Assembly: GCA_027604185.1 (NCBI GenBank)
Contig: JADGKB010000011.1
Coordinates: 62,001-126,000 of the forward strand
Length of the DNA stretch: 64,000 nucleotides
DNA from: Boothiomyces macroporosus
Taxonomy: Eukaryota > Chytridiomycota > Chytridiomycetes > Rhizophydiales > Terramycetaceae
Direction of reading: 5' to 3'
Below the pieces are notes generated by a model, which was not told the origin of the DNA, searched no databases, and was given only the letters and a program-made list of their open reading frames with translations. A program made the translations under genes and the position numbers. Shown in pieces: positions 1-64,000 of this stretch; the first letter of the stretch is position 1; the number at the start of each line of letters is the position of its first letter.

Positions 1-318
1 GTGGTGAATAACACCAAGACCTCCATTTAACGCCATATGAACTGCCATTTCAGATTCTGTGACGGTATCCATAGGAGAGGACAACAGCGGGGTTTTAATC
101 TTGAATCTTTTTGTAATTTGAGTTTCCAAATTTACGATTGAAGCTGGGAAATCAATGTAACCAGGGAGGATGAGGAAATCATTATAAGTTAACCCGCCGG
201 ATATTTGAGCATCAAAAAGCTGAGTACCGGTGAGCCCATCGTTGGTTGGCTGCTGGAGTTTCTGCAAGAGTTCTTTGTTCTTTTGAGGGTCAGTAGATAA
301 AATCAATTCAGTAGACAT
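1..318 (-). CDS. Inosine-5'-monophosphate dehydrogenase (IMPDH), N-terminal part, cut by window edge
   Basis: The enzyme oxidises IMP to XMP with NAD+, the committed step of guanine nucleotide synthesis in the cytosol. The start codon is at 318-316 and 106 codons are open to the left edge; the rest of the gene lies outside. Recognisable family sequence is [18 protein letters not shown] at about residues 42-59, then [17 protein letters not shown] and NGGLGVIHH, which are the first barrel strands and the conserved SPMDTVTE block. No intron is seen in this part. The catalytic Cys loop and the CBS domains would lie in the missing portion. It is transcribed leftwards like the next gene, Misato, but 345 bases separate them, so they are probably separate units. 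Identification is firm. Confidence 0.95.
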
Positions 319-663
319 TTGTAATAAATTAAGCCAAATTTTTTTTCATTTTTTTTTACTTGTATCCGTGTGGCGTATCGCCATGGAGCTTGAAAAGGGA
401 ATTTTACGGAAAATTTTAGATATATAGCTTTGATATATAGCCTCTACTAGATGATTAGATAGCGGAATGAAAATAAGCTATCCCAACAGTTCGTTAGCGT
501 AAATCAAGCAGGATGATTATGAACCTGACACGGATAACGATCTTGGAAGGTCAGTAGAATCTGAACCACACGGAAAAGAAACCCCCTTCTCGGTCGTCCT
601 TTGGAATACTTTACAAGGAACTTTGAAAGGTAAAACATTTATTTTAGTGCGTATGGAAACAGA
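319..663. other. Intergenic region between IMPDH and Misato
   Basis: These 345 bases hold no gene I can support. An A/T-rich block with T homopolymers sits just upstream of the IMPDH start and probably belongs to its promoter. On the + strand an open stretch at about 520-640 reads acidic residues and is followed by an 18-nt intron-like string at about 631-648. It has no start codon and runs into the end of Misato, so I do not call it. Confidence 0.5.
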
Positions 664-1925
664 CTATTCTTCAAAGTCATCACCAATAAACTCACCAAGT
701 CGTTCATGCATGTCTATCCACTCACTCTTATCAATACCATGTGCACCCTGTTCGAAATCTCTTCTTAAAGCAGGATCGAAATACAGATGATTAAAGTCAT
801 TGATCCTTCTGGCATAATCCAAGCAGCTTCCAAGTCCGACTTGAATCTCTTTGATTTCAAATTTAGGGAATCCCTTAAATTCAGTGAATGGATCAAACAA
901 GATGGATTTTGGCTTGGACTCTTTACCTCTGTAAAGCATGTATTCTTCATAGGTTCCTTCTTTATCAAGTGTCATATCCCACTTGTTGAACTCTAATCCT
1001 AATACCTTTCCAATTGAACTGTAATAATTCAAATCTATACGTCTGGAATCATTAAATCTGGTGGGCAGATTCAAGGATTCGATTCCTAATCCAATCAAAG
1101 CACTTTGCTGATAAAGAAATGAAAAATCTGACGAAATATCCCAATGGTTTACACTTGGAAGGTGAATTGGAATAAATGTCGCTTGTTCCAACAAGTTGTC
1201 TAACACTAGAATTTTGTTCATGTCAGAGAGTGTCTTTTGCTTTAAAGAATTAGTCTTGTTTTGCTAAATTAGCAAGAATTACCGTAATTCCATAAACCAC
1301 AATACTCTTACTGTATTCTTCGGCAAGATCAGTAACCATTCTGGACATTAAGCCTGAAAATCCATCGTCCAAGTCTGAAAATATTTGAAATCCTTGGGAA
1401 GTATCACATTCTTCCATTTGTTTACGGATCCCATCCTCAATATCGAGCGTCTAAATTAGCAAATATTACATGCTGCGGATCAATTTCTTGGTTGTAATAC
1501 TGGTACTTGTTTAGTTCATCGCCAAGAGTGAATTGGTTTATCTGGTAGACTGTATCCCTATCATAGTAGACGGAATTGAAATCAGATGCATATTCAGCAT
1601 TATTCAATGACTTTGTGTAATCTTTTTCTTCTGTTGCTTCGGATTCCAAATCTTTAATGAATTCAGAAGGCTCGTTTTCTTCTTGGCGAATTACTTGAAT
1701 TTTCCCATTCCAATTCACTTGTTCATCAGCCGCAGTTGTTGTTCCGACTGACTTGTTGTAGTCAATCATTAAGAGGCGGGGATAATATTGATCTTTGACT
1801 TGCTTGTACAACACCGAGTCATTGAAAAAAGTTTGCTGATTATAATAATTCCCAATTATATTGAAATAATGTGTTGTGACGAATGAGCTTTTGTGTCCAA
1901 ATGACAGCGTAACAATTTCCCTCAT
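664..1925 (-). CDS. Misato/Dml1 family protein (tubulin-like, mitochondrial inheritance)
   Basis: Exons: 1925-1470, 1450-1283, 1263-664 (407 aa). Both introns are 19 nt (1451-1469 and 1264-1282). The first is GTAATATTTGCTAATTTAG and the second differs from it at only two positions. The protein opens with MREIVTLSFGHKSSFVTTHY followed by a downstream FNIIGNYY, the conserved Misato segment II that resembles the tubulin/FtsZ N-terminus. The later PRLLMIDYNKSVG stretch also fits. Yeast Dml1 and animal Misato act in mitochondrial DNA partitioning and mitochondrial morphology; a GTPase activity is not established. The protein is somewhat shorter than the usual 475-570 aa. The first intron was needed to leave a frame that otherwise stops after DARY. 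Splicing restores frame through both joins. Confidence 0.88.
1451..1469 (-). other. 19-nt intron 1 of Misato, identical to SET-gene intron 3
   Basis: The sequence on the minus strand is GTAATATTTGCTAATTTAG. Exactly the same 19 bases form intron 3 of the SET-domain gene at 48536-48554 on the plus strand. It shows the window's intron pattern: GTAA donor, CTAAT branch-like motif, TTAG acceptor. The flanking exons join in frame only if it is removed. Confidence 0.88.
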
Positions 1926-2087
1926 TTTTCAGATCTGCAAATTTAAAATTTCCAAATTCAAAACCTCTGATTGGAAAATTGATACCAAGAATTCATTAAT
2001 CATCACATGTTAAGGCATTTAAGAAGATCACTGCAATTACTAGAATTTTCTATAGCATCGTGCAATTGGAAACCAAACGAAATTATA

Positions 2088-2570
2088 TTACAGGTTCAAT
2101 TGATAGAACGCAACGTCAATCCACTTTTCAAATTTATACCCCACTTTTGGAAAAGTTCCGACATAAACGAATCCGCACTTTTCGTGTAATTTGACTGACT
2201 TTTCGTTTGGAAGTGAAACACCTCCAATAACTGCTTTCTTTCCCATATCTTTTACTTTTTCAATCAAATCGGTATAAAGGATTGAACCGATGCCTTTCCC
2301 ACTTGCAGTGTGATCGAGATAGACAGTTAATTCTACTGTGAACCGGTACGCATATCTGGTTCTAAAAGTACTTGCATAGGCATATCCAAGAATCTTTCCA
2401 TCCTGCTCATAAACAATCCAAGGGAATTCCGATTGTGTCTTTGATATCCGATCCTTCATTTCCTCTACTTTAACCAGTTCCTCTTCAAATGTTATAACAG
2501 TGTTTTTGATGTAGTAGTTGTATATTGAAGCTATTTGTTCAGCATCTTCTAATCGTGCGCTTCGAATCAT
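2088..2570 (-). CDS. GNAT N-acetyltransferase, phosphinothricin/methionine-sulfone acetyltransferase-like
   Basis: A single-exon protein of 160 aa. It has the acetyl-CoA-binding GNAT fold with motif A near residues 91-98 (SGKGIGSI) and the family signatures IYNYYI near the N-terminus, RYAYRFTVELTVYLD, and LHEKCGFVYVG near the C-terminus. These match the bacterial Pat/MnaT/YwnH group, which acetylates the amino group of glutamate analogues such as phosphinothricin and methionine sulfoximine. Here the natural substrate is unknown and may be an amino acid or other small amine. Members of this family are far commoner in bacteria than in fungi and the gene lacks introns, so horizontal acquisition is possible but not shown. 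It lies between two intron-bearing eukaryotic genes. Confidence 0.9.
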   Translation of the reverse strand: MIRSARLEDAEQIASIYNYYIKNTVITFEEELVKVEEMKDRISKTQSEFPWIVYEQDGKILGYAYASTFRTRYAYRFTVELTVYLDHTASGKGIGSILYTDLIEKVKDMGKKAVIGGVSLPNEKSVKLHEKCGFVYVGTFPKVGYKFEKWIDVAFYQLNL

Positions 2571-2619
2571 GAAAAAATATCTGTGCAGTTCAACACTTGG
2601 AAATATTGCAATCGTTTAT

Positions 2620-3457
2620 TCATAGTTTGGAATATGTTCCTTTAGATTTTGACAATGCTGCGGTGGCAGCAGTGATTGTATCTGGTGAATTGAGCATCAC
2701 ACTGTTCCATACAGATACATATTTCAATCCATCATCAACTGAATGATCTCTAGAGTGCAAAAGAACTTCCTTGATTGATCTTGTAGCAATGGGTGGTTTA
2801 TCTCCAATCTCTACGGCTAATTTGAAACCTTCTTCAAATAGCTGTTTGGGATCTTCGTAGACTCTGCTTACCAATCCAAAATTCAATGCTTCTTTGGCAT
2901 CAAAGAATCTTCCCGTGAAACAAATATCATTAATCTGAATTAGAATCACTTACCCAACTATGGTTTCCTACCACTTTGGGCAACCGTTGTAAAGTTCCCA
3001 GATCTGCAGCTAATCCTACATCAACTTCTTTGACAGTAAATTTAGCATCAGCACTACATAGTCTGATATCACAAGCAGTGATTAAATCTATTCCTCCTCC
3101 GATACACAATCCATTAACACCAACTATGACGGGTTTCTTACATGCTTCAATAGCAGTAATTGAATCTTGCATTAATCCCAAATCAGTCATGAATTGAAAG
3201 GCTGCTCTTGCTGGATCCAAGTCTGTAGTCCCTGGAAACGAAACTGCTTCCTTCAAGTCTAATCCAGCAGTAAAATGTTTAAATGCCGAGACTAATAGAA
3301 TCGAACGAACTGAGGAATCTTCCTTAAGTCTGGTAAAGCAAGACAGTAGATCTTTGAAAAATTGCATGTTCATTGCATTCAACTTTGGTCTGTTCAAGTA
3401 TACTACAGCAACATAGTTTTTCAATTCAACTTTGATTGTTTTCAATTCAAATGACAT
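2620..3457 (-). CDS. Peroxisomal delta3,5-delta2,4-dienoyl-CoA isomerase (ECH1-like)
   Basis: Exons: 3457-2954 and 2934-2620 (272 aa), with one 19-nt intron (2935-2953). The crotonase fold is clear: the oxyanion-hole segment FTAGLDLKEA, then NGLCIGGGIDLITACDIR, then EVDVGLAADLGTLQRLPKVV. The Asp in AADLG and the EVDVG acid are typical of dienoyl-CoA isomerases rather than plain hydratases. The enzyme shifts conjugated double bonds so that unsaturated fatty acids with odd-position bonds can be beta-oxidised. The C-terminus is SKL, a canonical PTS1 peroxisomal import signal. PEX8, an import-machinery gene with its own PTS1-like tail, lies at 40.9-44.1 kb. Confidence 0.93.
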
Positions 3458-3601
3458 TTTTAGTAAACTTTGAGCGGGTGAACCGACAATATCCTCGTGA
3501 CTTTACTGAGCGTGATAATATCAATATTTATGATATTTCGCGTATTGACGGAAATGCGGGAATTCATTTAGTCAGCTGTTTCGATCCAAAGAAAAATTAA
3601 A

Positions 3602-3631
3602 ATGGCGTTCAGAAATGTTTCACACCAATGA
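3602..3631 (+). promoter_or_regulatory. Short upstream ORF whose stop overlaps the PAP2 start (ATGA)
   Basis: A nine-codon open frame, MAFRNVSHQ, begins 26 bases before the PAP2 start and ends in TGA. That TGA shares bases with the main start codon (ATGA, 3628-3631). Such an arrangement could permit re-initiation or limit translation. Whether the mRNA includes it is not visible in the DNA. Confidence 0.45.
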
Positions 3632-4365
3632 GCGAACTTGAAAATGGAACTATACTGATTCAAGACGATATTCAGAACTTGTCCCCAAAGCAAAAGACTT
3701 TGAAATCACTAATATTTTCCAGCACCACTCTAACTAGCATTTTGTTCTTTGGGATTTACCTAATTTGTGCGTTTACAGAGCCTTACAAGAGACCGTTCGA
3801 CCCAACAGACAAGTCAATTTCACATCCGCACTTGCCAGATATTGTAAAGATTTACCAAGTCTACATTTTTGTATTAATCCTTCCTATTATAGCATTTTCT
3901 TTGACAGGCCAAGTGCTAAAAGTAGTGGAATATTATTTGATTTACTTGGTGGGTATGACTATGAATATCGCCAGTAACGAGTTTATCAAGATTGTAGCTG
4001 GAAGACTCCGTCCAGACTTTTTGGATAGATGTAAACCACAGGGGGATGTGTGCACTGGAGATCCCAGTTTGGTATTGGATGGACGCAAGTCCTTTTTTTC
4101 TGGACACTCTTCTGGCTCATTCTATGTGTATACATTTGTGATGTTGTACATGTTCCATGAAGGGACCAAATTGCTTGGTCTATTGATAAAGAGAAGAATC
4201 AGCACTCCGTTTTGCTTATTTGCTGGAGTAGTTTTATTCTTTCTCCCTTCCTATGTAGCCATTTCTCGTACAGAGCAGTATGTACATTTCCCTACCGATG
4301 TCCTCACAGGTTCTCTGGTTGGAATTGGTATCGCATCTCTGGTCTTTTTTACAATGATGAAATAA
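3628..4365 (+). CDS. PAP2-family lipid phosphate phosphatase (LPP/Dpp1-like)
   Basis: A single-exon integral membrane protein of 245 aa. All three phosphatase signatures of the PAP2 superfamily are visible: the KIVAGRLRPDFLDRC segment (K-x6-RP), the SFFSGHSSG segment (SGH with the catalytic His), and SRTEQYVHFPTDV (SR-x5-H-x3-D, with the nucleophile His). About six hydrophobic segments surround them. Proteins of this group dephosphorylate phosphatidate, lysophosphatidate or diacylglycerol pyrophosphate on the lumenal or outer face of membranes. The chosen ATG overlaps the stop of a nine-codon upstream ORF. Seipin, another lipid-droplet or glycerolipid gene, lies 4 kb away, but I see no sign of shared regulation. 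Confidence 0.93.
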   Translation: MSELENGTILIQDDIQNLSPKQKTLKSLIFSSTTLTSILFFGIYLICAFTEPYKRPFDPTDKSISHPHLPDIVKIYQVYIFVLILPIIAFSLTGQVLKVVEYYLIYLVGMTMNIASNEFIKIVAGRLRPDFLDRCKPQGDVCTGDPSLVLDGRKSFFSGHSSGSFYVYTFVMLYMFHEGTKLLGLLIKRRISTPFCLFAGVVLFFLPSYVAISRTEQYVHFPTDVLTGSLVGIGIASLVFFTMMK

Positions 4366-4382
4366 ATATGCAGTAATGCCTT

Positions 4383-4865
4383 TTATTCTCTTTTAAGCAA
4401 TTTGGATGAAGTCACTCCCAAGAATAAGCGAAATTGGTTGTACACGTAGCCTACCAACGGTAATGCACCAACCATATCAGCAATAGACCAAAGATCTTCT
4501 TGTCTTCTAATAAGCCCACTAGCAGCGAATTCAAACTTTGTTACTGTTCTGACATGCAAGTAAAACATCCAGAAGATATTGTAGGAAATGGTAGCGTCAA
4601 TAACAACAACTTCGGCATCGTTCAAACTACTAGTTGTAATAGAATGTTTTTTGACCGTTATTTTCTTGAAATAAGTTAGAGCTCGAAACTGGGCTTTTAT
4701 GTCAGAGATTCCTGTAACTTTGACTAGCGGATCTGTGAATGAAGCGAGAGCAATGTAGTGTTCGGAAATGATCTTTTGCTGATTTGCGAGATTGGTGCTA
4801 CGATTACAAATTAATTACCTGAACAGCGCAGCATGTACTTTTTCCGCGATTTCAACTCTTGACAT
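4383..4865 (-). CDS. NTF2-like (SigF-like/SnoaL fold) small protein
   Basis: Exons: 4865-4819 and 4797-4383 (153 aa), with a 21-nt intron at 4798-4818. The N-terminus MSRVEIAEKVHAALFS joins in phase 2 to TNLANQQKIISEHYIALASF. Length, the early helix ending in Y-x-x-x-A-x-F-x-D-P, and the following alternating strands fit the NTF2-like cone fold found in short uncharacterised fungal proteins. No catalytic residue set can be assigned. The 3' end faces the PAP2 gene, whose stop is only 17 bases away, so the two transcripts must nearly meet or overlap. Function unknown; the family call is moderate. Confidence 0.65.
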
Positions 4866-4923
4866 GCAAGAAAATCAACCACATTTCACATGCAAGTTCA
4901 CAGACTAAAATTAAACGTTTTAT

Positions 4924-6096
4924 TCAACAGCAATGCTCTTTTTCTGCTTTGAAGTGCAATTTGGCTGTGAATGCTGGACCGCTAAATACAAAATTGCCAG
5001 CTGCTAAACCAAAGATTACTGAAAAAAATAAGCCGATATTGAATGACATGACCAGTAACATGCAAATATACGCAGCACCGATGGTAACAAATCTCAATGC
5101 AGATCTGCATAGTCTGATACTGAATGGCGACCAATAGGATTTCTGAGATTGATCAGGATAGACGTTCATCAATGGCGAATCTTCTTCCATTACTGGATGT
5201 GGGGGAGTACGCGGTCCATTAGATTCTTGTAATGAAATAGTATCTGGTTGCGGTAATCTAATTTCTTCCTCTTTATGCCTCCACTTTGCTTCCAATGATT
5301 GATTAAAGTACAACAGATACTCGTACCCAATACCAGTAAGAAAACAAAACAGACAAGCCAGAAAATAGCTGAATGAAGAGAATGGAACCCAAGATTGAAA
5401 CAAGACATAGTCCTTGATTCCCCAATGAAAGTACATTTTCATGGCTGGCCCGTTAACAGATAATTCAGGGTCGCAGAATGGTAGACTAGGATCCCAAGAG
5501 CACATTGTTCTATAATCACGGCATTGCGACATGTAAGGCATCTATATTTAAGAATAATTACAGCAATACACAAATCAGTGTACACTTTAAACACCTCACA
5601 CTTGTTCATTTTTGTTCCTTCACATTTCTCACATCCATCCATATCCATTTCATCACAAATATCTTGTCAACAACAAATACCTTTGACAAGCTCTTTCGCT
5701 CTTTTCGTTGTTGGTAACGATGGTATTGGCTTTTCTTCACTACATTGACGAACCATTGTATCTCTAGGACAAAGCTGGATCAGAGCAGATTTACCGAAAC
5801 GTATGGCTTGCATCCCTTCATTTTAGGCATATCTTCAGCGCAGATATCAGCCAGTAAAGAAAACGGAGTGCAGTAGGGATGATGCGAATATCCTTTATCA
5901 CTGCAATATTTTTTCATTGTACATCCTACATCAATTATAAAGAACCAGGCATTAGTGGCATTTGTTCGCATAAATCTGAAAGTGATGATTGTACTGTTTC
6001 CGGATCGAGTCTGAAATCTTTACAGTCGGATTGTTTTGGGTCTTGTGTACAATCTGTCGCATATGCAAGCGAAAATAGGGTTATAAGAAGCTTCAT
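4924..6096 (-). CDS. Ctr-type copper transporter with Cys-rich N-terminal ectodomain (p80-like)
   Basis: Exons: 6096-5946, 5925-5795, 5774-5681, 5662-5562, 5541-4924 (364 aa). Introns are 20, 20, 18 and 20 nt. After a signal peptide (MKLLITLFSLAYA) there are four short modules with Cys and a MP-x-M core (QMPLMPGC, EDMPKMKGC, a CSEE/CEKCEG region, MPYMSQC), then the Ctr core. The first Ctr helix starts after MKMYFHWGIKDYVLFQSW. The second contains MLLVMSFN, the MxxxM copper-path motif, and the third IGLFFSVIFGLAAGNF carries the GxxxG-like packing motif. The layout resembles Dictyostelium p80 and related endosomal/plasma membrane copper transporters. An earlier in-frame ATG at 6132 would bury the signal peptide, so 6096 is preferred. 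The first intron has a GTT donor. Confidence 0.88.
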
Positions 6097-6374
6097 TTTG
6101 AGTGAAAAATTTATGGCGCAAAAACACCTCATAAATTTTGAATAATGTTCTAAAGTGGGATTACTTTCTTAAATAACCAAAGGTAGTGATAAGTTCTTGG
6201 ACAAGCTGTCTGTGGGAAGAGCTTGTATCTCAATTTTAATGTTGAGCGTCCATTTCCAATAGCTTAATATCACTCAGGAGCGAGGTGCTCATTCCATGGA
6301 AAGCATTCCAGCCAATTACTAATTATAATTTTTTCTTTCAAACCTTGTTTGATCCCATTTTTTCTTTAAATCTA

Positions 6375-7545
6375 ATGTTGCCTGAAATCCCGTACTATAA
6401 ATTAATTATAGTGGTCAATTAGTCACAGATAGAAACAAACTGGGCGAATTAAGAGAAAAAATTGTTGGATTATTTGATCAGAATCTATCACCCAGAAGGT
6501 TTATTGGAGCACAACCTGTTTCGTTTGGGTCAGCACATTTGTCAGAATTACTACAAGAGGATTATTTTGTATCAGAGAAAGCAGATGGGATTCGATTACT
6601 ATTATATACCAGAACACTGCCAGACAGAAGGGTTGAAGCCTATTTAATAGACCGCAAGAATAACTACTATTACCATCACTTTGGACTGCCACTGCCAGGA
6701 TTAGAAAAATCGCATCTGAACACTGTTCTTGATGGGGAATTGGTTATCGATAGCGGTAGAGTATTCTGTATTTTATATAGAAACTGTTTATGGTTTTCGA
6801 TGCACTTTATATCCATGACAAGGATTTAACCGGAAAGCCATATACCAAGAGACTAGGAGTATTAAGAGATTAATTCAGTATTTAAGAGAGTCTGTCATCA
6901 AGCCATTCATGAAAAGCATGGAAAGAAACCCGGATTATGTGAGGAAATTCCCATTTGAAATTACTCAAAAACGAATAGAATTCTCTTATAATCTACATTG
7001 TGTATTTAGAGATATAGAAAAGTACAAACATGAAACTGATGGAATAATATTTACGAGTGCTGTTGCACCATATGCATTTGCAACATGTGATAAAATGTAA
7101 TTTAAAAAGTAATGAAGGCTCAAGTGGAAACCAGCGGAAGAGAATACCGTAGATTTCAAGATATTAAACAGTAATGGAGTGTATCATCTTGGAATACTAG
7201 TCAAGGATGATAATTACGAAGATTTTGGAGAGCTTACATTGGATGAAAAGACTGCCCAAAAGTAAATTTGAAATAATCCAGATGGAAAGATGATAAACCT
7301 TTTGGAAGGATTATTGAATGCAGATATGACCCAGATTGGCCGAATAACTGGAAGTTTTCCAGATTCCGAGATGATAAACTAACTTCCAACCATATTTCTG
7401 TATATCACAAGATTCTAGAGTCTATCCATGATAACGTCACTAAGGAACAGGTAATCACCGTTTGAAATAGTTGCTGGAAATCCGCTTGGATATTTATAAA
7501 CACTGGAAGCAGCGCGATCCACTAATAAAAGAACCTAGAAAGTAA
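6375..7545 (+). CDS. mRNA capping enzyme, guanylyltransferase subunit
   Basis: Exons: 6375-6391, 6412-6760, 6781-6858, 6879-7096, 7118-7261, 7282-7450, 7471-7545 (349 aa). There are six introns of 20-21 nt, and the first exon is only 17 bases. The nucleotidyltransferase motifs appear in order: EKADGIR (motif I, the Lys that accepts GMP), LDGELV (III), the F-DAL segment (IIIa), TDGIIF (IV), LKWKPAEENTVDF (V) and WKFSRFRDDK (VI in the OB fold). The protein transfers GMP to the diphosphate 5' end of nascent pre-mRNA in the nucleus. No RNA triphosphatase domain is attached, as in fungi where it is a separate protein. Length fits the family (yeast Ceg1 is 459, chlorella virus enzyme 330). Confidence 0.95.
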
Positions 7546-7579
7546 AAGTTGCATTTTTTCTTGATCTTGAATCTTTGCA

Positions 7580-8199
7580 ATGGCAGACGAATGGCACTCT
7601 CCAATTCCATCTCAGCAAAATCAAAATAAAATCGCTGCCGAGAATTTTGCTGAATCATTCGTGACGGACTTGACTTCACAAGGAGCATTCACTCAAAAGG
7701 TAAAAGGGAAATCGCTATTATTGGATACGCTCTCCAGCAAAGCAGCACCAAAAAGCAGAAAACTAAAGACACTGTCTAGAAAGAAAAGAAAGGAGCTGAA
7801 ACTGGATGAAATTACAAATACGCAGTACAGTACCTTTGAGCCACTACATGAACTATGGAAAGGATACATGGCTGAGTTACTGCAGGATAATACCGACTTG
7901 CCGACCAAGCTACTAAAGTGCGATTACCATGGGGCAATCATCACAGTTATTGAATCCAAAGTCCCTACAAACATTCATACTGCCGGAATTGTAGTAAAAG
8001 ATACAGAAAATATGTTTTATATTGTTACCAAAGAAAACTTGTTGAAGAGTAATTATTGTCTGATTTAGAAATACCCAAACAGAATCATATTTTTAGGGTT
8101 GAATTAACAAAGGCGATCATTTATGGTAATTTCTTTAGAGTGAGACCACAAGATCGAGCCAGTAGGAAATTCAAACCCAAGCCATCTGTAGAGCTGTAA
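7580..8199 (+). CDS. RNase P/MRP subunit Rpp29 (Pop4)
   Basis: Exons: 7580-8048 and 8069-8199 (199 aa), with a 20-nt intron. The C-terminal half is the Sm-like Rpp29 barrel: LLKCDYHGAIITVIESK, then GIVVKDTENMFYIVTKENLLKKIPK, then RVELTKAIIYGNFFRVRPQDR. A basic nuclear-localisation-like stretch KSRKLKTLSRKKRKELK precedes it. The protein is part of nuclear RNase P and RNase MRP, which process tRNA 5' leaders and rRNA. The upstream capping enzyme ends 34 bases before this start, so two RNA-processing genes lie head to tail. Intron removal joins the frame exactly at the conserved IPK turn. Confidence 0.92.
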
Positions 8200-8234
8200 T
8201 GTTTAAACAGTTTGGTAAATTTATCTATTTTTAA

Positions 8235-8315
8235 TAATCTCTATCAACTTTAAAGTTTAAATAATCTCTATCAACTTTAAAGTTTAAATAATCTCTATCA
8301 ACTTTAAAGTTTAAA
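8235..8315. repeat. Three tandem copies of a 27-bp unit with an internal 12-bp palindrome
   Basis: Three perfect 27-base units run without spacers. Each contains AACTTTAAAGTT, a perfect 12-base palindrome, so dimeric protein-binding sites recur every 27 bases. The array lies between the POP4 stop (8199) and the seipin start (8389). It could be part of the seipin promoter or simply a slippage array. Confidence 0.9.
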
Positions 8316-8388
8316 TAAACTCTAAGATCAACGTCTAGTCTATTGGCTCGTTTTATTTTTAACTTTAGAAAAAAAGTTTCCCCGCCTC

Positions 8389-9559
8389 ATGGATTATCTA
8401 GGAACATTGAAAAGTGCATTCGACTTTACAAAGGAAAAAGCAATACAGGGATATGAAATCTTCCTTGCCAAGGTTACTTCCAGAGAATCTCAAAAAGTAA
8501 TGGTGTCCTCCGTCGTACTAGGAAGCACAATTGCTGTGCTACTGATCTCTTCTATATTCATCTACATTCTTATCTACATTATTTCGATGCCAGTAGTTTC
8601 AAAGCAAGTCCCTATTTACTTGGATTACACTGGGTAAGAGCTAGTTTAATTTTGAAATCCTCTCGGTTCTTTAGATTTGACTACACAAACAGAAATCTAT
8701 GGATTATTGATGAAGCCAAACCAAAGATACAACTTGGCTGTTGATTTAACAGTCCCAGAAACTGATTACAACTTGATGTTGGGCAACTTTATGGTTACGA
8801 TGGAACTCACTGGAAAACACAACCAATCACTAGTCAAATCAACTCGACCAGTATTTTATATTAACCAAGGCTCATGTTTATTATAAATCTCAGCAACTAC
8901 GATTGTTATCTACTTTTTACAACTCTTTTTCATTACTGACTGGACGAGCCTTAGAATCACAGAATATTAGAGTAGATTTGATTGAAAACTTTCAAGAGCT
9001 ATCTTCAAACCCTGTGCGATTCGCCCATGTCGAAATATCTACACCAATTCAAACTTATGCCAGTCATTTAGTAATCAACACGCATTTCCAAGGATTGGCT
9101 TATTTCATGCACCACTGGTGGCTAACGACTGCTGTTTTCTTTATCACCAGTATAATGCTATCAGAAATACTCGTCGCTTCTTATATTTGGAATATTATCT
9201 TGGCATACTATGAAAAAATGGTATATCCTCCGCAAATTGAACAGTCAAACGAAACTTTATCAGAAAATGTTACTGCAACCGCTTTGGAAGAAGAAATTGA
9301 GGATACAGTTGAACGACAAAGCAACATTTCTTACTCTGAATATAGACCTCATAGCACTGGTAATTTCTCATATCCATACAAATCAGATGTACAACAAAAG
9401 AGAGAAACTGTATTTTTAGCAAAACGTCCTGAAGACCAATTGGTTCCTGAAGAAGCAGATACTCCTGATACGTTTTCCATTGGGACAGGCGTTTCAATCC
9501 AAGAAGAATTTGAAATGGATGGATTACTGGATGAAGAAGACAAAATGATTTTGGAATAA
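8389..9559 (+). CDS. Seipin (lipid-droplet biogenesis ER membrane protein)
   Basis: Exons: 8389-8633, 8655-8850, 8870-9559 (376 aa). Seipin oligomers sit at ER-lipid droplet contacts and control droplet growth. The first membrane helix is VLGSTIAVLLISSIFIYILIY. The lumenal beta-sandwich carries MKPNQRYNLAVDLTVPETDY and LGNFMVTMEL, the family's core motifs, then RPAHVYYKSQQLRLLSTFYN. The second helix follows HHWWLTTAVFF, and the acidic C-terminal tail is cytosolic. Intron 2 is 19 nt with an AAG acceptor. Intron 1 (8634-8654, 21 nt) ends in TTTG, not AG. Only this boundary gives an open frame and a natural DYTGNPLGSLDL join; the AG at 8674 gives a stop. See findings. Confidence 0.9.
8634..8654 (+). 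other. Putative GT-TG intron (intron 1 of seipin, 21 nt)
   Basis: The donor is GTAAG, a TTTAAT branch-like motif follows, and the intron ends TTTG. Removing these 21 bases restores the frame through to the conserved seipin core. Using the next AG, at 8673-8674, gives 41 nt and shifts into a frame that ends within 25 codons. A sequencing error that turned TTTAG into TTTTG cannot be excluded. Confidence 0.65.
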
Positions 9560-9599
9560 TATATTTAAATTGGTATTTTAGAAATATCTATATACGGAA

Positions 9600-11507
9600 T
9601 TAATATGAAGCAGTCAGCACTAGATTGTCACTAGCAGTAAAGATGTTGTTGCTGCCAGTTTCCCAGTTTGGTGTAGTACAAGAAGTTTGAGTATGTGTTC
9701 CAAACGAAATTGCTTTCCATTGGTAAACATTGCCAGATACAACAGACACAGGGCCGCTAGTCCACACATTTCCAGTACTCCAAGTTAATGGAATACCAGC
9801 ACAAGTGTTCCAGTTATTGAATGTACCAACTACATAAACCTGGTCACCTAAGCCAGTGTCGTGAGTAACCTTGAATGTAACCGTGGTGGAAGCAACAGGA
9901 GTTGAAGTAACTACAGGGATGGAGGTAGTGGTTGGAGTAGATCCAAAGAACCCATCTGGACCAGAATATAGTGCCACAACTTGAGATTTGTCGTTTGCGT
10001 TCACATTCAAGTTGGTGTTACCACTGCTGTCTACAATGTAAACAAGAGCTTCTCCATTTGCGAGTACAACCCCAGGCCATAGGTTGCATTGTCCATTTGC
10101 AGCGTATCCGTATATCATATTGCAATATTTACCTGCAGACAGCCCAGTTTGAACTCTTCCAGACATTGTGTTGGAGGCAGAGTTGATTGCAGCAAATGCC
10201 TTTCCGGCAACAGACCAATAGATTTGGTTGGTACCTAAACTTTGGATTTGAGGGGTCTGATTTTTTCCAATCAAATTACGGATTCTAACAAGAGGGAAGA
10301 TTTCACTCCATCTGTGCTGACATGCCCAAGCTTGTGGGCAAACGTTTCCAACAATTGGACCAATAGGTTCAATGTTACCAGCACTGTCATATGGAGCAGA
10401 GACAGGACTTTCGCGTACATCACCGCCCCCATTGTATTGTATGTGATAACCAGAATGAACTTGTGGTAGACCCCATGGGTATAAAATGTTGAAAGCCATA
10501 GCCTGCTTGTATTGAGCATCGTTCTTGCGCGAAAGAGCCCAGGAGCTGTCACCATCAGGATTACGTTCTAGATCATGGTTTTCAATGAATACAGTAGAGT
10601 GTGCGGAGGATACTTGAAGTCCATTCAAAATAGATTGCAGTTGGTTGGTAGTACCAGAGATTTGTCTGAAAACCCTTCCAACAGCTGGTCCATATTCAAA
10701 AGATAAAATTCTTCCATTGGTAGAGTAGGCAGGTGCAGCACCGTTTGACAGTGGTTGGTCAATTTGACCATTTGGGAATGGGTTATAGATTTCTTGAGTT
10801 ACATAAGGCTTGAGACCCCTATAGTTCTTTTTGAGGGTCGACAAGAAACCGGCAATGTCGGTGGAAGGCATGGATTTGGCGGCATCAAAGCGGAACCCAG
10901 CGACTCCATAGTCCAACAGTTTGTTCAAAAAGTTGGAAACACTTTGTTGAACAAACGTATTGGCTGTATCTATATCTACTAGAGTAGACAATTGGCAATT
11001 GTAGATGGAATTAAGGTCATTCCAGTTGATGGGACCGTTGCACTTGGAGTCATGGAAGTGGACTGAATTGTAACCTGCATCTGGGAAGTTTTCATTGAAT
11101 GCCTTTGAAGTCCAAGGTGAGGTAGTTCCATATCCACCATTGTCGTTCTCGTTGATATATGCAAAGTGGTTCAAAACCACGTCAACAACAATGTCTACAC
11201 CAACACTCTTACAAACATGTGTCATATTTTTAAAGTCAGCGACTGTGCCTAATCTGTTGCCAATTTTGTACCCAAGCGGTTGATAGACAAGATACCAAGG
11301 ATTGGTATAACCATCAAAAGAGTTCTTGGCATGCTCTTGAACAGGAGAAGTCTGGACGAAAGAGTACCCATTTGGGCCCAAGAAATCAACACACTCTTGA
11401 GCAATTGAAGCAAAGGGCCATTGAAACAACTGAACCCCGACCTGTCTGTCATTGACAGTATATTGGGCCCGAGATGTTGCGGCCAGTAGAGAAAGAATTG
11501 GAATCAT
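9600..11507 (-). CDS. Secreted alpha-amylase (GH13) with one C-terminal starch-binding module
   Basis: A single exon of 635 aa. A signal peptide (MIPILSLLAATSRA) leads to RQVGVQLFQWPFASIAQEC and NGYSFVQTSPVQEH, the start of an animal/actinobacterial-type GH13 barrel rather than the TAKA type of most fungal amylases. Catalytic residues are Asp208 (GVAGFRFDAAKS), Glu239 (YVTQEI) and Asp312 (FIENHDLERN). A Thr/Ser-rich linker (TTTSIPVVTSTPVASTT) joins a CBM20-like module containing VYVVGTFNNWNTCAG and QWKAIS. The enzyme should cleave internal alpha-1,4 bonds of starch outside the cell. It is the leftmost of three tandem paralogues, all on the minus strand. A TATAAA lies 27-32 bases before the ATG. 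Confidence 0.95.
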   Translation of the reverse strand: MIPILSLLAATSRAQYTVNDRQVGVQLFQWPFASIAQECVDFLGPNGYSFVQTSPVQEHAKNSFDGYTNPWYLVYQPLGYKIGNRLGTVADFKNMTHVCKSVGVDIVVDVVLNHFAYINENDNGGYGTTSPWTSKAFNENFPDAGYNSVHFHDSKCNGPINWNDLNSIYNCQLSTLVDIDTANTFVQQSVSNFLNKLLDYGVAGFRFDAAKSMPSTDIAGFLSTLKKNYRGLKPYVTQEIYNPFPNGQIDQPLSNGAAPAYSTNGRILSFEYGPAVGRVFRQISGTTNQLQSILNGLQVSSAHSTVFIENHDLERNPDGDSSWALSRKNDAQYKQAMAFNILYPWGLPQVHSGYHIQYNGGGDVRESPVSAPYDSAGNIEPIGPIVGNVCPQAWACQHRWSEIFPLVRIRNLIGKNQTPQIQSLGTNQIYWSVAGKAFAAINSASNTMSGRVQTGLSAGKYCNMIYGYAANGQCNLWPGVVLANGEALVYIVDSSGNTNLNVNANDKSQVVALYSGPDGFFGSTPTTTSIPVVTSTPVASTTVTFKVTHDTGLGDQVYVVGTFNNWNTCAGIPLTWSTGNVWTSGPVSVVSGNVYQWKAISFGTHTQTSCTTPNWETGSNNIFTASDNLVLTASY

Positions 11508-11861
11508 TGAATTCAGTTTCTGGATTCATCAGCTTTATATTTTTTCTTTGGAGGCGATCAAATGACCTTGGACGTCATGGGACTACGTCGTGCTACTGAT
11601 CCTATTTGGGAAAACCCAAAGATGATTTTTCCCTGTTCAGTTGAACAGCGCACATTATTTTTCTGATAGAATTCGCTGTTAATGAGCAGTTAAAAGCCGA
11701 ATTGGATACCTTGTTTACTTGTAAACCTCACCAATTTTTTCAATTTGTAATGATAACTCAACAACGACTTCCAAAACGGGCGTGTTCAGTTTGTCATGTG
11801 TCCTCACAAATTCCGCCCAGACTTATTTCAAGGTGCATCGAATGAAATTTATTTCTATGAA
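11508..11861. other. Intergenic region between amylases 1 and 2
   Basis: 354 bases with the TATA box of amylase 1 and no convincing gene. A 31-codon + strand frame starting at about 11748 contains KRACSVCHVSS but is too short and too isolated to call. Confidence 0.5.
11534..11539 (-). promoter_or_regulatory. TATA box of the first amylase
   Basis: TATAAA on the minus strand lies about 27-32 bases upstream of the amylase ATG at 11507. At normal TATA-to-start spacing transcription would begin almost at the ATG, so the leader would be very short. The third amylase has the same arrangement. Confidence 0.55.
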
Positions 11862-14297
11862 CTAGTAAGAAAAAGTTACAACCTCCAACCCATCGGTGGC
11901 AGTAAAGACGTTGTTGTTCCCAGGTTGCCAGTCTGGCTTAGTGCAATCAGAGTAGACGACCGATTTCCATTGATATGTCTGGCCTGGAGTGGTTGCAATA
12001 TTGTCACAAACCCAGACATCACCCGCTGACCATGTACATTTAACTGCACCACAAACATTCCATCCGTTGAATTCTCCAACAGCGTAAAGTGATTGTCCGA
12101 AATCTACGTGATGTGTGATCTTTAGTTGGACAAATGAATTGGAAGTAGATGTGGGCGCTGGGGTAGTAGTTGGGGTAGGGAATTCATATGCGTAGCTGAT
12201 TATTTGGGTTCCCGCTGCTGCAACAAATTGATTATTGTCTGTCCCTGGTTGCCACTGAGGTTTACTGCAAGTAGTTTGAGAGAAGGATCCGTAGCTAATT
12301 GCTTTCCATTGATAAGTGACTCCAGGCGTTACTCTAACTCGATTACAGTGCCACAAATCTCCAGCGCTCCATTGACAGCTAACAGCATTACATGTGTCCC
12401 AATTATTGAACGATCCAACAACATAAACGTTATCTCCAAATCCAGTATGATGCTTAATTTGGAAAAGCACCGAATTAACAATTTGAGGGGTTGGAGTTGG
12501 TAAATGATGAGTGGTTGTAACAGCTGGAATCAGAGAAGTACTAGTAACACTATCTGTAGTCGCGACCACCAGAGTCTGCGGTACTACTACCCCGCATTTG
12601 TGTTGAATTGGAGCAGAGGTTGAAGAAATACCAGCTGTTGCAGTTCCTATTGAAGTGGATGACGGTGCTTGAGTTGTGGCAGAGAAAGAAGCGGAGAGCA
12701 AGCCGTCGTTTCCAGTGTAGATCGCGACCACTCTGGATTGATCATTTGAATTGATCACTATAGTAGTTAACCCATCTGCATTAACAGTGTACTGTATAGT
12801 TTCATTTGCGATCTTTACTCCTGGCCATAATACGCACTTTCCTTCTTTTGCATATGCATACACCATATTGCAATAAGTTCCTTCCGGCAAATATGTCTGT
12901 AAAGTCTGATTCATGTTTTGGTTTGGAGTGTTTCCTTGTGCACTATTGATGACAAAGAAACCTTTTCCAGGAACTGCCCAATAGATTTGGTTTTGAACAT
13001 CAGAATACAAGTATGGAAGTTGAGCTAATCCATCAGAAATATAGTTGCGCACGCGTACCAACGGATAAATGTCTGTTAAACGATGCTGCAATGTCCAGGA
13101 GGACAATGTGTCAGATACAGCGGATACATATCCATGGGAATCACTTGGAGGTGTAACTGGAGACTCTCTTTGAGCATCAGTACCACCATTAAATTGAAAC
13201 TTATAGCCAGAGTGAATTTGTGGTATACCAAATGGATACAGCAAGGTAAATGCGGTCGCTTGTTTGTACCACCAACCACGATTGATTCTATAAAGTGCAA
13301 AGTTGGCATCTCCATCTTGATCCCTAACAGTTAGAGTGGCATACCTTTCTTTGTCATGATTTTCAGTGAATACCAGCGAATAATCACTCTGATTCAATGC
13401 CAAGTTGTTCAGAGTGTCAGGTAAATCATCGGTAGAACCTCCGTTAATATTTCTGAATAATTTTCCAACAGCTTGGCCGTAGTCAAAGTTGAGGATTCTT
13501 CCTAACTTGTGATAATCTAAATATGTACCATCAGGGAATGTGTACATGATCTCTTGAGCAAAATATGGTCTTTTGCCATGGTAGTTGTTTTGTAGTTTAT
13601 CCATAATTGCTTGCCAATCTGCAAATGGTATTGATTTTGCGGCATCGGTTCTAAATCCAGCAACCCCATAAGATAACAGTTCATTCAAGAAATCAACTAT
13701 CGACTGACGCACAAACGGATGTTCAGTTTTTAAATCAACTAATGTTGCCAATCTACAAAAGTAGATGGATGTTAAATTGCCCCAATCAATATCTCCATTA
13801 CATTGGGAGTCGTGGTAATGCTCTGCTGTATATCTTGGGCTTGGAAAGCTTTCATGATAAGCTGGGGCAGACCAAGGGCCTAAACTTGCATCATACCCAA
13901 ATCCAACTGATGAGTTGCCATTTATATAAGAATTGTGATTTAAAACAACATCCACCACTATATCAACCCCAGCACCTGTGCATGTCTTTACCATATCTTT
14001 GAAATCTTTCAAACTTCCCAAACGATTACCAATGCTGTATCCGAGTGGTTGATATGCCAAGTACCACGGATAAATGTTTCCTTCCTGGCTTTGGCCAGCA
14101 TGCTCTTGCACTGGAGAGGTTTGCACAAAAGAGTAGCCATTTGGCCCCAAAAAGTTTACACACTCGTCTGCGATGTCCTTGAACCGCCATTGAAATAGCT
14201 GCACCCCGACTTGTTTATCATTAACGAGGTATTGAGCGCTTAAAGCCCCAACTAGAACCGCAAAGTTCAGCATAACTAATACCCTAATTTTTTTCAA
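11862..14297 (-). CDS. Secreted alpha-amylase (GH13) with two C-terminal starch-binding modules
   Basis: A single exon of 811 aa, paralogous to its two neighbours. Signal peptide about residues 1-21, then the GH13 barrel with all three catalytic residues in place: the Asp of GVAGFRTDAAKS, the Glu of FAQEIMYTFPDG and the Asp of FTENHDKERY. After the barrel come two CBM20-like modules. The first has VYVVGSFNNWDTCNA and QWKAISYGS; the second has LYAVGEFNGWNVCGA and QWKSVVYSD. They are separated by a short Pro/Thr linker (FPTPTTTPAPTSTS). The neighbours have one module each, so this gene gained a module by internal duplication or the others lost one. The linker after the barrel is also longer and Ser/Thr-rich, probably O-glycosylated. 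Confidence 0.95.
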   Translation of the reverse strand: MKKIRVLVMLNFAVLVGALSAQYLVNDKQVGVQLFQWRFKDIADECVNFLGPNGYSFVQTSPVQEHAGQSQEGNIYPWYLAYQPLGYSIGNRLGSLKDFKDMVKTCTGAGVDIVVDVVLNHNSYINGNSSVGFGYDASLGPWSAPAYHESFPSPRYTAEHYHDSQCNGDIDWGNLTSIYFCRLATLVDLKTEHPFVRQSIVDFLNELLSYGVAGFRTDAAKSIPFADWQAIMDKLQNNYHGKRPYFAQEIMYTFPDGTYLDYHKLGRILNFDYGQAVGKLFRNINGGSTDDLPDTLNNLALNQSDYSLVFTENHDKERYATLTVRDQDGDANFALYRINRGWWYKQATAFTLLYPFGIPQIHSGYKFQFNGGTDAQRESPVTPPSDSHGYVSAVSDTLSSWTLQHRLTDIYPLVRVRNYISDGLAQLPYLYSDVQNQIYWAVPGKGFFVINSAQGNTPNQNMNQTLQTYLPEGTYCNMVYAYAKEGKCVLWPGVKIANETIQYTVNADGLTTIVINSNDQSRVVAIYTGNDGLLSASFSATTQAPSSTSIGTATAGISSTSAPIQHKCGVVVPQTLVVATTDSVTSTSLIPAVTTTHHLPTPTPQIVNSVLFQIKHHTGFGDNVYVVGSFNNWDTCNAVSCQWSAGDLWHCNRVRVTPGVTYQWKAISYGSFSQTTCSKPQWQPGTDNNQFVAAAGTQIISYAYEFPTPTTTPAPTSTSNSFVQLKITHHVDFGQSLYAVGEFNGWNVCGAVKCTWSAGDVWVCDNIATTPGQTYQWKSVVYSDCTKPDWQPGNNNVFTATDGLEVVTFSY

Positions 14298-14632
14298 TTT
14301 AAGCGCAGCCTGAGGTCATCTGATGGTGAGATGGGAGCGAAATTTTAGGGGAACTTTCGTGGGTTCCGAATTCAAGGCCCAGAGATGTAATTATATCCCA
14401 TACTCATTATGCAAGTATACGATTGGTGCTCACAGCTAGGTTTCTCGATTGATGAACTACCGTCTGGTCGCAATGGCCGAGTAAGACAGTACTTTTGCCA
14501 ATATGGGATTAGTCAACAGATATTCTTTTGTAAAAGTTTCGCCACTTGCGAAAATGGTAATCGATGAGATCTCATGAAAAATGAATAATTATGTGATGGC
14601 TACCTACGCCGCAATTTCGAATACAATTTTAT
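14298..14632. other. Intergenic region between amylases 2 and 3
   Basis: 335 bases. It contains a 52-codon + strand frame with an ATG (14409-14567) encoding five Cys in a small hydrophilic peptide. It begins next to a string that could itself be a 21-nt intron, and I find no family match, so it is noted but not called as a gene. Confidence 0.4.
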
Positions 14633-16606
14633 TTAATAAGACAATGATTCAGTTTGAGAGCCAGCTACAACTGTGAACACTTGGTTGTTTCCGCTGTACC
14701 ACATTGGGTTGGAGCAAGTAGTTTTAGAGGCAGTTCCATAAACAATTGGTTTCCATTGGACTGAAGCGCCAGGAGAAACACTTTGCAGGCTACACAACCA
14801 AACATTTCCAGTTGTCCACGAACAAGCGACTCCAGCACATGCATTCCAATTATTAAAAGTTCCCACAACATAGAGGTTATCTCCAAATGAAGTTTGATGG
14901 GTTACTTTAAATGTGATAGTTGCGCTTGGGGTCGGAGTTGCAGTTACAGTAGGAGTGGTGACCGTTACTACCACTTGAGTAGTTGTAGATTGTGCAACAG
15001 TAGTGGTTGTAGTTGTTACGACAGGAATGGTGGTAGGTTGAGCGGTTGAAACTACGCCGTCTGCACCACTGTATAGCGCGAGAACTCTTGATTGATCCCC
15101 ACTTCCGATGTTGATCGTCACAAATCCATTTTGATCAACAGTGTAGAGCACTTGCTCTGCGGTCAAAGAAACGCCAGGCCATAAAACGCACTTGCCATTT
15201 TGAGCATATCCATAAACAAAGTTGCAATACTTTCCAGGTGCAAGCCCAGATTGGACAGTGTTTGACATTAGTTGATTTGGAGCAGTTCCTTGAGCAGAAT
15301 TAATTGCGACAAACGCTTTGCCTGGTACTGACCAATAAATTTGATTAGTTGCAGCGGTTTGGATATTTGGGGCAGGGCTGGAGGAGATGTAGTTTCTAAT
15401 TCTTACAAGCGGATACACATCGGGCATGCGATGTTGCAATGTCCATTTAGAAAGACTTTGTGACAGAGGCAAAATGTAACCGCTTGAATTGGATGGAGGT
15501 GAAACAGGTATTTCATCTTGGTTATTGCCAACAAATTGGAAATTGTAACCAGAGTGTACAATCGGCATACCATAAGGATACAGGATATTGAAAGCGACTG
15601 CTTGCTTATACCACCATGCGTTATTGATTCTATGGAGGGCATAGTTTGCGTTGCCGTCGTTGTTTCTTTCAGTATCATGGTTTTCAACAAATGTTACTGA
15701 ATCTTGTTGGTTCAACTGCAATTTTGAAATCTGATTAGCTAACTGATCCGTGGAAGAACCTATATTTCTGAACGCTTTGCCAACAGCTTGACTGTAATCA
15801 AAATTCAATATGCGGCCAGTGGATTGATAATTCTTGTAGGTGCCATCTGGGAAGGAATACATAATTTCATGTACAAAGAAAGGATTTTCTCCTCTATAGT
15901 TCTTGTTTAAGCCTGCTGTGAATGCTTGAAAATCCGCAAGTGGAATACTTTTAGTTGCATCTAAAATTAATTCGCATTTACCGGCTCTAAATCCAGCTAC
16001 ACCCAGAGACAACAAGTAATTCAAGTACTCAGTGTGTTTTTGTCTAACGTAAGGATGCTCGGTTGCCAAATCCACCAAAGTCTCCAGTCTGCAGTTATAG
16101 ATTGACCATTGGTTGGTCCAGTCTATGTTATCATTGCAGATGTTATCGTGATAGTGTTCAGAAGTAAAGCCTGGATCTGGATAGTATTCATTGAACGCTT
16201 TTGCAGTCCATGGAGTCTTGTTGCTGTATCCAAACCCAGTAGACGAGTAGCCACCAACACCAGAATTGTGGTTTAGCACAACATCAACAATGACATCCAC
16301 TCCAACACTGGTACAAACAGCAGTCATGTTTTTGAAATCTTCGAGGGTACCCATTCTGTTTCCAACATTGTACCCCAAAACTTGGTAATTCAAGTACCAT
16401 CCAAAAGGCGCTCCAGTGGGGATAGAATTGATATGCTCCACAACAGGAGCAGTCATGACAAACGAGTAGCCATTAGGAGCCAAAAAGTTGACACATTCTT
16501 CTGCTATATCTTTGAAACTCCACAAGAAAAGAGTAGCCCCGACGGATCTTTCATTAATAGCATACTGCGAATAGACGCCAGAGAGAAAGAGAGAAAGAGC
16601 AAGCAT
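14633..16606 (-). CDS. Secreted alpha-amylase (GH13) with one starch-binding module; one 21-nt intron inside the catalytic Asp codon
   Basis: Exons: 16606-15982 and 15960-14633 (650 aa spliced). The frame also reads through unspliced as 657 aa because the 21-base intron (15961-15981) has no stop. Spliced, the barrel reads GVAGFRADATKS, matching GFRFDAAKS and GFRTDAAKS in the sisters; unspliced, seven extra residues sit just before the nucleophile Asp. The Asp codon itself is split G|AT by the intron. Other catalytic residues are the Glu of FVHEIMYSFPDG and the Asp of FVENHDTERN. Signal peptide about residues 1-13; the C-terminal CBM20-like module contains LYVVGTFNNWNACAG. A TATAAA box lies 25-30 bases upstream of the start. 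The sisters lack this intron. Confidence 0.93.
   Translation of the reverse strand: MLALSLFLSGVYSQYAINERSVGATLFLWSFKDIAEECVNFLAPNGYSFVMTAPVVEHINSIPTGAPFGWYLNYQVLGYNVGNRMGTLEDFKNMTAVCTSVGVDVIVDVVLNHNSGVGGYSSTGFGYSNKTPWTAKAFNEYYPDPGFTSEHYHDNICNDNIDWTNQWSIYNCRLETLVDLATEHPYVRQKHTEYLNYLLSLGVAGFRAGKCELILDATKSIPLADFQAFTAGLNKNYRGENPFFVHEIMYSFPDGTYKNYQSTGRILNFDYSQAVGKAFRNIGSSTDQLANQISKLQLNQQDSVTFVENHDTERNNDGNANYALHRINNAWWYKQAVAFNILYPYGMPIVHSGYNFQFVGNNQDEIPVSPPSNSSGYILPLSQSLSKWTLQHRMPDVYPLVRIRNYISSSPAPNIQTAATNQIYWSVPGKAFVAINSAQGTAPNQLMSNTVQSGLAPGKYCNFVYGYAQNGKCVLWPGVSLTAEQVLYTVDQNGFVTINIGSGDQSRVLALYSGADGVVSTAQPTTIPVVTTTTTTVAQSTTTQVVVTVTTPTVTATPTPSATITFKVTHQTSFGDNLYVVGTFNNWNACAGVACSWTTGNVWLCSLQSVSPGASVQWKPIVYGTASKTTCSNPMWYSGNNQVFTVVAGSQTESLSY
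15961..15981 (-). other. Stop-free, frame-neutral 21-nt intron in amylase 3
   Basis: The minus-strand sequence begins GTAAATGCG and ends ATTAATTTTAG, matching the window's intron consensus. Removal restores the GFR-x-D-A-x-K motif found in both neighbouring paralogues. Because it is 3n and stop-free, a gene finder would translate it as seven residues. Confidence 0.88.
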
Positions 16607-17004
16607 AGCCTTTGTGTATCAAAAAGAGAATTTATATTTTTTCCTTTTGTTCTCATGATCAACGTCGGTTTCCGCAGCTAAGACGGTTGTCACAAGGCGG
16701 ATCGGTCCTCGCGATATCACCTGATGAGATCCTCATCATTTGCAGTTGGTGGGCTCTTTTCGGGTTTGTAAGAGATTTTCTGCAGTTTTTGAAATTATCA
16801 TTCATAGTTTAGATTCCATTAGGTCCAGCTTAGTATCGTAGGCTGCCCCACACAAATACTTGCCTCTTTCTTTGCAGTTCCGGTACTTTCTGAAGTTGCA
16901 TATTTCTGTCAATCTCTTCTCTCATTATTTTGGAACACGATATTCCACACTAATGATGTCATCCGTATGAATAAAGTTGAGCGATTTGCGCGACTCTTAT
17001 TCCA
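16607..17004. other. Divergent promoter region between amylase 3 and the GPCR gene
   Basis: 398 bases with the amylase TATA box near its left end. It serves two divergently transcribed genes. I see no further gene, repeat or recognisable operator. Confidence 0.5.
16631..16636 (-). promoter_or_regulatory. TATA box of the third amylase
   Basis: TATAAA on the minus strand lies 25-30 bases before the ATG at 16606, the same position as in the first amylase. The leader must be very short if this box is used. Confidence 0.55.
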
Positions 17005-20000
17005 ATGAAATCCATCCTTTTCGCCTTATCAGTATTCGCTCAGGAATACGTTGATGTTGCGATCCTGCATTCACAAACAGGAACCCTAGCAATATCTGAA
17101 ATCACAGTAATCAATGCGGAAATCTTGGCAATTGAGGAACTGAATGCCGCAGGTGGGGTATTAGGGAAACAGGTTCGATACACTATTTTTGATGGTCAGT
17201 CAGATCCAGCAGCCTTTGCCAGTAATGCCGACTATATTACTCAAAACAGTTCTTTTGCCACGACTTTCGGGTGTTGGACATCGAGCTCTAGAAAAGCGGT
17301 TCTGCCATATTTTGAAAGCAGGAACAAGCAGTTGTGGTATCCAGTGCAATACGAAGGTCAAGAATGCTCCAAGAATGTTTTCTACTCTGGCGCAGATCCA
17401 AACGAACAAATCGAACCTTCTCTTGTATGGCTTCTAAGCAACTATCCGAAAAATGTGTATTTGATTGGATCGGACTACGTGTTCCCTAGAACCGCCAATT
17501 CAATCATCAAAAGGTAACCGAATAGTTTAATCAAGTATGCTTTACGACCTTGGAGCAACTCTTGTTGGTGAAGACTACATTCCATTGCCTGCAAACGCGT
17601 CTCAATCTGCCTCAAACAACGCAAGTTTGAGCACATTTTTGGACAAACTTTTAGTTGCTGCCCCCTCTGGTTGCATCATTTATAATACTCTTAATGGAGA
17701 CGCAAACGTCCAACTGTTTCAATGGATGGCTATAAAAAATATGACCGCCAACAAGTACCCTTCAATGAGTGTGTCAATAACTGAAGCCGAGGCGCCTGCT
17801 ATTGGGATACAAAACTTGGTTGGCCACTTTGCTGCATGGAATTATTTCATGACTGACCCAGCTGCTACACCTCAAACCTACACCGATTATTTGTCGTCAA
17901 AGTTTATAACAAGTTATAGAAATCGATTTGGAAATACCTCAGTTGTAAATGATCCAATGGAAGCTGCCTACATAAATGTAAAAGTGTGGGCACAAGCTGT
18001 AGAGCAGGCTGAAAGTTTTGATGTTGACCTCGTTCGCAATGCAGCGTATGGTATCACGTTTGATGCACCTGAGGGAATAGTAACGCTGCAGCCTAATCAT
18101 CATTTCAGCAAATATGCCCGAATAGGACGATTTCGATCTGATGGATTATTTGATGTGGTGTATTACGGAAGTACTCCTGTGGTTCCAAATCCATGGAATC
18201 AATATATCACAGCAAGTACTGGGAAAATATGTGATTGGTCCCAAAATAGAACGGATGCGTCCCAATATTCTCCAAAGCAAGTTAAAGTTGGGTTACTTTA
18301 TGATGCAAAAAGTATTGAAAACTTTAAAGCGCAACAACTTGCTATCGAAAGAATCAATTACGGTGGACTTCTTGGTTATATGGTATAGTCCTTGATTAAT
18401 CCAGATTGTACCAGTGGTCATTAACTTGGATTGGGACGAAACCACAATCACCCAATTGATCAATGATACTGTCGCTATTATGGGGATTCCATTAAAAAGT
18501 GTATATAATCAAAAATGGAGTGCAGTCACCCAAGACTTGAACCAGCAATTTCTTGCACTTATCCCAAGAATAGAAGGCCAGTACACTCCCACGAACAACA
18601 CTTTAATATTAGATCTCACCCCATCCCAAAGTTTAAATACCACACTTACCTGGCTTATGCGAACCAAATATAGAGGTTATTTTTGTATTGCTTTCAATGG
18701 CACCGAAGGTTTGCAAAGCTGTTCTTTCGTAGACAGTTACTTTGCTGGGAACGCAATCACAAAGATTGGATCAGTCACATTGGATCCCTTTCAAAACAAC
18801 TCTGTCCTGATCAATCAAATGGTGCAATCTATCGCAGCTAGTGGTCTGACAAATGTTTTGATAATCAACACCTTCCCAGGATCATATGCAAAGACTACGT
18901 CCCTAATTTTTTCTAGTTTAAAATCACTCACTATAAAATACAAGATCTGCTCGACTAGTATGAATGAAAGGAAGGTAACTAGCGAAATGACCACGCATTA
19001 TGGTGCTTCTTCCTATTTCCAACAAATTTCAATCGCGCAAAATGCTGTATTCTATTCTTTATATACGGGAAGGTATGGATCGGAAATAGTTTCAAATGGC
19101 ATGGTTATGTCCTATGCAGCAGTCAATATTTGGGCAGAGGGGGTCAAATTGGCCAACTCCTTTGACCCAGTTAAAGTGAGAGTGAGCCTCTATGGTGTGC
19201 CAATTCAAACTCCGTCGGGCGCTTTTACTTTGCAATATTCCAATAGATTTTCGGCTCCTGTTAGGATTGCTGTTGTTGCGTCCACCCAAAATTCCAACTT
19301 TTACAGGCCAGTGGTTGGAGGAGACGATTCGGTGGATACTACAGTTGATCCGATTCAAGTAAAAGAAGGAGATGTAAATTACTTTGGTCCTCAATTATCA
19401 CCTCGAGCCCCGCCTTCCATGGGAAGGAAAGTTTTAACGGGAATAACAGTCGCGATTCATGCAGCAATGTACCTTGCCATTGGTTGGGTTATTACCCAGA
19501 GAGACTCAATTATTATTCGAAAAAGTGGTTTTATTTTTATGCTGGCAACTTTATTTGGGAGCACAATTGGTGTCAGTTATGTGTACTTTTTGTACCCAAC
19601 TAATGCTACAGAGCTGCAATGTTATACAAAAAGCTGGACCGTTAATGTTGGTTTCTTTATTGTATTTTCAACCTTGATTGAAAAGTGCTTTACTATCTTT
19701 AGATTAAATCGAAAGAGAAGGAAGGCCACCGACAAGCAGGTAAAGTCAAGGCCATTGCTGCACGTGTTCCTGTTCACTTTGGCAATTTCAGTAGCAATAG
19801 TAGCAAAGTATTTTGTAGATTATGGGAATGGGTTGGACACTGTGTATGTGGACCTGCAATTTGGTGTTTCGTACGAACAATACTATGTGTGCAAAACAAC
19901 CTATTTCGATTATGGGATCTTATTTGCTTGTGGACTCATATGCATTGTTGGATGTACACTGGCGGTTCAAATTCGAGAAATTAAACTCCCACACAACGAA

Positions 20001-20351
20001 ACATACTATATCTCTGAAACTATCTATATCTGGGCATTCGTAAAGATTATAATTGCTGTGATCTTGGCTTTCGCACCACCTGGGAATGAAATATTTTACT
20101 ATGTCGAAGCGCTTGGAGAAATTGTACCCAATGTACATACGTTTGTCATATTTGTAGCGCCAAAGTATCTGGCTATCACTAGGAACGAAATTCCGCAAGA
20201 GTCTGGGGTGGAAGATGCACTGTCTGGATCAGACAAATCATCAAAAAGAATTTCCCAGAGTGTTGGTGGAATGTCTTTGAAAAGACCGCTAAGTGTGAGA
20301 GTGCCCAAAGTTGCAGAAACGGCATCAGTTCAAAAAGATGAATTGCAATAA
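17005..20351 (+). CDS. Class C (GABA-B-like) GPCR with bacterial UrtA-like urea/amide-binding ectodomain and a second binding lobe pair
   Basis: Exons: 17005-17513, 17536-18382, 18405-20351 (1100 aa); both introns are 22 nt. After a short signal peptide, residues about 15-410 closely follow the substrate-binding protein of bacterial urea/short-amide ABC transporters: ILHSQTGTLAISE, EELNAAGGVLGKQ, FGCWTSSSRKAVLPYFE, LWYPVQYEGQECSKNVFY, GSDYVFPRTANSIIK. Residues about 420-760 form a second, more diverged periplasmic-binding-like unit (QVKVGLLYDAKSIENFKAQQ). Seven membrane helices follow at about 795-1035, with a phospho-acceptor-rich tail. The layout implies an extracellular sensor, plausibly of urea, amides or amino acids, coupled to G proteins. 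GABA-B-like receptors are known from zoosporic fungi; ligand and double-lobe arrangement here are inference. Confidence 0.88.
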
Positions 20352-20358
20352 AGTTTTA

Positions 20359-21173
20359 TTAGTGTAGCCGATGTTTAGGGTATTGAAACACAACAACTTC
20401 AGTTTCCGGTTCAGTAGCAGTTGTGATGGAAGATGAGTAGCTGTGGATCGCTTCATTATCAGCAGATAGTTTAATTGAATCCATAGTCGATTTGACATCA
20501 GGGCAATTATCTAGATAGCTGTTGCTGCTGAAGGGGCTTGAGGGTTGTTCCGAAAGAACAGATTCCTCGACTATCTCTTTGACAGTTTCCCACAGATCTT
20601 GATTTAGTTTAGCAACTTCAACCGAGACATTTTTGTTCCGCAAGTTATTTGAAATATTTGAGCATTCCCCAGAATAAACCTCAACAAAAGCATTGTCTGG
20701 GGTGGCATCACTGCCAAGTACCACAGATTTATCACTCTCGGATAGTGAAGGGGTTTGAGGGATTTCTTTTTCTGAGTGACGAATCAGCTTGATTGGTTGC
20801 GGTGCAGCAGGAAAGAGTCTCTTGACTGATTTCGAATGGAGCTCCATTTTAATTGTTAAACGATTTGCAAAACACTTTTGCAGGTTCTATATTTACTATA
20901 AAGTACCTTGCTCATTTTAATGGGTTGAAAGGAATCAACTTTCTTTGGCTGTCTTTGCTGCTGGGTATCTAAAAGTGCTTCCTGCGTTTTACCCCGATCA
21001 ATTCGGTTAGGCGAACCTGTCTTGATCTCACTTGACGTGCAGAAGGGATCTTTGTAGCCACCAACAACAGAAATTGCGGTTTGTTTCGCAACAAAGCTCT
21101 CTACGTAGGAGTTTGCATTTTCTACTTGGATTTCTTTTAGCGGCACAGAAATCAATGATTCTTGTTCAAACAT
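20359..21173 (-). CDS. Uncharacterised Ser-rich acidic protein
   Basis: Exons: 21173-20907 and 20886-20359 (264 aa), with a 20-nt intron at 20887-20906. Without splicing two separate frames appear, ending in SVLQIV and starting at MELHSKSV. The intron matches the consensus and the join reads PIKMSKNLQKCFANRLTIKM. Composition is low in hydrophobic residues and rich in Ser, Glu and Asp, with SEKEIPQTPSLSESDK and SEQPSSPFSSNS as possible phosphosites, so most of it is probably disordered. No domain recognised. Its stop is eight bases from that of the GPCR on the other strand, so the two genes are convergent and nearly touching. Confidence 0.7.
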
Positions 21174-21323
21174 TTCAAAAGAAAATTGCGGCGCTCGCTT
21201 CCCATCTTATCACCAAATTCTTACAGTACTATTGGATCGCTTGCACATTTACCGCATCGTATTTGTGAAATTAATACATAAATTATCTCTAAGCTTGGAT
21301 ATCTGCGTGTCTAAATTTTTACC

Positions 21324-22461
21324 ATGAATTCAATCACAGAATCTTTTGAAAAGGTAGCGAAAAAACAGAGATTATTGGCAATAGAAACCGATTCATGTCT
21401 GGATGCGATGATTGCAAATTTAAACGCTTGTCAAGATAATCCACAGGCTGTAGCGCAGCTGCTATCAAACACGAAGGCAATGGCGGCAAAGCTCTCTGAT
21501 AGCGCAAAAGATTTTCACAATACTATTGGAAAGTATTCAAAAGCAATCGAAAAGAAATTCAAGACTGATTTAGATGGAATATGGGATCCGAAAGCTTTAG
21601 AGGGAAAAGAATATGTTCTTTATCAAATCCTGGTTATGCATTTTGTACGCGAAGGAAGGTTTGATCTGGCGAAAATGTTTGCCAGAGAGGCTGGAATAGA
21701 CTTTGAAGAGGGTTTACATGCTCAATTTGAAGGGATGTTTCATATTCAAGAAGCTTTGCGCAATGAAGATATATCCTTGGCCTTGGAATGGGCGATGGTT
21801 CATCATAAATCTCTAGTTGAGAGTGGATCTACATTTGAGTTTAATTTACACAAGCTAAAATATTTGGGATACGTTAGGAAAGGAGATATTAAATCAGCAT
21901 TAGCTTACGCGAAACAAAACTTTGCTCAGTTTGCTACCAAACATATTAAAGGTATTCAATAGGATTAATCCAGATATCCAACAGCTAATGTGTTCAATCC
22001 TTTATCACAAGCGTTTACCTAATTCACCTTATCCACAATTTGCCGATAGCCATCTTTGGAGCGATATTCAATCTCAATTTTCAAGAGATTTCTGTAATGT
22101 ATTGGGACAATCATGCGAATCACCCTTGTTTACATGTGTAACAGTTGGATCCACCGCGCTTCCGATGATCATGAAAATATCATCATTAATGAAAGACAAA
22201 GCAGTAGAATGGTCGCAATCTGGTGAACTACCAGTTACCATTCCATTGTTAGATACGCAAAAGTATCACTCTGTGTTTGTTTGTCCGGTCACTAAAGAAC
22301 AAGGCACAGAAACAAATCCTCCAATGATGATGGTTTGTGGCCATGTCATTTCAAGCGAAAGCTTGACCAGATTAAGCAAAGGCAGTCTCAATTCTAGGTT
22401 TAAATGCCCTTATTGCCCAGTTGATTCTACCGCAGCACAAGCCGTTAGAGTATTCTTTTAA
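21324..22461 (+). CDS. GID/CTLH E3 ubiquitin ligase subunit Rmd5 (RMND5)
   Basis: Exons: 21324-21951 and 21974-22461 (371 aa), with a 22-nt intron. The N-terminal helical part precedes a LisH/CTLH region (LYQILVMHFVREGRFDLAKMFAREAG, then FHIQEALRNEDISLALEWAMVHH). The C-terminus holds the degenerate RING of this family: FVCPVTKEQ, PPMMMVCGHVIS and FKCPYCPVD, with Cys and His spacing unlike a standard RING. Rmd5 with Fyv10/Maea forms the catalytic core of the GID/CTLH complex, which in yeast degrades gluconeogenic enzymes. Length matches yeast Rmd5 (421) and animal RMND5 (391). The SKP1 cluster begins 250 bases downstream. Confidence 0.93.
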
Positions 22462-22709
22462 TATAATGATTAATTTGAATTTACCGCTCGGAAATTGAAT
22501 AGATCATCATTAAATAATATATCTTGTGATTCAATTGTGCGATATTTTGTGATTGTTGTTTCCATTGCACAACGAGTGGATCGTACCAAGCCAAATTATA
22601 AACTCGAAATACTACTTTTATGGCGATGACTCGTATTGCTCACTTTAGCGGCTTTCATTGTGAAGACAGAATGTACGTGGCGTACTATTTTTCTGTCCTT
22701 TTCTCCAAC

Positions 22710-23204
22710 ATGGTCAAATTAACAAGCAGTGATGGTCAAGAATTTAATGTTGCTGAAGACATCATTACCCAATCTCAATTAATTAAAAACATGCTCAGTG
22801 ACTTGGAAGTCGGAGAAGCTGCGATTCCACTCCCTAACGTTACCGCTCACATCCTCACAAAAATCATTGAATATGCTACTCACCACAAAGACGATGCTCC
22901 TCCACCACCAGAAGACGAGATGAAGGCAAAATCATCTGATGACATTGATGAATGGGACAGAGATTTCATTGCAGTCGATCAAGGTACTCTTTTTGAAATC
23001 ATCCTCGCTGCCAACTACATGGATATGCAAGGCTTATTGGATCTCGGTAATTGATTATTAATGATAGGATGTAAGACTGTTGCCAATATGATCAAAGGTA
23101 AATCAGTAGAAGAAATTAGAAAAACCTTTAATATCACTAATGACTTTACCCCTGAAGAGGAAGAACAAATCCGCAAGGAAAATGAATGGTGCGAAGATCG
23201 CTAA
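22710..23204 (+). CDS. SKP1 (SCF ubiquitin ligase adaptor), paralogue 1
   Basis: Exons: 22710-23046 and 23068-23204 (157 aa), with a 21-nt intron. The BTB/POZ-like N-terminus is [20 protein letters not shown] and the C-terminal helices that hold F-box proteins include [30 protein letters not shown] and [12 protein letters not shown]1 links cullin-1 to F-box receptors. This copy keeps the classic acidic end but finishes [17 protein letters not shown], as in true SKP1. An in-frame ATG at 22620, 17 bases after a TATAAA at 22598-22603, would add 30 residues; the family starts at MVKL, so 22710 is preferred. It is one of five SKP1-like genes here. Confidence 0.93.
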
Positions 23205-23475
23205 TAAATGTTTATTGCTATTCCAATCTATTCCTTGACGGTATGCAAAGTAACGCGGCATCAAATACTAATCACAACTCTAGTCCGTAACGTTTAAATA
23301 TACGGGCTACTACTGGATGCGGGTATAGATATTACGGCCTCTCGCTGGTTTCAAATATTACTGCTGATACATCGCTTCCCAAACAGCTCGACTTTATACA
23401 CTAGGTCCGAGTCAACCCTGCGATGCTCTAAACAAGTTGCAGTTAGTGCAATACTATATCTTTTTATTCTATGCA

Positions 23476-23885
23476 TTACATACCATGTAAATCAACAGGG
23501 ATTTCAAATTCCTTGCAGACGGTATCCAAATCTTGCTCATGCTCACCCAAAAACTCTTCCATGTTTTTTGAGCACAATTCAGTCAATTCATCAATCTCCA
23601 ATGAATTGGCAGCTTCAATAATTTCAAACAATACAGCAGTATCAACTTTAAGAAACTTCTTGTCCCAATCCAATTCCTCTTGGTCATGCTCTGTATGTTC
23701 AGAGTGGAAATTAACCCATTCAAGTACTGCATTAATTTGGTTTTACCTTTTAAAAGCGCAGAAGAAGATAATGCTGGTACAGCAATTTCAGTTTGTAACT
23801 CGTTACGTTGAACAAACTTTGAGAGCTTGGCCATTTTTGGTGGTATTTGGATTACTTTATCGTCACTACAGATGATGCTGACCAT
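23476..23885 (-). CDS. Divergent SKP1-like protein, paralogue 2 (opposite strand)
   Basis: Exons: 23885-23747 and 23726-23476 (129 aa), with a 20-nt intron at 23727-23746 in a position equivalent to that in another copy. It begins MVSIICSDDKVIQIPPKMAK, reads AVPALSSSALLKVLEWVNFH where SKP1 has the IPLPNV and I-x-Y block, and has TAVLFEIIEAANSLEIDELTELC where SKP1 has [13 protein letters not shown]. It is shorter than SKP1 and ends PVDLHGM instead of the WxxEEE helix that contacts the F-box. It therefore may have lost F-box binding. It lies on the minus strand inside a cluster otherwise on the plus strand. Confidence 0.8.
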
Positions 23886-24168
23886 TGGGATATTTGTCAA
23901 AATATTTCCCCGACTTTTGGTTTGTGTTCCCCAACCAGTTTCATGTGCCAATCTCGCTGATCAAAGAATAAAATGAATCAAAAAAGATGAATAAGACGTT
24001 GGGAATACAAGGGAACTAGGGATTTGTATTTGTAATTCTATACAAGAATTATTGTGGAAAATCTACAAGAATTTCTCTAATATTTGGGAAACATTTCTGC
24101 TTAAACAGTATATCCCAGTTACTTTACAAGTTTGTTTATGTGGCTGGATTGCTTTTTACTTTTTGCAA

Positions 24169-24648
24169 ATGAGTGGACCAAATATCAAAATCAAAACCTC
24201 GGATGAAAAGGAATACTCGATTGAAAGAGAATTAATTTTCCAATCAAATTTAATTAAAAACATGGTGACAGATTTGGATGTTGCCGATGCTACAATCCCA
24301 CTACCGAACGTTCGCTCAGACATCCTTGACCTAGTATTAAAATACATGCAAATTCACAAAGGAGAAATTATCCCAGAGAGACCTATTGAAAGAGCGGTTG
24401 ATGATATGTCTGACGAAGACAAGGAACTGATGAAATTAGAACATTCGGTCTTGTTTGATTTAATACTGGCTTCAAACTACTTGGATATCCCTGGTTTACT
24501 GGACATCGGATGTCGAACAGTAGCAATGAAAATCAAAGGGAAAGACTATCGTCAAATCAGAGAGGAATTCAATATCCCGGAAGAGCTGTGGAGATCTGAA
24601 GAGGAAATTGCGGAGATGAAGAAAGAATTGAATGGGATACTGGGTTAA
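24169..24648 (+). CDS. SKP1-like protein, paralogue 3 (intronless)
   Basis: A single exon of 159 aa, MSGPNIKIKTSDEKEYSIER through EMKKELNGILG. It has the SKP1 fold blocks IPLPNVRSDILDLVLKYM and LFDLILASNYLDIPGLLDIG, followed by EEFNIPEELWRSEEEIAEMK. The last helix differs from the canonical SKP1 end. It is most similar to paralogue 5 (25320-25799), with which it shares the whole C-terminal 30 residues almost unchanged, indicating a recent duplication. Neither has an intron, whereas paralogues 1, 2 and 4 do. The ATG at 24169 matches the family start; an upstream in-frame GTG/TTG extension is hydrophobic and unlikely. Confidence 0.9.
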   Translation: MSGPNIKIKTSDEKEYSIERELIFQSNLIKNMVTDLDVADATIPLPNVRSDILDLVLKYMQIHKGEIIPERPIERAVDDMSDEDKELMKLEHSVLFDLILASNYLDIPGLLDIGCRTVAMKIKGKDYRQIREEFNIPEELWRSEEEIAEMKKELNGILG

Positions 24649-24691
24649 TAAAGACATCTTTTTTTGCTGCTGAATTTTCAAAATTTTTACC

Positions 24692-25184
24692 ATGGCTTTC
24701 GACCCACAAACCCAAGTCAAATTAAAAACCAGTGATGAGGTGGAATACATACTACAAAAGGATGTTGTAACTCAGTCCCACCTGATCAAAAATATGCTCA
24801 TGGATTTGGATATAAGCGATGCAGTAATTCCCCTTCCAAACGTTAGTTCGAAAATCCTTGAAATAGGTACCCTTTATTGACAAAGTGATTCAGTATTGCA
24901 AGATGCACAAGGATGATCCTATTCCGGAAGAGCCGTTGCTATACAAATCACTTGATGATATCAGTGAAGAGGATTCAAAGCTGGTCAAAGTAGACAACCA
25001 GACACTGTTTGATATCATTACTGCTGCTAATTACCTGGACATCCCAGGGTTGCTTGATCTTGGGTGCAAGACTGTTGCATTGCTACTTAAAGGCAAGACC
25101 ATTGACGAAGTTATTAAAGAGTTTAATGTTCCTCCAGAGCGATGGTACACTCCTGAACAGCGCAAATTGATTGAAGAAGTATAA
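24692..25184 (+). CDS. SKP1-like protein, paralogue 4
   Basis: Exons: 24692-24866 and 24886-25184 (157 aa), with a 19-nt intron (GTACC donor, TTGAC branch-like motif, AAAG acceptor). Splicing changes SSKILEIG-stop into SSKILEIVIQYCKMHKDD, the expected SKP1 helix. It contains LFDIITAANYLDIPGLLDLG and IDEVIKEFNVPPERW. The start lies 43 bases after the stop of paralogue 3, so the two are tightly head to tail. The role is probably as an SCF adaptor with a different F-box preference; this is inference from the family. Confidence 0.92.
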
Positions 25185-25319
25185 TCGTTTTAATGTAGGA
25201 AATTAAATGGGCAAACGGATCTGCATCTTAATAAAGTGTATATTTTCAACATGTGTTGTGAATCATTGAACTTCTCTGACTCACTTTTCCTTTTAAAAAG
25301 TCGGATTTCAAATCTCTTC

Positions 25320-25799
25320 ATGGCTTCTGTAAAACTGACCACTTCGGATGACAAGGAATACACACTCGACCGAGAGCTGATATTCCAATCGAACCTGATC
25401 AAGAATATGGTAACAGACTTGGACGTATTCGATGCGCCAATCCCGCTGCCTAACGTAACAAGCAGCACTCTGGATATTGTAATTAAATACTTGAAAATCC
25501 ATAAAGACGATCCGCCACCACCTGACAAGCCAATTGAAAAGGCTGTTGATGATATGATTGATGAAGACAAGGAGCTAATGAAACTCGAATTCAATATTAT
25601 GGCTGATGTTATTCTTGCCGCCAATTACTTGGATATCCCTGGCTTATTGGACATAGGCTGTAGAACAGTAGCTTGGCACATCAAGCAGTGCAAGGATTAT
25701 CATGAAATTAGAGAAAAGTTTAACATCCCCAAAGAGCTATGGCGATCTGAAGAAGAAATTGCTGAAATGAAGAAAGAATTGAATGGAATACTAGGTTAA
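25320..25799 (+). CDS. SKP1-like protein, paralogue 5 (intronless)
   Basis: A single exon of 159 aa starting MASVKLTTSDDKEYTLDREL. It carries IPLPNVTSSTLDIVIKYLKI, then a proline run (DDPPPPDKP), then DVILAANYLDIPGLLDIGCR and the C-terminal helix KELWRSEEEIAEMKKELNGI. It is the closest relative of paralogue 3 in both sequence and lack of introns. The segment LEFNIMADVILAANY replaces the usual L-F-x-I helix start. The stop lies 21 bases from the convergent antiporter gene's stop. Confidence 0.9.
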   Translation: MASVKLTTSDDKEYTLDRELIFQSNLIKNMVTDLDVFDAPIPLPNVTSSTLDIVIKYLKIHKDDPPPPDKPIEKAVDDMIDEDKELMKLEFNIMADVILAANYLDIPGLLDIGCRTVAWHIKQCKDYHEIREKFNIPKELWRSEEEIAEMKKELNGILG

Positions 25800-25819
25800 A
25801 TATACTTTGCTAAATGTAA

Positions 25820-27253
25820 TTATCCTTCTTCTTTATTTACTTCTTGAATTGTATCTACAAGATCAGGTCCTATTTGATCTTTGCCAAATATCCCCACCCA
25901 TATGGAAGCGAATGGGACACCAATAATGATTGAACAAACCAGACACAAGAATACTATTTGTGCGTATTGCTGTTCAGGTTTACCATGTAAATGATGTTCA
26001 TGCACCTTTTCTAGAGCCACTCCACACAATGTTGCCTGTGTTAAAAACAAATACTTGTATACTGGCTTTGCCTGTCCATATACCAGCTATAAAGAATGCT
26101 TCTTCCTCTGACAAGTCTGCTAGTTGAGCAGTTAAATAGGCAGCACCCATCTTTACCATCACTGAAAAGAGAATAATCAAGAGCGATCGAACCAACAAAG
26201 TAAACGAGAACTTGTCAAAGGATATGGTAGCACCGATTACTGGAAACAGCCCGTACTTGAACAATTTCCATAAATTTTTTAGTCTTGTTAATGAATATTA
26301 CTTTTCATCTGCTGATTCTACATCTGTTTTAATCCAGCTATTTCCAACTGCGCTCCAAGTTAAGAACGTTGAGCAGGATGCCGCACCAGTGAACCCATGT
26401 GTCTTGCACCAAAACATTGTTAAACAGCTGCATATAAACACGAGAGGCGTGGAAATATTTTCAGATATTCGAAGTCTGCTGTATGCAAAAGCAGTAAATC
26501 CAAGTATGATTCCTAATAAAAACCCCATTCCTATTTCTTCTATTCCTCTAATAATCCAACTTTCTTGTTCAACCCCTTCGTGAGAATGGCCAAAACAAGA
26601 AGCTAGTGATATGCCAAATCCACTTGTGCCGAGTAATACATCCATACCTACACCTGCGAGCATCATTGGTGGCAGTCTACTCTTCTGCCATCCATTATCC
26701 ATTAATTTTAGCAATAGTGGAACAACCACACCTGGGCTGATAGTAGCTACACCAAAGGCAAGTGTAAATGCCCAAGAAGTAGGTAAATTAAAAGCAGACT
26801 TTGAAACATAAGCCAAGACGGAGGCTTCTGTTAATATAGGAAGTGTTCCTAACAATAAAGACTCCATCCAGTTATGTAATACCACGTTCCGTTGAAGAGA
26901 TAACCCTATATTAGAGATAAATACCAGCTCTAGATACAACAGATGCCAAAGCTATAGTCCAAATAACTGCAGTCCAAGAGTGTGGAAGTTCGATAATTAC
27001 ACTGGGTAAGGTATTTCGCACTAATATCCCTGAAAGCAACATCCCAAGCATCTGATCAATCTTGAAATAACTCGCCAAGTTAGCTCCTATATATCCTGAT
27101 AATATTATAGTGAATAGAGAACTGATGTATTTTAGATTATCATTTAAAATAGTTGGGTGTTGAGCTGAAAGGTATATTGCGATAACACTTATGGATATTA
27201 CTATTATTAAGAGGAACTTGGTTAGCAATATTTACTGAGCGTCTGATAATCAT
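25820..27253 (-). CDS. Na+/H+ antiporter, SLC9B/NHA type (CPA2)
   Basis: Exons: 27253-27236, 27216-26925, 26905-26302, 26283-26055, 26035-25820 (452 aa). Introns are 19, 19, 18 and 19 nt; the first exon is an 18-base micro-exon coding MIIRRS. About 12 hydrophobic segments are present. Characteristic stretches are QMLGMLLSGILVRNTLP, ILTEASVLAYVSK, FGVATISPGVVVPLL and GVGMDVLLGTSGFGISL (with the Asp expected in the transport core), then GIWTGKASIQATLCGVALE, which corresponds to the P-K-A-T-x-Q-A block of SLC9B proteins. These exchange Na+ or Li+ for H+ across plasma or organelle membranes. The apparent long frame starts with TTG; only the micro-exon supplies an ATG. Confidence 0.9.
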
Positions 27254-27413
27254 TTGTTGAAAATATTTTTGTTTGCCACCAGCTTTAACCACATGGCATT
27301 AACACAAAGAAAGCAAAGGGGTTTTAAGTTCATTTCAAACTTTAAAGGTTAACTCGTTCTACATGGGGGCGTTTTAAACTTTATCAACAACTGCGTCATT
27401 TTTAACTTTTTTA

Positions 27414-28160
27414 ATGAAACCCGCCAGCAAGTTCTTTATTGGAAGCTTCATCACATACTTTATATTCAGAAAGAAAATCAAGAATTGTCTTCCGTACATC
27501 AAAGTATTCTTGGTCCTAGCAATCATGATGTGTTCGTATTTCATATTCTTTACTGCAGAAACAGACCAGGTAGTAATACCGCATTCTGACAATCCCTATA
27601 CAGTCAAACCGCTAGCTATTCTAAATTCAATGAAAGCAACGTGTCAATCGCTGAAGTCTTTTTCGGTAGATACTACAGATTACCTTCAAACCCGTTTACG
27701 CTCCGAGTGTGAATTGGAGTTCAGCAACGAGTTTGAAAGCTATGTTACAGAATTCGTTCCATTCGATCAAGTAATTATCAATTACGAGCCAGAAACTATT
27801 ACGTCGTCGGTTTACTTGATGAATTTTGCAAAGAATATACGTACTGTATCCAGCGACAGTCAGCTATGTGACGCTATCGAATATATTAGAGTAAAGGCGG
27901 GGTTGGGCAACTTTAAATGTGTCCGCACGAATAGTTTTTATTCACAGAATTTGTTTGTCTTTAGTCAGCTAAAGACATTTGATAAATCTCGGATAGAGAA
28001 TTTGCGCAATCTTATTCGTGGAGATGGAAAGGCTTTGGTCCAATTCCTACAGACCGAATCTGTAGACAATATTCGGCAAATTAAAGGTCTAGATATTCTC
28101 CCAATCACAGACCCAAAGAAAGGCACTTTGCTTGGTGTAATTGTAACTAAATCCAAATAA
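27414..28160 (+). CDS. Uncharacterised single-pass (type II) membrane protein
   Basis: A single-exon frame of 248 aa. A basic N-terminus (MKPASKFFIGSFITYFIFRKKIKN) is followed by one clear membrane helix at about residues 30-46 (VFLVLAIMMCSYFIFFTA). The 200-residue remainder is probably lumenal or extracellular, with four Cys that could form disulfides (TCQSL, ECELEF, LCDAIEY, KCVRTN). The architecture resembles Golgi type II proteins such as glycosyltransferases, but I see no DxD motif and the domain is short. Family not recognised. It lies divergent from the antiporter and convergent, with a 17-base gap, to the cyclin gene. Confidence 0.75.
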   Translation: MKPASKFFIGSFITYFIFRKKIKNCLPYIKVFLVLAIMMCSYFIFFTAETDQVVIPHSDNPYTVKPLAILNSMKATCQSLKSFSVDTTDYLQTRLRSECELEFSNEFESYVTEFVPFDQVIINYEPETITSSVYLMNFAKNIRTVSSDSQLCDAIEYIRVKAGLGNFKCVRTNSFYSQNLFVFSQLKTFDKSRIENLRNLIRGDGKALVQFLQTESVDNIRQIKGLDILPITDPKKGTLLGVIVTKSK

Positions 28161-28177
28161 AAAACTATACAATCCTT

Positions 28178-28774
28178 TTATAAATTAATAATTTCACTGT
28201 TAGCTCGCCAGTAGGTATATTCTTTGTGGAGCTTGTCAATGATGGCAATCCATTGCTTGTACTTTGCAGAGGCAACATTAGTCTGCCAATTCAACCCTTT
28301 CAAAAAATCAAGTTCAATCATATTAATATCTTGAAGCGGGACTCCAGTCATATTCGCCCAAGCCAAATTCTTGTACGTATGGTCAATGTTTTGTTTGTGG
28401 GATATCATCAATGAAGCAATCAGCAAACGAACTTCAGATCCTTGACCGATATGCTGAGGAATTATTCTGCGTAGTTGAGCGATATATAGGAATGCGGTAA
28501 AGATGACTGGGAATGGTATTCTAGAGATTTTGAGTATCCTCCTTGCTTTATATACGAAATCGGCGAACCAGGCTTCAGTCCCAGGAATGCAAACGTTGTT
28601 ATTTTGATCTAGATGTATTTCGGTCTCTAGAACGTTTCCTTTTGAATGCCAGATTTTGTACATCAAGAATCCTAGGAATTCTGCTGTTTGAATTGACCCT
28701 GATGGTAATGGTTGTGATTTGTATTCTGGCGGTGGGGTTTGCTCCTGTATTTGATTTCTGAATAACCTATCCAT
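28178..28774 (-). CDS. Pho80/Pcl-type cyclin
   Basis: A single exon of 198 aa. The cyclin box is visible from ETEAWFADFVYKARRILKISRI through VIFTAFLYIAQLRR, QGSEVRLLIASLMISHKQNIDHTYKNLAWANMTG and IELDFLKGLNWQTNV. The phrase S-H-K-x-x-x-D-x-x-Y-x-N-x-x-W-x-x-x-x-x-V is diagnostic of the Pcl/Pho80 branch, which binds Pho85/CDK5-type kinases in phosphate, glycogen and morphogenesis control. The Pro-rich N-terminus has no obvious domain. No intron. The short length is normal for this group in early-diverging fungi. Confidence 0.87.
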   Translation of the reverse strand: MDRLFRNQIQEQTPPPEYKSQPLPSGSIQTAEFLGFLMYKIWHSKGNVLETEIHLDQNNNVCIPGTEAWFADFVYKARRILKISRIPFPVIFTAFLYIAQLRRIIPQHIGQGSEVRLLIASLMISHKQNIDHTYKNLAWANMTGVPLQDINMIELDFLKGLNWQTNVASAKYKQWIAIIDKLHKEYTYWRANSEIINL

Positions 28775-28993
28775 TATAATATTTGGATTGTGGGGGAATT
28801 TGGTCTATTTATATTCCCTTTGAGACTCGCCCTTTAGTCGCATTCGGCGAAATTGAAGGCGGAACATTTTCGCAGCTACGCCAACACAAAAGACTGCTTA
28901 GCTGCGCAATAGGGGCTATGGTACAATGGAAAAATGATTGAAAGACTCGGTAAAGTCGATTGATTACTATTTCTTTATTCAACTCTAAGGAAA
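28775..28993. other. Upstream region of the cyclin gene
   Basis: Just over 200 bases upstream of the cyclin start. I see no gene or repeat here; it presumably holds the cyclin promoter. Confidence 0.35.
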
Positions 28994-29745
28994 CTAAATG
29001 GCTTTTTGGTTTTCCAAAGCGTCGATACCCTTTTCGGCCATTGGTGATACAAAGGAAATGTAAATCGGGTTACTCGAATTTAATACACTATAGAGTAAAA
29101 CATCACGCGGAAATAGGGTTATATTAACCAAAGTTTCTTTGATGTGCTCAGCTATAACCCTCTTTCCATAGAAGTTGAATTCTGAAATGGGAATTCTTTA
29201 AGCCCAAGCAAAGAGTTGGGCACAGACCAAGTGAGCATAGAGCAAAGAAATCTGCAAGATAGCTCTAGTCTGTGATGCTCATTCATTCAGATCAGTAATC
29301 CTTTACAAAAGAGCCATTGAGACGCAACTAAATCAAGTTCAAAAAATATGGCTGTGCAATGACTAAAGGGATTACCAAAATATTGTCATCAATGGAGAAA
29401 TTCTAACAAGTTGAGCAATCTCTTGTTAATTCGAAATCTGCAAGTGAATTCGCGTTCATTCATCTTACTGTGGAGATCTTGCCAAGCACAATTGGGTGTG
29501 GGCCAAGCAAGTAATCCGCCTTGTTAACTTGTACCAGTAACGTAAATGCTCTTTAGCCCAGCCTAAAAGTACAAACACAATCATTTGACAACAAGGCTGC
29601 GAGGGATATGTCAACGCATTTCAACCTTAAAAGAGCTTACAAAACTAACATGCGAAACAAGCAATTATTTCATCGTTGAACCAAGAGTGAGAAAGATAAT
29701 GGAATTCTTAATGCTCAAAGACTCGATATTTTTTTTTCAGGGAAA
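28994..29745 (-). pseudogene. Coding-like tract, probably a degenerate or unresolved multi-exon gene
   Basis: At the low end a 67-codon minus-strand frame (29197-28994) reads as ordinary protein (GKRVIAEHIKETLVNITLFP, then RDVLLYSVLNSSNPIYISF, MAEKGIDALENQKAI, stop) but has no start codon. Upstream on the same strand, about 29210-29560, one frame stays protein-like (RAFTLLVQVNKADYLLGPHP, NILVIPLVIAQPYFLN) yet is cut by single stops every 15-30 codons. Two of these stops lie in strings that look like intron 3' ends (TTGATTTAG, ACTTGTTAG) but have no GT donor at the right distance. A decayed gene whose donors mutated would explain this; so would exons I failed to chain. No family recognised. 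Confidence 0.35.
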
Positions 29746-30484
29746 ATGGGAAAACAAAAAGCATACAAACCACAGCGGTCAGATACGAGCAGGAGCTTCA
29801 CTCTCCCAACAGGAACAAAAGGATTCCTCGTAACATGTCATAAAGGAAAAGAGAAACAATCCACGGCAGAGATTACCAGTATCTTTGATTCATATGCCAA
29901 CCAAGAGGAAGAAATCGATGAATCAAAGTCAATCGAAGACCTCCTACAGCAAGAATTGAATTCAATTAAATCAACAAAAAAGAAACAATTTTCAATGATT
30001 CCGACAAATATCCCATGTACTTTGTTCATAAGGGTAAATACTATTAATGCAGACCAACGACACTATTGAACCAGTTAGTTTTGCATTGAAAATATTGAAC
30101 GAATTAATCGAGTCTAAAATCAAGAATACCAGATATACGTCGCGGATAATCCCTATTTCTGATACCTGCTTTGCATTGATGAAGGATATTAAGGAAATGG
30201 CGTCAAAGAGGATCCATGAATTCTTTGATGGCTTGGAGCCGTCTACTTTTGTTATTGTGCCAAAGATCAGAAACAATACCAGTTTGAAGAATGCCAGAGA
30301 TGAATTGATTCAAATGGTTGCAGAGATTGTTCCAACCAAGCATAAGGTGGATATAAACGGAGCAAAGTATTCAATCATGCTTGAAATTATGAATAATGTT
30401 TGTGGGATATCTATAGTCACAGATTACAATCGACTTAAAAAATTCAATTTGGAACAATTTGAAAACAAAGAAAACCCAGAGTAG
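29746..30484 (+). CDS. TAN1/THUMPD1: THUMP-domain tRNA acetylation adaptor
   Basis: Exons: 29746-30033 and 30053-30484 (239 aa), with a 19-nt intron. The start MGKQKAYKPQ gives a basic tail, then TKGFLVTCHKGKEKQSTAEI, typical of the family N-terminus. The THUMP domain follows: PCTLFIRTNDTIEP, TRYTSRIIPISDTCFALMKD, EPSTFVIVPKIRNN and KHKVDINGAKYSIMLEIMNNVCGISIVTDY. TAN1 delivers tRNA to the Kre33/NAT10 acetyltransferase, which makes N4-acetylcytidine-12 in tRNA-Ser and tRNA-Leu. The length is close to yeast Tan1 (289). Splicing joins FIR to TND and removes a shift in frame. Confidence 0.93.
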
Positions 30485-30504
30485 ATTATAAATTTTATAA
30501 AGAA

Positions 30505-32312
30505 TTATGGTTCAACTTCTTGTTCAGCCCAGTCTTCAAACTGTATTTCCATTTTATCCATCTATTGTTAATCAAACAATTACCTGGGATTTTAAACTTT
30601 TGATTTCTATAGTCATAATATTACGATCTGTCAATAATTCTTTAATCTTTTTATAAGCTTGAGCAGACAGTTTGTCAAATCCACGCTTCTGCTCTTGCAT
30701 TAAGGACAAGGTATTTTCATTTTCTTGCTTTGCAGCGGCAAGTTCGCTTTTCAATCTTTCGATTTCAGCCAACAGCTGATCCTGGTTTCCATTTCCAATC
30801 TGTACAGGTTCGGTTTGAACATTTACATGTTGAGTTGGAACAGCCATTGGTTTAGTTTGAAGCTGCACATGTCTAACCTTTTTCTTTTTGCGTTCTTTAG
30901 CTTCTTCTTCCATTGGTTGCTGCGTTTCTGGCTCAGTAAAAGATTCTTGTCTTTGGATTTCCTCTCTTTGGGGTTGAGGCATTGGCATCACATTAGGCAT
31001 TGGCGACTGCCTCATATTGTTGTCCAAAGATGAGGATCGGGAAAGCTGAGATGGAGGAATAGAGTTTCTATCGCCCTGTCCCAAATTTCTTAGAGATGAC
31101 TGTCTAGACCCAATGTTTGGTTTGCGCATTTGGAATGATGCCCTGTCATCTCTCAAATCCTCCTGGCTGCCGTTGTTGTAAGTGTCGTAATAGTCTGCAA
31201 AATCTTGTGAAATTCGATCAGCACCAGGAGGCTGTGGGTGAGGAATATCAGAATATTCATCATCAGACAGCACTGGAGATGGTGCGAATGATACACCTTT
31301 GTTATGGGAAGCTTTGATCTTCATATTTCGAAGGGTTTCAGGAACTTCAATGAAAGAAGCATTGAAATCTGTGTTTTCAATAACTTCACGGTCAAACACC
31401 AACAAGGACTCCCTGTTGTCTTCGTTATTCTCGAATGGATATCCTTGCTCGTCGTAATTGTCATTTTGAGGAGGTTCTTCAGGAGGATATTGTTGAGGCT
31501 GTTCATACTGCGCTTTTTGTTGCTGCTGTTCGTATTGCGCCTTTTGTTGTTGTTCCATCTGCTGCTTTTGCTGTAATTCAAACTGTTGTCTTTGCTGCTG
31601 TTCATATTGCTTTTGCATCTCCAACTTTTGCAATTCTGCTTGCTGTTGCTCATACTGCTGTTGCATTTCGTATTGCATTTGCATTTGTTTTTGCATTTCA
31701 TACTGTTGCTGAGCGTTTTGAGGGGTAGGCACCTGTTCAAATTGAGGAGCACTGGCCATTGGCGGGGACTGCTTCTGTGGTTTTGCTGGTACATATCCAT
31801 AATTAGATGGCGGCTTTGCAGGCTACGGTTAGTCAAATATTTACTTGAACAAAATCATTTTGTTGGGGTTGTTTGTCCTTTTTCTTGTCCTTCTTTTTAA
31901 AGCTGCTAAAGAACCCAGTCCCTCTCTTGGAGCTTGGAGGGGATGGCGGAGGTGTATTGAAACCTGGAGGAGGCCCAGCTTTCAAGAAATCTGCGAGCAT
32001 CATAGTGTCGCTTTTCTTATTTCCAGACTCATCGTCGCTAAACAAAGAATCGTTAGATGATTTGTTGGCAAGCTTCTTTTTCTCCGAAACAACCTGAGGT
32101 TCTGAGTACTCTATGTTATTTAAGAGGTTTTGTAACTCTGGAGAATTTGCTTTGTTCAATTCGTTTCCTAGCATTGAAGATTCGTTGAATGAGGATAATT
32201 TGATACGAGTGGTTGAATTGAGGGCTATTTGCTTGTCAAAATCTTCTTCGTCTAAAACCTTGCCTTTCTTTGGTGGAAAGCCAATGTTCATTGGTTTATT
32301 GCTATATGACAT
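30505..32312 (-). CDS. Q-rich, disordered protein with C-terminal coiled coil
   Basis: Exons: 32312-31845, 31822-30584, 30561-30505 (587 aa); all splice joins use 22-nt introns. The N-terminus has acidic/Ser stretches and PPPGFNTPPPSPPSS followed by a Lys block. The middle holds a long Gln/Met/Tyr-rich run with QQQYEMQK-like repeats (about residues 185-275), a likely prion-like or condensate-forming segment. The C-terminus is coiled coil (LLAEIERLKSELAAAKQEN, then a LTDRNIMTIEIKSLKSQ end). Short LQTKP and VQTEP elements precede it. The gene at 55277-56945 has the same design, with IQTDE and TETD elements before a C-terminal coiled coil, so the two may be distant paralogues. No function known. 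Confidence 0.85.
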
Positions 32313-32565
32313 CTAGCAGAGAAATGGTCCTACCGCTTTTTATATGTTTCGCCACAGTGCGGCGCTGTGAAGGAGGCTTCAGTTATGTCAGTTTCACAAG
32401 ATGGGAACTGGTCGCTGTTCGGCCTTCTCAAGGACTGAATCACTACCATCTAAATGCACTCACCAGTAATATAGCGTCCACGAATGGTGTGGTCGAATAG
32501 ATATTCCGCATTTCCTTCTGCATTCGCACCAATCAAGAAGGTCCGCCACTTTTTCCTTTTTTGAT

Positions 32566-33908
32566 ATGAACAGATTCGCGGTACGACTGTTGAAACAGTG
32601 TCGACTATCCAGCACCAAAAGCAAAGCGGTGCTATCCTCGCTATTCCCGAAAAAGGCGTCCAAGTTTGCGCATGAAAATAAAGTTGCTGATTTTGTCAGT
32701 AAATTGCGTGCCAACTATACTTCAGGAGGAAATGTTCAGCCAAAGAGAATGAGGGATTCGTATGTCGAAGATTATCTGCGGTTCAGTACCGATCCAGATG
32801 CCTTGGAGGAATACAAAGATATTTCAGGAACCACCATTAGGTAGCCTGTATTTCATCGATTAGAGTTGGTAAAATCCTAGAAGATATTGATGCACTAGCG
32901 GGAATGATCGGGTTTACTCATGCGCTGGATGAAACAAACAAGGACTGCGTACAAGTAGTTACAGCATCATTGGATCGAATTGATATGCTACGCAAATTTC
33001 CGATTGACAAGGATATTAAGCTATCTGGATTTGTAACCTTTGTCGGAACGTCTTCGATGGAAATTTCAATTGTAGTGGAAGCATTGCCGGAAGCCGCTCC
33101 AGCTCCTGGGGAAGAAGGCATAGGCTATGCAGCTTCATTAGTGAATAGAAACGGACTTGCGATTCTTACTGCCAAATTCATAATGGTATTTGAGTCTAAT
33201 CAAAGGTAGCTATAAATAAGGAAACAATGAAATCTTTTCCGGTTACCCCACTTAGTTTAGAAACTGAAGAGGACCATGCTTTATACGTTGCAGGTGCTGA
33301 ACACAAGGCACGAAAGCAAGCAGCCAGCGCAATTGCCCTTACTAAAAAGCCTCCAAATGTCGAAGAAATGTATTTAGTTCACGATTTGTACTTGAAATCT
33401 CGAAATTACAGCATTGGAAAAGAACCAAAGCCGGATAACGTCTTGTTTATGAGTGACACTTTACAGAAATCTCTGATCTTGACACATATACAAGATAGAA
33501 ATTTATATCACAAAATCTTTGGTATTTTGAATTAATGTAGGTGGATATTTGATGAGAGTAGCGTTTGAGCTTGCATATGCAACGGCTGTGATGGCATGCA
33601 AGAGTTACAACATTGAATTCCTGGCGTTGGATGATTTGACATTTAGACTTCCAGTCCCCATCGGATCCATCATTTCGCTATCATCAAAATTTGTGTACTC
33701 AACTAAGAGCACTTTCCAAATATCAGTAATTGTTGATATCTTGAATGTAGTCACTGGAGAACGAAAGACTTCAAACGATTTCTATTTCACTTTTACATGC
33801 AAGGATATCGAAAAATTCCCACATGTGTTACCACAGTCATATGCAGAATCAGTATTATATATTGAAGCCAAGCGAAGACAAAAAAGATTCAAAGAGTTGC
33901 AAGAGTAA
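32566..33908 (+). CDS. Mitochondrial acyl-CoA thioesterase, ACOT9-like
   Basis: Exons: 32566-32840, 32864-33185, 33206-33521, 33541-33908 (426 aa); introns are 23, 20 and 19 nt. The protein starts with a basic, Arg/Ser-rich presequence (MNRFAVRLLKQCRLSSTKSK), then the RMRDSYVEDYLRF stretch typical of the family. Two hotdog domains follow: one around AGMIGFTHALDE and KLSGFVTFVGTSSMEISIVVEA, the second around GGYLMRVAFELAYATAVMAC and GSIISLSSKFVYS. ACOT9 proteins hydrolyse acyl-CoA esters in the mitochondrial matrix. Intron 2 removes 20 bases ending AAG and turns FIMVFESNQR-stop into FIMVAINKETMKSFPVTPL, as expected for the linker. Confidence 0.92.
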
Positions 33909-33928
33909 TTTGATAAAGCATTGGTTCT

Positions 33929-34342
33929 TTATTTAATATTTACATCTTTGACAACTTTTTGACTTTGCACAACTATTACTGGTATACTAGAGTTTCGTGC
34001 AATCATATCGCAGGTATGATGCCTTGGTCGAAACAGTGTCTTTTTATGCTGTCCTACCACAATCACATCAGGGCCAAGCTCCTCGGCCTTTTCCAGCAGT
34101 GTAGATATACCTCCTTGCACAGAAAGTAGGCCAATTACCCTAAAAGATATCGTCTTTGCCAAATCTCTAAGCAGCTTTATAGACTTTTGAAATATAGCTT
34201 CCGCTTCTTTTGGAAACTCTGAATCCAGTGGCCTGGCATGTAGTAGCACCACTTCTGTTTCAAAGCCAAAAGAATTCAAGGCCCATTTCAATGTATCGAA
34301 TGATGTACGAGTATCGTCTACAAATACACAAACTTTTTTCAT
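33929..34342 (-). CDS. Universal stress protein (UspA) domain protein
   Basis: A single exon of 137 aa: MKKVCVFVDDTRTSFDTLKW, then VVLLHARPLD, AEELGPDVIVVGQHKK and SIPVIVVQ. This is the complete alpha/beta Usp fold as a stand-alone domain. The nucleotide-binding G-2x-G-9x-G(S/T) motif is not intact (GQHKKTLFRPRHHTCDMI), so ATP binding is doubtful and the protein is closer to the non-binding UspA type. Usp proteins are induced by stress in bacteria, plants and some fungi; the role here is unknown. The stop lies 20 bases from the convergent ACOT9 stop. Confidence 0.9.
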   Translation of the reverse strand: MKKVCVFVDDTRTSFDTLKWALNSFGFETEVVLLHARPLDSEFPKEAEAIFQKSIKLLRDLAKTISFRVIGLLSVQGGISTLLEKAEELGPDVIVVGQHKKTLFRPRHHTCDMIARNSSIPVIVVQSQKVVKDVNIK

Positions 34343-34600
34343 AGTGAACTGTCAGAGCTTTTGGTTTAAATATTGAGTAATTTGAAACAACTCGGTCGAA
34401 TTTTTCTTACCCTCCGCTTCGCCATATCCTGTTTGCTGAGCAAAACAAGCCTAAATGCTGCTTTTTTGATAAGAATACGCAAGGCGCTCACAAAGACTGT
34501 TAAGATACGGTTGGTTTTGAATTAAATCTACGAATAACTAATTTTTTGTCGTTTCGGCGAAATTGTTTTTATTTTAATCACTGGTGCCACACTGTCATAA

Positions 34601-35943
34601 TCAATAATCCATTTCAAGGTGCCCTTTTACAGCACCACCAACGTTCACAGTATCAATCAAGAAGGTGTCATGGCCGTAGATAGTATCAAGCTCGTAGTAT
34701 GTTACTCTCTCGTTACCTCCGCTTCTGAGGCAGTCAGCAATTTCTTTTTGTTGCCAAACAGGAAATAGGATATCTGATTGTACACCAAGGATGAGAGTTG
34801 GCATTTTGATTGTGGACATGCCTTTTTGCAACTTTTCCAAGGCACTGGCTTTGCTACAATTTGGCGATTCCTCTTGCGAACCTAGCACAGCATCTTTGGT
34901 GGGAATTGGGTGACTCATATCAAACATATCCATGGCTTTTGAAATATATATGAGTGAATTGGCGTCATATGTATAGCAAAACTTTTCTCCTTGATGATTT
35001 AAATAAGTTTCGATTAAAAAGTCAGGCACAAATGAAGGTTCTTCTTCAGGGTTTGCACGAACTCTTCCAAAACGCTCTTCCCATTCTGGACCGCTTCTAT
35101 AAGTAATAGTTGCGATTGTTCTGGCCAACTTCATTCCAAGATGTGGAGGAGAAGAGTTATAATAAAAACCGTTAGCCCAGTTTGGATCAGCCATTAGTAC
35201 TATATTAACGTTCAATTACCTTGTCTCTGGGCGAATCTCATTGCTATTGATACAGGATGAGAACGAGCAGCAGCAGAAATAGCTATCAATCTTCCCACTC
35301 TTTCTGGGAACATGGCAGCTGCAGCAATAGATTGCATTCCTCCCATTGAACTTCCTACACTCGCATGTAATTTCTGAATCCCCATGGCGTCCAACATTTT
35401 GAACTGTGCGCGAACCATATCAAAAACTGTAACAATGGGAAATCTAGTTCCATAGCGTTCTCCATTCTTTGCCAAAGGATCAACACTGGAAGGCCCAGTC
35501 GAGCCATAACAACCTCCGATAACATTTGTGCATATTATATGAAATTTATCAGTGTCCAAAGCCAATCCAGGCCCTATAAACTTTTCCCACCATCCAGGAT
35601 GTAGATTTTTCGAGTGAGATTTTGCATGAGAGCTTCCAGAAAGACCTGTATGCAATAGGATGACATTGGATTTGTCTTCATTCAATTCTCCCCATGATTC
35701 ATATGCAATTTTGAATTCCGGTAGAACCCCTCCGTGAAGCATAGTCAATGTTTCCCTGTGAGTAGAAATCGAGTATCCCGATACAACATTTTCATAACTT
35801 GGCTCTGGACCACCTTCAACAGCCTTAGTCCTCGGGTCGATCTTGTCCACGATCGGAGTGCGAACAATTGGATTTCTGTCCAACAAGTTGGGAGCATTCC
35901 TATGAAATTGCCTGATAGCAATCCTCTGTAGTTTACGGAACAT
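34601..35943 (-). CDS. Homoserine O-acetyltransferase (Met2)
   Basis: Exons: 35943-35220 and 35199-34601 (440 aa), with a 20-nt intron. The alpha/beta-hydrolase fold carries the nucleophile Ser in [17 protein letters not shown], the Asp in [15 protein letters not shown] and the His in YGHDTFLID. Also typical are [28 protein letters not shown] and [18 protein letters not shown]. The enzyme makes O-acetylhomoserine from acetyl-CoA and homoserine, feeding methionine and cysteine synthesis in fungi and bacteria. The N-terminus [16 protein letters not shown] is basic and amphipathic, like a mitochondrial presequence, which is unusual for yeast Met2. The first true ATG is 35943; the frame itself extends two codons further. 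Confidence 0.93.
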
Positions 35944-36247
35944 TTTCAAAAAAGTTTATGTTGCAATTTGGGGGAAAAATTGCGACGAGATAGAGATTTT
36001 GTGAGAACTCAATAGACATAAACAAATTTTATCATAACAGTAATAGAATATTTTCCGCTTGATTCGGCGATTAGCTTTATAAATATGCGGTATTTATCTT
36101 ACCGCTGATTGCACCAGTCGCCATCTTTTAACCAAAGAGCAGGTATTGCAGATATCTGCCTTGAATCGTGTATGTCGACTTTGACTTATCCACAAAGCCC
36201 TCGCAATTCAAGGCTGTACAGTAGTGGTGAAAAAGTTTGACAATTTC

Positions 36248-36586
36248 ATGCTGGTGGTTTTGTTGCTTGAAATTACCGCCGCAAATCTTCAGCGTTCACT
36301 ATCAAGTCTCAATATTCAGTTGACGAAAGAGGATTATGTAAGCATATGTGATAAGTTCAAAATTGCCGCCGCTCGTAAAGATAATCACAGCTTCCTTGAT
36401 GATTGTATCAACAACGCATGCTCAATCGCCTCAAATTATACTGTTGATGATCTATTACAATGTCAATTATGGATGGAACAGACTTTGCAAGTAACGCAGG
36501 GTGTCACTCACGGAGATACCGTTTCATATAATGCGGATTGGTATCCAGATTATGAACCACATATGGCCAAATTTATTCACGATTAA
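36248..36586 (+). CDS. Small secreted Cys-containing protein of unknown function
   Basis: A single exon of 112 aa from the first ATG. MLVVLLLEITAA is a short signal peptide; the mature part has four Cys (SICDKF, DDCINNAC, LQCQLW), one N-glycosylation site (NYT) and an acidic Trp/Tyr-rich C-terminus (NADWYPDYEPH). The Cys spacing C-x(28)-C-x3-C-x(16)-C is compatible with two disulfides but I do not recognise a family. The frame remains open upstream to a GTG at 36224, so an upstream exon is possible. Small secreted proteins of this kind may act on a host or substrate; that is inference only. Confidence 0.6.
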   Translation: MLVVLLLEITAANLQRSLSSLNIQLTKEDYVSICDKFKIAAARKDNHSFLDDCINNACSIASNYTVDDLLQCQLWMEQTLQVTQGVTHGDTVSYNADWYPDYEPHMAKFIHD

Positions 36587-36612
36587 TACAATGTAATTTT
36601 ATCTCTGTTTAT

Positions 36613-38480
36613 TCATAAACGAGACCTTTCCTTTTCCAATTTGGATAACTCTTCTTCGCTTAGGGGAATATGCGATTTGCTGTACATCCTCTTCAATTTG
36701 TCCACTACCCAGTCATGTAATTTGATTTTTCCATACTGGTCAGTCACCCGAAGTGATGTTAATTGATGAGCAGGATGTTCAACGTCAAAAACTGCGATTG
36801 CCAATGACCTTCCCATTGCCTTTAAATCAGCCACTGTAAATCGCTTGTCCAACGGTACTTTACTATTCTTGTCATAAAACTTGCACTTTGAGGAATACGG
36901 AAGTCTTCTTTCCAGCTTTGAGCCGTAATAATTTGCTTCAAACGTATAGCAGTGCGTAGCGCCTGTCAAGCGGTAGATTGCTACTCTTCCAGTCCCATCC
37001 TTTGTCATTTCTGGATTATCTATTGTTAGGATAACCAACCTTTCAGTTGTTCCACTGGTGGTTGAATTGTGCTAGGAAGCATTGCTTTTGGTGCAAAATC
37101 ACACTCCCCAAAATCAAACAGGGGATTGTTAATCAGACAATACTTGGCAAACAAAAGTTGCTCATATTGCTGCTTTATATTTGGCAGCCAGTTACCAAAC
37201 AAGAAGCTCCCTGCCTTGTTTGCATGACCATGCAAGTCGATATAGTATTTCACTTGACCAGTCTCTGCCAAATATTCAATATACATCTTTGTAGCCCAAA
37301 TAGTTGGATGCTGCTCTTTTGATGGATATACATACACTCTATTTAAATTTAACCCATATTTATCTCCTCTATAATGTCCAAGAACAACTCCATCTGGGTT
37401 TAACATTGGGATGACTTTGAAAACAAACTTTGAACGCAGCAATTTTGCTTGAGGATCGTTTGAAGTTATAAAGTCTAAAAATCCTTCAAGCATAATGGAT
37501 GAATTGGTTTCTGCTGGGTGAACCCTTGCAGAAAGAACAAAATATTGCTTTTGTTCGTTGAATAACCTACTTCGTGATCCCGACACAGGAAACAGTCCTT
37601 CGATGGATTGCTCATGATCATTTTTGATCCCTTCTTTTGAAGAAATAGTCAAAATATCCAAATTGTGATTATTGAGTGAACGAATCAGCACATCTCGGTG
37701 AAAATATACGTCTTGATTATTGATATGAAGTGATTTCAATAAGGGTATCAAGCTTTTAGTGGAAGAGCCTGGTCTGAATCTATCTTGTAGTACATTAATG
37801 TAATTTTGCAACGTCGTGTATGAATATGGCACACAATACGCAAAATAGTAAGTTCCAGGATTTGCAGGTATACTCTTTGTACCAGACATAGATATTTGCT
37901 CTTTGCTGTATGAGCATTTCTGATGGGAAAACACGAATTGAAACTGCATTTCTAATGCACCATCCACGTACCGTGTCATAGGAGTTGATGGAATTCTTTT
38001 CCATTGTTTATCCTTGGTATTTCTATAAACTGGTCTGAGGCCCATTGTAAATAATCTCTGGACTTTGTTTAGATTTTTGAAATGAAACATGACAGTTGTT
38101 GGTTTAGTAGCTTCGAATTCAGGTACATTGGGATTGAATTCAACTGAAAAATGAAACCAAGTTCTATTCTTTGTGGGAGATTCTTTCGAGCCATCCGGAG
38201 ATGTCCAAAGCCTGAAATAGTAATCTGTTTCAATCGCTAATTTTATCGGATCATCTTTGCCAAGTTTGGTGGAGCTCTGTCTAGTAAGGTTTGAAGATTG
38301 TCTTGATAATCCGGTCAGTAAGGTATCTGAAGACTTTGTACTCTTGTCTCTTTTCAATGTCATTTTTGGCGATATTTCTGGGGTTGCATTTTCAGAAACA
38401 TCCGCTCCGAGTTCGATTTTACCCAAATTTCCAGAGTCAAACTCTGAATCAAACACAAAATTAGCAAAGGAATATTTCAT
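36613..38480 (-). CDS. Cytosolic carboxypeptidase, CCP5/AGBL5-like (tubulin deglutamylase)
   Basis: Exons: 38480-37040 and 37019-36613 (615 aa); the 20-nt intron at 37020-37039 has a GTTGG donor. The N-terminal beta domain (NFVFDSEFDSGNL, DYYFRLWTSPDG, RTWFHFSVEF) leads into the M14 peptidase domain. Zinc ligands are the His and Glu of ARVHPAETNSS and the His of YIDLHGHANKAGSFLFG. NPDGVVLGHYRGDKYGLNLNR is the Arg-containing substrate pocket, and the catalytic Glu falls in CYTFEANYYGS. CCP5 enzymes remove branch-point glutamates from polyglutamylated tubulin and are tied to cilia and flagella. Its presence supports a flagellated life stage. A Ser-rich insert (TGLSRQSSNLTRQSS) interrupts the N-terminal domain. 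Confidence 0.93.
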
Positions 38481-38524
38481 GGGAACGTGCTAAATTGTTA
38501 GTTGGTGACGAAAACAAAGGCGCG
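38481..38524. promoter_or_regulatory. 44-bp bidirectional promoter between CCP5-like and CDKN3-like genes
   Basis: Only 44 bases separate the two divergent start codons (38480 and 38525). The leaders and core promoters of both genes must lie in this stretch or inside each other's coding sequence. No TATA box is visible here. Confidence 0.5.
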
Positions 38525-39462
38525 ATGTCAAATTCAGAAGCAAAACCAGGCTCAATTATGAATATGAAGCGCCATAGCGCCTCAATCAGCTTTGTAAACG
38601 ATAGCGATATTGGGTATAAGTATCCCAGAACATCGAAAACTCACCCACTAAATATTTCTTGGATTCTGAATGATTCTGATCAATACAGAGTAAAACGAAC
38701 AAAGCAGATTTCCCAGAAACTATTGAGTGAAATATCAGTCGATACACATCGCGAAGAGTACGAAAAGGAGGAGTTTATGGGAATATCCGAATTATGCAAC
38801 CCACCAAGCAGCATTCAACGTGGAAATTTTGCCCTTTCTTCCTGCCCAGGGAAAAAGGTAAGATTGACAGGGCCAATTAGAGGAAAAGCAATGATTTCTC
38901 GAGATCTGGATCTGGATTTTCAACGTATTGCAAGTTTCAACATCAAAACCGTAATCTGGTAACCAAACCTAATCTAGTTGTTTGGATGATGAAGAGCTGG
39001 AATTCCTTGGTGCTCCATGGGAGAAATACAGGTATTGGATATATAACAGAGTGCAGCAGCAAAAAAGAATGACATTCACGTAATTCGCTGCCCAATTGTG
39101 GAAGGCTATGCTCCAGATCGTGAAGAAGATGTCAATGATATTTTAATAGAGTTGGACAAGAAAATGCTTGCCAATAGTAATGTTCTATGCCACTGCAGAG
39201 GGGGTAATTTTATCTAACGAAAGGGATAGGAAGAGCAGCTGTGATAGCTTGTTGTTTCCTGTTAAGAAAAGGGTACTGCTCTACACCAAGAGACTCCATT
39301 GCTATGGTAAGACAGAGAAGGAGCTCCAAAGCCATAGAAACGATTCGTCAAGAGAACTTTATCATATCCTATCACAACTGGCTAAGAACAAGAGATAAAA
39401 ATGCATTCATTTATTTAATTTTGCCCAGGTTGAGGAACGTTACCCATAATGTGATCAATTAG
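38525..39462 (+). CDS. CDKN3/KAP-like dual-specificity phosphatase
   Basis: Exons: 38525-38958, 38978-39031, 39052-39203, 39224-39462 (292 aa); introns 19, 20 and 20 nt. The N-terminal third is basic and probably disordered. The phosphatase domain runs from FQRIASFNIKTVICCLDDEE through DIHVIRCPIVEGYAPDREED to the P-loop LCHCRGGIGRAAVIACC (C-x5-R) and MVRQRRSSKAIETIRQENFI. KAP removes the activating phosphate of CDKs; the substrate here is inferred. The general-acid Asp is plausible at APDREED. Intron 3 splits the P-loop itself (after CRG). Intron 2 skips an AG two bases earlier. The stop lies inside the convergent TIM50 coding region, overlapping by 48 bases. Confidence 0.87.
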
Positions 39463-40784
39463 TTTATAATCATTCTTTTTCATTTCTTCAATTTGCTTTT
39501 GAATCATTTCTTCCTGTTCCTTGCGGTGCTTTTCTAAAGTCTTCAAGTGCTTGTCGTATTCCTTGTTCAACACTTTTTTGATATATGCTGAATGGCTTTC
39601 AATATTATTCAAAGAGAGCGCACCTATTTCGCTAGCATTTTGACTACTAGCATGTAGTGCTCCGCTGTTCATACCAACTAGTGTTTTTAGCAAGGAGCCA
39701 ATTTGTTCAACGGAAGACGCCTTGTCATCAGAGCCTAATATATTCTTGGCTATGCTTCTCAAGTGATCCTTGTGCATGTTCCAAGCTTTTGGAAAATCTT
39801 TATCATCGTACTGCTTGATGGTTCTCAACAGCGGTCTAATATCCTTAATCTTATTAGCTTCAACAAACAAAAGCATTTCTAATTTAGAATGAATTTACCA
39901 TGCAGAGCATCAGCGTATTTAAATAATTCAGTGTCACCCTTTTCTCCTTCCCATTTCTTTAGCAAAACTCCGTTATCAGGATGAGTTTCCAGAGCGTTAG
40001 GATCAATATCAACAACGATAACTTTGGACAAATCCCGATTTAAAAATTCCAAATCCTTCAAGTGAACATCGCCTTTCAACCTGTGGTGTTCGCGGAATAA
40101 ACGATAATGAACCATTCCAAAGTTATCAATTGCATCAACTACTGGAGTTCCCAAGTGGTGAGGAGTGTTGGTGTATACTACTACCTCAAAGAATTGGGAA
40201 AGCCTGAACAAAAGTTGTTTTGCACCAGGACGAATTGCGATTCTCCATCCTAAATCACGCTAACGTTAACAATAGCTTACATCCCAAACCAAGTGTGTCA
40301 ATGCGTCAGTAAGTTCGAGACAAACAGTGTAATCTCTTGCTAATTGCGGTGGTAATGGTGGTAACAGCTTCTTTTTTGGAGGATTCATAAAGTAATCATA
40401 AGACTCCTTGATTGCCTCCATTGCTCTTCTATTATGAGCCTGGAAAAAGTTTTCCCCTTCAACGTCCTCTGATTCATGAGTGAATCCCAAATATAAATAT
40501 GAAGAAATTACACCAAGACCAATTGCCCAACTTACACCGGATTTTGCTTTCGCATCCAAATCCTCTTCTCCTTCCGCTTTGGTCTCTTTTTCAGGTTCTT
40601 CCTGCTCGGAAGCCTTTTCCTGTTGCTCTTGTCTTTTCTTTTGGTCATTCAATGCTTGTTGAAATAAATCGTTCGAGTTGTCCTTTGTAGAGTAGAATGC
40701 GTTCGGAACTCTATCAAATCTTTGTCTACGGATATTTAAGGCAATCGATGGCCTGGCTTTCAAGAATTGAAACGCTCTTTTCAT
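39415..40784 (-). CDS. Mitochondrial import receptor subunit TIM50
   Basis: Exons: 40784-40281, 40259-39899, 39878-39415 (442 aa); introns are 21 and 20 nt. A basic presequence (MKRAFQFLKARPSIALNIRR), a charged coil (KKRQEQQEKASEQEEPEKE) and one membrane helix (VSWAIGLGVISSYLYLGF) lead to an FCP1-like domain. That domain includes DYTVCLELTDALTHLVWD, RPGAKQLLFRLSQFFEVVVY, HRLKGDVHLKDLEFLNRD and the KVIVVDIDPNALETHPDNG segment. TIM50 receives presequence proteins at the inner membrane TIM23 channel. The DxDx(T/V) phosphatase signature is degenerate (LELTDAL), as expected for a receptor. The C-terminal coding end overlaps the phosphatase gene on the other strand. Confidence 0.93.
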
Positions 40785-40877
40785 TTGGAGTAAAAAAAAA
40801 TTAATTGTCTGTCGATCTCATCACCATGCGAAATGAACCTACCAACAGAGTGTTTCACATTACAATAGATTAACTTT

Positions 40878-43800
40878 TTACAATCTCGCTTTTATTCCGC
40901 CTGTCACTCCATTTGATTTCTTTAGTTTTGGTTTAATTGACATTGCTTCTTTATACAGTGCAAGATACCATATAACTACATCGTACCTCCTAGTATAATC
41001 CACCCGAGAATGATCAGAAATTGAATCAAATAGGTAGTTCCACACAACAGAATTCGCAGGATCAATGGAAATACCAAAACCGTCAAATTCATCTTTTGAG
41101 TTGGGACCATACAGCATCAATTTGCGGACTAGCGATAATAGTTCTGGGAGTTTGGCGAGAGAAACTGTAGAGATCTGTTCAAATAGTATTCTTAGTAGCC
41201 GAATTTGATTTGAACTGCTTACCACTTCCTTGTTGAAATTTAGCAAATCTGCAGCGTTGTTGTTTGAACTATTGGTCTCTTTTTTCTGTTCGATAATTTT
41301 AGAAGGATCAGCAATGAAATCAACAAGCAATAGAATAGCTTTCCATGATAAATCAGTAGCTTCTTTTGCCCAAAGTTCATGAGCCAAATCATCTACATGT
41401 GCTTTAAATTCATAATCGGGCTCTTCTATGATGTTGAATTTGAAGGATTCATCTTCAAATACCAACAGGGATCTCTTTTTTTGAATGGGGTGATCATATA
41501 TTCCAGAGAAGTCGCATAACCCACGAATAACTCTTCTAAAAGAATCCTTTACTAGATCATAATCCAATGAGGAAAGATTCAAAAGTTAGTTCAAAATTAC
41601 TGTTAGTAACTGTTCAACATACGGAATTGTAACTTCACGCACTATTTTCTGGTGCAGCGTGCTTGTAGCAAACAAGTCTAGAAATACTGAGTGTGCAGAT
41701 TCTGTCAAATCCAGCACAGCAAGTTCATTTTCACTTGGAGTTGCTGTATTTCTTGGACTATTCAATGGTATCAATCTTGGTCTGGCAAAATCTAGAACTT
41801 TCCCAATATAATCATCCCCAACAAAGTCAATAAACTTCCCACTTGTCTGTAAATAAAACGACTGTCGAGCTAAAAGAGTTGGGTTTGTGGCTAAATTAAT
41901 TGTAAATCACTTGAATCGCTGGAATAAATATTTTCAAAAAGTAGCTCTAAAGTCTGTCTGTTCTGAGCTTTAAACTCTGGCAATGTAGATATTTTCAATA
42001 TAGTGGCAATAAGTACGGCATAGATTGAGTCAAATTGAGGAAGACCGCCCGATCCAAACCTGGAAATGATAAAGTTGAGAGATTGCAGTGTTATAAGGAT
42101 TGAATTCACAATCGGCAGAATTACAGATGGTGCGACATCTTCCTTTTTAAGGAATCGTCGCTTAACAATATTTGAAAAAGGATCAATGATGACTAAATAA
42201 CTAAAGAGAACAATTTGGAAATACTTCCAAATCTTCTTGATTAAAGCTTCATTTTCTAAAATTTAACCGAAATCTACCTTTGTTTGGCTCTACTGCTGAG
42301 AATGAACATTCCTGCCAAGATATGGACAAGTCACGGTTGAACATTCTCAATTTTTCAAAAATACCTTGCACTTGTCTGTATTTCCCTCTCTCCAACAATT
42401 CAGCAATTGCCAAAGATATCGCTTTGGATGCTCTACCAAGAGTTGAAAAGAATATTGAATCTGGCTTGGTTTTGTTGTCAAAGAAATTAAACATGTTCTG
42501 GACACCCGAATTTTCCAATTCTTTGAAAACATTTTGATTGAGCTTTAAAAAGTTTTCTGATTGTGTAATCGAATCAATACAATTGTTAGCGAATGCCTAG
42601 ATTAGCGTAATAATACTTCAACATCAATCTTTGTTTGCATATCTGCAAACTCCAAGTTACTCTTAGCCATTACTTCTCCAAACAGTAGTACTGAAAAGTC
42701 TTTCTGTTCGAGTTTGGTCAAAGTTTGAATAAGGTCTATTTCCGCTGTGTGCAATCGTCTGCGAGAAGTTTTCAAATGCTTTTCTTTTCTATTCTGCAAA
42801 GCTCTAATTAGCCCAACTAGGGCGAAAGCGTTCCTTTCACCGTCACCCTTTGTTCCTTCCAACATATCTAAAACAAACTGCGGAGACTCATGCTCATCCA
42901 GAAAAGATCCTGTAACAATGTTTGAGACACACTGTCCAAAAGTGGTTTCCTTCCGTAAAGAATCATGGGTTTGCGATTTGGTTTCGGCAACAAAGTAGTA
43001 TATCTGTAAAATCCTGAGCAATTGGCTAATATCCAACTTTTGGCTGGAATTAACCAGGGATTGCGACAATCTAATAAACTTCTCTCCATTACTTTTTATC
43101 AATGCTTTAGATATCATCATCGATACTTGATTACTTAAATATCTAACGGTAAACATATGCTTACACAGTCGGCCAAGTCTTTGATAGTGTTTCTGGTAGC
43201 CATTCCAAGTCATTAATTTTCACTGAATTAGTAAGAACTTACATGAATACGATATTAGTGCTGTCAACACATCTTGTAAAATAGTTTCAGTATTTTCTTC
43301 ATAAAGCAACGTTCGAAGTGATTCAAGTGCTTGCAATGGAGGATTAGAGTCTAATAATGAATGTGACTTTATCAGTGCAGTTAGTTTGCCCAATTTTTCA
43401 AGATCTCGCGGCGTCGCAGACATAGTTTTCTCTAAATATTTTGTAATAACTTTCATAAAGGTCTCTGTATACCATGAAATTGGTAACGCGTTAGCGTATA
43501 AAGAAAAAAATCCAATATTCAAATGAACCTGGATTAAAATTAGTTACAATATCTGGTGATGAGCCCTGAAACTCCAAAATCGCGTAATAGCTGGCGGACA
43601 GTAAAGTAGCAAGCTCTGGCTTCTTTATACTAGAAGCACTGTTATAGAACCCTTTTCCTTTTAAATTCAAATGCCGAATCTTTTCCAACTCCAGTGCAAT
43701 TCCAAGAGTCCATTCTTTTGTAGAAGATAAACTAGGTCGTATTTGAAGATTGCAAGAATTGAATGCTGAACTCCAAATATTCTTGATGGAAGAATTCTCT

Positions 43801-44116
43801 ACATTGTAATTGTTTACCAATGAGGTTATCATGGGAGTAGGCTGATTGTGAAATGCAATGTACAGCACAATCAACAAAAATGATTCAATTTGAAGTCGCT
43901 GTTCGAATTGCAGTCCAGTCAATTCCCCCGATTCCAAATATTCTTGTATGTCGCTCCATGATTTTGTTTTAAGAGCAATTCCTGGATCATTTACAAATGT
44001 AAACCCAGGAGCATTCCCTTGATTATTGATAATGTACCCCAGCTGCTGCCAAGTGCTGTTTGAGATGAAATGGCAGTGAAATCCCCACTCTTTATGATTT
44101 CAACTAAATTTTGCAT
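40878..44116 (-). CDS. Peroxin PEX8-like protein with PTS1-like C-terminus
   Basis: Exons: 44116-44038, 44017-43548, 43528-43243, 43222-43165, 43142-42617, 42596-42278, 42255-41911, 41890-41601, 41579-40878 (1024 aa). Eight introns of 19-22 nt were needed; lengths sum to a multiple of three. The helical protein carries fungal Pex8 landmarks: IWKYFQIVLFSYLVIIDPF, LQSLNFIISRFGSGGLPQFD, RQSFYLQTSGKFIDF, LTESAHSVFLDLFA and a C-terminal SRVDYTRRYDVVIWYLALY, ending GGIKARL. ARL is a permissible PTS1, and Pex8 is known to carry one. Pex8 sits on the matrix face of peroxisomes and links docking and RING import complexes. It is longer than yeast Pex8 (589). A Nup188/Nup205-type helical protein was considered but lacks the landmarks. 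Intron 8 ends in TTTG (see findings). Confidence 0.72.
41580..41600 (-). other. Putative GT-TG intron (intron 8 of PEX8, 21 nt)
   Basis: The minus-strand string begins GTAATTTTG, has AACTAAC as branch-like motif and ends CTTTTG. It is 3n long but contains an in-frame TAA, so it must be removed for the conserved C-terminal half to be translated. The next AG downstream gives 49 nt and an immediate stop. Confidence 0.62.
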
Positions 44117-44448
44117 TTGAACAAAGATGAGGAAAATTTAAAAGTTTAATGTTAGCTTTAATGTTGGCTGTAATTGAGTTATTTCATTTGATCATCACTG
44201 CGGTATACTAGGCGTCACAAATTTAATTTGGGGATTCAAGTGAACAATGAATGATCATACAGTTGACCCCACTAATTATACCTCAAAGACATGTGGTGGT
44301 GGACAGTTCCTACGCACACTGGCTTATCAATACCCCTGAATGTCGATACACAAATCACTGCCACCCCGATTGTGGTTACTTTTTTTGGTCACGCTCAATT
44401 GGTGTAGCTAAATAAAGAAACTAAAGAAGAGTATAAAAAGACCTTGCA
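44117..44448. other. Divergent promoter region between PEX8 and the UNC93-like gene
   Basis: 332 bases without a supported gene. A TATAAAA at 44432-44438 lies 11-17 bases before the UNC93-like start. Confidence 0.5.
44432..44438 (+). promoter_or_regulatory. TATA-like box immediately before the UNC93-like start
   Basis: TATAAAA lies 11-17 bases upstream of the ATG at 44449. If it is a working TATA box, transcription would start at or after this ATG, so it may instead be part of the leader. Confidence 0.3.
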
Positions 44449-45852
44449 ATGGCCCGTAAATATATGCAGTTGCCCAGCGAAGAATCAGTGGCTCACAAGG
44501 TTGAAGACACTACCTTGGAAGAAGTAGATCATGAAAAACAAGCTGAAATCCCTGAATCAAACGCCTACAATCAAATCATACTTATTGGCTTTATTTGCTT
44601 TGCCTGTCCAGGTATGTTCAACGTCCTCAATGGGATGGGTGGTGGAGGTAAGTTGTATTTGACATGTAGGCCAAGTCGATCAAACTGTTGCATCCAACGC
44701 CAATGCTGCCTTATACACTTGCTTTGCTCTGTTCTCATTCTACTTTTCTAGTGCCTTGAACAACTTTTTGGGACCACGTCTTTGTTTATTGATTGGTGGC
44801 TCAACCTATGCGCTTTATGCTGCATCCCTCCTAAACTATAATATCAACAGTTCCGACACGTTGGTGGTGTTGGCTGGTGGCTTGCTCGGATTAGGAGCTG
44901 CAATGTTGTGGACTTCTCAAGGTTCCATTCTGCTGTCTTATCCAACAGAAGAAGTAAAAGGTGAATACATTGCCACATTCTGGATTATCTTTAACCTCGG
45001 TGGTGTATTGGGTGGGCTGATTCCATTTATCGCAAACTACAACTCTGATTCAGGCAGCGTGAACAACGCAACGTATATTGCGTTTATCGTATTGATGTTG
45101 GCTGGCAGTATTGTTGCTTTGTTTTTGAAACCTACCAGTGCAATAATTAAATCCGATGGGACTAAAGTGCAATTTCCTAAACATAACAGTGTGAAAGCTG
45201 AAATTCACAACTTTTGGAAAGCTATTCTTGACAAGAGGATTATTGTTCTCATCCCTGCTTTCTTTACATCAAATTTCTTTTATGGGTATCAATTTAACGC
45301 CGTCAACGGAATGTTATTTAATCTTAGAACTAGAGGTAATATATTTTTAACTTAGGTTTGAACAACTGTTTGTACTGGGGTGCTCAAATGTTGGGAGCTT
45401 ACTTGTTTGGCACGTTCGTTCTTGATAAGCATTCTTGGTCATTTAGAAAAAGAGGAACTGTCGGCCTTGTTGTAGTTGCTTTCGTGTCCACCCTCTCATG
45501 GGCACTTGGGTTGATTTTGCAATCATCCTTTAGCAGAAATGATTCAAATCATGAAATTGATTACTTGAGCGGAAAAGCTGCATTCCCCATCATTGTTTAT
45601 CTTTTGTACGGACTATTGGACGCGATTTATCAGAATTACATTTACTGGCTGCTGGGGACCATGTCTAATGATTCAGGTGACTTGGCTCGATTTGTTGGTG
45701 TTTACAAAGGATTCCAAAGTGCTGGAGGTGCTATCTCTTGGAGAATGGATGCTGTTGGAACTAGTTATTTGGTGCAGTTGATTATTAACTGGTCGCTGAT
45801 GACCTTTTCACTGCCATTTATCTATTATCTTGTCCGAAACATTTCCAAGTAA
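44449..45852 (+). CDS. UNC93-like major facilitator (DUF895-type) membrane protein
   Basis: Exons: 44449-44647, 44670-45335, 45356-45852 (453 aa); introns are 22 and 20 nt. After a hydrophilic N-terminus come about 11 membrane helices. Typical fungal UNC93-like elements are FACPGMFNVLNGMGGGGQVD followed by ANAALYTCFALFSF, GGLLGLGAAMLWTSQGSILLSYP, FWIIFNLGGVLGGLIPFIAN and the C-terminal GVYKGFQSAGGAISWRMDAV. In animals UNC93 proteins act as chaperones or channel regulators; in fungi the group is treated as putative transporters and the cargo is unknown. The first splice join falls exactly in the Gly-rich turn. No obvious functional link to neighbours. Confidence 0.9.
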
Positions 45853-46065
45853 TCGCCAATTATTCAATATAGAATTTTCCGTTTCTTTTGATTTCTTGAC
45901 TATTGAGTTTGGGCAAGCATGTCGGTGCTCTTGAAGAGAGTTCCGTTGCCAACGCTTATTCGAACAGTTTGAACTGGCAACTTGGAGTAAACTGTACTAA
46001 TCATGTTTATTAGGTTGGTATCTACTTATACTAAGGCTAACAAACCATGTCACTAAACTTACAAA

Positions 46066-46873
46066 CTATTTTTCTTCTTCCGATACTTTTATCTTTTTTT
46101 GGGATACCTCTTCACTGCAAGATCTTTTTCTCTTTAGGCTGGACGGTATATTTTCTGGTTCGTCTTCATCATCTGTGTCAATTTCGTTTTTTAGCTTTTC
46201 GTTTCTATCTTTCATGCGATTCAAAATTCCTTCATTATATTCTTCGTCATTGGTGGATATCTAAGTTAACATCAATTACTTCATAGCGGCAGGTTGGACA
46301 CGAAGAGTTATTGTTCAACCATTTATAGATACAAGTTCGATGATATACGTGGTGGCATGGCATTCGCACAATTTCTTCATAGTTAATTTCAGTCTTTTCG
46401 CCCTCGGTGGATTCCGGTTCGTTATCCTGCTTTTGCTCGGATGAGCTGGTTGTTTCTGGATATGGGCCTTGCGGAAATTCTTCTTGGCATACTACACACA
46501 GTTTGTGCTTCTTTCTCCTTTTCTCTGACAAGTGAGGGAATTTTTGCAATGCTTCAAGCGCTTCCTGAGAGGCAGGATATGTCCTATTTCCTGAGGCGTC
46601 AAGTCTTCGCAATAGGAATTGCTGGGTTACTAAAATATTTACCTGGATGATATAGTGAGTGAGCCCTCCAATATAACTGTGTTCTATAAAATCTGGGATA
46701 GGTGGTCGTCTGTGTCGAAGAGGTCTTAAATTCATTCTTCTGGGAAACCCGCTCGGCATGGCTTCTTCAGTTGGGAAAAATATTTGAAATGTAATGATGA
46801 ATTCCTGCAGTTGTGGTCCTTCATCTTCCTGATTTGATTGGGGGTTGGGTTCCGTATTCCCTTCTTGCGACAT
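46066..46873 (-). CDS. RING-H2 finger E3 ubiquitin ligase
   Basis: Exons: 46873-46643, 46621-46280, 46260-46066 (255 aa). The RING-H2 reads LCVVCQEEF, then an acidic Ser/Glu insert (TSSSEQKQDNEPESTEGEK), then MPCHHVYHRTCIYKWLNNNS and CPTCRYEV; the insert between the first and second zinc pairs is long. Intron 1 (46622-46642) is 21 nt, stop-free and frame-neutral, so the gene reads through it as VNILVTQ; its GTAA start, GTAAC branch-like motif and CCAG end match the other introns. Intron 2 (19 nt) is required for the basic tail (SLKRKRSCSEEV), a possible nuclear signal. The substrate is unknown. Confidence 0.85.
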
Positions 46874-46965
46874 TTTTCAAGATTTGATTTGGGAAAATGT
46901 TCGCTGAGATTCTCACACAAGAGGCATGACTAAAGTGATGACAAGATTCAGCCACACAGAACTTT

Positions 46966-48780
46966 ATGAAAAAAGTCAAATACACCCCAGCAGGAGAGGA
47001 TTTATTGGAATGGGCAAGAGAAAACGGAGCTACGGTAACAAACTTGCAGATATATAATGAAGACTCATTGAAGGAAGTAGATAGGGGTGTAAAGGCAAGA
47101 AATACAATTGCTTCTGGCGAGGAAATATGTTTTATTCCCAATGCGATTTTATTATCTGAATCAGTTGCGTTAAACTCGGAAATCGGAAAGTTGGTAGCAA
47201 ATCACTTGAAAGAGTCTCATGCCGAACTTATTTCTCCAGAGCATTATCCCCACGGAAAAGAAATTATTTGCATGGCAGTGTTCATGGTGTATGAAAAGTA
47301 CGAAGCAACAGACTCGCACTGGGCTTCTTACTTGAATTCGTTACCCAAGGACTACAATTTGCCAGTGTGTTGGGCACCAGATGCAATTGCTGGTCTTTTA
47401 GGAGGGACAAACTTGGAATATATTACTTTTGATAGACTAAGATGGTTCCAGCAAATCGTACCGGCGGTTGAGGAATGTGCAGGGCATCTTTTCAATGGTA
47501 CTTGGAATCTAGAAAACTTTCTGTGGGCCTATGCCTCTATTACATCCAGAGCATTTCCAAAAGCGAAAAAAGATGAAAAGTATGGAGTAGATTCTTCTAC
47601 AATCGAGTCAGATTGGATTTCAATCTCCGAGCTGTGTTTATATCCAGTGTTGGATATGGTAACCAGAAATTAACCCAGCTCAATCACAAAAGAGGATTTA
47701 AAATTGAATGGAGGATGAAAGATAACGGTGTGGCATTTATAGCAAGAGAAGAGATTCCAAAAGGCTCAGATGTATTCAACAATTACGGCCCCAAAGGTAA
47801 CGAGGTAACTAGAATTTCATTATAGAACCTCCTTGGAAACTATGGGTTTGTTCTAGACCCAAATCCAGAAAATTACTTTAAAATATCCTTGAATAACAGT
47901 CTGCAGGACCCATTTATTCTTAAAAGACGGGATTTGTTCCAAAAAAACTCCATTTCAAGATTCCACATGCTGTATGAAGATGATGTTGGATTGAAAAGAG
48001 ACTTGTTGATTGCGGCAAGTATTTTTGTGGCAAACGAATACGAATTGGATTGCTTTGAAGAATATGAAGGTGAATTGGACAAGCTGGAACTTTGGAGAAA
48101 TCGATCGATTGCCCTAACAACTTTATATCAGTTATTAGATCAAAAGCTTCGTAACCATCTATCTGGAGAAATTCAAATGAACAGCTACGTATTGCGAGGG
48201 GATCAAACTCCTTTGCATTTGGCAAAAGTATACAGGAGCGGCCAAATTACAATTATTCAAAATGCAATGAATTTGATTTTAAAGGAGTATCCGAAATTGT
48301 TGGAATCCAAAGAGCTTTGCAAGTCGAAAACATTCTTCCACATTGCTCATCACGGAATAGATAAAAAGTTTCAGAAAAAGTTAGGCAAGCTAAAGAGCAA
48401 TGAGTATTTGGATGAGGATGTAATGTTGATACTGTGTCTCATTCATTCGCTGTATTCTTCAAAATCTCCTTGGAAGCCAATCTTGACTCAATACTATGAA
48501 TCCTTTTCCACTGAAAGGTGCGAGGAGCTGTTACTGTAATATTTGCTAATTTAGTGACGACTTGGAGCTAGTAAATGGGTTGTACGTTGAAGTTGACTTT
48601 ATATTTCAAGACTCTCCAAAACTCTTTCCGGAAGAGCTATTCAACATCAATACTTTTACATGGGCTTATACAATGATGACTATATTCGGGACACAGATTT
48701 CTAGTACGTGGTTGAGTATGTGTGGCATTGAATCAACTGCTCAAGTAGATGTAGACGGAATATTTTTCAATAAGTTATAA
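46966..48780 (+). CDS. SET-domain lysine methyltransferase, LSMT/SETD3-type
   Basis: Exons: 46966-47658, 47679-47804, 47826-48535, 48555-48780 (584 aa); introns are 20, 21 and 19 nt. The split SET domain starts with LLEWARENGATVTNLQIY and DRGVKARNTIASGEEI, continues through LWAYASITSRAF and, after splicing, LYPVLDMLNHKRGF, and closes with FNNYGPKGNENLLGNYGFVL, in which NH and the Y of NYG are S-adenosylmethionine and catalytic residues. The C-terminal part is the RuBisCO-LSMT substrate-binding helical domain. Such enzymes methylate ribosomal proteins, elongation factors or actin; the target is unknown. Intron 3 is identical base for base to intron 1 of Misato. Confidence 0.9.
48536..48554 (+). 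other. 19-nt intron 3 of the SET gene, identical to Misato intron 1
   Basis: GTAATATTTGCTAATTTAG. Removing it turns the end ELLL-stop into LLDDLELVNGLYVEVDF and extends the protein by 75 residues with a good domain-like composition. Confidence 0.82.
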
Positions 48781-48841
48781 TATAAATGGATTGCATACAT
48801 CTATTCTAACGAATTTATTAACAAGCATAAAATATGCACAA

Positions 48842-49575
48842 TTAATCTCCGCATCTCTTTGCCTTGACATGTCGGTGGAGAGCATCACTTCTAGTAAACG
48901 TAGTACCGCATTTTTCACATTTGTATGGCTTGACTGTTTGCGTATGAGTTGCTTGATGTCTCTTCAAATCTTGCCTTCTAGTAAAAGCACGCTAAATTAA
49001 CAATATTTTACAAAGCAAGTCTCGCAAGCATGAGGTCTGGATACTGGTTTATGGGTCTTTTCATGTCTGTTTAATTCCTTTTGAGATTTAAACGTCAGGC
49101 CGCAAAAACAGTTTAGCGAATTTGGCCGTTCAAAGGTTGTCACTGCTAATGGCTGCATAGGAGCGCTATAACCTTTAGAGGATGTTTGAAAGTATTCGTT
49201 TGGAATTAAGTTATTATAGTTGTATGGTGTGTAAGTTGTAATTGGAGACTGGCTGTCTGGGATAAATACATACTTGGTTCCGTTGGTATAGTCTCCATCA
49301 TTAAATACAGGGCTTTCCACAGTGGTTGGGCTTTCATGTTTTTCGTAATTGTATTCATACTTTGTTAGTGGAGGAATGTTTTGCAGGTCATCAACGGGTG
49401 AATTAATCATATCATACATGTAGTTTGATGTCTCGTACGGTATTGTAGAATCTATTAACAGTGGCGATAAAGTTGAGGATGGTAATGTTAATTCTTGGTC
49501 CCGCAGTAACTCGTTGGGAGACAGTTCCTTGCTGAGTGGGTTAATCCAATCTTTTGATTGGTCTTTTCTCTCCAT
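48842..49575 (-). CDS. C2H2 zinc-finger transcription factor
   Basis: Exons: 49575-49012 and 48991-48842 (237 aa), with a 20-nt intron. The N-terminal two thirds are Ser/Thr/Asn/Tyr-rich and probably an activation region. The C-terminus has a first atypical finger (NCFCGLTFKSQKELNRHEKTH), a second completed only by splicing (HACETCFRAF...LKRHQATH) and a third (YKCEKCGTTFTRSDALHRH), which ends with a CxD tail. Fingers two and three with the TRR/TRSDALxRH helices resemble fungal regulators of the MSN2 or SEB1 kind, but this is only a class-level match. The first ATG in frame is 49575; the frame upstream starts with GTG. Confidence 0.87.
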
Positions 49576-50541
49576 TATATTTGGAAACTGAGAGAGGCCT
49601 TTTTCGAAAGCTTTGCAGGTTCTTGGTGCTACAATCACTTACTAAACTGGTCTGTCCCGATCCACAATCTCAAATACAAGAATAGTATTGCATTCAACAG
49701 ATAGCAGCAGTTGATAGCACTCGGTAGTAGGCCGTTTACAATGTAAAATTGGAATACCATCGAATTTGATTCACTTCTAGTTTGGAAATTTGACGTTGAA
49801 TTTCGAACCACTCAAAAAGGAAAATCCAAGACCAAATTCGCTCCCAAATTAGAATTCGCAATGAGGAATTATGGTTGGGCAAGCGCTTTTTTATTTTTTG
49901 AGCAAACACCTTGTCAATGATGCTCTAGTGGCAAATCATTGTCATCATCAGATCGCTCTGGTGATGAAAAGTGCACGAGTCAAGAGAAAGGTGGTAGGAA
50001 ATATTGGCTTAGTGTATACCAGGCTGCAGATTCAACCTGATTGGGAGGTCAGTATATTCCTTCACAAGAGCGGAGGATGTAGGACAATCCAAGCATTGAA
50101 CTTTGCCCAGTCCAGCTTGGAATATAGCACTAAACTCTGATATATTACTCGACAGCAAAAAGTCTGCGCTTTGTTCATTAAGGAACCAAGCAACCGGATA
50201 GTATGTCTGACTAGCAACAAGACTGCCCTTGTTTCTACCATATACTATTTCACCCATGTTTATGTTTAATCGCTTGAAACATGTTTTCGGGTCCCAAGTA
50301 TTGAGATTTGGTGGTTGACCAGCTGCCAATCGGCAAACGGTCTTGGGAGTAATAATGGCTGTATATCAGTTTAATTCAAATGCTGGGTATTGGTATAGTC
50401 TGTATGATGAGAGGATAATTCATTTTCATTCACAAATTCTTCATCTCCCCGCGGCTCCGCAAAAGTCCTCTGAGTCAGCCAGCCAGAGACGAACCCTGAA
50501 TATATTTTCCTCATAAATTCTAAAAATTCACAAAACCTCTT
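49576..50541. other. 966-base stretch without a firm gene
   Basis: Two weak candidates lie here. On the minus strand an open frame at 50353-50009 reads secretory-like residues and Cys pairs (GKVQCLDCPTSSALVKEYTD) and includes an internal ATG (MGEIVYGRNKGSL). On the plus strand a 53-codon frame starts at 50355. Neither has a recognised family, a consistent splice partner or a clear start. The stretch also holds the zinc-finger promoter and the PDK promoter. Confidence 0.4.
50009..50353 (-). CDS. Possible small gene fragment, unrecognised
   Basis: An open minus-strand frame of about 114 codons. The first ATG gives MGEIVYGRNKGSLVASQTYY onwards for about 82 residues, with two Cys close together and no membrane segment. 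The frame ends two bases beyond a GT string that could be a donor. An opposite-strand frame of 89 codons covers the same bases, and I cannot tell which, if either, is real. Confidence 0.25.
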   Translation of the reverse strand: MTPKTVCRLAAGQPPNLNTWDPKTCFKRLNINMGEIVYGRNKGSLVASQTYYPVAWFLNEQSADFLLSSNISEFSAIFQAGLGKVQCLDCPTSSALVKEYTDLPIRLNLQPGIH

Positions 50542-51761
50542 ATGCTTTCACGGCTCTCAAAAAATCCACTACAAGTTCAAACAGGAAGAAACCTTCATAT
50601 TGACTTTTACAAAAACAGAATCCTCGAGAAATACGCAGCGAAAAACCCAGTACCAGTCACTCTGAGACAATTGACGGTATTTGGACGAACAGAGTCACTG
50701 AATGAGGAAAAGTTGATTAGATCTGGTAAGTTGAAACTAACAAAGCAAATTATCTACGGGAAGAACTACCCGTTCGTCTAGCCCATCGCATCAGGTAGCT
50801 ATTTCTAATGATAGAATGTTTCAGCAACTGCCATTCGTTGTAGGAACTAATCCTCATATTGAAATGGTTTACAGATTGTACTGGGAAGCCTTTGAGCAGT
50901 TTAGAAACTATCCGCCAGTTCATAACATGGAAGAAAACCTTGAATTTTGTGAATTTGTACAGGACCAATTAAATACGCATGCCATTGTTATTCCCCACTT
51001 GGTTGTTGGTATGTATGAGTCTCAGAGTCATGTTCGGGCTTCCGATTGTAACAAATTCATGAATGAAACACTCCGCTCACGAATCAGCAGAAGAGTATTG
51101 GCGGAACAGCACATTGCCCTATCTTCTGTTCAGAAAGGATCCAAACCAGCATCTGATGGCATGATTGGAATTCTCAATACTTCTTGCAAAGCAACGGAAG
51201 TTGTACATAAATGCTTTCGTCTTGCTGGAGAATTGTTTTCCAAAACTTACGACGCAGAACCTCCCGAATTGATTGTTGATGGACATTTAAATGCTTCATT
51301 TGTATATATACCAGATCACATTGAATACATCATGTACGAACTATTCAAAAACAGTATGAAGCATACTCATCGAACACATTCAGACAAAAATCCGTTGCCG
51401 CCAATCAGAGTTACCATTGGAGTAGGTGATAACCAAGTTATGTTCAGAGTCTCTGATGAAGGTAATTATTTATAACATAGGTGGTGGAATTGACAAGGAG
51501 ACGATGAATAATCTATGGAATTTTGTAAAGCCTAGTTCGGAAGAACTGTATCAGCAAAAACGATTGACTGGAAAGATTGAAGACGCAATTCCAATAGACC
51601 TTCCTCTTGGTATAGGACTCCCGCTCTCGCGAGTATACGCAAATTACTGGGGAGGATCGCTTTCGCTTTATAGTATGTTTGGATATGGAACAGACGCATA
51701 TGTAACAATCTGCACCGGAAACTCGCTGGAGAATCTGTCATTCATTGAAGACGCTGCTTAA
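50542..51761 (+). CDS. Mitochondrial dehydrogenase kinase (PDK/BCKDK family)
   Basis: Exons: 50542-50725, 50746-50794, 50815-51461, 51481-51761 (386 aa); introns are 20, 20 and 19 nt, exon 2 is 49 bases. A presequence (MLSRLSKNPLQVQTGRNLH) leads to the four-helix domain (LRQLTVFGRT, LPVRLAHRIRMFQQLPF) and the GHKL ATPase domain. Its boxes are ELFKNSMKHTHR (N-box), VSDEGGGI (G1, created by splicing) and LGIGLPLSRVYANYWGG (G2), followed by SMFGYGTDAYV. These kinases phosphorylate and switch off the pyruvate or branched-chain ketoacid dehydrogenase E1 in the mitochondrial matrix. Which of the two substrates applies cannot be decided here. Confidence 0.94.
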
Positions 51762-51810
51762 AAATAAAAGTCATTTTTAAAAAGTAAAAGTGGGAGTAAT
51801 TTATTTTAAA

Positions 51811-53114
51811 TCACTTTGTAGTTCCAGCAGGCCAGATTTTAGCTTGAACAAATTCATCAATAACTTGTCGGACAAGGGCTTCTGTCATTTCAGGATGAAT
51901 GTATTTAAAGTTAAGGGTCTTTTCAATCTAACATTAACAAGAATTCACTTTGCTTCCATCAATAGAAAGAGCGTTATCCTTTAATAATTCACGGTCCAAA
52001 TAAGGAGTTAATGGAGTATTGGCGATTTCCCCAGCTTTGCAAAGTTCAGACCATGGTTGGAGGTGCTTTTCATTGACATCTTCGGTGATAGATTCGAGAT
52101 TCAACTGGGATTATATTGGTTTACCTTTGCAAATTGAGAGACTACAGTTCCCTGGAATCCAGTTGAAATGTTGAAAATCTTTTCAATGAAGGTGTTGACA
52201 GTGCCTTGGTCTATTGTTAAACTTTGGTTACCTGTATCGCCCTTATCGGCAAGATTGTAGATTTCAGGTGAAGCAATGTCTGGAGATACTCTTCCACCCT
52301 TCTCCTCAACAGTGGCGGAAACATGCCATAAGGCTCTTACAACGTCTGCGACATGTACAGTATTGATCTTCAAATCTTTAGTCCATAAAAACTTCATTTC
52401 TTCCTTCAGATGGCTGTAAACTGCACCAATAATCAATCGAGGAGCTAAAGTTATACGAAATTACTGATTCCAAGAATATCGAATGGGCCGTAGACGATAG
52501 CAGGTCGAATGATAATCAAGTTGAGACTGCGTTAGAAATCATCTACCCAGGAATCTTGGTAATTTCTTCTTCGGCCTTGGCTTTCGCCTTGGCAATCAGG
52601 GTCCATGGCTTAATCTTTCCATCTTCAGCGGATGGTTTCTAAATTAGCTGGGAGTTACCTTTCCAGCTTCGTAAACCTGCCCAGTGCTAACTTCTACAAA
52701 AGCACGAATTTTTCGTTTCGCGGCTTCTTTCGCTACTGTAACGGAAAGTTGATAGACTTTTTCATCATAAACCTAAAGTTAACGAGAAATACCTCTTCGG
52801 CTTGTCCATATTTGGTTTCGGCGGCCAAATTGAATACAATATCAAATTGTTTACCATCCTCGCGCGAAAAAACCTTTTCTGTGAATGCTCACTAAATAGG
52901 AACGAAAAGTACCAGCATTAACAAGATTCGCTTGTTTAAATTCTACCCTGGAATCCGCAAAAATCTTCTTGTGTTCTGCTGAAAGGTATGCTGTGGCTGG
53001 TAGTACTTTGTCAACTACTCTAACGCTGTTGACAAGATTGTTTTCAATCAAGTAGGCAACAAAATTTCTTCCGATAAATCCAACTCCTCCTAGTACTAGT
53101 ACGTTGAGTGACAT
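51811..53114 (-). CDS. NAD-dependent epimerase/dehydratase (extended SDR)
   Basis: Exons: 53114-52913, 52887-52793, 52772-52659, 52638-52547, 52526-52465, 52444-52125, 52104-51949, 51927-51811 (385 aa). Seven introns are required, mostly 20-21 nt. The N-terminus LNVLVLGGVGFIGRNFVAYL is the NAD-binding GxxGxxG Rossmann motif. Other SDR elements are VFNLAAETKYGQAEE, VEVSTGQVYEAGK (Ser of the active site and YxxxK-like region), IIIRPAIVYGPFDILGI and INTVHVADVVRALWHV. The substrate is unknown; relatives include sugar-nucleotide epimerases and sterol dehydrogenases. Intron 1 is ambiguous: 25 nt (52888-52912) is preferred because it gives NAAFTEKVF, but 34 nt (to 52879) also keeps frame. Confidence 0.87.
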
Positions 53115-53788
53115 TTTGTTGGTTTCACTGATTTGAGATTCGCGTCAAAGAAAAGCAAAGCGCAAAACTCGAGTAAACACACAGATTCAGGGTGATGAAA
53201 TGAATGAACTCGGTGTTTAGAACGTATTGTATGAGCGCAAGTAGGAAATATACGTCGCTGCCCGCCAAAACTAGCGCTCCGTGGAGTCCACGAATGATTT
53301 TTGATATGCAGCATAGATCGATACATGTGAAATTCCTTTTATTATGAGAGTGCTCTAGAAAACAGTATTAAAGCGATTTGGCATATGTAAGTATTGCGTA
53401 GATTCACGCGACTTGTAACAAAACTGGCTGAATCGACGCTTATTATCAAATATGAGGTGCTTCATCTTTATCTTTTGCAAGGAATTGATTAGGATTTTGT
53501 TGGTAGATTCAAATTAATAGCTTGGTGAACTAAAATATAACAGAAATTTACAATATTCATTTGATGCCATGCTTTAGAGTGAGCGAGCTGATCTTTTTTG
53601 CCGTACAAAGTGTTAAAGTGTTCATTGGCGTGTTGACTAACAATTATGCGGTTAGCAATTAAAATTTCAAAAAGACATTGGTGCTGAATAGGTCAGATTG
53701 TAGGAATAAACAGCACACTGCAACACCTCTCTGTTGCAGCAATTCACTTGAATCAACAGTTTACAAAGCAAGCCTGTTATTTATTGGT
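53115..53788. other. Intergenic stretch between epimerase and YchF genes, with a possible small spliced gene
   Basis: On the minus strand, codons from about 53721 down to 53552 are open and protein-like (CLFEILIANRIIVSQHANEH, then FNTLYGKKDQLAHSKAWHQM). A 22-nt intron-like string (53530-53551) of the window's type joins them to FTKLLI and a stop at 53509. No start codon was found; upstream strings at about 53735-53770 also look like splice sites. The rest (53115-53500) holds the epimerase promoter and nothing I recognise. Confidence 0.4.
53509..53721 (-). CDS. Possible 3' exons of a small unrecognised gene
   Basis: Two exons, about 53721-53552 and 53529-53509, flank a 22-nt intron-like string. 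The encoded tail of about 60 residues is hydrophobic then basic. The 5' end is unresolved: in-frame stops appear upstream and no ATG fits, so either further micro-introns exist or the tract is not coding. Confidence 0.3.
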
Positions 53789-55220
53789 TAATTTCGGTTT
53801 GCTGATTTCTTGCGATGTTTTAAATGAAATAATATTGTTGTTCAAAGAAATAAGATCATCTTCACCCAGCTACAGTTAATATAAATTACTCTGATGTTGC
53901 CCACAGTTTCAGCATATAAATAATATTTTTCTAAATCTGGATGTACCATTCCTGCAAGTTGCCGGACAGTTATTCCAGGTCTGATGAGCATACAGTCACG
54001 GAATACACCTCCCTGTCTTGTCCCGGTAGAACTGCTGAAATTGTTTACGTTTCTAACAGGATAAACAGGAATCAATCTAATGTCAATGGAAAAGTTACCC
54101 CAAAGCATCCACAACTGTCTTCAAGCATTCTTGGATACCTGTATGGCCAAATCGGAATAACACTAAATCTTGAACCCGTTCTAGTCGTGCCTTTGTTTTC
54201 TCATCCATTGGAATCAACTTTTCTCCGTCAGCTCGCACTGGCACATCTTCTGCCGTTTCAAAAGCGTCAGTCCCTTCATAGTAATTAATGAATTTTTGCT
54301 TGTGGAGCTTGCGCAGAAAGTTTTCGGCCAATGCGCTGATTAAAACAATTTTAGACTGGATTAGTGTAAGATACTTGATCGTATTTCCTGGATATATTGT
54401 CTATATTCTTGTCAGAATCAGGGAGATCGATTTTGTTCAATGCCTATTTTAGATGTGAATTACAACGACAGTAGGAAATCGAACATCCAAAAAGACATCA
54501 ACTAGTTGCTGCACTACTTCATCGCTCCAAGTTTCCAGTGGATCCTTGTTTGGAAATTTATCCAGAATCTGATTCATTATTAATCTGTTCGTTCCGTATC
54601 CGCTAAACTGTCCCTGAAGAGTTTCAACAATCGGAGATTCTGTGTTAGTTGGATTTACTTGTTGCAACGTGTCTACGAACGATATTTGGCCATTTTTTCA
54701 TCAAGTTATTATACACCCAGCTAAATTAGATTGGCGAAACCTATGAATTTCTGAACGCAGCCAGTCAATGTCGTTAATGGGGTCATATCCAACAGTAACT
54801 TTCCCGTTTTCGTCTGTTGTACCAGAAGCGTCCACTACATGAATTAAAGCGTCTGCAGTTCTTAAATCGTCCAAGAATTGGTTTCCTAATCCTGCTCCAG
54901 TTGAAGCTCCAGGTACTAGTCCTGCCACATCTAATATCTGGAGAGGAACTGCTCTAACCCCATTAACACATTTCCCCTGTCTGGGATTACATTCTGCCTG
55001 TTTATTGAATTTCGCACAGGGACATGGTAAATTGACATAGGCTACTCCATGATTTGGCTGGGTTTAATCACTGAATACTTTGATTGTGGTAAATGGAAAA
55101 TTCCCTACTTTGGCTGATGCTTCAGACACTGGATATTAGCAGTGAAATACTAGCATTGAGCATTGAACTTTTTCCTGCCGATGGTTTCCCCACACATGCG
55201 ACTAACACTTCATGGCCCAT
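53789..55220 (-). CDS. YchF/OBG-family GTPase (archaeal-type, TGS-containing)
   Basis: Exons: 55220-55151, 55128-55079, 55057-54741, 54720-54659, 54639-54464, 54443-54375, 54355-54099, 54076-53890, 53869-53789 (422 aa). Eight introns of 19-22 nt split the gene so finely that no single frame exceeds 110 codons. G1 is VGKPSAGKSSMLNA, G2 region VGNFPFTTIKPNHGVAYV, G3 LDVAGLVPGASTGAGLGNQF, G4 VALNKIDLPDSDKNIDNI, G5 LISALAENFLRK. The TGS domain is GGVFRDCMLIRPGITVRQL. VPCPCAKFNKQAECNPRQGK-like Cys and the DLRTADALIHVVDASG block follow the archaeal/eukaryotic second YchF type rather than Ola1. These bind ribosomes; the precise role is unclear. Confidence 0.9.
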
Positions 55221-55276
55221 TCAAAATATTTTAAAAAAGTAAAAAAATGTCTATGCAACAGTTATATTAAATATTG

Positions 55277-56945
55277 TTAATTTGTACGATCAACCATAGC
55301 TCTAACCAATTTTCTATGTGCAACTCTAGCCAACTGCTCGAATCTTGCTTCAGCCGCCTCTTTCAATATCTTCATTTGCTGGGTCTGGGATCGAGCGGTT
55401 TGGACCATCAACTTCATTGCCTGCAACTCTTGTCTAAGGCGGACATTTTCCTCCTCTAGTGCTGATGCCTTCTCGGCTTCCTCTAGCACTAAATCTGTTT
55501 CTGTTCCTTTTTCTTCAAAAGTTGGTTTAGGCTCATTGCATTTTTCACATTCAAATTCGTCAGTTTGTATTTCGATCGATTCCATTTTTGGTTTTGGGTT
55601 TAAATCTGGAACCATGTCATGCCAACCTTCTGCTCCTGGCAATTGCTTGGCAATGATATTTGGTTCTGGAATCAAACGAGCAAGAGGGTTCACTGGGGCT
55701 GCTGAATCGGTCTTGCGAGGAAGGGAAGGGGACATTGGGGATCTTGGAGAAGTTGGCCCTTCTGATTCAGTTAATAAAAATTCAAGCATAGTCTGCACTG
55801 TCTTTTCTCCACTTGGACTTTTTACGGTAGTAGATTCAGGTTTGCCGCTCGAAACTGATAATTTTGAGCTGAGGATTGAGGATGGTCTGGCTGATTCTAA
55901 TCCTGGAGAAGCTGGCCTAGAAATTTCGGCTGGAAGTATGGAGTTGACTTGAGCAACTTCAGGAGGCATAAGCTCTGCAGCCAGTTTTTCCAAATGGTCT
56001 GAACCTTCAACAAACGAAAATGGTGATTTTGCCCTTTGGATAGGGTCAGAACGAGGAATAGGTGAATTTGGTTGATTTACAGGTGAACTAGGGCGAATGA
56101 ATGGGGATGATGGACGAGTAAGGTCTTCTTCAGAATTGGTTTGTTCTGAAAGCTTTGACTTTGAATTTCTAGGCGGTAAAGCAGGTGGAGAATCCAAGCT
56201 GAAACTTGTATTTGAAACAACTAACCCAGAAGATGGTCTAGGTTTCTTTGCTCCCAACTTTCCGAAAATCTTGAAGCCTTGAGCTTTAACACCATCAATC
56301 AGGGAAGATCTCCTTGATGGCATGCTAAATTCGAATTGGTCTGGAGGAATCTAAAGTTAAACGCTCGCTTACATCTAACGAATTCATGATGTCTGGAGTG
56401 GAAGAGAGATGCTTGGTACCAGCTGTAGTCAGCATCTTTTCGAAATCTCCAGTGCTAAGCATCTTTGACATCTCTGGTTTTGAAATATGCTCATTTCCCT
56501 GTTGTTAGTTAAAAGTTACAAGTGAAACACTGTTTGAACGTGGGGGTAAAATTGTTGGACTTTGAGGAGCATCAAGCTTCAAGTCAAGTGGAGGACTTGA
56601 TAATCTAGACCTAGGGCTAGATGCAAAGCTTTCAAAGTGTTGTAGAATTGCATCTGCATTGTGGAGGGCGGGAGAAGAAGTCAAATCGGCAGAGGTAATT
56701 TCTGGCTCCGAAAGCAATGACGACCTATGGACAGGCTTTCTCTGCAAGGATGGCTTATGTATAGGCGAGGTCTTCTTTTCCGTCGGTAAAACTGGACTGT
56801 TTGTTAACGTAGTATCGTCATTCTTCAATGTGAGGTCAAACTTGTCAAAATCCAAATCCAAACTGCTTAGCAATGAAGCACTAAAATCTGATGATTCCGA
56901 CGTCGTTTTGAAGTTGTCCAAACTGAATGACAATCTATCAGACAT
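55277..56945 (-). CDS. Ser/Pro-rich disordered protein with C-terminal coiled coil
   Basis: Exons: 56945-56520, 56498-56373, 56350-55277 (541 aa); introns are 21 and 22 nt. Most of the protein is low complexity with many SP sites (SPFIRPSSPVNQPNSPIPRS), likely phosphorylated by proline-directed kinases. The C-terminal 100 residues form a coiled coil starting after IQTDEFECEKCNEPKPTF and TETDLVLEEAE (ALEEENVRLRQELQAMKLMV), and end HRKLVRAMVDRTN. The arrangement matches the protein at 30505-32312 (LQTKP and VQTEP, then coiled coil ending in a basic helix). They may share ancestry or a binding partner such as a polarity or microtubule complex. No family recognised. Confidence 0.85.
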
Positions 56946-57121
56946 TTTTGAATTTCTAAAGAATTTTCAAGCCATTCAAACGGTCCTTTTATTTGAGGCA
57001 CCATGGCGTTATGGTAGGGCGCCAATCAATGAAACACCAGCATACAGTAAGCAACTTTTGCAACTATAAATCAAATTGCATTAAACGCTCAAAAATTTCA
57101 GGTATGCAAAAGTATTTTATT

Positions 57122-57220
57122 TTAGTTCGCCCATTCCTCTAGTATTTCTTTTGATGACAACTGGAAAACGGCGAGTACAAACATGAAACCCAAAAAGGAA
57201 ATGGGGAGAACGTGTTTCAT
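57122..57220 (-). CDS. Candidate 32-residue single-pass membrane peptide
   Basis: A complete small frame, MKHVLPISFLGFMFVLAVFQ followed by SSKEILEEWAN and a TAA stop. A single hydrophobic helix with a short charged tail resembles tiny subunits of respiratory or ER complexes, but no family can be named. The region between the two flanking genes (56946-57287, 342 bases) otherwise holds their promoters. Support is limited to the natural composition and the ATG-to-stop frame. Confidence 0.35.
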   Translation of the reverse strand: MKHVLPISFLGFMFVLAVFQLSSKEILEEWAN

Positions 57221-57287
57221 GTAATCAGATTGTATTCAATCGTCTGGTATATAAGCTGCTTCTTTTCGCGTTTGTTTTTCACCAGCT

Positions 57288-58563
57288 ATGGATACATCAA
57301 CACAGCGATTAGCAACTTCGAGCACCTCGATTTCAAATCTATACAAAACAAGCTCCAGAGACGCTCTGTCAAAAAAGAAAGTGCCTGGAGTGGACAAACC
57401 ATCCGCGCAATCAAATGCTTTGGCTTATAAATTAAAGAAGCAGCTTGAAGGTGAAGAGTCGGAACGTGAACCAGACTTGAACGGGATACTGAAATGGAGA
57501 TGGTCGAAAAAAGAAACCACAGAAATCTATTCCTTGAATTTTTCACCAGATTCGGCTTACTTGGCAGCAACTGGAGGACAAGGAAACATTTACATTTACT
57601 CTACTTTTACTAATCAAAAAGAGTTTACTCTAGTCCCCGATTTAAAAGTATTTGCTCCATGTACTTCGGTTGCATTTCGACCAGATAATAAGGATTTAAA
57701 AAACAAGAACGTGTTGGGTGCTACATGTACGTAGTTTTTAATGGTAGACTCTGATGGGTCTATAAGACACTGGCATGCGACATCTGGACAACTAATGAGT
57801 ACAATCGAAGGCGATGATGTTCAATTGCATCATATCGCATATAGCTCGTCAGGATTAACGTTTGTAACTAGTAGAAGCGATGATTGTATTCGTGTTTACG
57901 ACGCCAACACTAATCATGTAATCTACAATGGAAAAACTATGGAGGAAAAAGGAAATATTGGCCATTCGAACAGAGTGTTTTGTGCGAAATTCCACCCTAA
58001 AGATAGTAACTTTATTATTAGTGGTGGATGGGACAACAATTTACTGGTAATTGTTCTTTATATTAGATTTGGGATATCCGCAAACCTAACCCAGTAAGAT
58101 CTATATTCGGTCCACATATCTGTGGGGATGCCATAGATTTCAACGATTCTGGAAGCACAATTTTGACAGGATCTTATACAAGAGACCAATCTATTCAATT
58201 GTGGGACTGGCAAACAGGATCATTGATTAAATCAGTAAACTGGAACTCTGACCCTGAAATCCCTGCATGTTTGCTCTATTCGGCAGTGTATAGTAAAGGA
58301 ACAGCACACTCTGGTGATATGCTTCATCAAAGAAATAGATTTGTTTTAGCAGGAGGTAGCTCTTTTTTGATGTAGGTTCTGGTTTGAATGAAGTACGCCT
58401 GTTCAGTACAGAATCGTTTAGGGTTGTAGGATCTGTGGAACATCTGAATTGTGCAGTGTACACGGTTGCTATTAGCAACGATGATAATTTAATTGCTCTG
58501 GCTGGTGGTGGCAAGATGGTGATGCTACTAGAATTGGACGAGCAAATTGAAACTACAAAGTAA
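57288..58563 (+). CDS. WD40-repeat beta-propeller protein
   Basis: Exons: 57288-57726, 57748-58046, 58067-58355, 58376-58563 (404 aa); introns are 21, 20 and 20 nt. After a basic N-terminal tail (residues 1-65) come about seven WD repeats, including IYSLNFSPDSAYLAATGGQG, SDGSIRHWHATSG, DDCIRVYDANTNHV, FCAKFHPKDSNFIISGGWDN, LLIWDIRKPNPV, TGSYTRDQSIQLWDWQTG and a C-terminal VYTVAISNDDNLIALAGGGK. The last repeat exists only after splicing. The protein is a scaffold with unknown partners; similar small WD40 proteins occur widely in protists and fungi. Each splice site falls within a repeat, as expected for introns inserted without regard to repeat borders. Confidence 0.87.
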
Positions 58564-58573
58564 TAAAATCTCT

Positions 58574-59197
58574 TTATTTGGACTTCTTTACGGTATTACC
58601 TCTAGCGGTGTATATTTGTGCCAAAAGACCCAAAAGTGATCCCAAACTTACAACAAGGGCGGCTTTCCCTCCCAAGGGGATGGCTTGTCTAAATATTCTA
58701 GAGTTGTGATCAAACCAGCCATTTGGAGCTCCATAGTGTAACCACAGTGTTGTCCATAACGCAATAACTGAAATACTTCCGTTTAATCCATGAAGGAACC
58801 AAAACAATTTAGCTGATAAGCTGTATCGCTGGAACATAAAGGTACTGAATATAGTAGCAATAATGAGAGTAGTTGCGACAATAGATCCTAGCAATCCATG
58901 ATAAGTTTGAAAGTGAAGCTTGTTTGCCCAGTCTTTGATCAAGTAAATAATGGTAAATCCAACCATAGTAAGGAACGCGGCAAACATTTGTTGTTTTTGA
59001 TGGGATTGTACTCTTGAAAGCACTTGTTTTGAGGTAGCCAATGATATAACTGCTTCGCAAACATAATAGTAAGCCATGGTCATCAAGATAGGATGCAAGG
59101 CAAAGAGGTTGAATGCTTTTGTTTGGTATAAGGTAACGGCGATCGTTCCAAATACAACTTGATTGGACAATCTCAAGGCACTGGCTAAGGATGACAT
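58574..59197 (-). CDS. Cytochrome b561-domain membrane protein
   Basis: About 207 aa from the first ATG in frame (MSSLASALRLSNQ). Membrane helices carry conserved His residues in FALHPILMTMAYYYVCEAVI, FQTYHGLLGSIVATTL and WFLHGLNGSISVIALW, the pattern of cytochrome b561 proteins that move electrons across membranes from ascorbate or a similar donor. The frame continues 23 codons upstream without an ATG (RGAVVYIFGILFLKF), so an upstream exon may supply another start. One possible 17-nt intron would join a different upstream frame; I could not settle this. The single-ATG model keeps all haem ligands. Confidence 0.75.
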   Translation of the reverse strand: MSSLASALRLSNQVVFGTIAVTLYQTKAFNLFALHPILMTMAYYYVCEAVISLATSKQVLSRVQSHQKQQMFAAFLTMVGFTIIYLIKDWANKLHFQTYHGLLGSIVATTLIIATIFSTFMFQRYSLSAKLFWFLHGLNGSISVIALWTTLWLHYGAPNGWFDHNSRIFRQAIPLGGKAALVVSLGSLLGLLAQIYTARGNTVKKSK

Positions 59198-59557
59198 GAA
59201 CTTGAGAAAAAGAATTCCAAAAATGTATACCACTGCGCCACGTAGTAGAAGTATGGCATGATGCACACATAATGTTCATATTGTATATCAGTTCGCATGC
59301 TGTATATCTAACATAGACTTGTATACTATGTATCCGCATCTCCAAATAGTCAAATACGACTTTTCTAAATGCTTACGTTCTGCAAACATTACAAATGCTT
59401 CAAATCCAGGAGTAAATTTCTAGTTGGAAAAATGTTTGGATCAAGTTGGAATTTCAGATCCTGTTAAAATTATCCGCATTTAATCCGCCAATGTTGTAAT
59501 GGACTATAAACTATTGGAGAAGTTGGAAATTTCACTTTTATTCTGCCAATTTTTAAA
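59198..59557. other. Intergenic region with unresolved 5' part of the b561 gene
   Basis: 360 bases. A minus-strand ATG at about 59390 opens 22 codons (MFAERKHLEKSYLTIWRCGY) before a 19-nt intron-like string (GTATACAAGTCTATGTTAG), after which another frame continues towards the b561 gene. This could be a separate small gene or extra b561 exons. Nothing else is recognised. Confidence 0.35.
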
Positions 59558-59873
59558 TCAAAGGCTGTCTTCAACTTTCTCGTCCTTTTCATGATAAATA
59601 GTAATGTAAATCTTTAATACAATCAAAAGTAAGCTATGTAGAAATTCAAACATCAGCGGAATTGCTGCTGGCCAAGCTTGTAATATAATCAAATAAATCA
59701 TTGTTAGTAGCAAGCCAAACGAATAAGAACTGGCAAACAGGAGGGAAAAGTCCTTTGCTGATTTGGATTTCCACATTTGCCAAGTTTGCGGTAATGTACA
59801 CTTGTTAATTCTGACTTACCAGTGATAAAATTATTCCACCTGTGTATCCTAAACTGTCCACTTCCCAACCCAT
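59558..59873 (-). CDS. Single PQ-loop (SemiSWEET-like) membrane protein
   Basis: Exons: 59873-59820 and 59800-59558 (98 aa), with a 19-nt intron (GTAAGTCAGAATTAACAAG). The protein has three membrane helices and one PQ-loop unit: GGIILSLCTLPQTWQMWKSK, then AKDFSLLFASSYSFGLLLTM. Splicing joins the first helix to the PQ motif. A single three-helix unit is the form of bacterial SemiSWEET transporters, which dimerise; eukaryotic PQ-loop proteins usually have two such units. The cargo may be a sugar or amino acid. The second unit is absent, and the next gene is unrelated, so this is not a truncation by the window. Confidence 0.82.
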
Positions 59874-60057
59874 TATTTTTTTTGTCAAAGTTTAATTTTT
59901 CAGTTCAAGATAATTTAATGGCACTTTACTCTGCCAAGTAGATTTAAAAGAAACCAGAATTATTAACTCTACCTAGTATTTGTTAAATCAAATTTATTTC
60001 CAAGTCTTGTCAGGCTCTAATTGTTTTCCCTGTGCCTCATACTTTTTCAAATCAGAA

Positions 60058-62117
60058 ATGGCAATTAACGAACACCCAAACACAAATCTCATAAAAAAGA
60101 AGAAAAAGAAAAGAAAGAATACAGACAGAGCAAGAAATGATTCTGTGCCTGATTTGTTTCCCCAAGCATCGCTCAAATCCCTCGACTCTCAGGAAGGATA
60201 TGAAAAAATTGTAGCAATCAATGAGAGCAATAATGTATTCTTCCCTGACAGTAAATTCTCAACGGATCCGATAACATCCAACGACAGGATTGGAACGATT
60301 GATATCGAAGATGATACACCAGATACAAGACCCAGCACTCCAACCCAACAGAAGCAGGAGTTGAAATATAAAAGATTTGGGATTTCCGCCATATGGGACT
60401 ACTTTGTGTCCGAAATCACCAGTACATTTCAACCAGAACAACAACAAGCGAAAACGGAAAGGATCTTGAACTTTATCAGTGTTCCTAGACAATTAGAAAA
60501 AGTAATCTTTATTAATATCAGTTTGTATTACTTGGGTTTTTCATTTGTTTGGATTCGTTTCTCTATATATTTACCATTCTCCCGATTCGAATCCTAATTG
60601 CGACTTATTCATTCTTCAGCGGAAATATCAAACCAGCCCAAAAGACAGATTTGATTAAAGGAACACTAATTGTCATTTGCTCTTACTTTATTCAAAATGT
60701 GGACTCTTCAAGATTGTATCATTTGATCAGAGGACAAGCAATTATTAAACTATACTTTATCTTTAACGCTTTGGAGGTATTCGACATTAATATAGATTGG
60801 TGACAAGCTGTGCAGTGCATTTGGTCACGATATTCTTGATTCATTATTCGCAACTACTGCTGATAACCAAAAAGTCACAACTAGGAGGTTGAACCGAATC
60901 GTACACTTCATTGTTGCAAGTTTTTACATTTCGCTCCACACTCTAGTGCTGTTTTATCAAGTGATGGCTTTGAACGTTGCTGTCAATTCCTACAATAACG
61001 GTTTATTGACTCTACTGATGAGTAACCAGTTTACCGAAATCAAAGTAATAGATTTTAACGTTAGGGAAGTGTATTCAAGAAATTTGAAAAGGCAAATTTA
61101 TTTCAATTATCATGCAGTGATATAGTTGAACGGTTCCAACTTTCTACCTTCTTATTTATTATTACAATTAGAAATTGTTTGGAAATACTTGGAAACGGTG
61201 CAATTGGCGATCTCATTGACAATTCTCAACTTATAGTCACCACAATAATCAATTCCGTTACTAGTTTTATTACTACATTTGATACCACACTCTCGATCGA
61301 CAACTTTTCATCCATTTCATCATCATTTTACAATTCAATCATTGCAATACTCAATTCAAACCAGTTCACTCTTGTACAAATAATTATCGGGCCCGCTGTT
61401 GTAGTTTATGGAACAGAAATTATGGTTGACTGGATCAAACACGCATTTATCGTGAAATTCAATGGAATATCACCAAAAGTCTACCAACGATACTCTGAAA
61501 GTTTGTGTAGAGATTTGCTGGGCATTTCTTCAGCCGAAATCAACCAAAGACACGTGAATCAAATTGATCGTTCACCAATAGTAGCAAAAAGGATAGGGTT
61601 TGTAAGTATCCCTTTAGCGTGTCTAGTGATCAGGGTAGGTATACAGATCATGGGTATTATCGGAATCATGCCGGAAACCTTAATGGAAGAGACTTGGGAA
61701 GAAGGCAATTCCACAGATGAAATGATTGGAAGCTGGAAACTGCCCGATAAACTGAATCAATGGATAAAGAAGGCTAGATCTCAAAGGAAATCTCAACCAT
61801 TCTTATTATCCGCGTTTACAAAAAGTTTGTGGCCACTTTTGTTCCTTTTCATAATGTAAATTCTAGTTAATTCTAGATTATTAATTTTCAAATTATTGTT
61901 AGGAATATGCCTCCAAAACTATGCTGTGAAAAGCTTGATTGATTTAAAGCAAGAAAAAGAAGAATTGCCAATGGAAAGTGTTTTGCGCACGCAAACACCA
62001 AATCACTTTTTACCACCTGAAATGTTCAAAGCCAAACGTGAGCTTACTAGTCCTACGTCAAATGAAAAGCTTGATAGTATTGATAGGTTTACGATGGTTA
62101 AAAGCCGCATTGTCTAA
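60058..62117 (+). CDS. TAPT1/Emp65-family ER membrane protein
   Basis: Exons: 60058-60501, 60522-60776, 60796-61044, 61065-61855, 61877-62117 (659 aa); introns are 20, 19, 20 and 21 nt. After a basic, charged N-terminus, family elements follow: WDYFVSEITSTFQPEQQQAK, FISVPRQLEKFVLLGFFICL, DSFLYIFTILPIRILIA, YHLIRGQAIIKLYFIFNALE then GDKLCSAFGHDILDSLFAT, and NQFTEIKGSVFKKFEKANLF then SCSDIVERFQLS. TAPT1 and yeast Emp65 are multi-pass ER proteins; Emp65 with Slp1 protects folding proteins from degradation, and animal TAPT1 is linked to cilia. The final intron restores a membrane helix (FIILLIFKLLLGI) and the Lys/Glu-rich tail. Confidence 0.94.
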
Positions 62118-62329
62118 TAAAAAGATGTTTATCTACGTTTTGTTTTAATCCGGGTTATGCGGATTTTCTCCCGCCAATCCGACCAAAGATCTGTGGCCGC
62201 GACAATTGAAAAACCAACATTGGATAACCAGAAGGTGTAAAAAATGAATAAATGTAAAAGAGCAAAGTAATATTATTAGAATTAGTAGGATATAAATTAG
62301 TACAAAGAGTTGCCCCTATTCACCTATTT

Positions 62330-62978
62330 CTACGATGTTTCATTCTCCTTTTCTTCATGGAAATTTAAATCTTTTCTATAATTTGAGCCACAACGGATTG
62401 GAACTCCTTGAATGAGGAAAGATCTTGATAGCTGCGTAAGCGACAGTATTCCAGGATACGACTGCGGTGGGAAAACTTGAAAAGGTTTGGTTTCTAGGTA
62501 GATTGACTGGCCACTACGATTAAAACAGCTTACGTTTGCAAGTTGCCAATATTACAGCATAGTTTAAAGTCGCCCTGAATTCTTACAGCCAATTCAGGAA
62601 ATACAAAGAATATTTGTAATTCGTTCGACTTCATATCGTTCAATAGAACGCCGGTAGTGACAGTCTGGCCCAATAGAACGGATTTAATAGAAGTACTATG
62701 GGTTTTATGCCCAATAGTTTTTGAAAAACAAATTAGCCCATTATGCGTCCCGTCTTCAGCGTCAAGGATAGTGGTATTACAAATAAACTCAAATGGTTGA
62801 TAATTTCTACGTTAATATTACCGTACTTTGCAGGTTTTGGAAGAAGCAATTGAATAATAAGCGGTGGATCGCTAAGTTAATGAAAACAGTACAGCATTCT
62901 GCGTGATACGGTGTCACCAAGTCCACACATTCTCCCTCTTGAGGGTTGCTGTCTTATGATTGCTGAGAAGTCTTCCAT
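62330..62978 (-). CDS. Velvet-domain transcription regulator, hidden by three micro-introns
   Basis: Exons: 62978-62893, 62871-62827, 62806-62534, 62513-62330 (195 aa); introns are 21, 20 and 20 nt. The sum is 588 bases, a whole number of codons. The full velvet domain reads in order: FSAIIRQQPSRGRMCGLGD, SRRMLDPPLIIQLLLPKPAK, FEFICNTTILDAEDG, SVLLGQTVTTGVLLNDM, QIFFVFPELAVRIQGDFKLC, then the closing KPFQVFPPQSYPGILSLTQL and SRSFLIQGVPIRCG. Velvet proteins are fungal DNA-binding regulators of development and secondary metabolism with an NF-kappaB-like fold. No single frame here passes 91 codons, so frame-based gene finding misses it. It is a nearly bare domain with a short acidic tail. Confidence 0.92.
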
Positions 62979-63862
62979 AAACAATTTGTTAAGGTTTTCC
63001 AACGATTGTCACGCAAGGAGGAGCGCCACAACTTCACCACCGAAATGCGATTGGTATAATTTTGTGAAAACTGAAGCCAGCTTGTTCAAAATTTATGCAA
63101 ATATTCTTTGAAAAACAGTGCTCTATATTTTGGAATTTGCCCGGTAATTTTTTGCAGAGTTTACAGATGACGGAGTAACTTCCACCTAGCCCTAGCCCTA
63201 GCCTTCTCATTCCGTTCCCTTGAAAAAACATTCCGATGTCAAGGTGTTTCAAGGAAATAAAATCGACCCTGAGGAATAAACAAATTACAATGGAATAACT
63301 AGCGCAAGCAGTTATAACATGATGCCCCAATGGTTAATCAGTCATATTTGGCGTCAAAAGCACTGCTGCTTTTCAAGAATGTCTTTCGTTGTATTACATA
63401 ATGATTTGACGACTAGCCGCATTTCCAATGCGGAACTCTTTATGGAAGGTATGGAGCGATTGGCTTGTGGAAATATTCAATAAAGGCAATGGATAAAATT
63501 CATGCACAAGGGAAAAACTATTTCATTCCTGATCCTGAACTAACCTTGGAAACTTTGAAATTTTCCTCCTTTGCACTTTTGCTGTACACTTTATGGTTAC
63601 GGATAAACAATTACACAATATCAACCGCCATAGCCCCGCATGCATTGTAGTTGAAATCCTCCTTTGCGATGACATTATTGAAAGTTTGGTTTATAAAATG
63701 CGAATTGGAACCTGAATCACTAAAAGCGATTCAACCAATTTACACAAAAAAGAGATATCAATTTATCAAAATTATCGGATTGCACATACCAACAGTTTGA
63801 AATATTGATTCTGCAACTGGTTCTTAAAAAGTCATTTTTCACCTTCCTTCTAACTTTGCATC
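62979..63862. other. Region upstream of velvet with unresolved coding fragments
   Basis: 884 bases. On the minus strand a 98-codon frame without an ATG start (63330-63034) contains Cys pairs (VICKLCKKLPGK). On the plus strand three short protein-like pieces lie in succession (ATG at 63379, MSFVVLHNDLTTSRISNAEL; about 63490-63645, AQGKNYFIPDPELTLETLKF; ATG at 63669, MTLLKVWFIKCELEPESLKA). They may be exons of one gene, but I could not chain them with consensus introns. A short GGGCTA array (63186-63204) is also present. Confidence 0.35.
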
Positions 63863-64000
63863 ATGAAATTCAAACTAAAAAAATTCCAAAATTTCCAACA
63901 GCGGTTTAACAGCGACTGGATTCCATTCAAATTATCCGAACCAAACGACTTGTACATTTTACTCTCTTCACCGGTTATAAAGAAGGCATTTAATGATAAA
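63863..64000 (+). CDS. N-terminal fragment of an unrecognised gene, cut by window edge
   Basis: An ATG opens 46 codons to the right edge: MKFKLKKFQNFQQRFNSDWI, then PFKLSEPNDLYILLSSPVIK. A basic, Phe/Gln-rich start with no signal peptide. The reading frame looks natural but is too short to assign. Confidence 0.5.
   Translation, partial: MKFKLKKFQNFQQRFNSDWIPFKLSEPNDLYILLSSPVIKKAFNDK

Follow-up and report, generated by a model that had tools for sequence, protein, structure and literature searches.

In the parts of the literature available to us, ultrashort introns come from ciliates, from relict nuclei and from reduced parasites, all settings in which an unusual splicing machinery might explain them. 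Introns of Stentor coeruleus are 15-16 nt long (PMC9505925), those of mikrocytids 16-17 bp, with 224 of them in M. mackini, and those of chlorarachniophyte nucleomorphs 18-21 bp (PMC10245619), while Paramecium introns measure 20-33 nt and Nyctotherus introns 21-29 nt (PMC2633312). In the intron-rich fungus Cryptococcus mean intron length is 63 bp, and the accessible text of the survey of 644 fungal genomes mentions no ultrashort intron class (PMC8476143). A pan-eukaryotic survey, in the portion of it available, left out introns <30 bp (PMC10639083). Among the matches listed from the open-licence literature none describes ultrashort introns in Boothiomyces or any chytrid, prior mention being possible, and the accessible passages of two chytrid genome papers give no intron lengths.

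The window analysed here is the whole 64,000-nt stretch from the Rhizophydiales chytrid Boothiomyces macroporosus, which we take to be a free-living fungus. Gene models made with an intron limit of 60 nt gave 41 models with 106 introns, a set that contains false introns. Of these introns 103 are 16-26 nt long, with a mode of 20 nt: one each of 16 and 17 nt, 6 of 18, 20 of 19, 42 of 20, 16 of 21, 12 of 22, two each of 23 and 24, and one of 25 nt. The three longer than 26 nt measure 43, 54 and 59 nt. A sample of 268 kb from 22 contigs gave 471 modelled introns, 400 of which measure 16-26 nt. There are ~2 introns per kb of modelled coding sequence. Boothiomyces thus has the genome-wide narrow peak below ~30 nt that marks an ultrashort-intron genome. 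As far as the sources describe them, nucleomorph introns have almost the same length and as narrow a range, but a nucleomorph is what remains of an endosymbiont's nucleus, its genome extremely reduced, whereas Boothiomyces is a fungus with a 15.2 Mb assembly. Paramecium and Nyctotherus introns are likewise described as tiny and tending to disrupt the frame or introduce a stop when retained; they are slightly longer and belong to ciliates. Other fungi, judging from what is given for Cryptococcus, share the kingdom but have introns ~3 times longer.

Raw counts of GT...AG distances showed just a mild excess at 19-22 nt, and a coding-aware model was therefore needed. We used a blind gene finder whose inputs were open frame, codon bias and GT...AG and which favoured no intron length, and made decoys for the window by replacing GT...AG with 12 other dinucleotide pairs. 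At three penalties the blind models held 45, 58 and 90 introns of 18-25 nt, against 4-11, 4-15 and 10-24 for the 12 decoy pairs. Of the 162 blind introns found outside the window, 65 were 18-25 nt (decoys 8-19); 18 of 21 pieces carried at least one such intron and 3 of 21 none, while with a trained model all 21 did. When splice-site matrices were combined with a flat length distribution, 276 introns of 18-26 nt were found against 14-29 for seven decoys, and no longer length class rose above those decoys.

Motifs emerged unprompted in the blind introns: a GTAA donor, a YTRAY branch site and a TAG acceptor. A typical intron has the donor AAG/GTAATT, a spacer of ~4 nt, YTRAY and then 5-6 nt ending in TAG, with the branch A mostly at intron position 14-15. 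YTRAY is present in 61 of 89 blind introns, its A at 14-15 in 51 of the 61; the other 28 lack the exact string. In 57 of the 89, YTRAY sits so that its branch A lies 4-7 nt before the 3' end, against 685 of 12,256 background GT..AG strings. The branch motif carries 2.06 bits per intron in the blind short introns compared with 1.01 in shuffled interiors, and 0.43 bits per intron in 112 blind introns of 26-100 nt. Donor position +3 is A in 88% of blind introns, unlike in P. bursaria, whose donor, in the available part of its description, has no consensus at +3 to +6 (PMC12862383). Position +5 is G in just 12% of the 89, though U1 is canonical.

Assembly or sequencing errors, or pseudogenes, might mimic short frameshifting inserts, and 93 of the 103 window strings do break the frame or add a stop if retained, as indel errors would (10 of 103 stay open). 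Errors, however, would give no reason for a common GT..YTRAY..AG anatomy or a 20-nt mode, and the shared motif refutes them in general. Proteins from Boothiomyces JEL0866 and JEL0838 also bear out most of the junctions compared; the third Boothiomyces source, B. macroporosus, is probably the same assembly. We give this explanation practically no credence.

Homology across the joins was followed most closely in two minus-strand genes of eight introns each. The NAD-dependent epimerase gene (51811..53114) has introns at 52888-52912 (25 nt), 52773-52792 (20), 52639-52658 (20), 52527-52546 (20), 52445-52464 (20), 52211-52231 (21), 52105-52124 (20) and 51928-51948 (21), and the spliced 378-residue protein is gap-free at 8 of 8 junctions against Boothiomyces sp. 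JEL0866 P0122 and chytrid P0125. The B. macroporosus protein P0121 has seven extra residues at the junction of intron 52211-52231, which leaves the frame open if retained, and three fewer at the first junction, being otherwise identical; JEL0838 P0123 is missing 43 residues between the first junction and the second. The OLA1/YchF-type GTPase gene (53777..55220) has introns at 55129-55150 (22 nt), 55058-55078 (21), 54721-54740 (20), 54640-54658 (19), 54444-54463 (20), 54356-54374 (19), 54077-54098 (22) and 53870-53889 (20). Its spliced 426-residue product is gap-free at 8 of 8 junctions against the full-length chytrid proteins P0002 and P0003; Boothiomyces JEL0838 P0001, in which the first 65 residues holding the first two junctions are absent, agrees at the last six, and in Globomyces P0004 residues immediately following the seventh are missing. 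Together the two genes give 16 junctions, every one of them free of gaps. Public Boothiomyces protein models, predictions as far as could be seen, already have most of the compared introns removed.

Across 13 further genes, 17 of 32 junctions fall within Pfam matches above cut-off. The mRNA capping enzyme gene (6375..7545, plus strand) has six introns of 20-21 nt (6392-6411, 6761-6780, 6859-6878, 7097-7117, 7262-7281 and 7451-7470), with five of the six junctions within Pfam mRNA_cap_enzyme or mRNA_cap_C matches. All three junctions of the SKP1-type genes g15 and g18 (22671..25231, plus; 23047-23067, 21 nt; 24867-24885, 19 nt; 25179-25198, 20 nt) lie within Pfam Skp1 or Skp1_POZ, and both of the NIF-domain gene (39415..40784, minus; 40260-40280, 21 nt; 39879-39898, 20 nt), presumably TIM50-like, within NIF. 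Single junctions lie within ECH_1 in an enoyl-CoA hydratase/isomerase gene (2620..3457, minus; 2935-2953, 19 nt), within CTLH in a CTLH/RING-UBOX gene (21324..22461, plus; 21952-21973, 22 nt) and within Abhydrolase_1 in an alpha/beta-hydrolase gene that we take to be homoserine acetyltransferase-like (34601..35943, minus; 35200-35219, 20 nt). For the mitochondrial dehydrogenase kinase (50542..51761, plus), the junctions of 50726-50745 (20 nt) and 50795-50814 (20 nt) lie within BCDHK_Adom3 and that of 51462-51480 (19 nt) within a sub-cut-off HATPase_c match. One of three junctions in the WD40 gene (57288..58563, plus; 57727-57747, 21 nt; 58047-58066, 20 nt; 58356-58375, 20 nt) lies within WD40 above cut-off, the other two in sub-cut-off propeller matches, and one of three in the velvet-factor gene (62330..62897, minus; 62872-62892, 21 nt; 62807-62826, 20 nt; 62514-62533, 20 nt) within Velvet. 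Gene g1 (664..1925, minus) is modelled with introns 1451-1469 and 1264-1282, each 19 nt. An earlier note on this DNA had claimed ~20-nt spliceosomal introns genome-wide in a fungus, among the shortest known. Both claims are supported. The outer limits given there, 1264 and 62892, fall exactly on ends of introns in our independent models, 1264-1282 (19 nt) and 62872-62892 (21 nt).

Introns that leave the frame open were judged individually. The amylase-like gene (14633..16606, minus), which we presume to be alpha-amylase-like, has a single intron, 15961-15981 (21 nt), which is of this kind; two adjacent paralogues read FRFDAAKS and FRTDAAKS, and retention would put seven residues into FRA-DATKS. 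Protein comparison supports this intron and 52211-52231. Modelled intron 51334-51354 in the dehydrogenase kinase was rejected as coding, presumably for a conserved kinase motif, and 45313-45333 was judged false and coding, for what we take to be an UNC93-like motif. Those at 12453-12470, 12524-12541, 18709-18732 and 20165-20182 are probably false, while 30607-30624 and 46622-46642 stand as candidates. Short-exon models at 39177-39223 and at the end of g8 are doubtful, as are some of the very short exons in models L005, L012 and L016.

Longer introns were considered separately. On reading, we rejected the modelled 43-nt intron 17249-17291 with 17299-17321 and the 59-nt intron 8634-8692 with 8593-8608; a 54-nt candidate stands at 41547-41600. 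Under a limit of 400 nt the window held 12 introns >25 nt, spanning 43-400 nt, which we take to be mostly fused neighbouring genes, such as the amylases. Outside the window, the Isy1 gene has a 46-nt intron and a METTL-like gene a 57-nt composite intron of three contiguous 19-nt units. Another gene has four intron units with an ATG after each. Because the 46-nt and 57-nt introns exist, the spliceosome appears not to be limited to ~20-nt introns. The earlier note's statement that no longer intron occurs anywhere thus holds for the window as far as it could be judged, with the one 54-nt candidate, and fails for the genome. That these two introns came from a limited search might suggest a mixed population in which longer introns are common but were missed. 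Against this, the 27-99 nt class under matrices and flat length fell below its decoys, with 46 for GT-AG against 122-164 for the seven decoys, a comparison in which genuine short introns contend for the same sites and UTR introns are left out. We consider such a mixed population improbable.

We sought the U1, U2 and U6 snRNAs and nine splicing-protein families, a small sample. U1 starts AUACUUACCUG, which the GTAA donor fits, U2 has GUAGUA and U6 has ACAGAG, all canonical; U2 and U6 matched above cut-off, and U1 scored 68.8 bits against a cut-off of 69.5, at full length with its 5' end intact. In the window, neither Rfam at its gathering threshold nor a tRNA scan gave any match. GT..AG ends at joins that restore the protein, a branch motif upstream of the acceptor and major-spliceosome snRNAs in the genome point to U2-type introns. 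Real strings could instead be bypassed in translation or excised from DNA as in ciliates, and short, uniform, AT-rich inserts within genes occur in those systems too. Bypassing, however, requires none of the GT/AG ends, branch motif or matching U1/U2/U6 sequences, and excised DNA would be missing from the expressed genome; we find either process scarcely more credible than error.

Eight of the nine families were found: Prp8 PROCN, SF1, U2AF65 (TIGR01642, below the family cut-off when read through its introns), Cwc25, Yju2, Isy1, Slu7 and Prp18. The RED_N domain was sought and not found, in a search without a positive control. The loss of many spliceosomal proteins known from reduced parasites is thus not apparent from these sequences: mikrocytid introns are extremely short and uniform too, but M. 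mackini, as far as described, is a parasite with a highly reduced spliceosome, whereas Boothiomyces has ~2 introns per kb and these eight families. The Cwc25 start, MGGGDLNLKKSWHP, is identical at 14 of 14 residues to the solved homologue 5yzg_X, presumably the human CWC25 structure, and the glycine-rich plug is kept. Isy1 differs: over its first 37 residues there is no alignment with human ISY1, in a gene model that is uncertain and allows more than one splice solution. The divergence is seen both in our gene model and in the JEL0838 protein. A MARNEEK-type start, absent in Boothiomyces, is found in three of five other aligned chytrid proteins (P0243, P0246 and P0247), Globomyces P0242 being intermediate and P0244 starting later. 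The Isy1 N-terminus is the sole examined part to depart from its usual form and is a candidate adaptation.

This bears on whether the tiny introns depend on a rebuilt spliceosome, as has been proposed for Stentor, in which the altered N-terminus of Isy1 would matter most. Stentor and Boothiomyces, from the available description of the former, share a near-fixed branch A position, a ~5-nt tail and conserved U1/U2 recognition motifs, and the Stentor Isy1 N-terminus is also unusual (PMC9505925). Yet the loop is 10-11 nt in Stentor and mostly 14-15 nt here, the Cwc25 plug absent in Stentor is intact, the snRNA recognition sequences are canonical, few proteins were examined, and the model of the Isy1 N-terminus is uncertain, with chytrid P0242 intermediate and P0244 starting later. 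We regard a rebuilt spliceosome as unlikely; Isy1 apart, no examined component suggests one. The earlier note's adapted spliceosome finds mostly no support. Of the factors it suggested examining, U2AF65 (below its cut-off), SF1, Prp8 PROCN and U2/U6 were found, with canonical U2/U6 recognition sequences.

We are confident that U2-type introns have been trimmed near the physical minimum throughout the sampled Boothiomyces genome, on the basis of anatomy, frame, homology across the joins of some genes, repeated occurrence on further contigs, and matching snRNAs and core factors. The donor would be read by U1 and then U6, and the branch site by SF1 and U2; the donor lies so near the branch site that U1 and U2 probably take turns and do not sit side by side. 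Step 1 would close a loop of 14-15 nt and leave a 5-6 nt tail, too short for a pyrimidine tract between branch site and acceptor, and the first AG that follows the branch site would serve as acceptor. Two short spacings would give the narrow length range, with deletion bias shortening introns until splicing allows no more. The chances are about even that a conventional opisthokont spliceosome (Cwc25 plug, U2AF65, SF1, Slu7, Prp18) splices these 19-21 nt introns through a 14-15 nt lariat, with introns as modules stackable head to tail. If so, RNA geometry and not special proteins would set the lower limit of intron length, and tandem stacking would be a visible route of intron gain. For annotation, the seven surplus residues of public protein P0121 coincide with a 21-nt in-frame intron. 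The physical minimum becomes testable, as the related genomes of Globomyces, Batrachochytrium and Kappamyces are public, and a fungus that combines near-normal machinery, as examined, with ~2 tiny introns per kb of coding sequence would make intron shrinkage separable from spliceosome reduction.

Introns concentrated near 20 nt when genes were predicted from open frame, codon bias and GT...AG ends only, with an intron charged the same price at any length. The sample comprised 268 kb, the window (C11:62001-126000) and 21 other pieces of the assembly containing it (15.2 Mb, 216 contigs, eukaryote). In the first round, which was trained on long open frames alone and is free of GT-AG training bias, 34 of 101 introns were 19-23 nt, and other lengths occurred once or twice each. 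Later runs used codon and site models trained on earlier predictions and so carry some bias toward GT-AG. At three penalties, introns of 18-25 nt made up 45 of 100, 58 of 133 and 90 of 219 GT-AG introns, whereas with 12 decoy dinucleotide pairs that size class held 4-11, 4-15 and 10-24 introns. With the window left out, the loosest penalty still gave 65 of 162, versus 8-19 for decoys, and 18 of the 21 outside pieces held at least one such blindly predicted intron. Splice-site matrices with flat length, applied to a 264 kb sample, found 276 GT-AG introns of 18-26 nt, whereas seven decoys yielded 14-29, and no longer class rose above the decoys in this test. The genome-wide system of 18-25 nt introns proposed in the earlier note is thus borne out both inside the window and on other contigs; both ends of the span over which it placed them coincide exactly with introns of an independent model set.

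Annotation of the window yielded 41 gene models with 106 introns, 103 of them 16-26 nt, at about 2.1 introns per kb of coding sequence. These 103 fall in phases 0, 1 and 2 in the numbers 44, 34 and 25, and 79 have a length that is not a multiple of three. Across the 268 kb, 471 introns were modelled, of which 400 measure 16-26 nt, and introns of this size occur on all 21 outside pieces; the remaining 71 span 37-400 nt, and we take these to be mostly gene fusions. If the sample is typical, extrapolation suggests some 20,000 tiny introns in the whole genome. Three tandem genes at window 9600-16606 (-), which we take to be alpha-amylase-like with starch-binding-like tails, are nearly intron-free while their neighbours are not, and in an SKP1-like tandem run (window 22671-25799) gene g15 has one intron, g18 two, and g17 and g19 none.

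In the genes for OLA1 (window 53777..55220, -) and an epimerase (51811..53114, -), protein conservation holds across the joins: all 16 junctions aligned gap-free with full-length relatives. Thirteen further genes of the 41 were submitted to Pfam, and a domain match above cut-off spans 17 of their 32 junctions; the remaining 15 are covered by weaker matches or by no domain, and gene g20, with four junctions, had no Pfam match. One submitted intron, 51334-51354, was rejected and judged coding. The best match of the OLA1 protein is from Boothiomyces sp. JEL0838, and the spliced epimerase is, save two splice differences, B. macroporosus HK103_000611. Boothiomyces (Chytridiomycota, Rhizophydiales, Terramycetaceae by taxonomy look-up) is a free-living saprobe.

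Public protein predictions agree with the tiny introns in most, not all, places. The JEL0838 OLA1 record agrees at six of eight junctions; the two others lie within the 65 N-terminal residues, which it lacks. HK103_000611 also agrees at six of eight: it is 3 residues short at the first junction and carries 7 extra residues at a 21-nt in-frame intron (window 52211-52231), an error of a kind that may be common in Boothiomyces records. The JEL0838 epimerase misses 43 residues between the first and second junctions and is collinear beyond, and that of JEL0866 is collinear at all eight.

Motif discovery in 89 blindly predicted tiny introns (264 kb) recovered (T/C)T(A/G)A(T/C), scoring 2.06 bits per intron. 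Shuffled interiors reached 1.01 bits, and the 112 blind introns of 26-100 nt gave 0.43 and no such branch-type motif. YTRAY occurs in 61 of the 89; in 51 of these its branch A is intron nucleotide 14 or 15, and in 52 it is followed by 5 or 6 nt. A branch A lies 4-7 nt from the end in 64% of blind introns versus 5.6% of background GT..AG strings of the same length. The donor resembles AAG|GTAATT, with A at +3 in 88%, and the introns are 72% A+T. G at +5, usually a strong donor position, is rare (12%) despite a canonical U1.

The earlier note had suggested a probably adapted spliceosome and singled out U2AF, SF1, Prp8 and the U2 and U6 snRNAs for inspection. U2 is present in two copies with GUAGUA intact, U6 carries ACAGAG, and U1 begins AUACUUACCUG (68.8 bits, cut-off 69.5). 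SF1 has its helix-hairpin, KH domain and zinc knuckles; U2AF65, read through its introns, reached 230.7 bits where the cut-off is 310.3, and shows two RRM stretches after splicing. Prp8 was found by its PROCN domain, alongside Cwc25, Yju2, Isy1, Slu7 and Prp18; RED_N gave no match, and neither did that search's controls.

In Stentor, tiny lariats are proposed to gain room because Cwc25 has lost its glycine plug and the Isy1 N-terminus is altered (PMC9505925). Unlike Stentor Cwc25, which lacks the plug, that of Boothiomyces keeps it, its first 14 residues being identical to the human protein; plug loss is therefore not needed at an intron size of about 20 nt. The 3,288 bases around CWC25 are identical on two contigs (C49 and C100), reflecting either recent duplication or a second haplotype that the assembly left uncollapsed. 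Isy1 lacks the MARN start seen in three of five other chytrid Isy1 proteins (that of Globomyces is intermediate, and one other starts later), and its residues 1-37 do not align to human ISY1. Only about 40 bases separate the modelled start codon from a divergent neighbouring gene model, so that a hidden first exon would have little space. Splicing of this N-terminus has more than one solution, including a possible 1-4 nt exon between two tiny introns (piece L040, contig C39, 1434-1510), where the JEL0838 model splices differently. An adapted spliceosome is mostly unsupported: its one candidate among the parts examined is the Isy1 N-terminus, divergent in an uncertain gene model, and the canonical snRNA motifs and intact Cwc25 plug speak against it.

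These introns are best read as substrates of ordinary U2-type splicing working at its geometric minimum. Because only about 4 nt separate donor from predicted branch site, and no pyrimidine tract fits between branch site and acceptor, U1 and U2 probably bind one after the other, and U2AF65 would have to act without the usual tract or on a U-rich stretch downstream of the donor. Deletion bias down to the splicing threshold, one possibility raised for mikrocytids (PMC10245619), would account for the narrow length range.

The earlier note's further claim, that no longer intron is needed anywhere, fails outside the window. With a 46-nt intron (L040 1970-2015) removed, Isy1 matches human ISY1 and the JEL0838 protein without a gap. 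In a METTL-like methyltransferase gene on piece L007 (C6:20001-30000, minus strand; 1313-1369 in reverse-complement coordinates), three contiguous, complete 19-nt units form a 57-nt composite with zero exon between them. Codons for HNAW and DNVE, the two halves of an HNAWDNVE motif, flank it, and the METTL6 match is on the downstream side of the join. Two adjacent intron pairs were observed, both at this locus, versus 0.2 per 264 kb in shuffled sequence. On L015 (C15:20001-30000, +), four units of 20, 21, 21 and 22 nt at 9063-9155 are each followed by ATG; they could be separated by 3-nt microexons coding Asp repeats or form one composite intron, and were perhaps born of tandem duplication. 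Tandem Repeats Finder reported no array at this locus. Modelled 20-nt and 19-nt introns also abut near 3423-3461 of L016 (C16:20001-30000, +), a pair that may be false, since the frame is open through both.

Elsewhere, introns measure 18-21 nt in nucleomorphs and 16-17 in mikrocytids (PMC10245619), 15-16 nt in Stentor (PMC9505925), and 21-29 nt in Nyctotherus and 20-33 nt in Paramecium (PMC2633312). None of the matches listed from the open-access literature reported ultrashort introns in chytrids. In the Boothiomyces protein records, annotation software already splices out many of these introns, which makes the sequence facts public even if they are undescribed. The high interest of tiny introns in a chytrid lies in their phylogenetic place and in the near-normal machinery that accompanies them.
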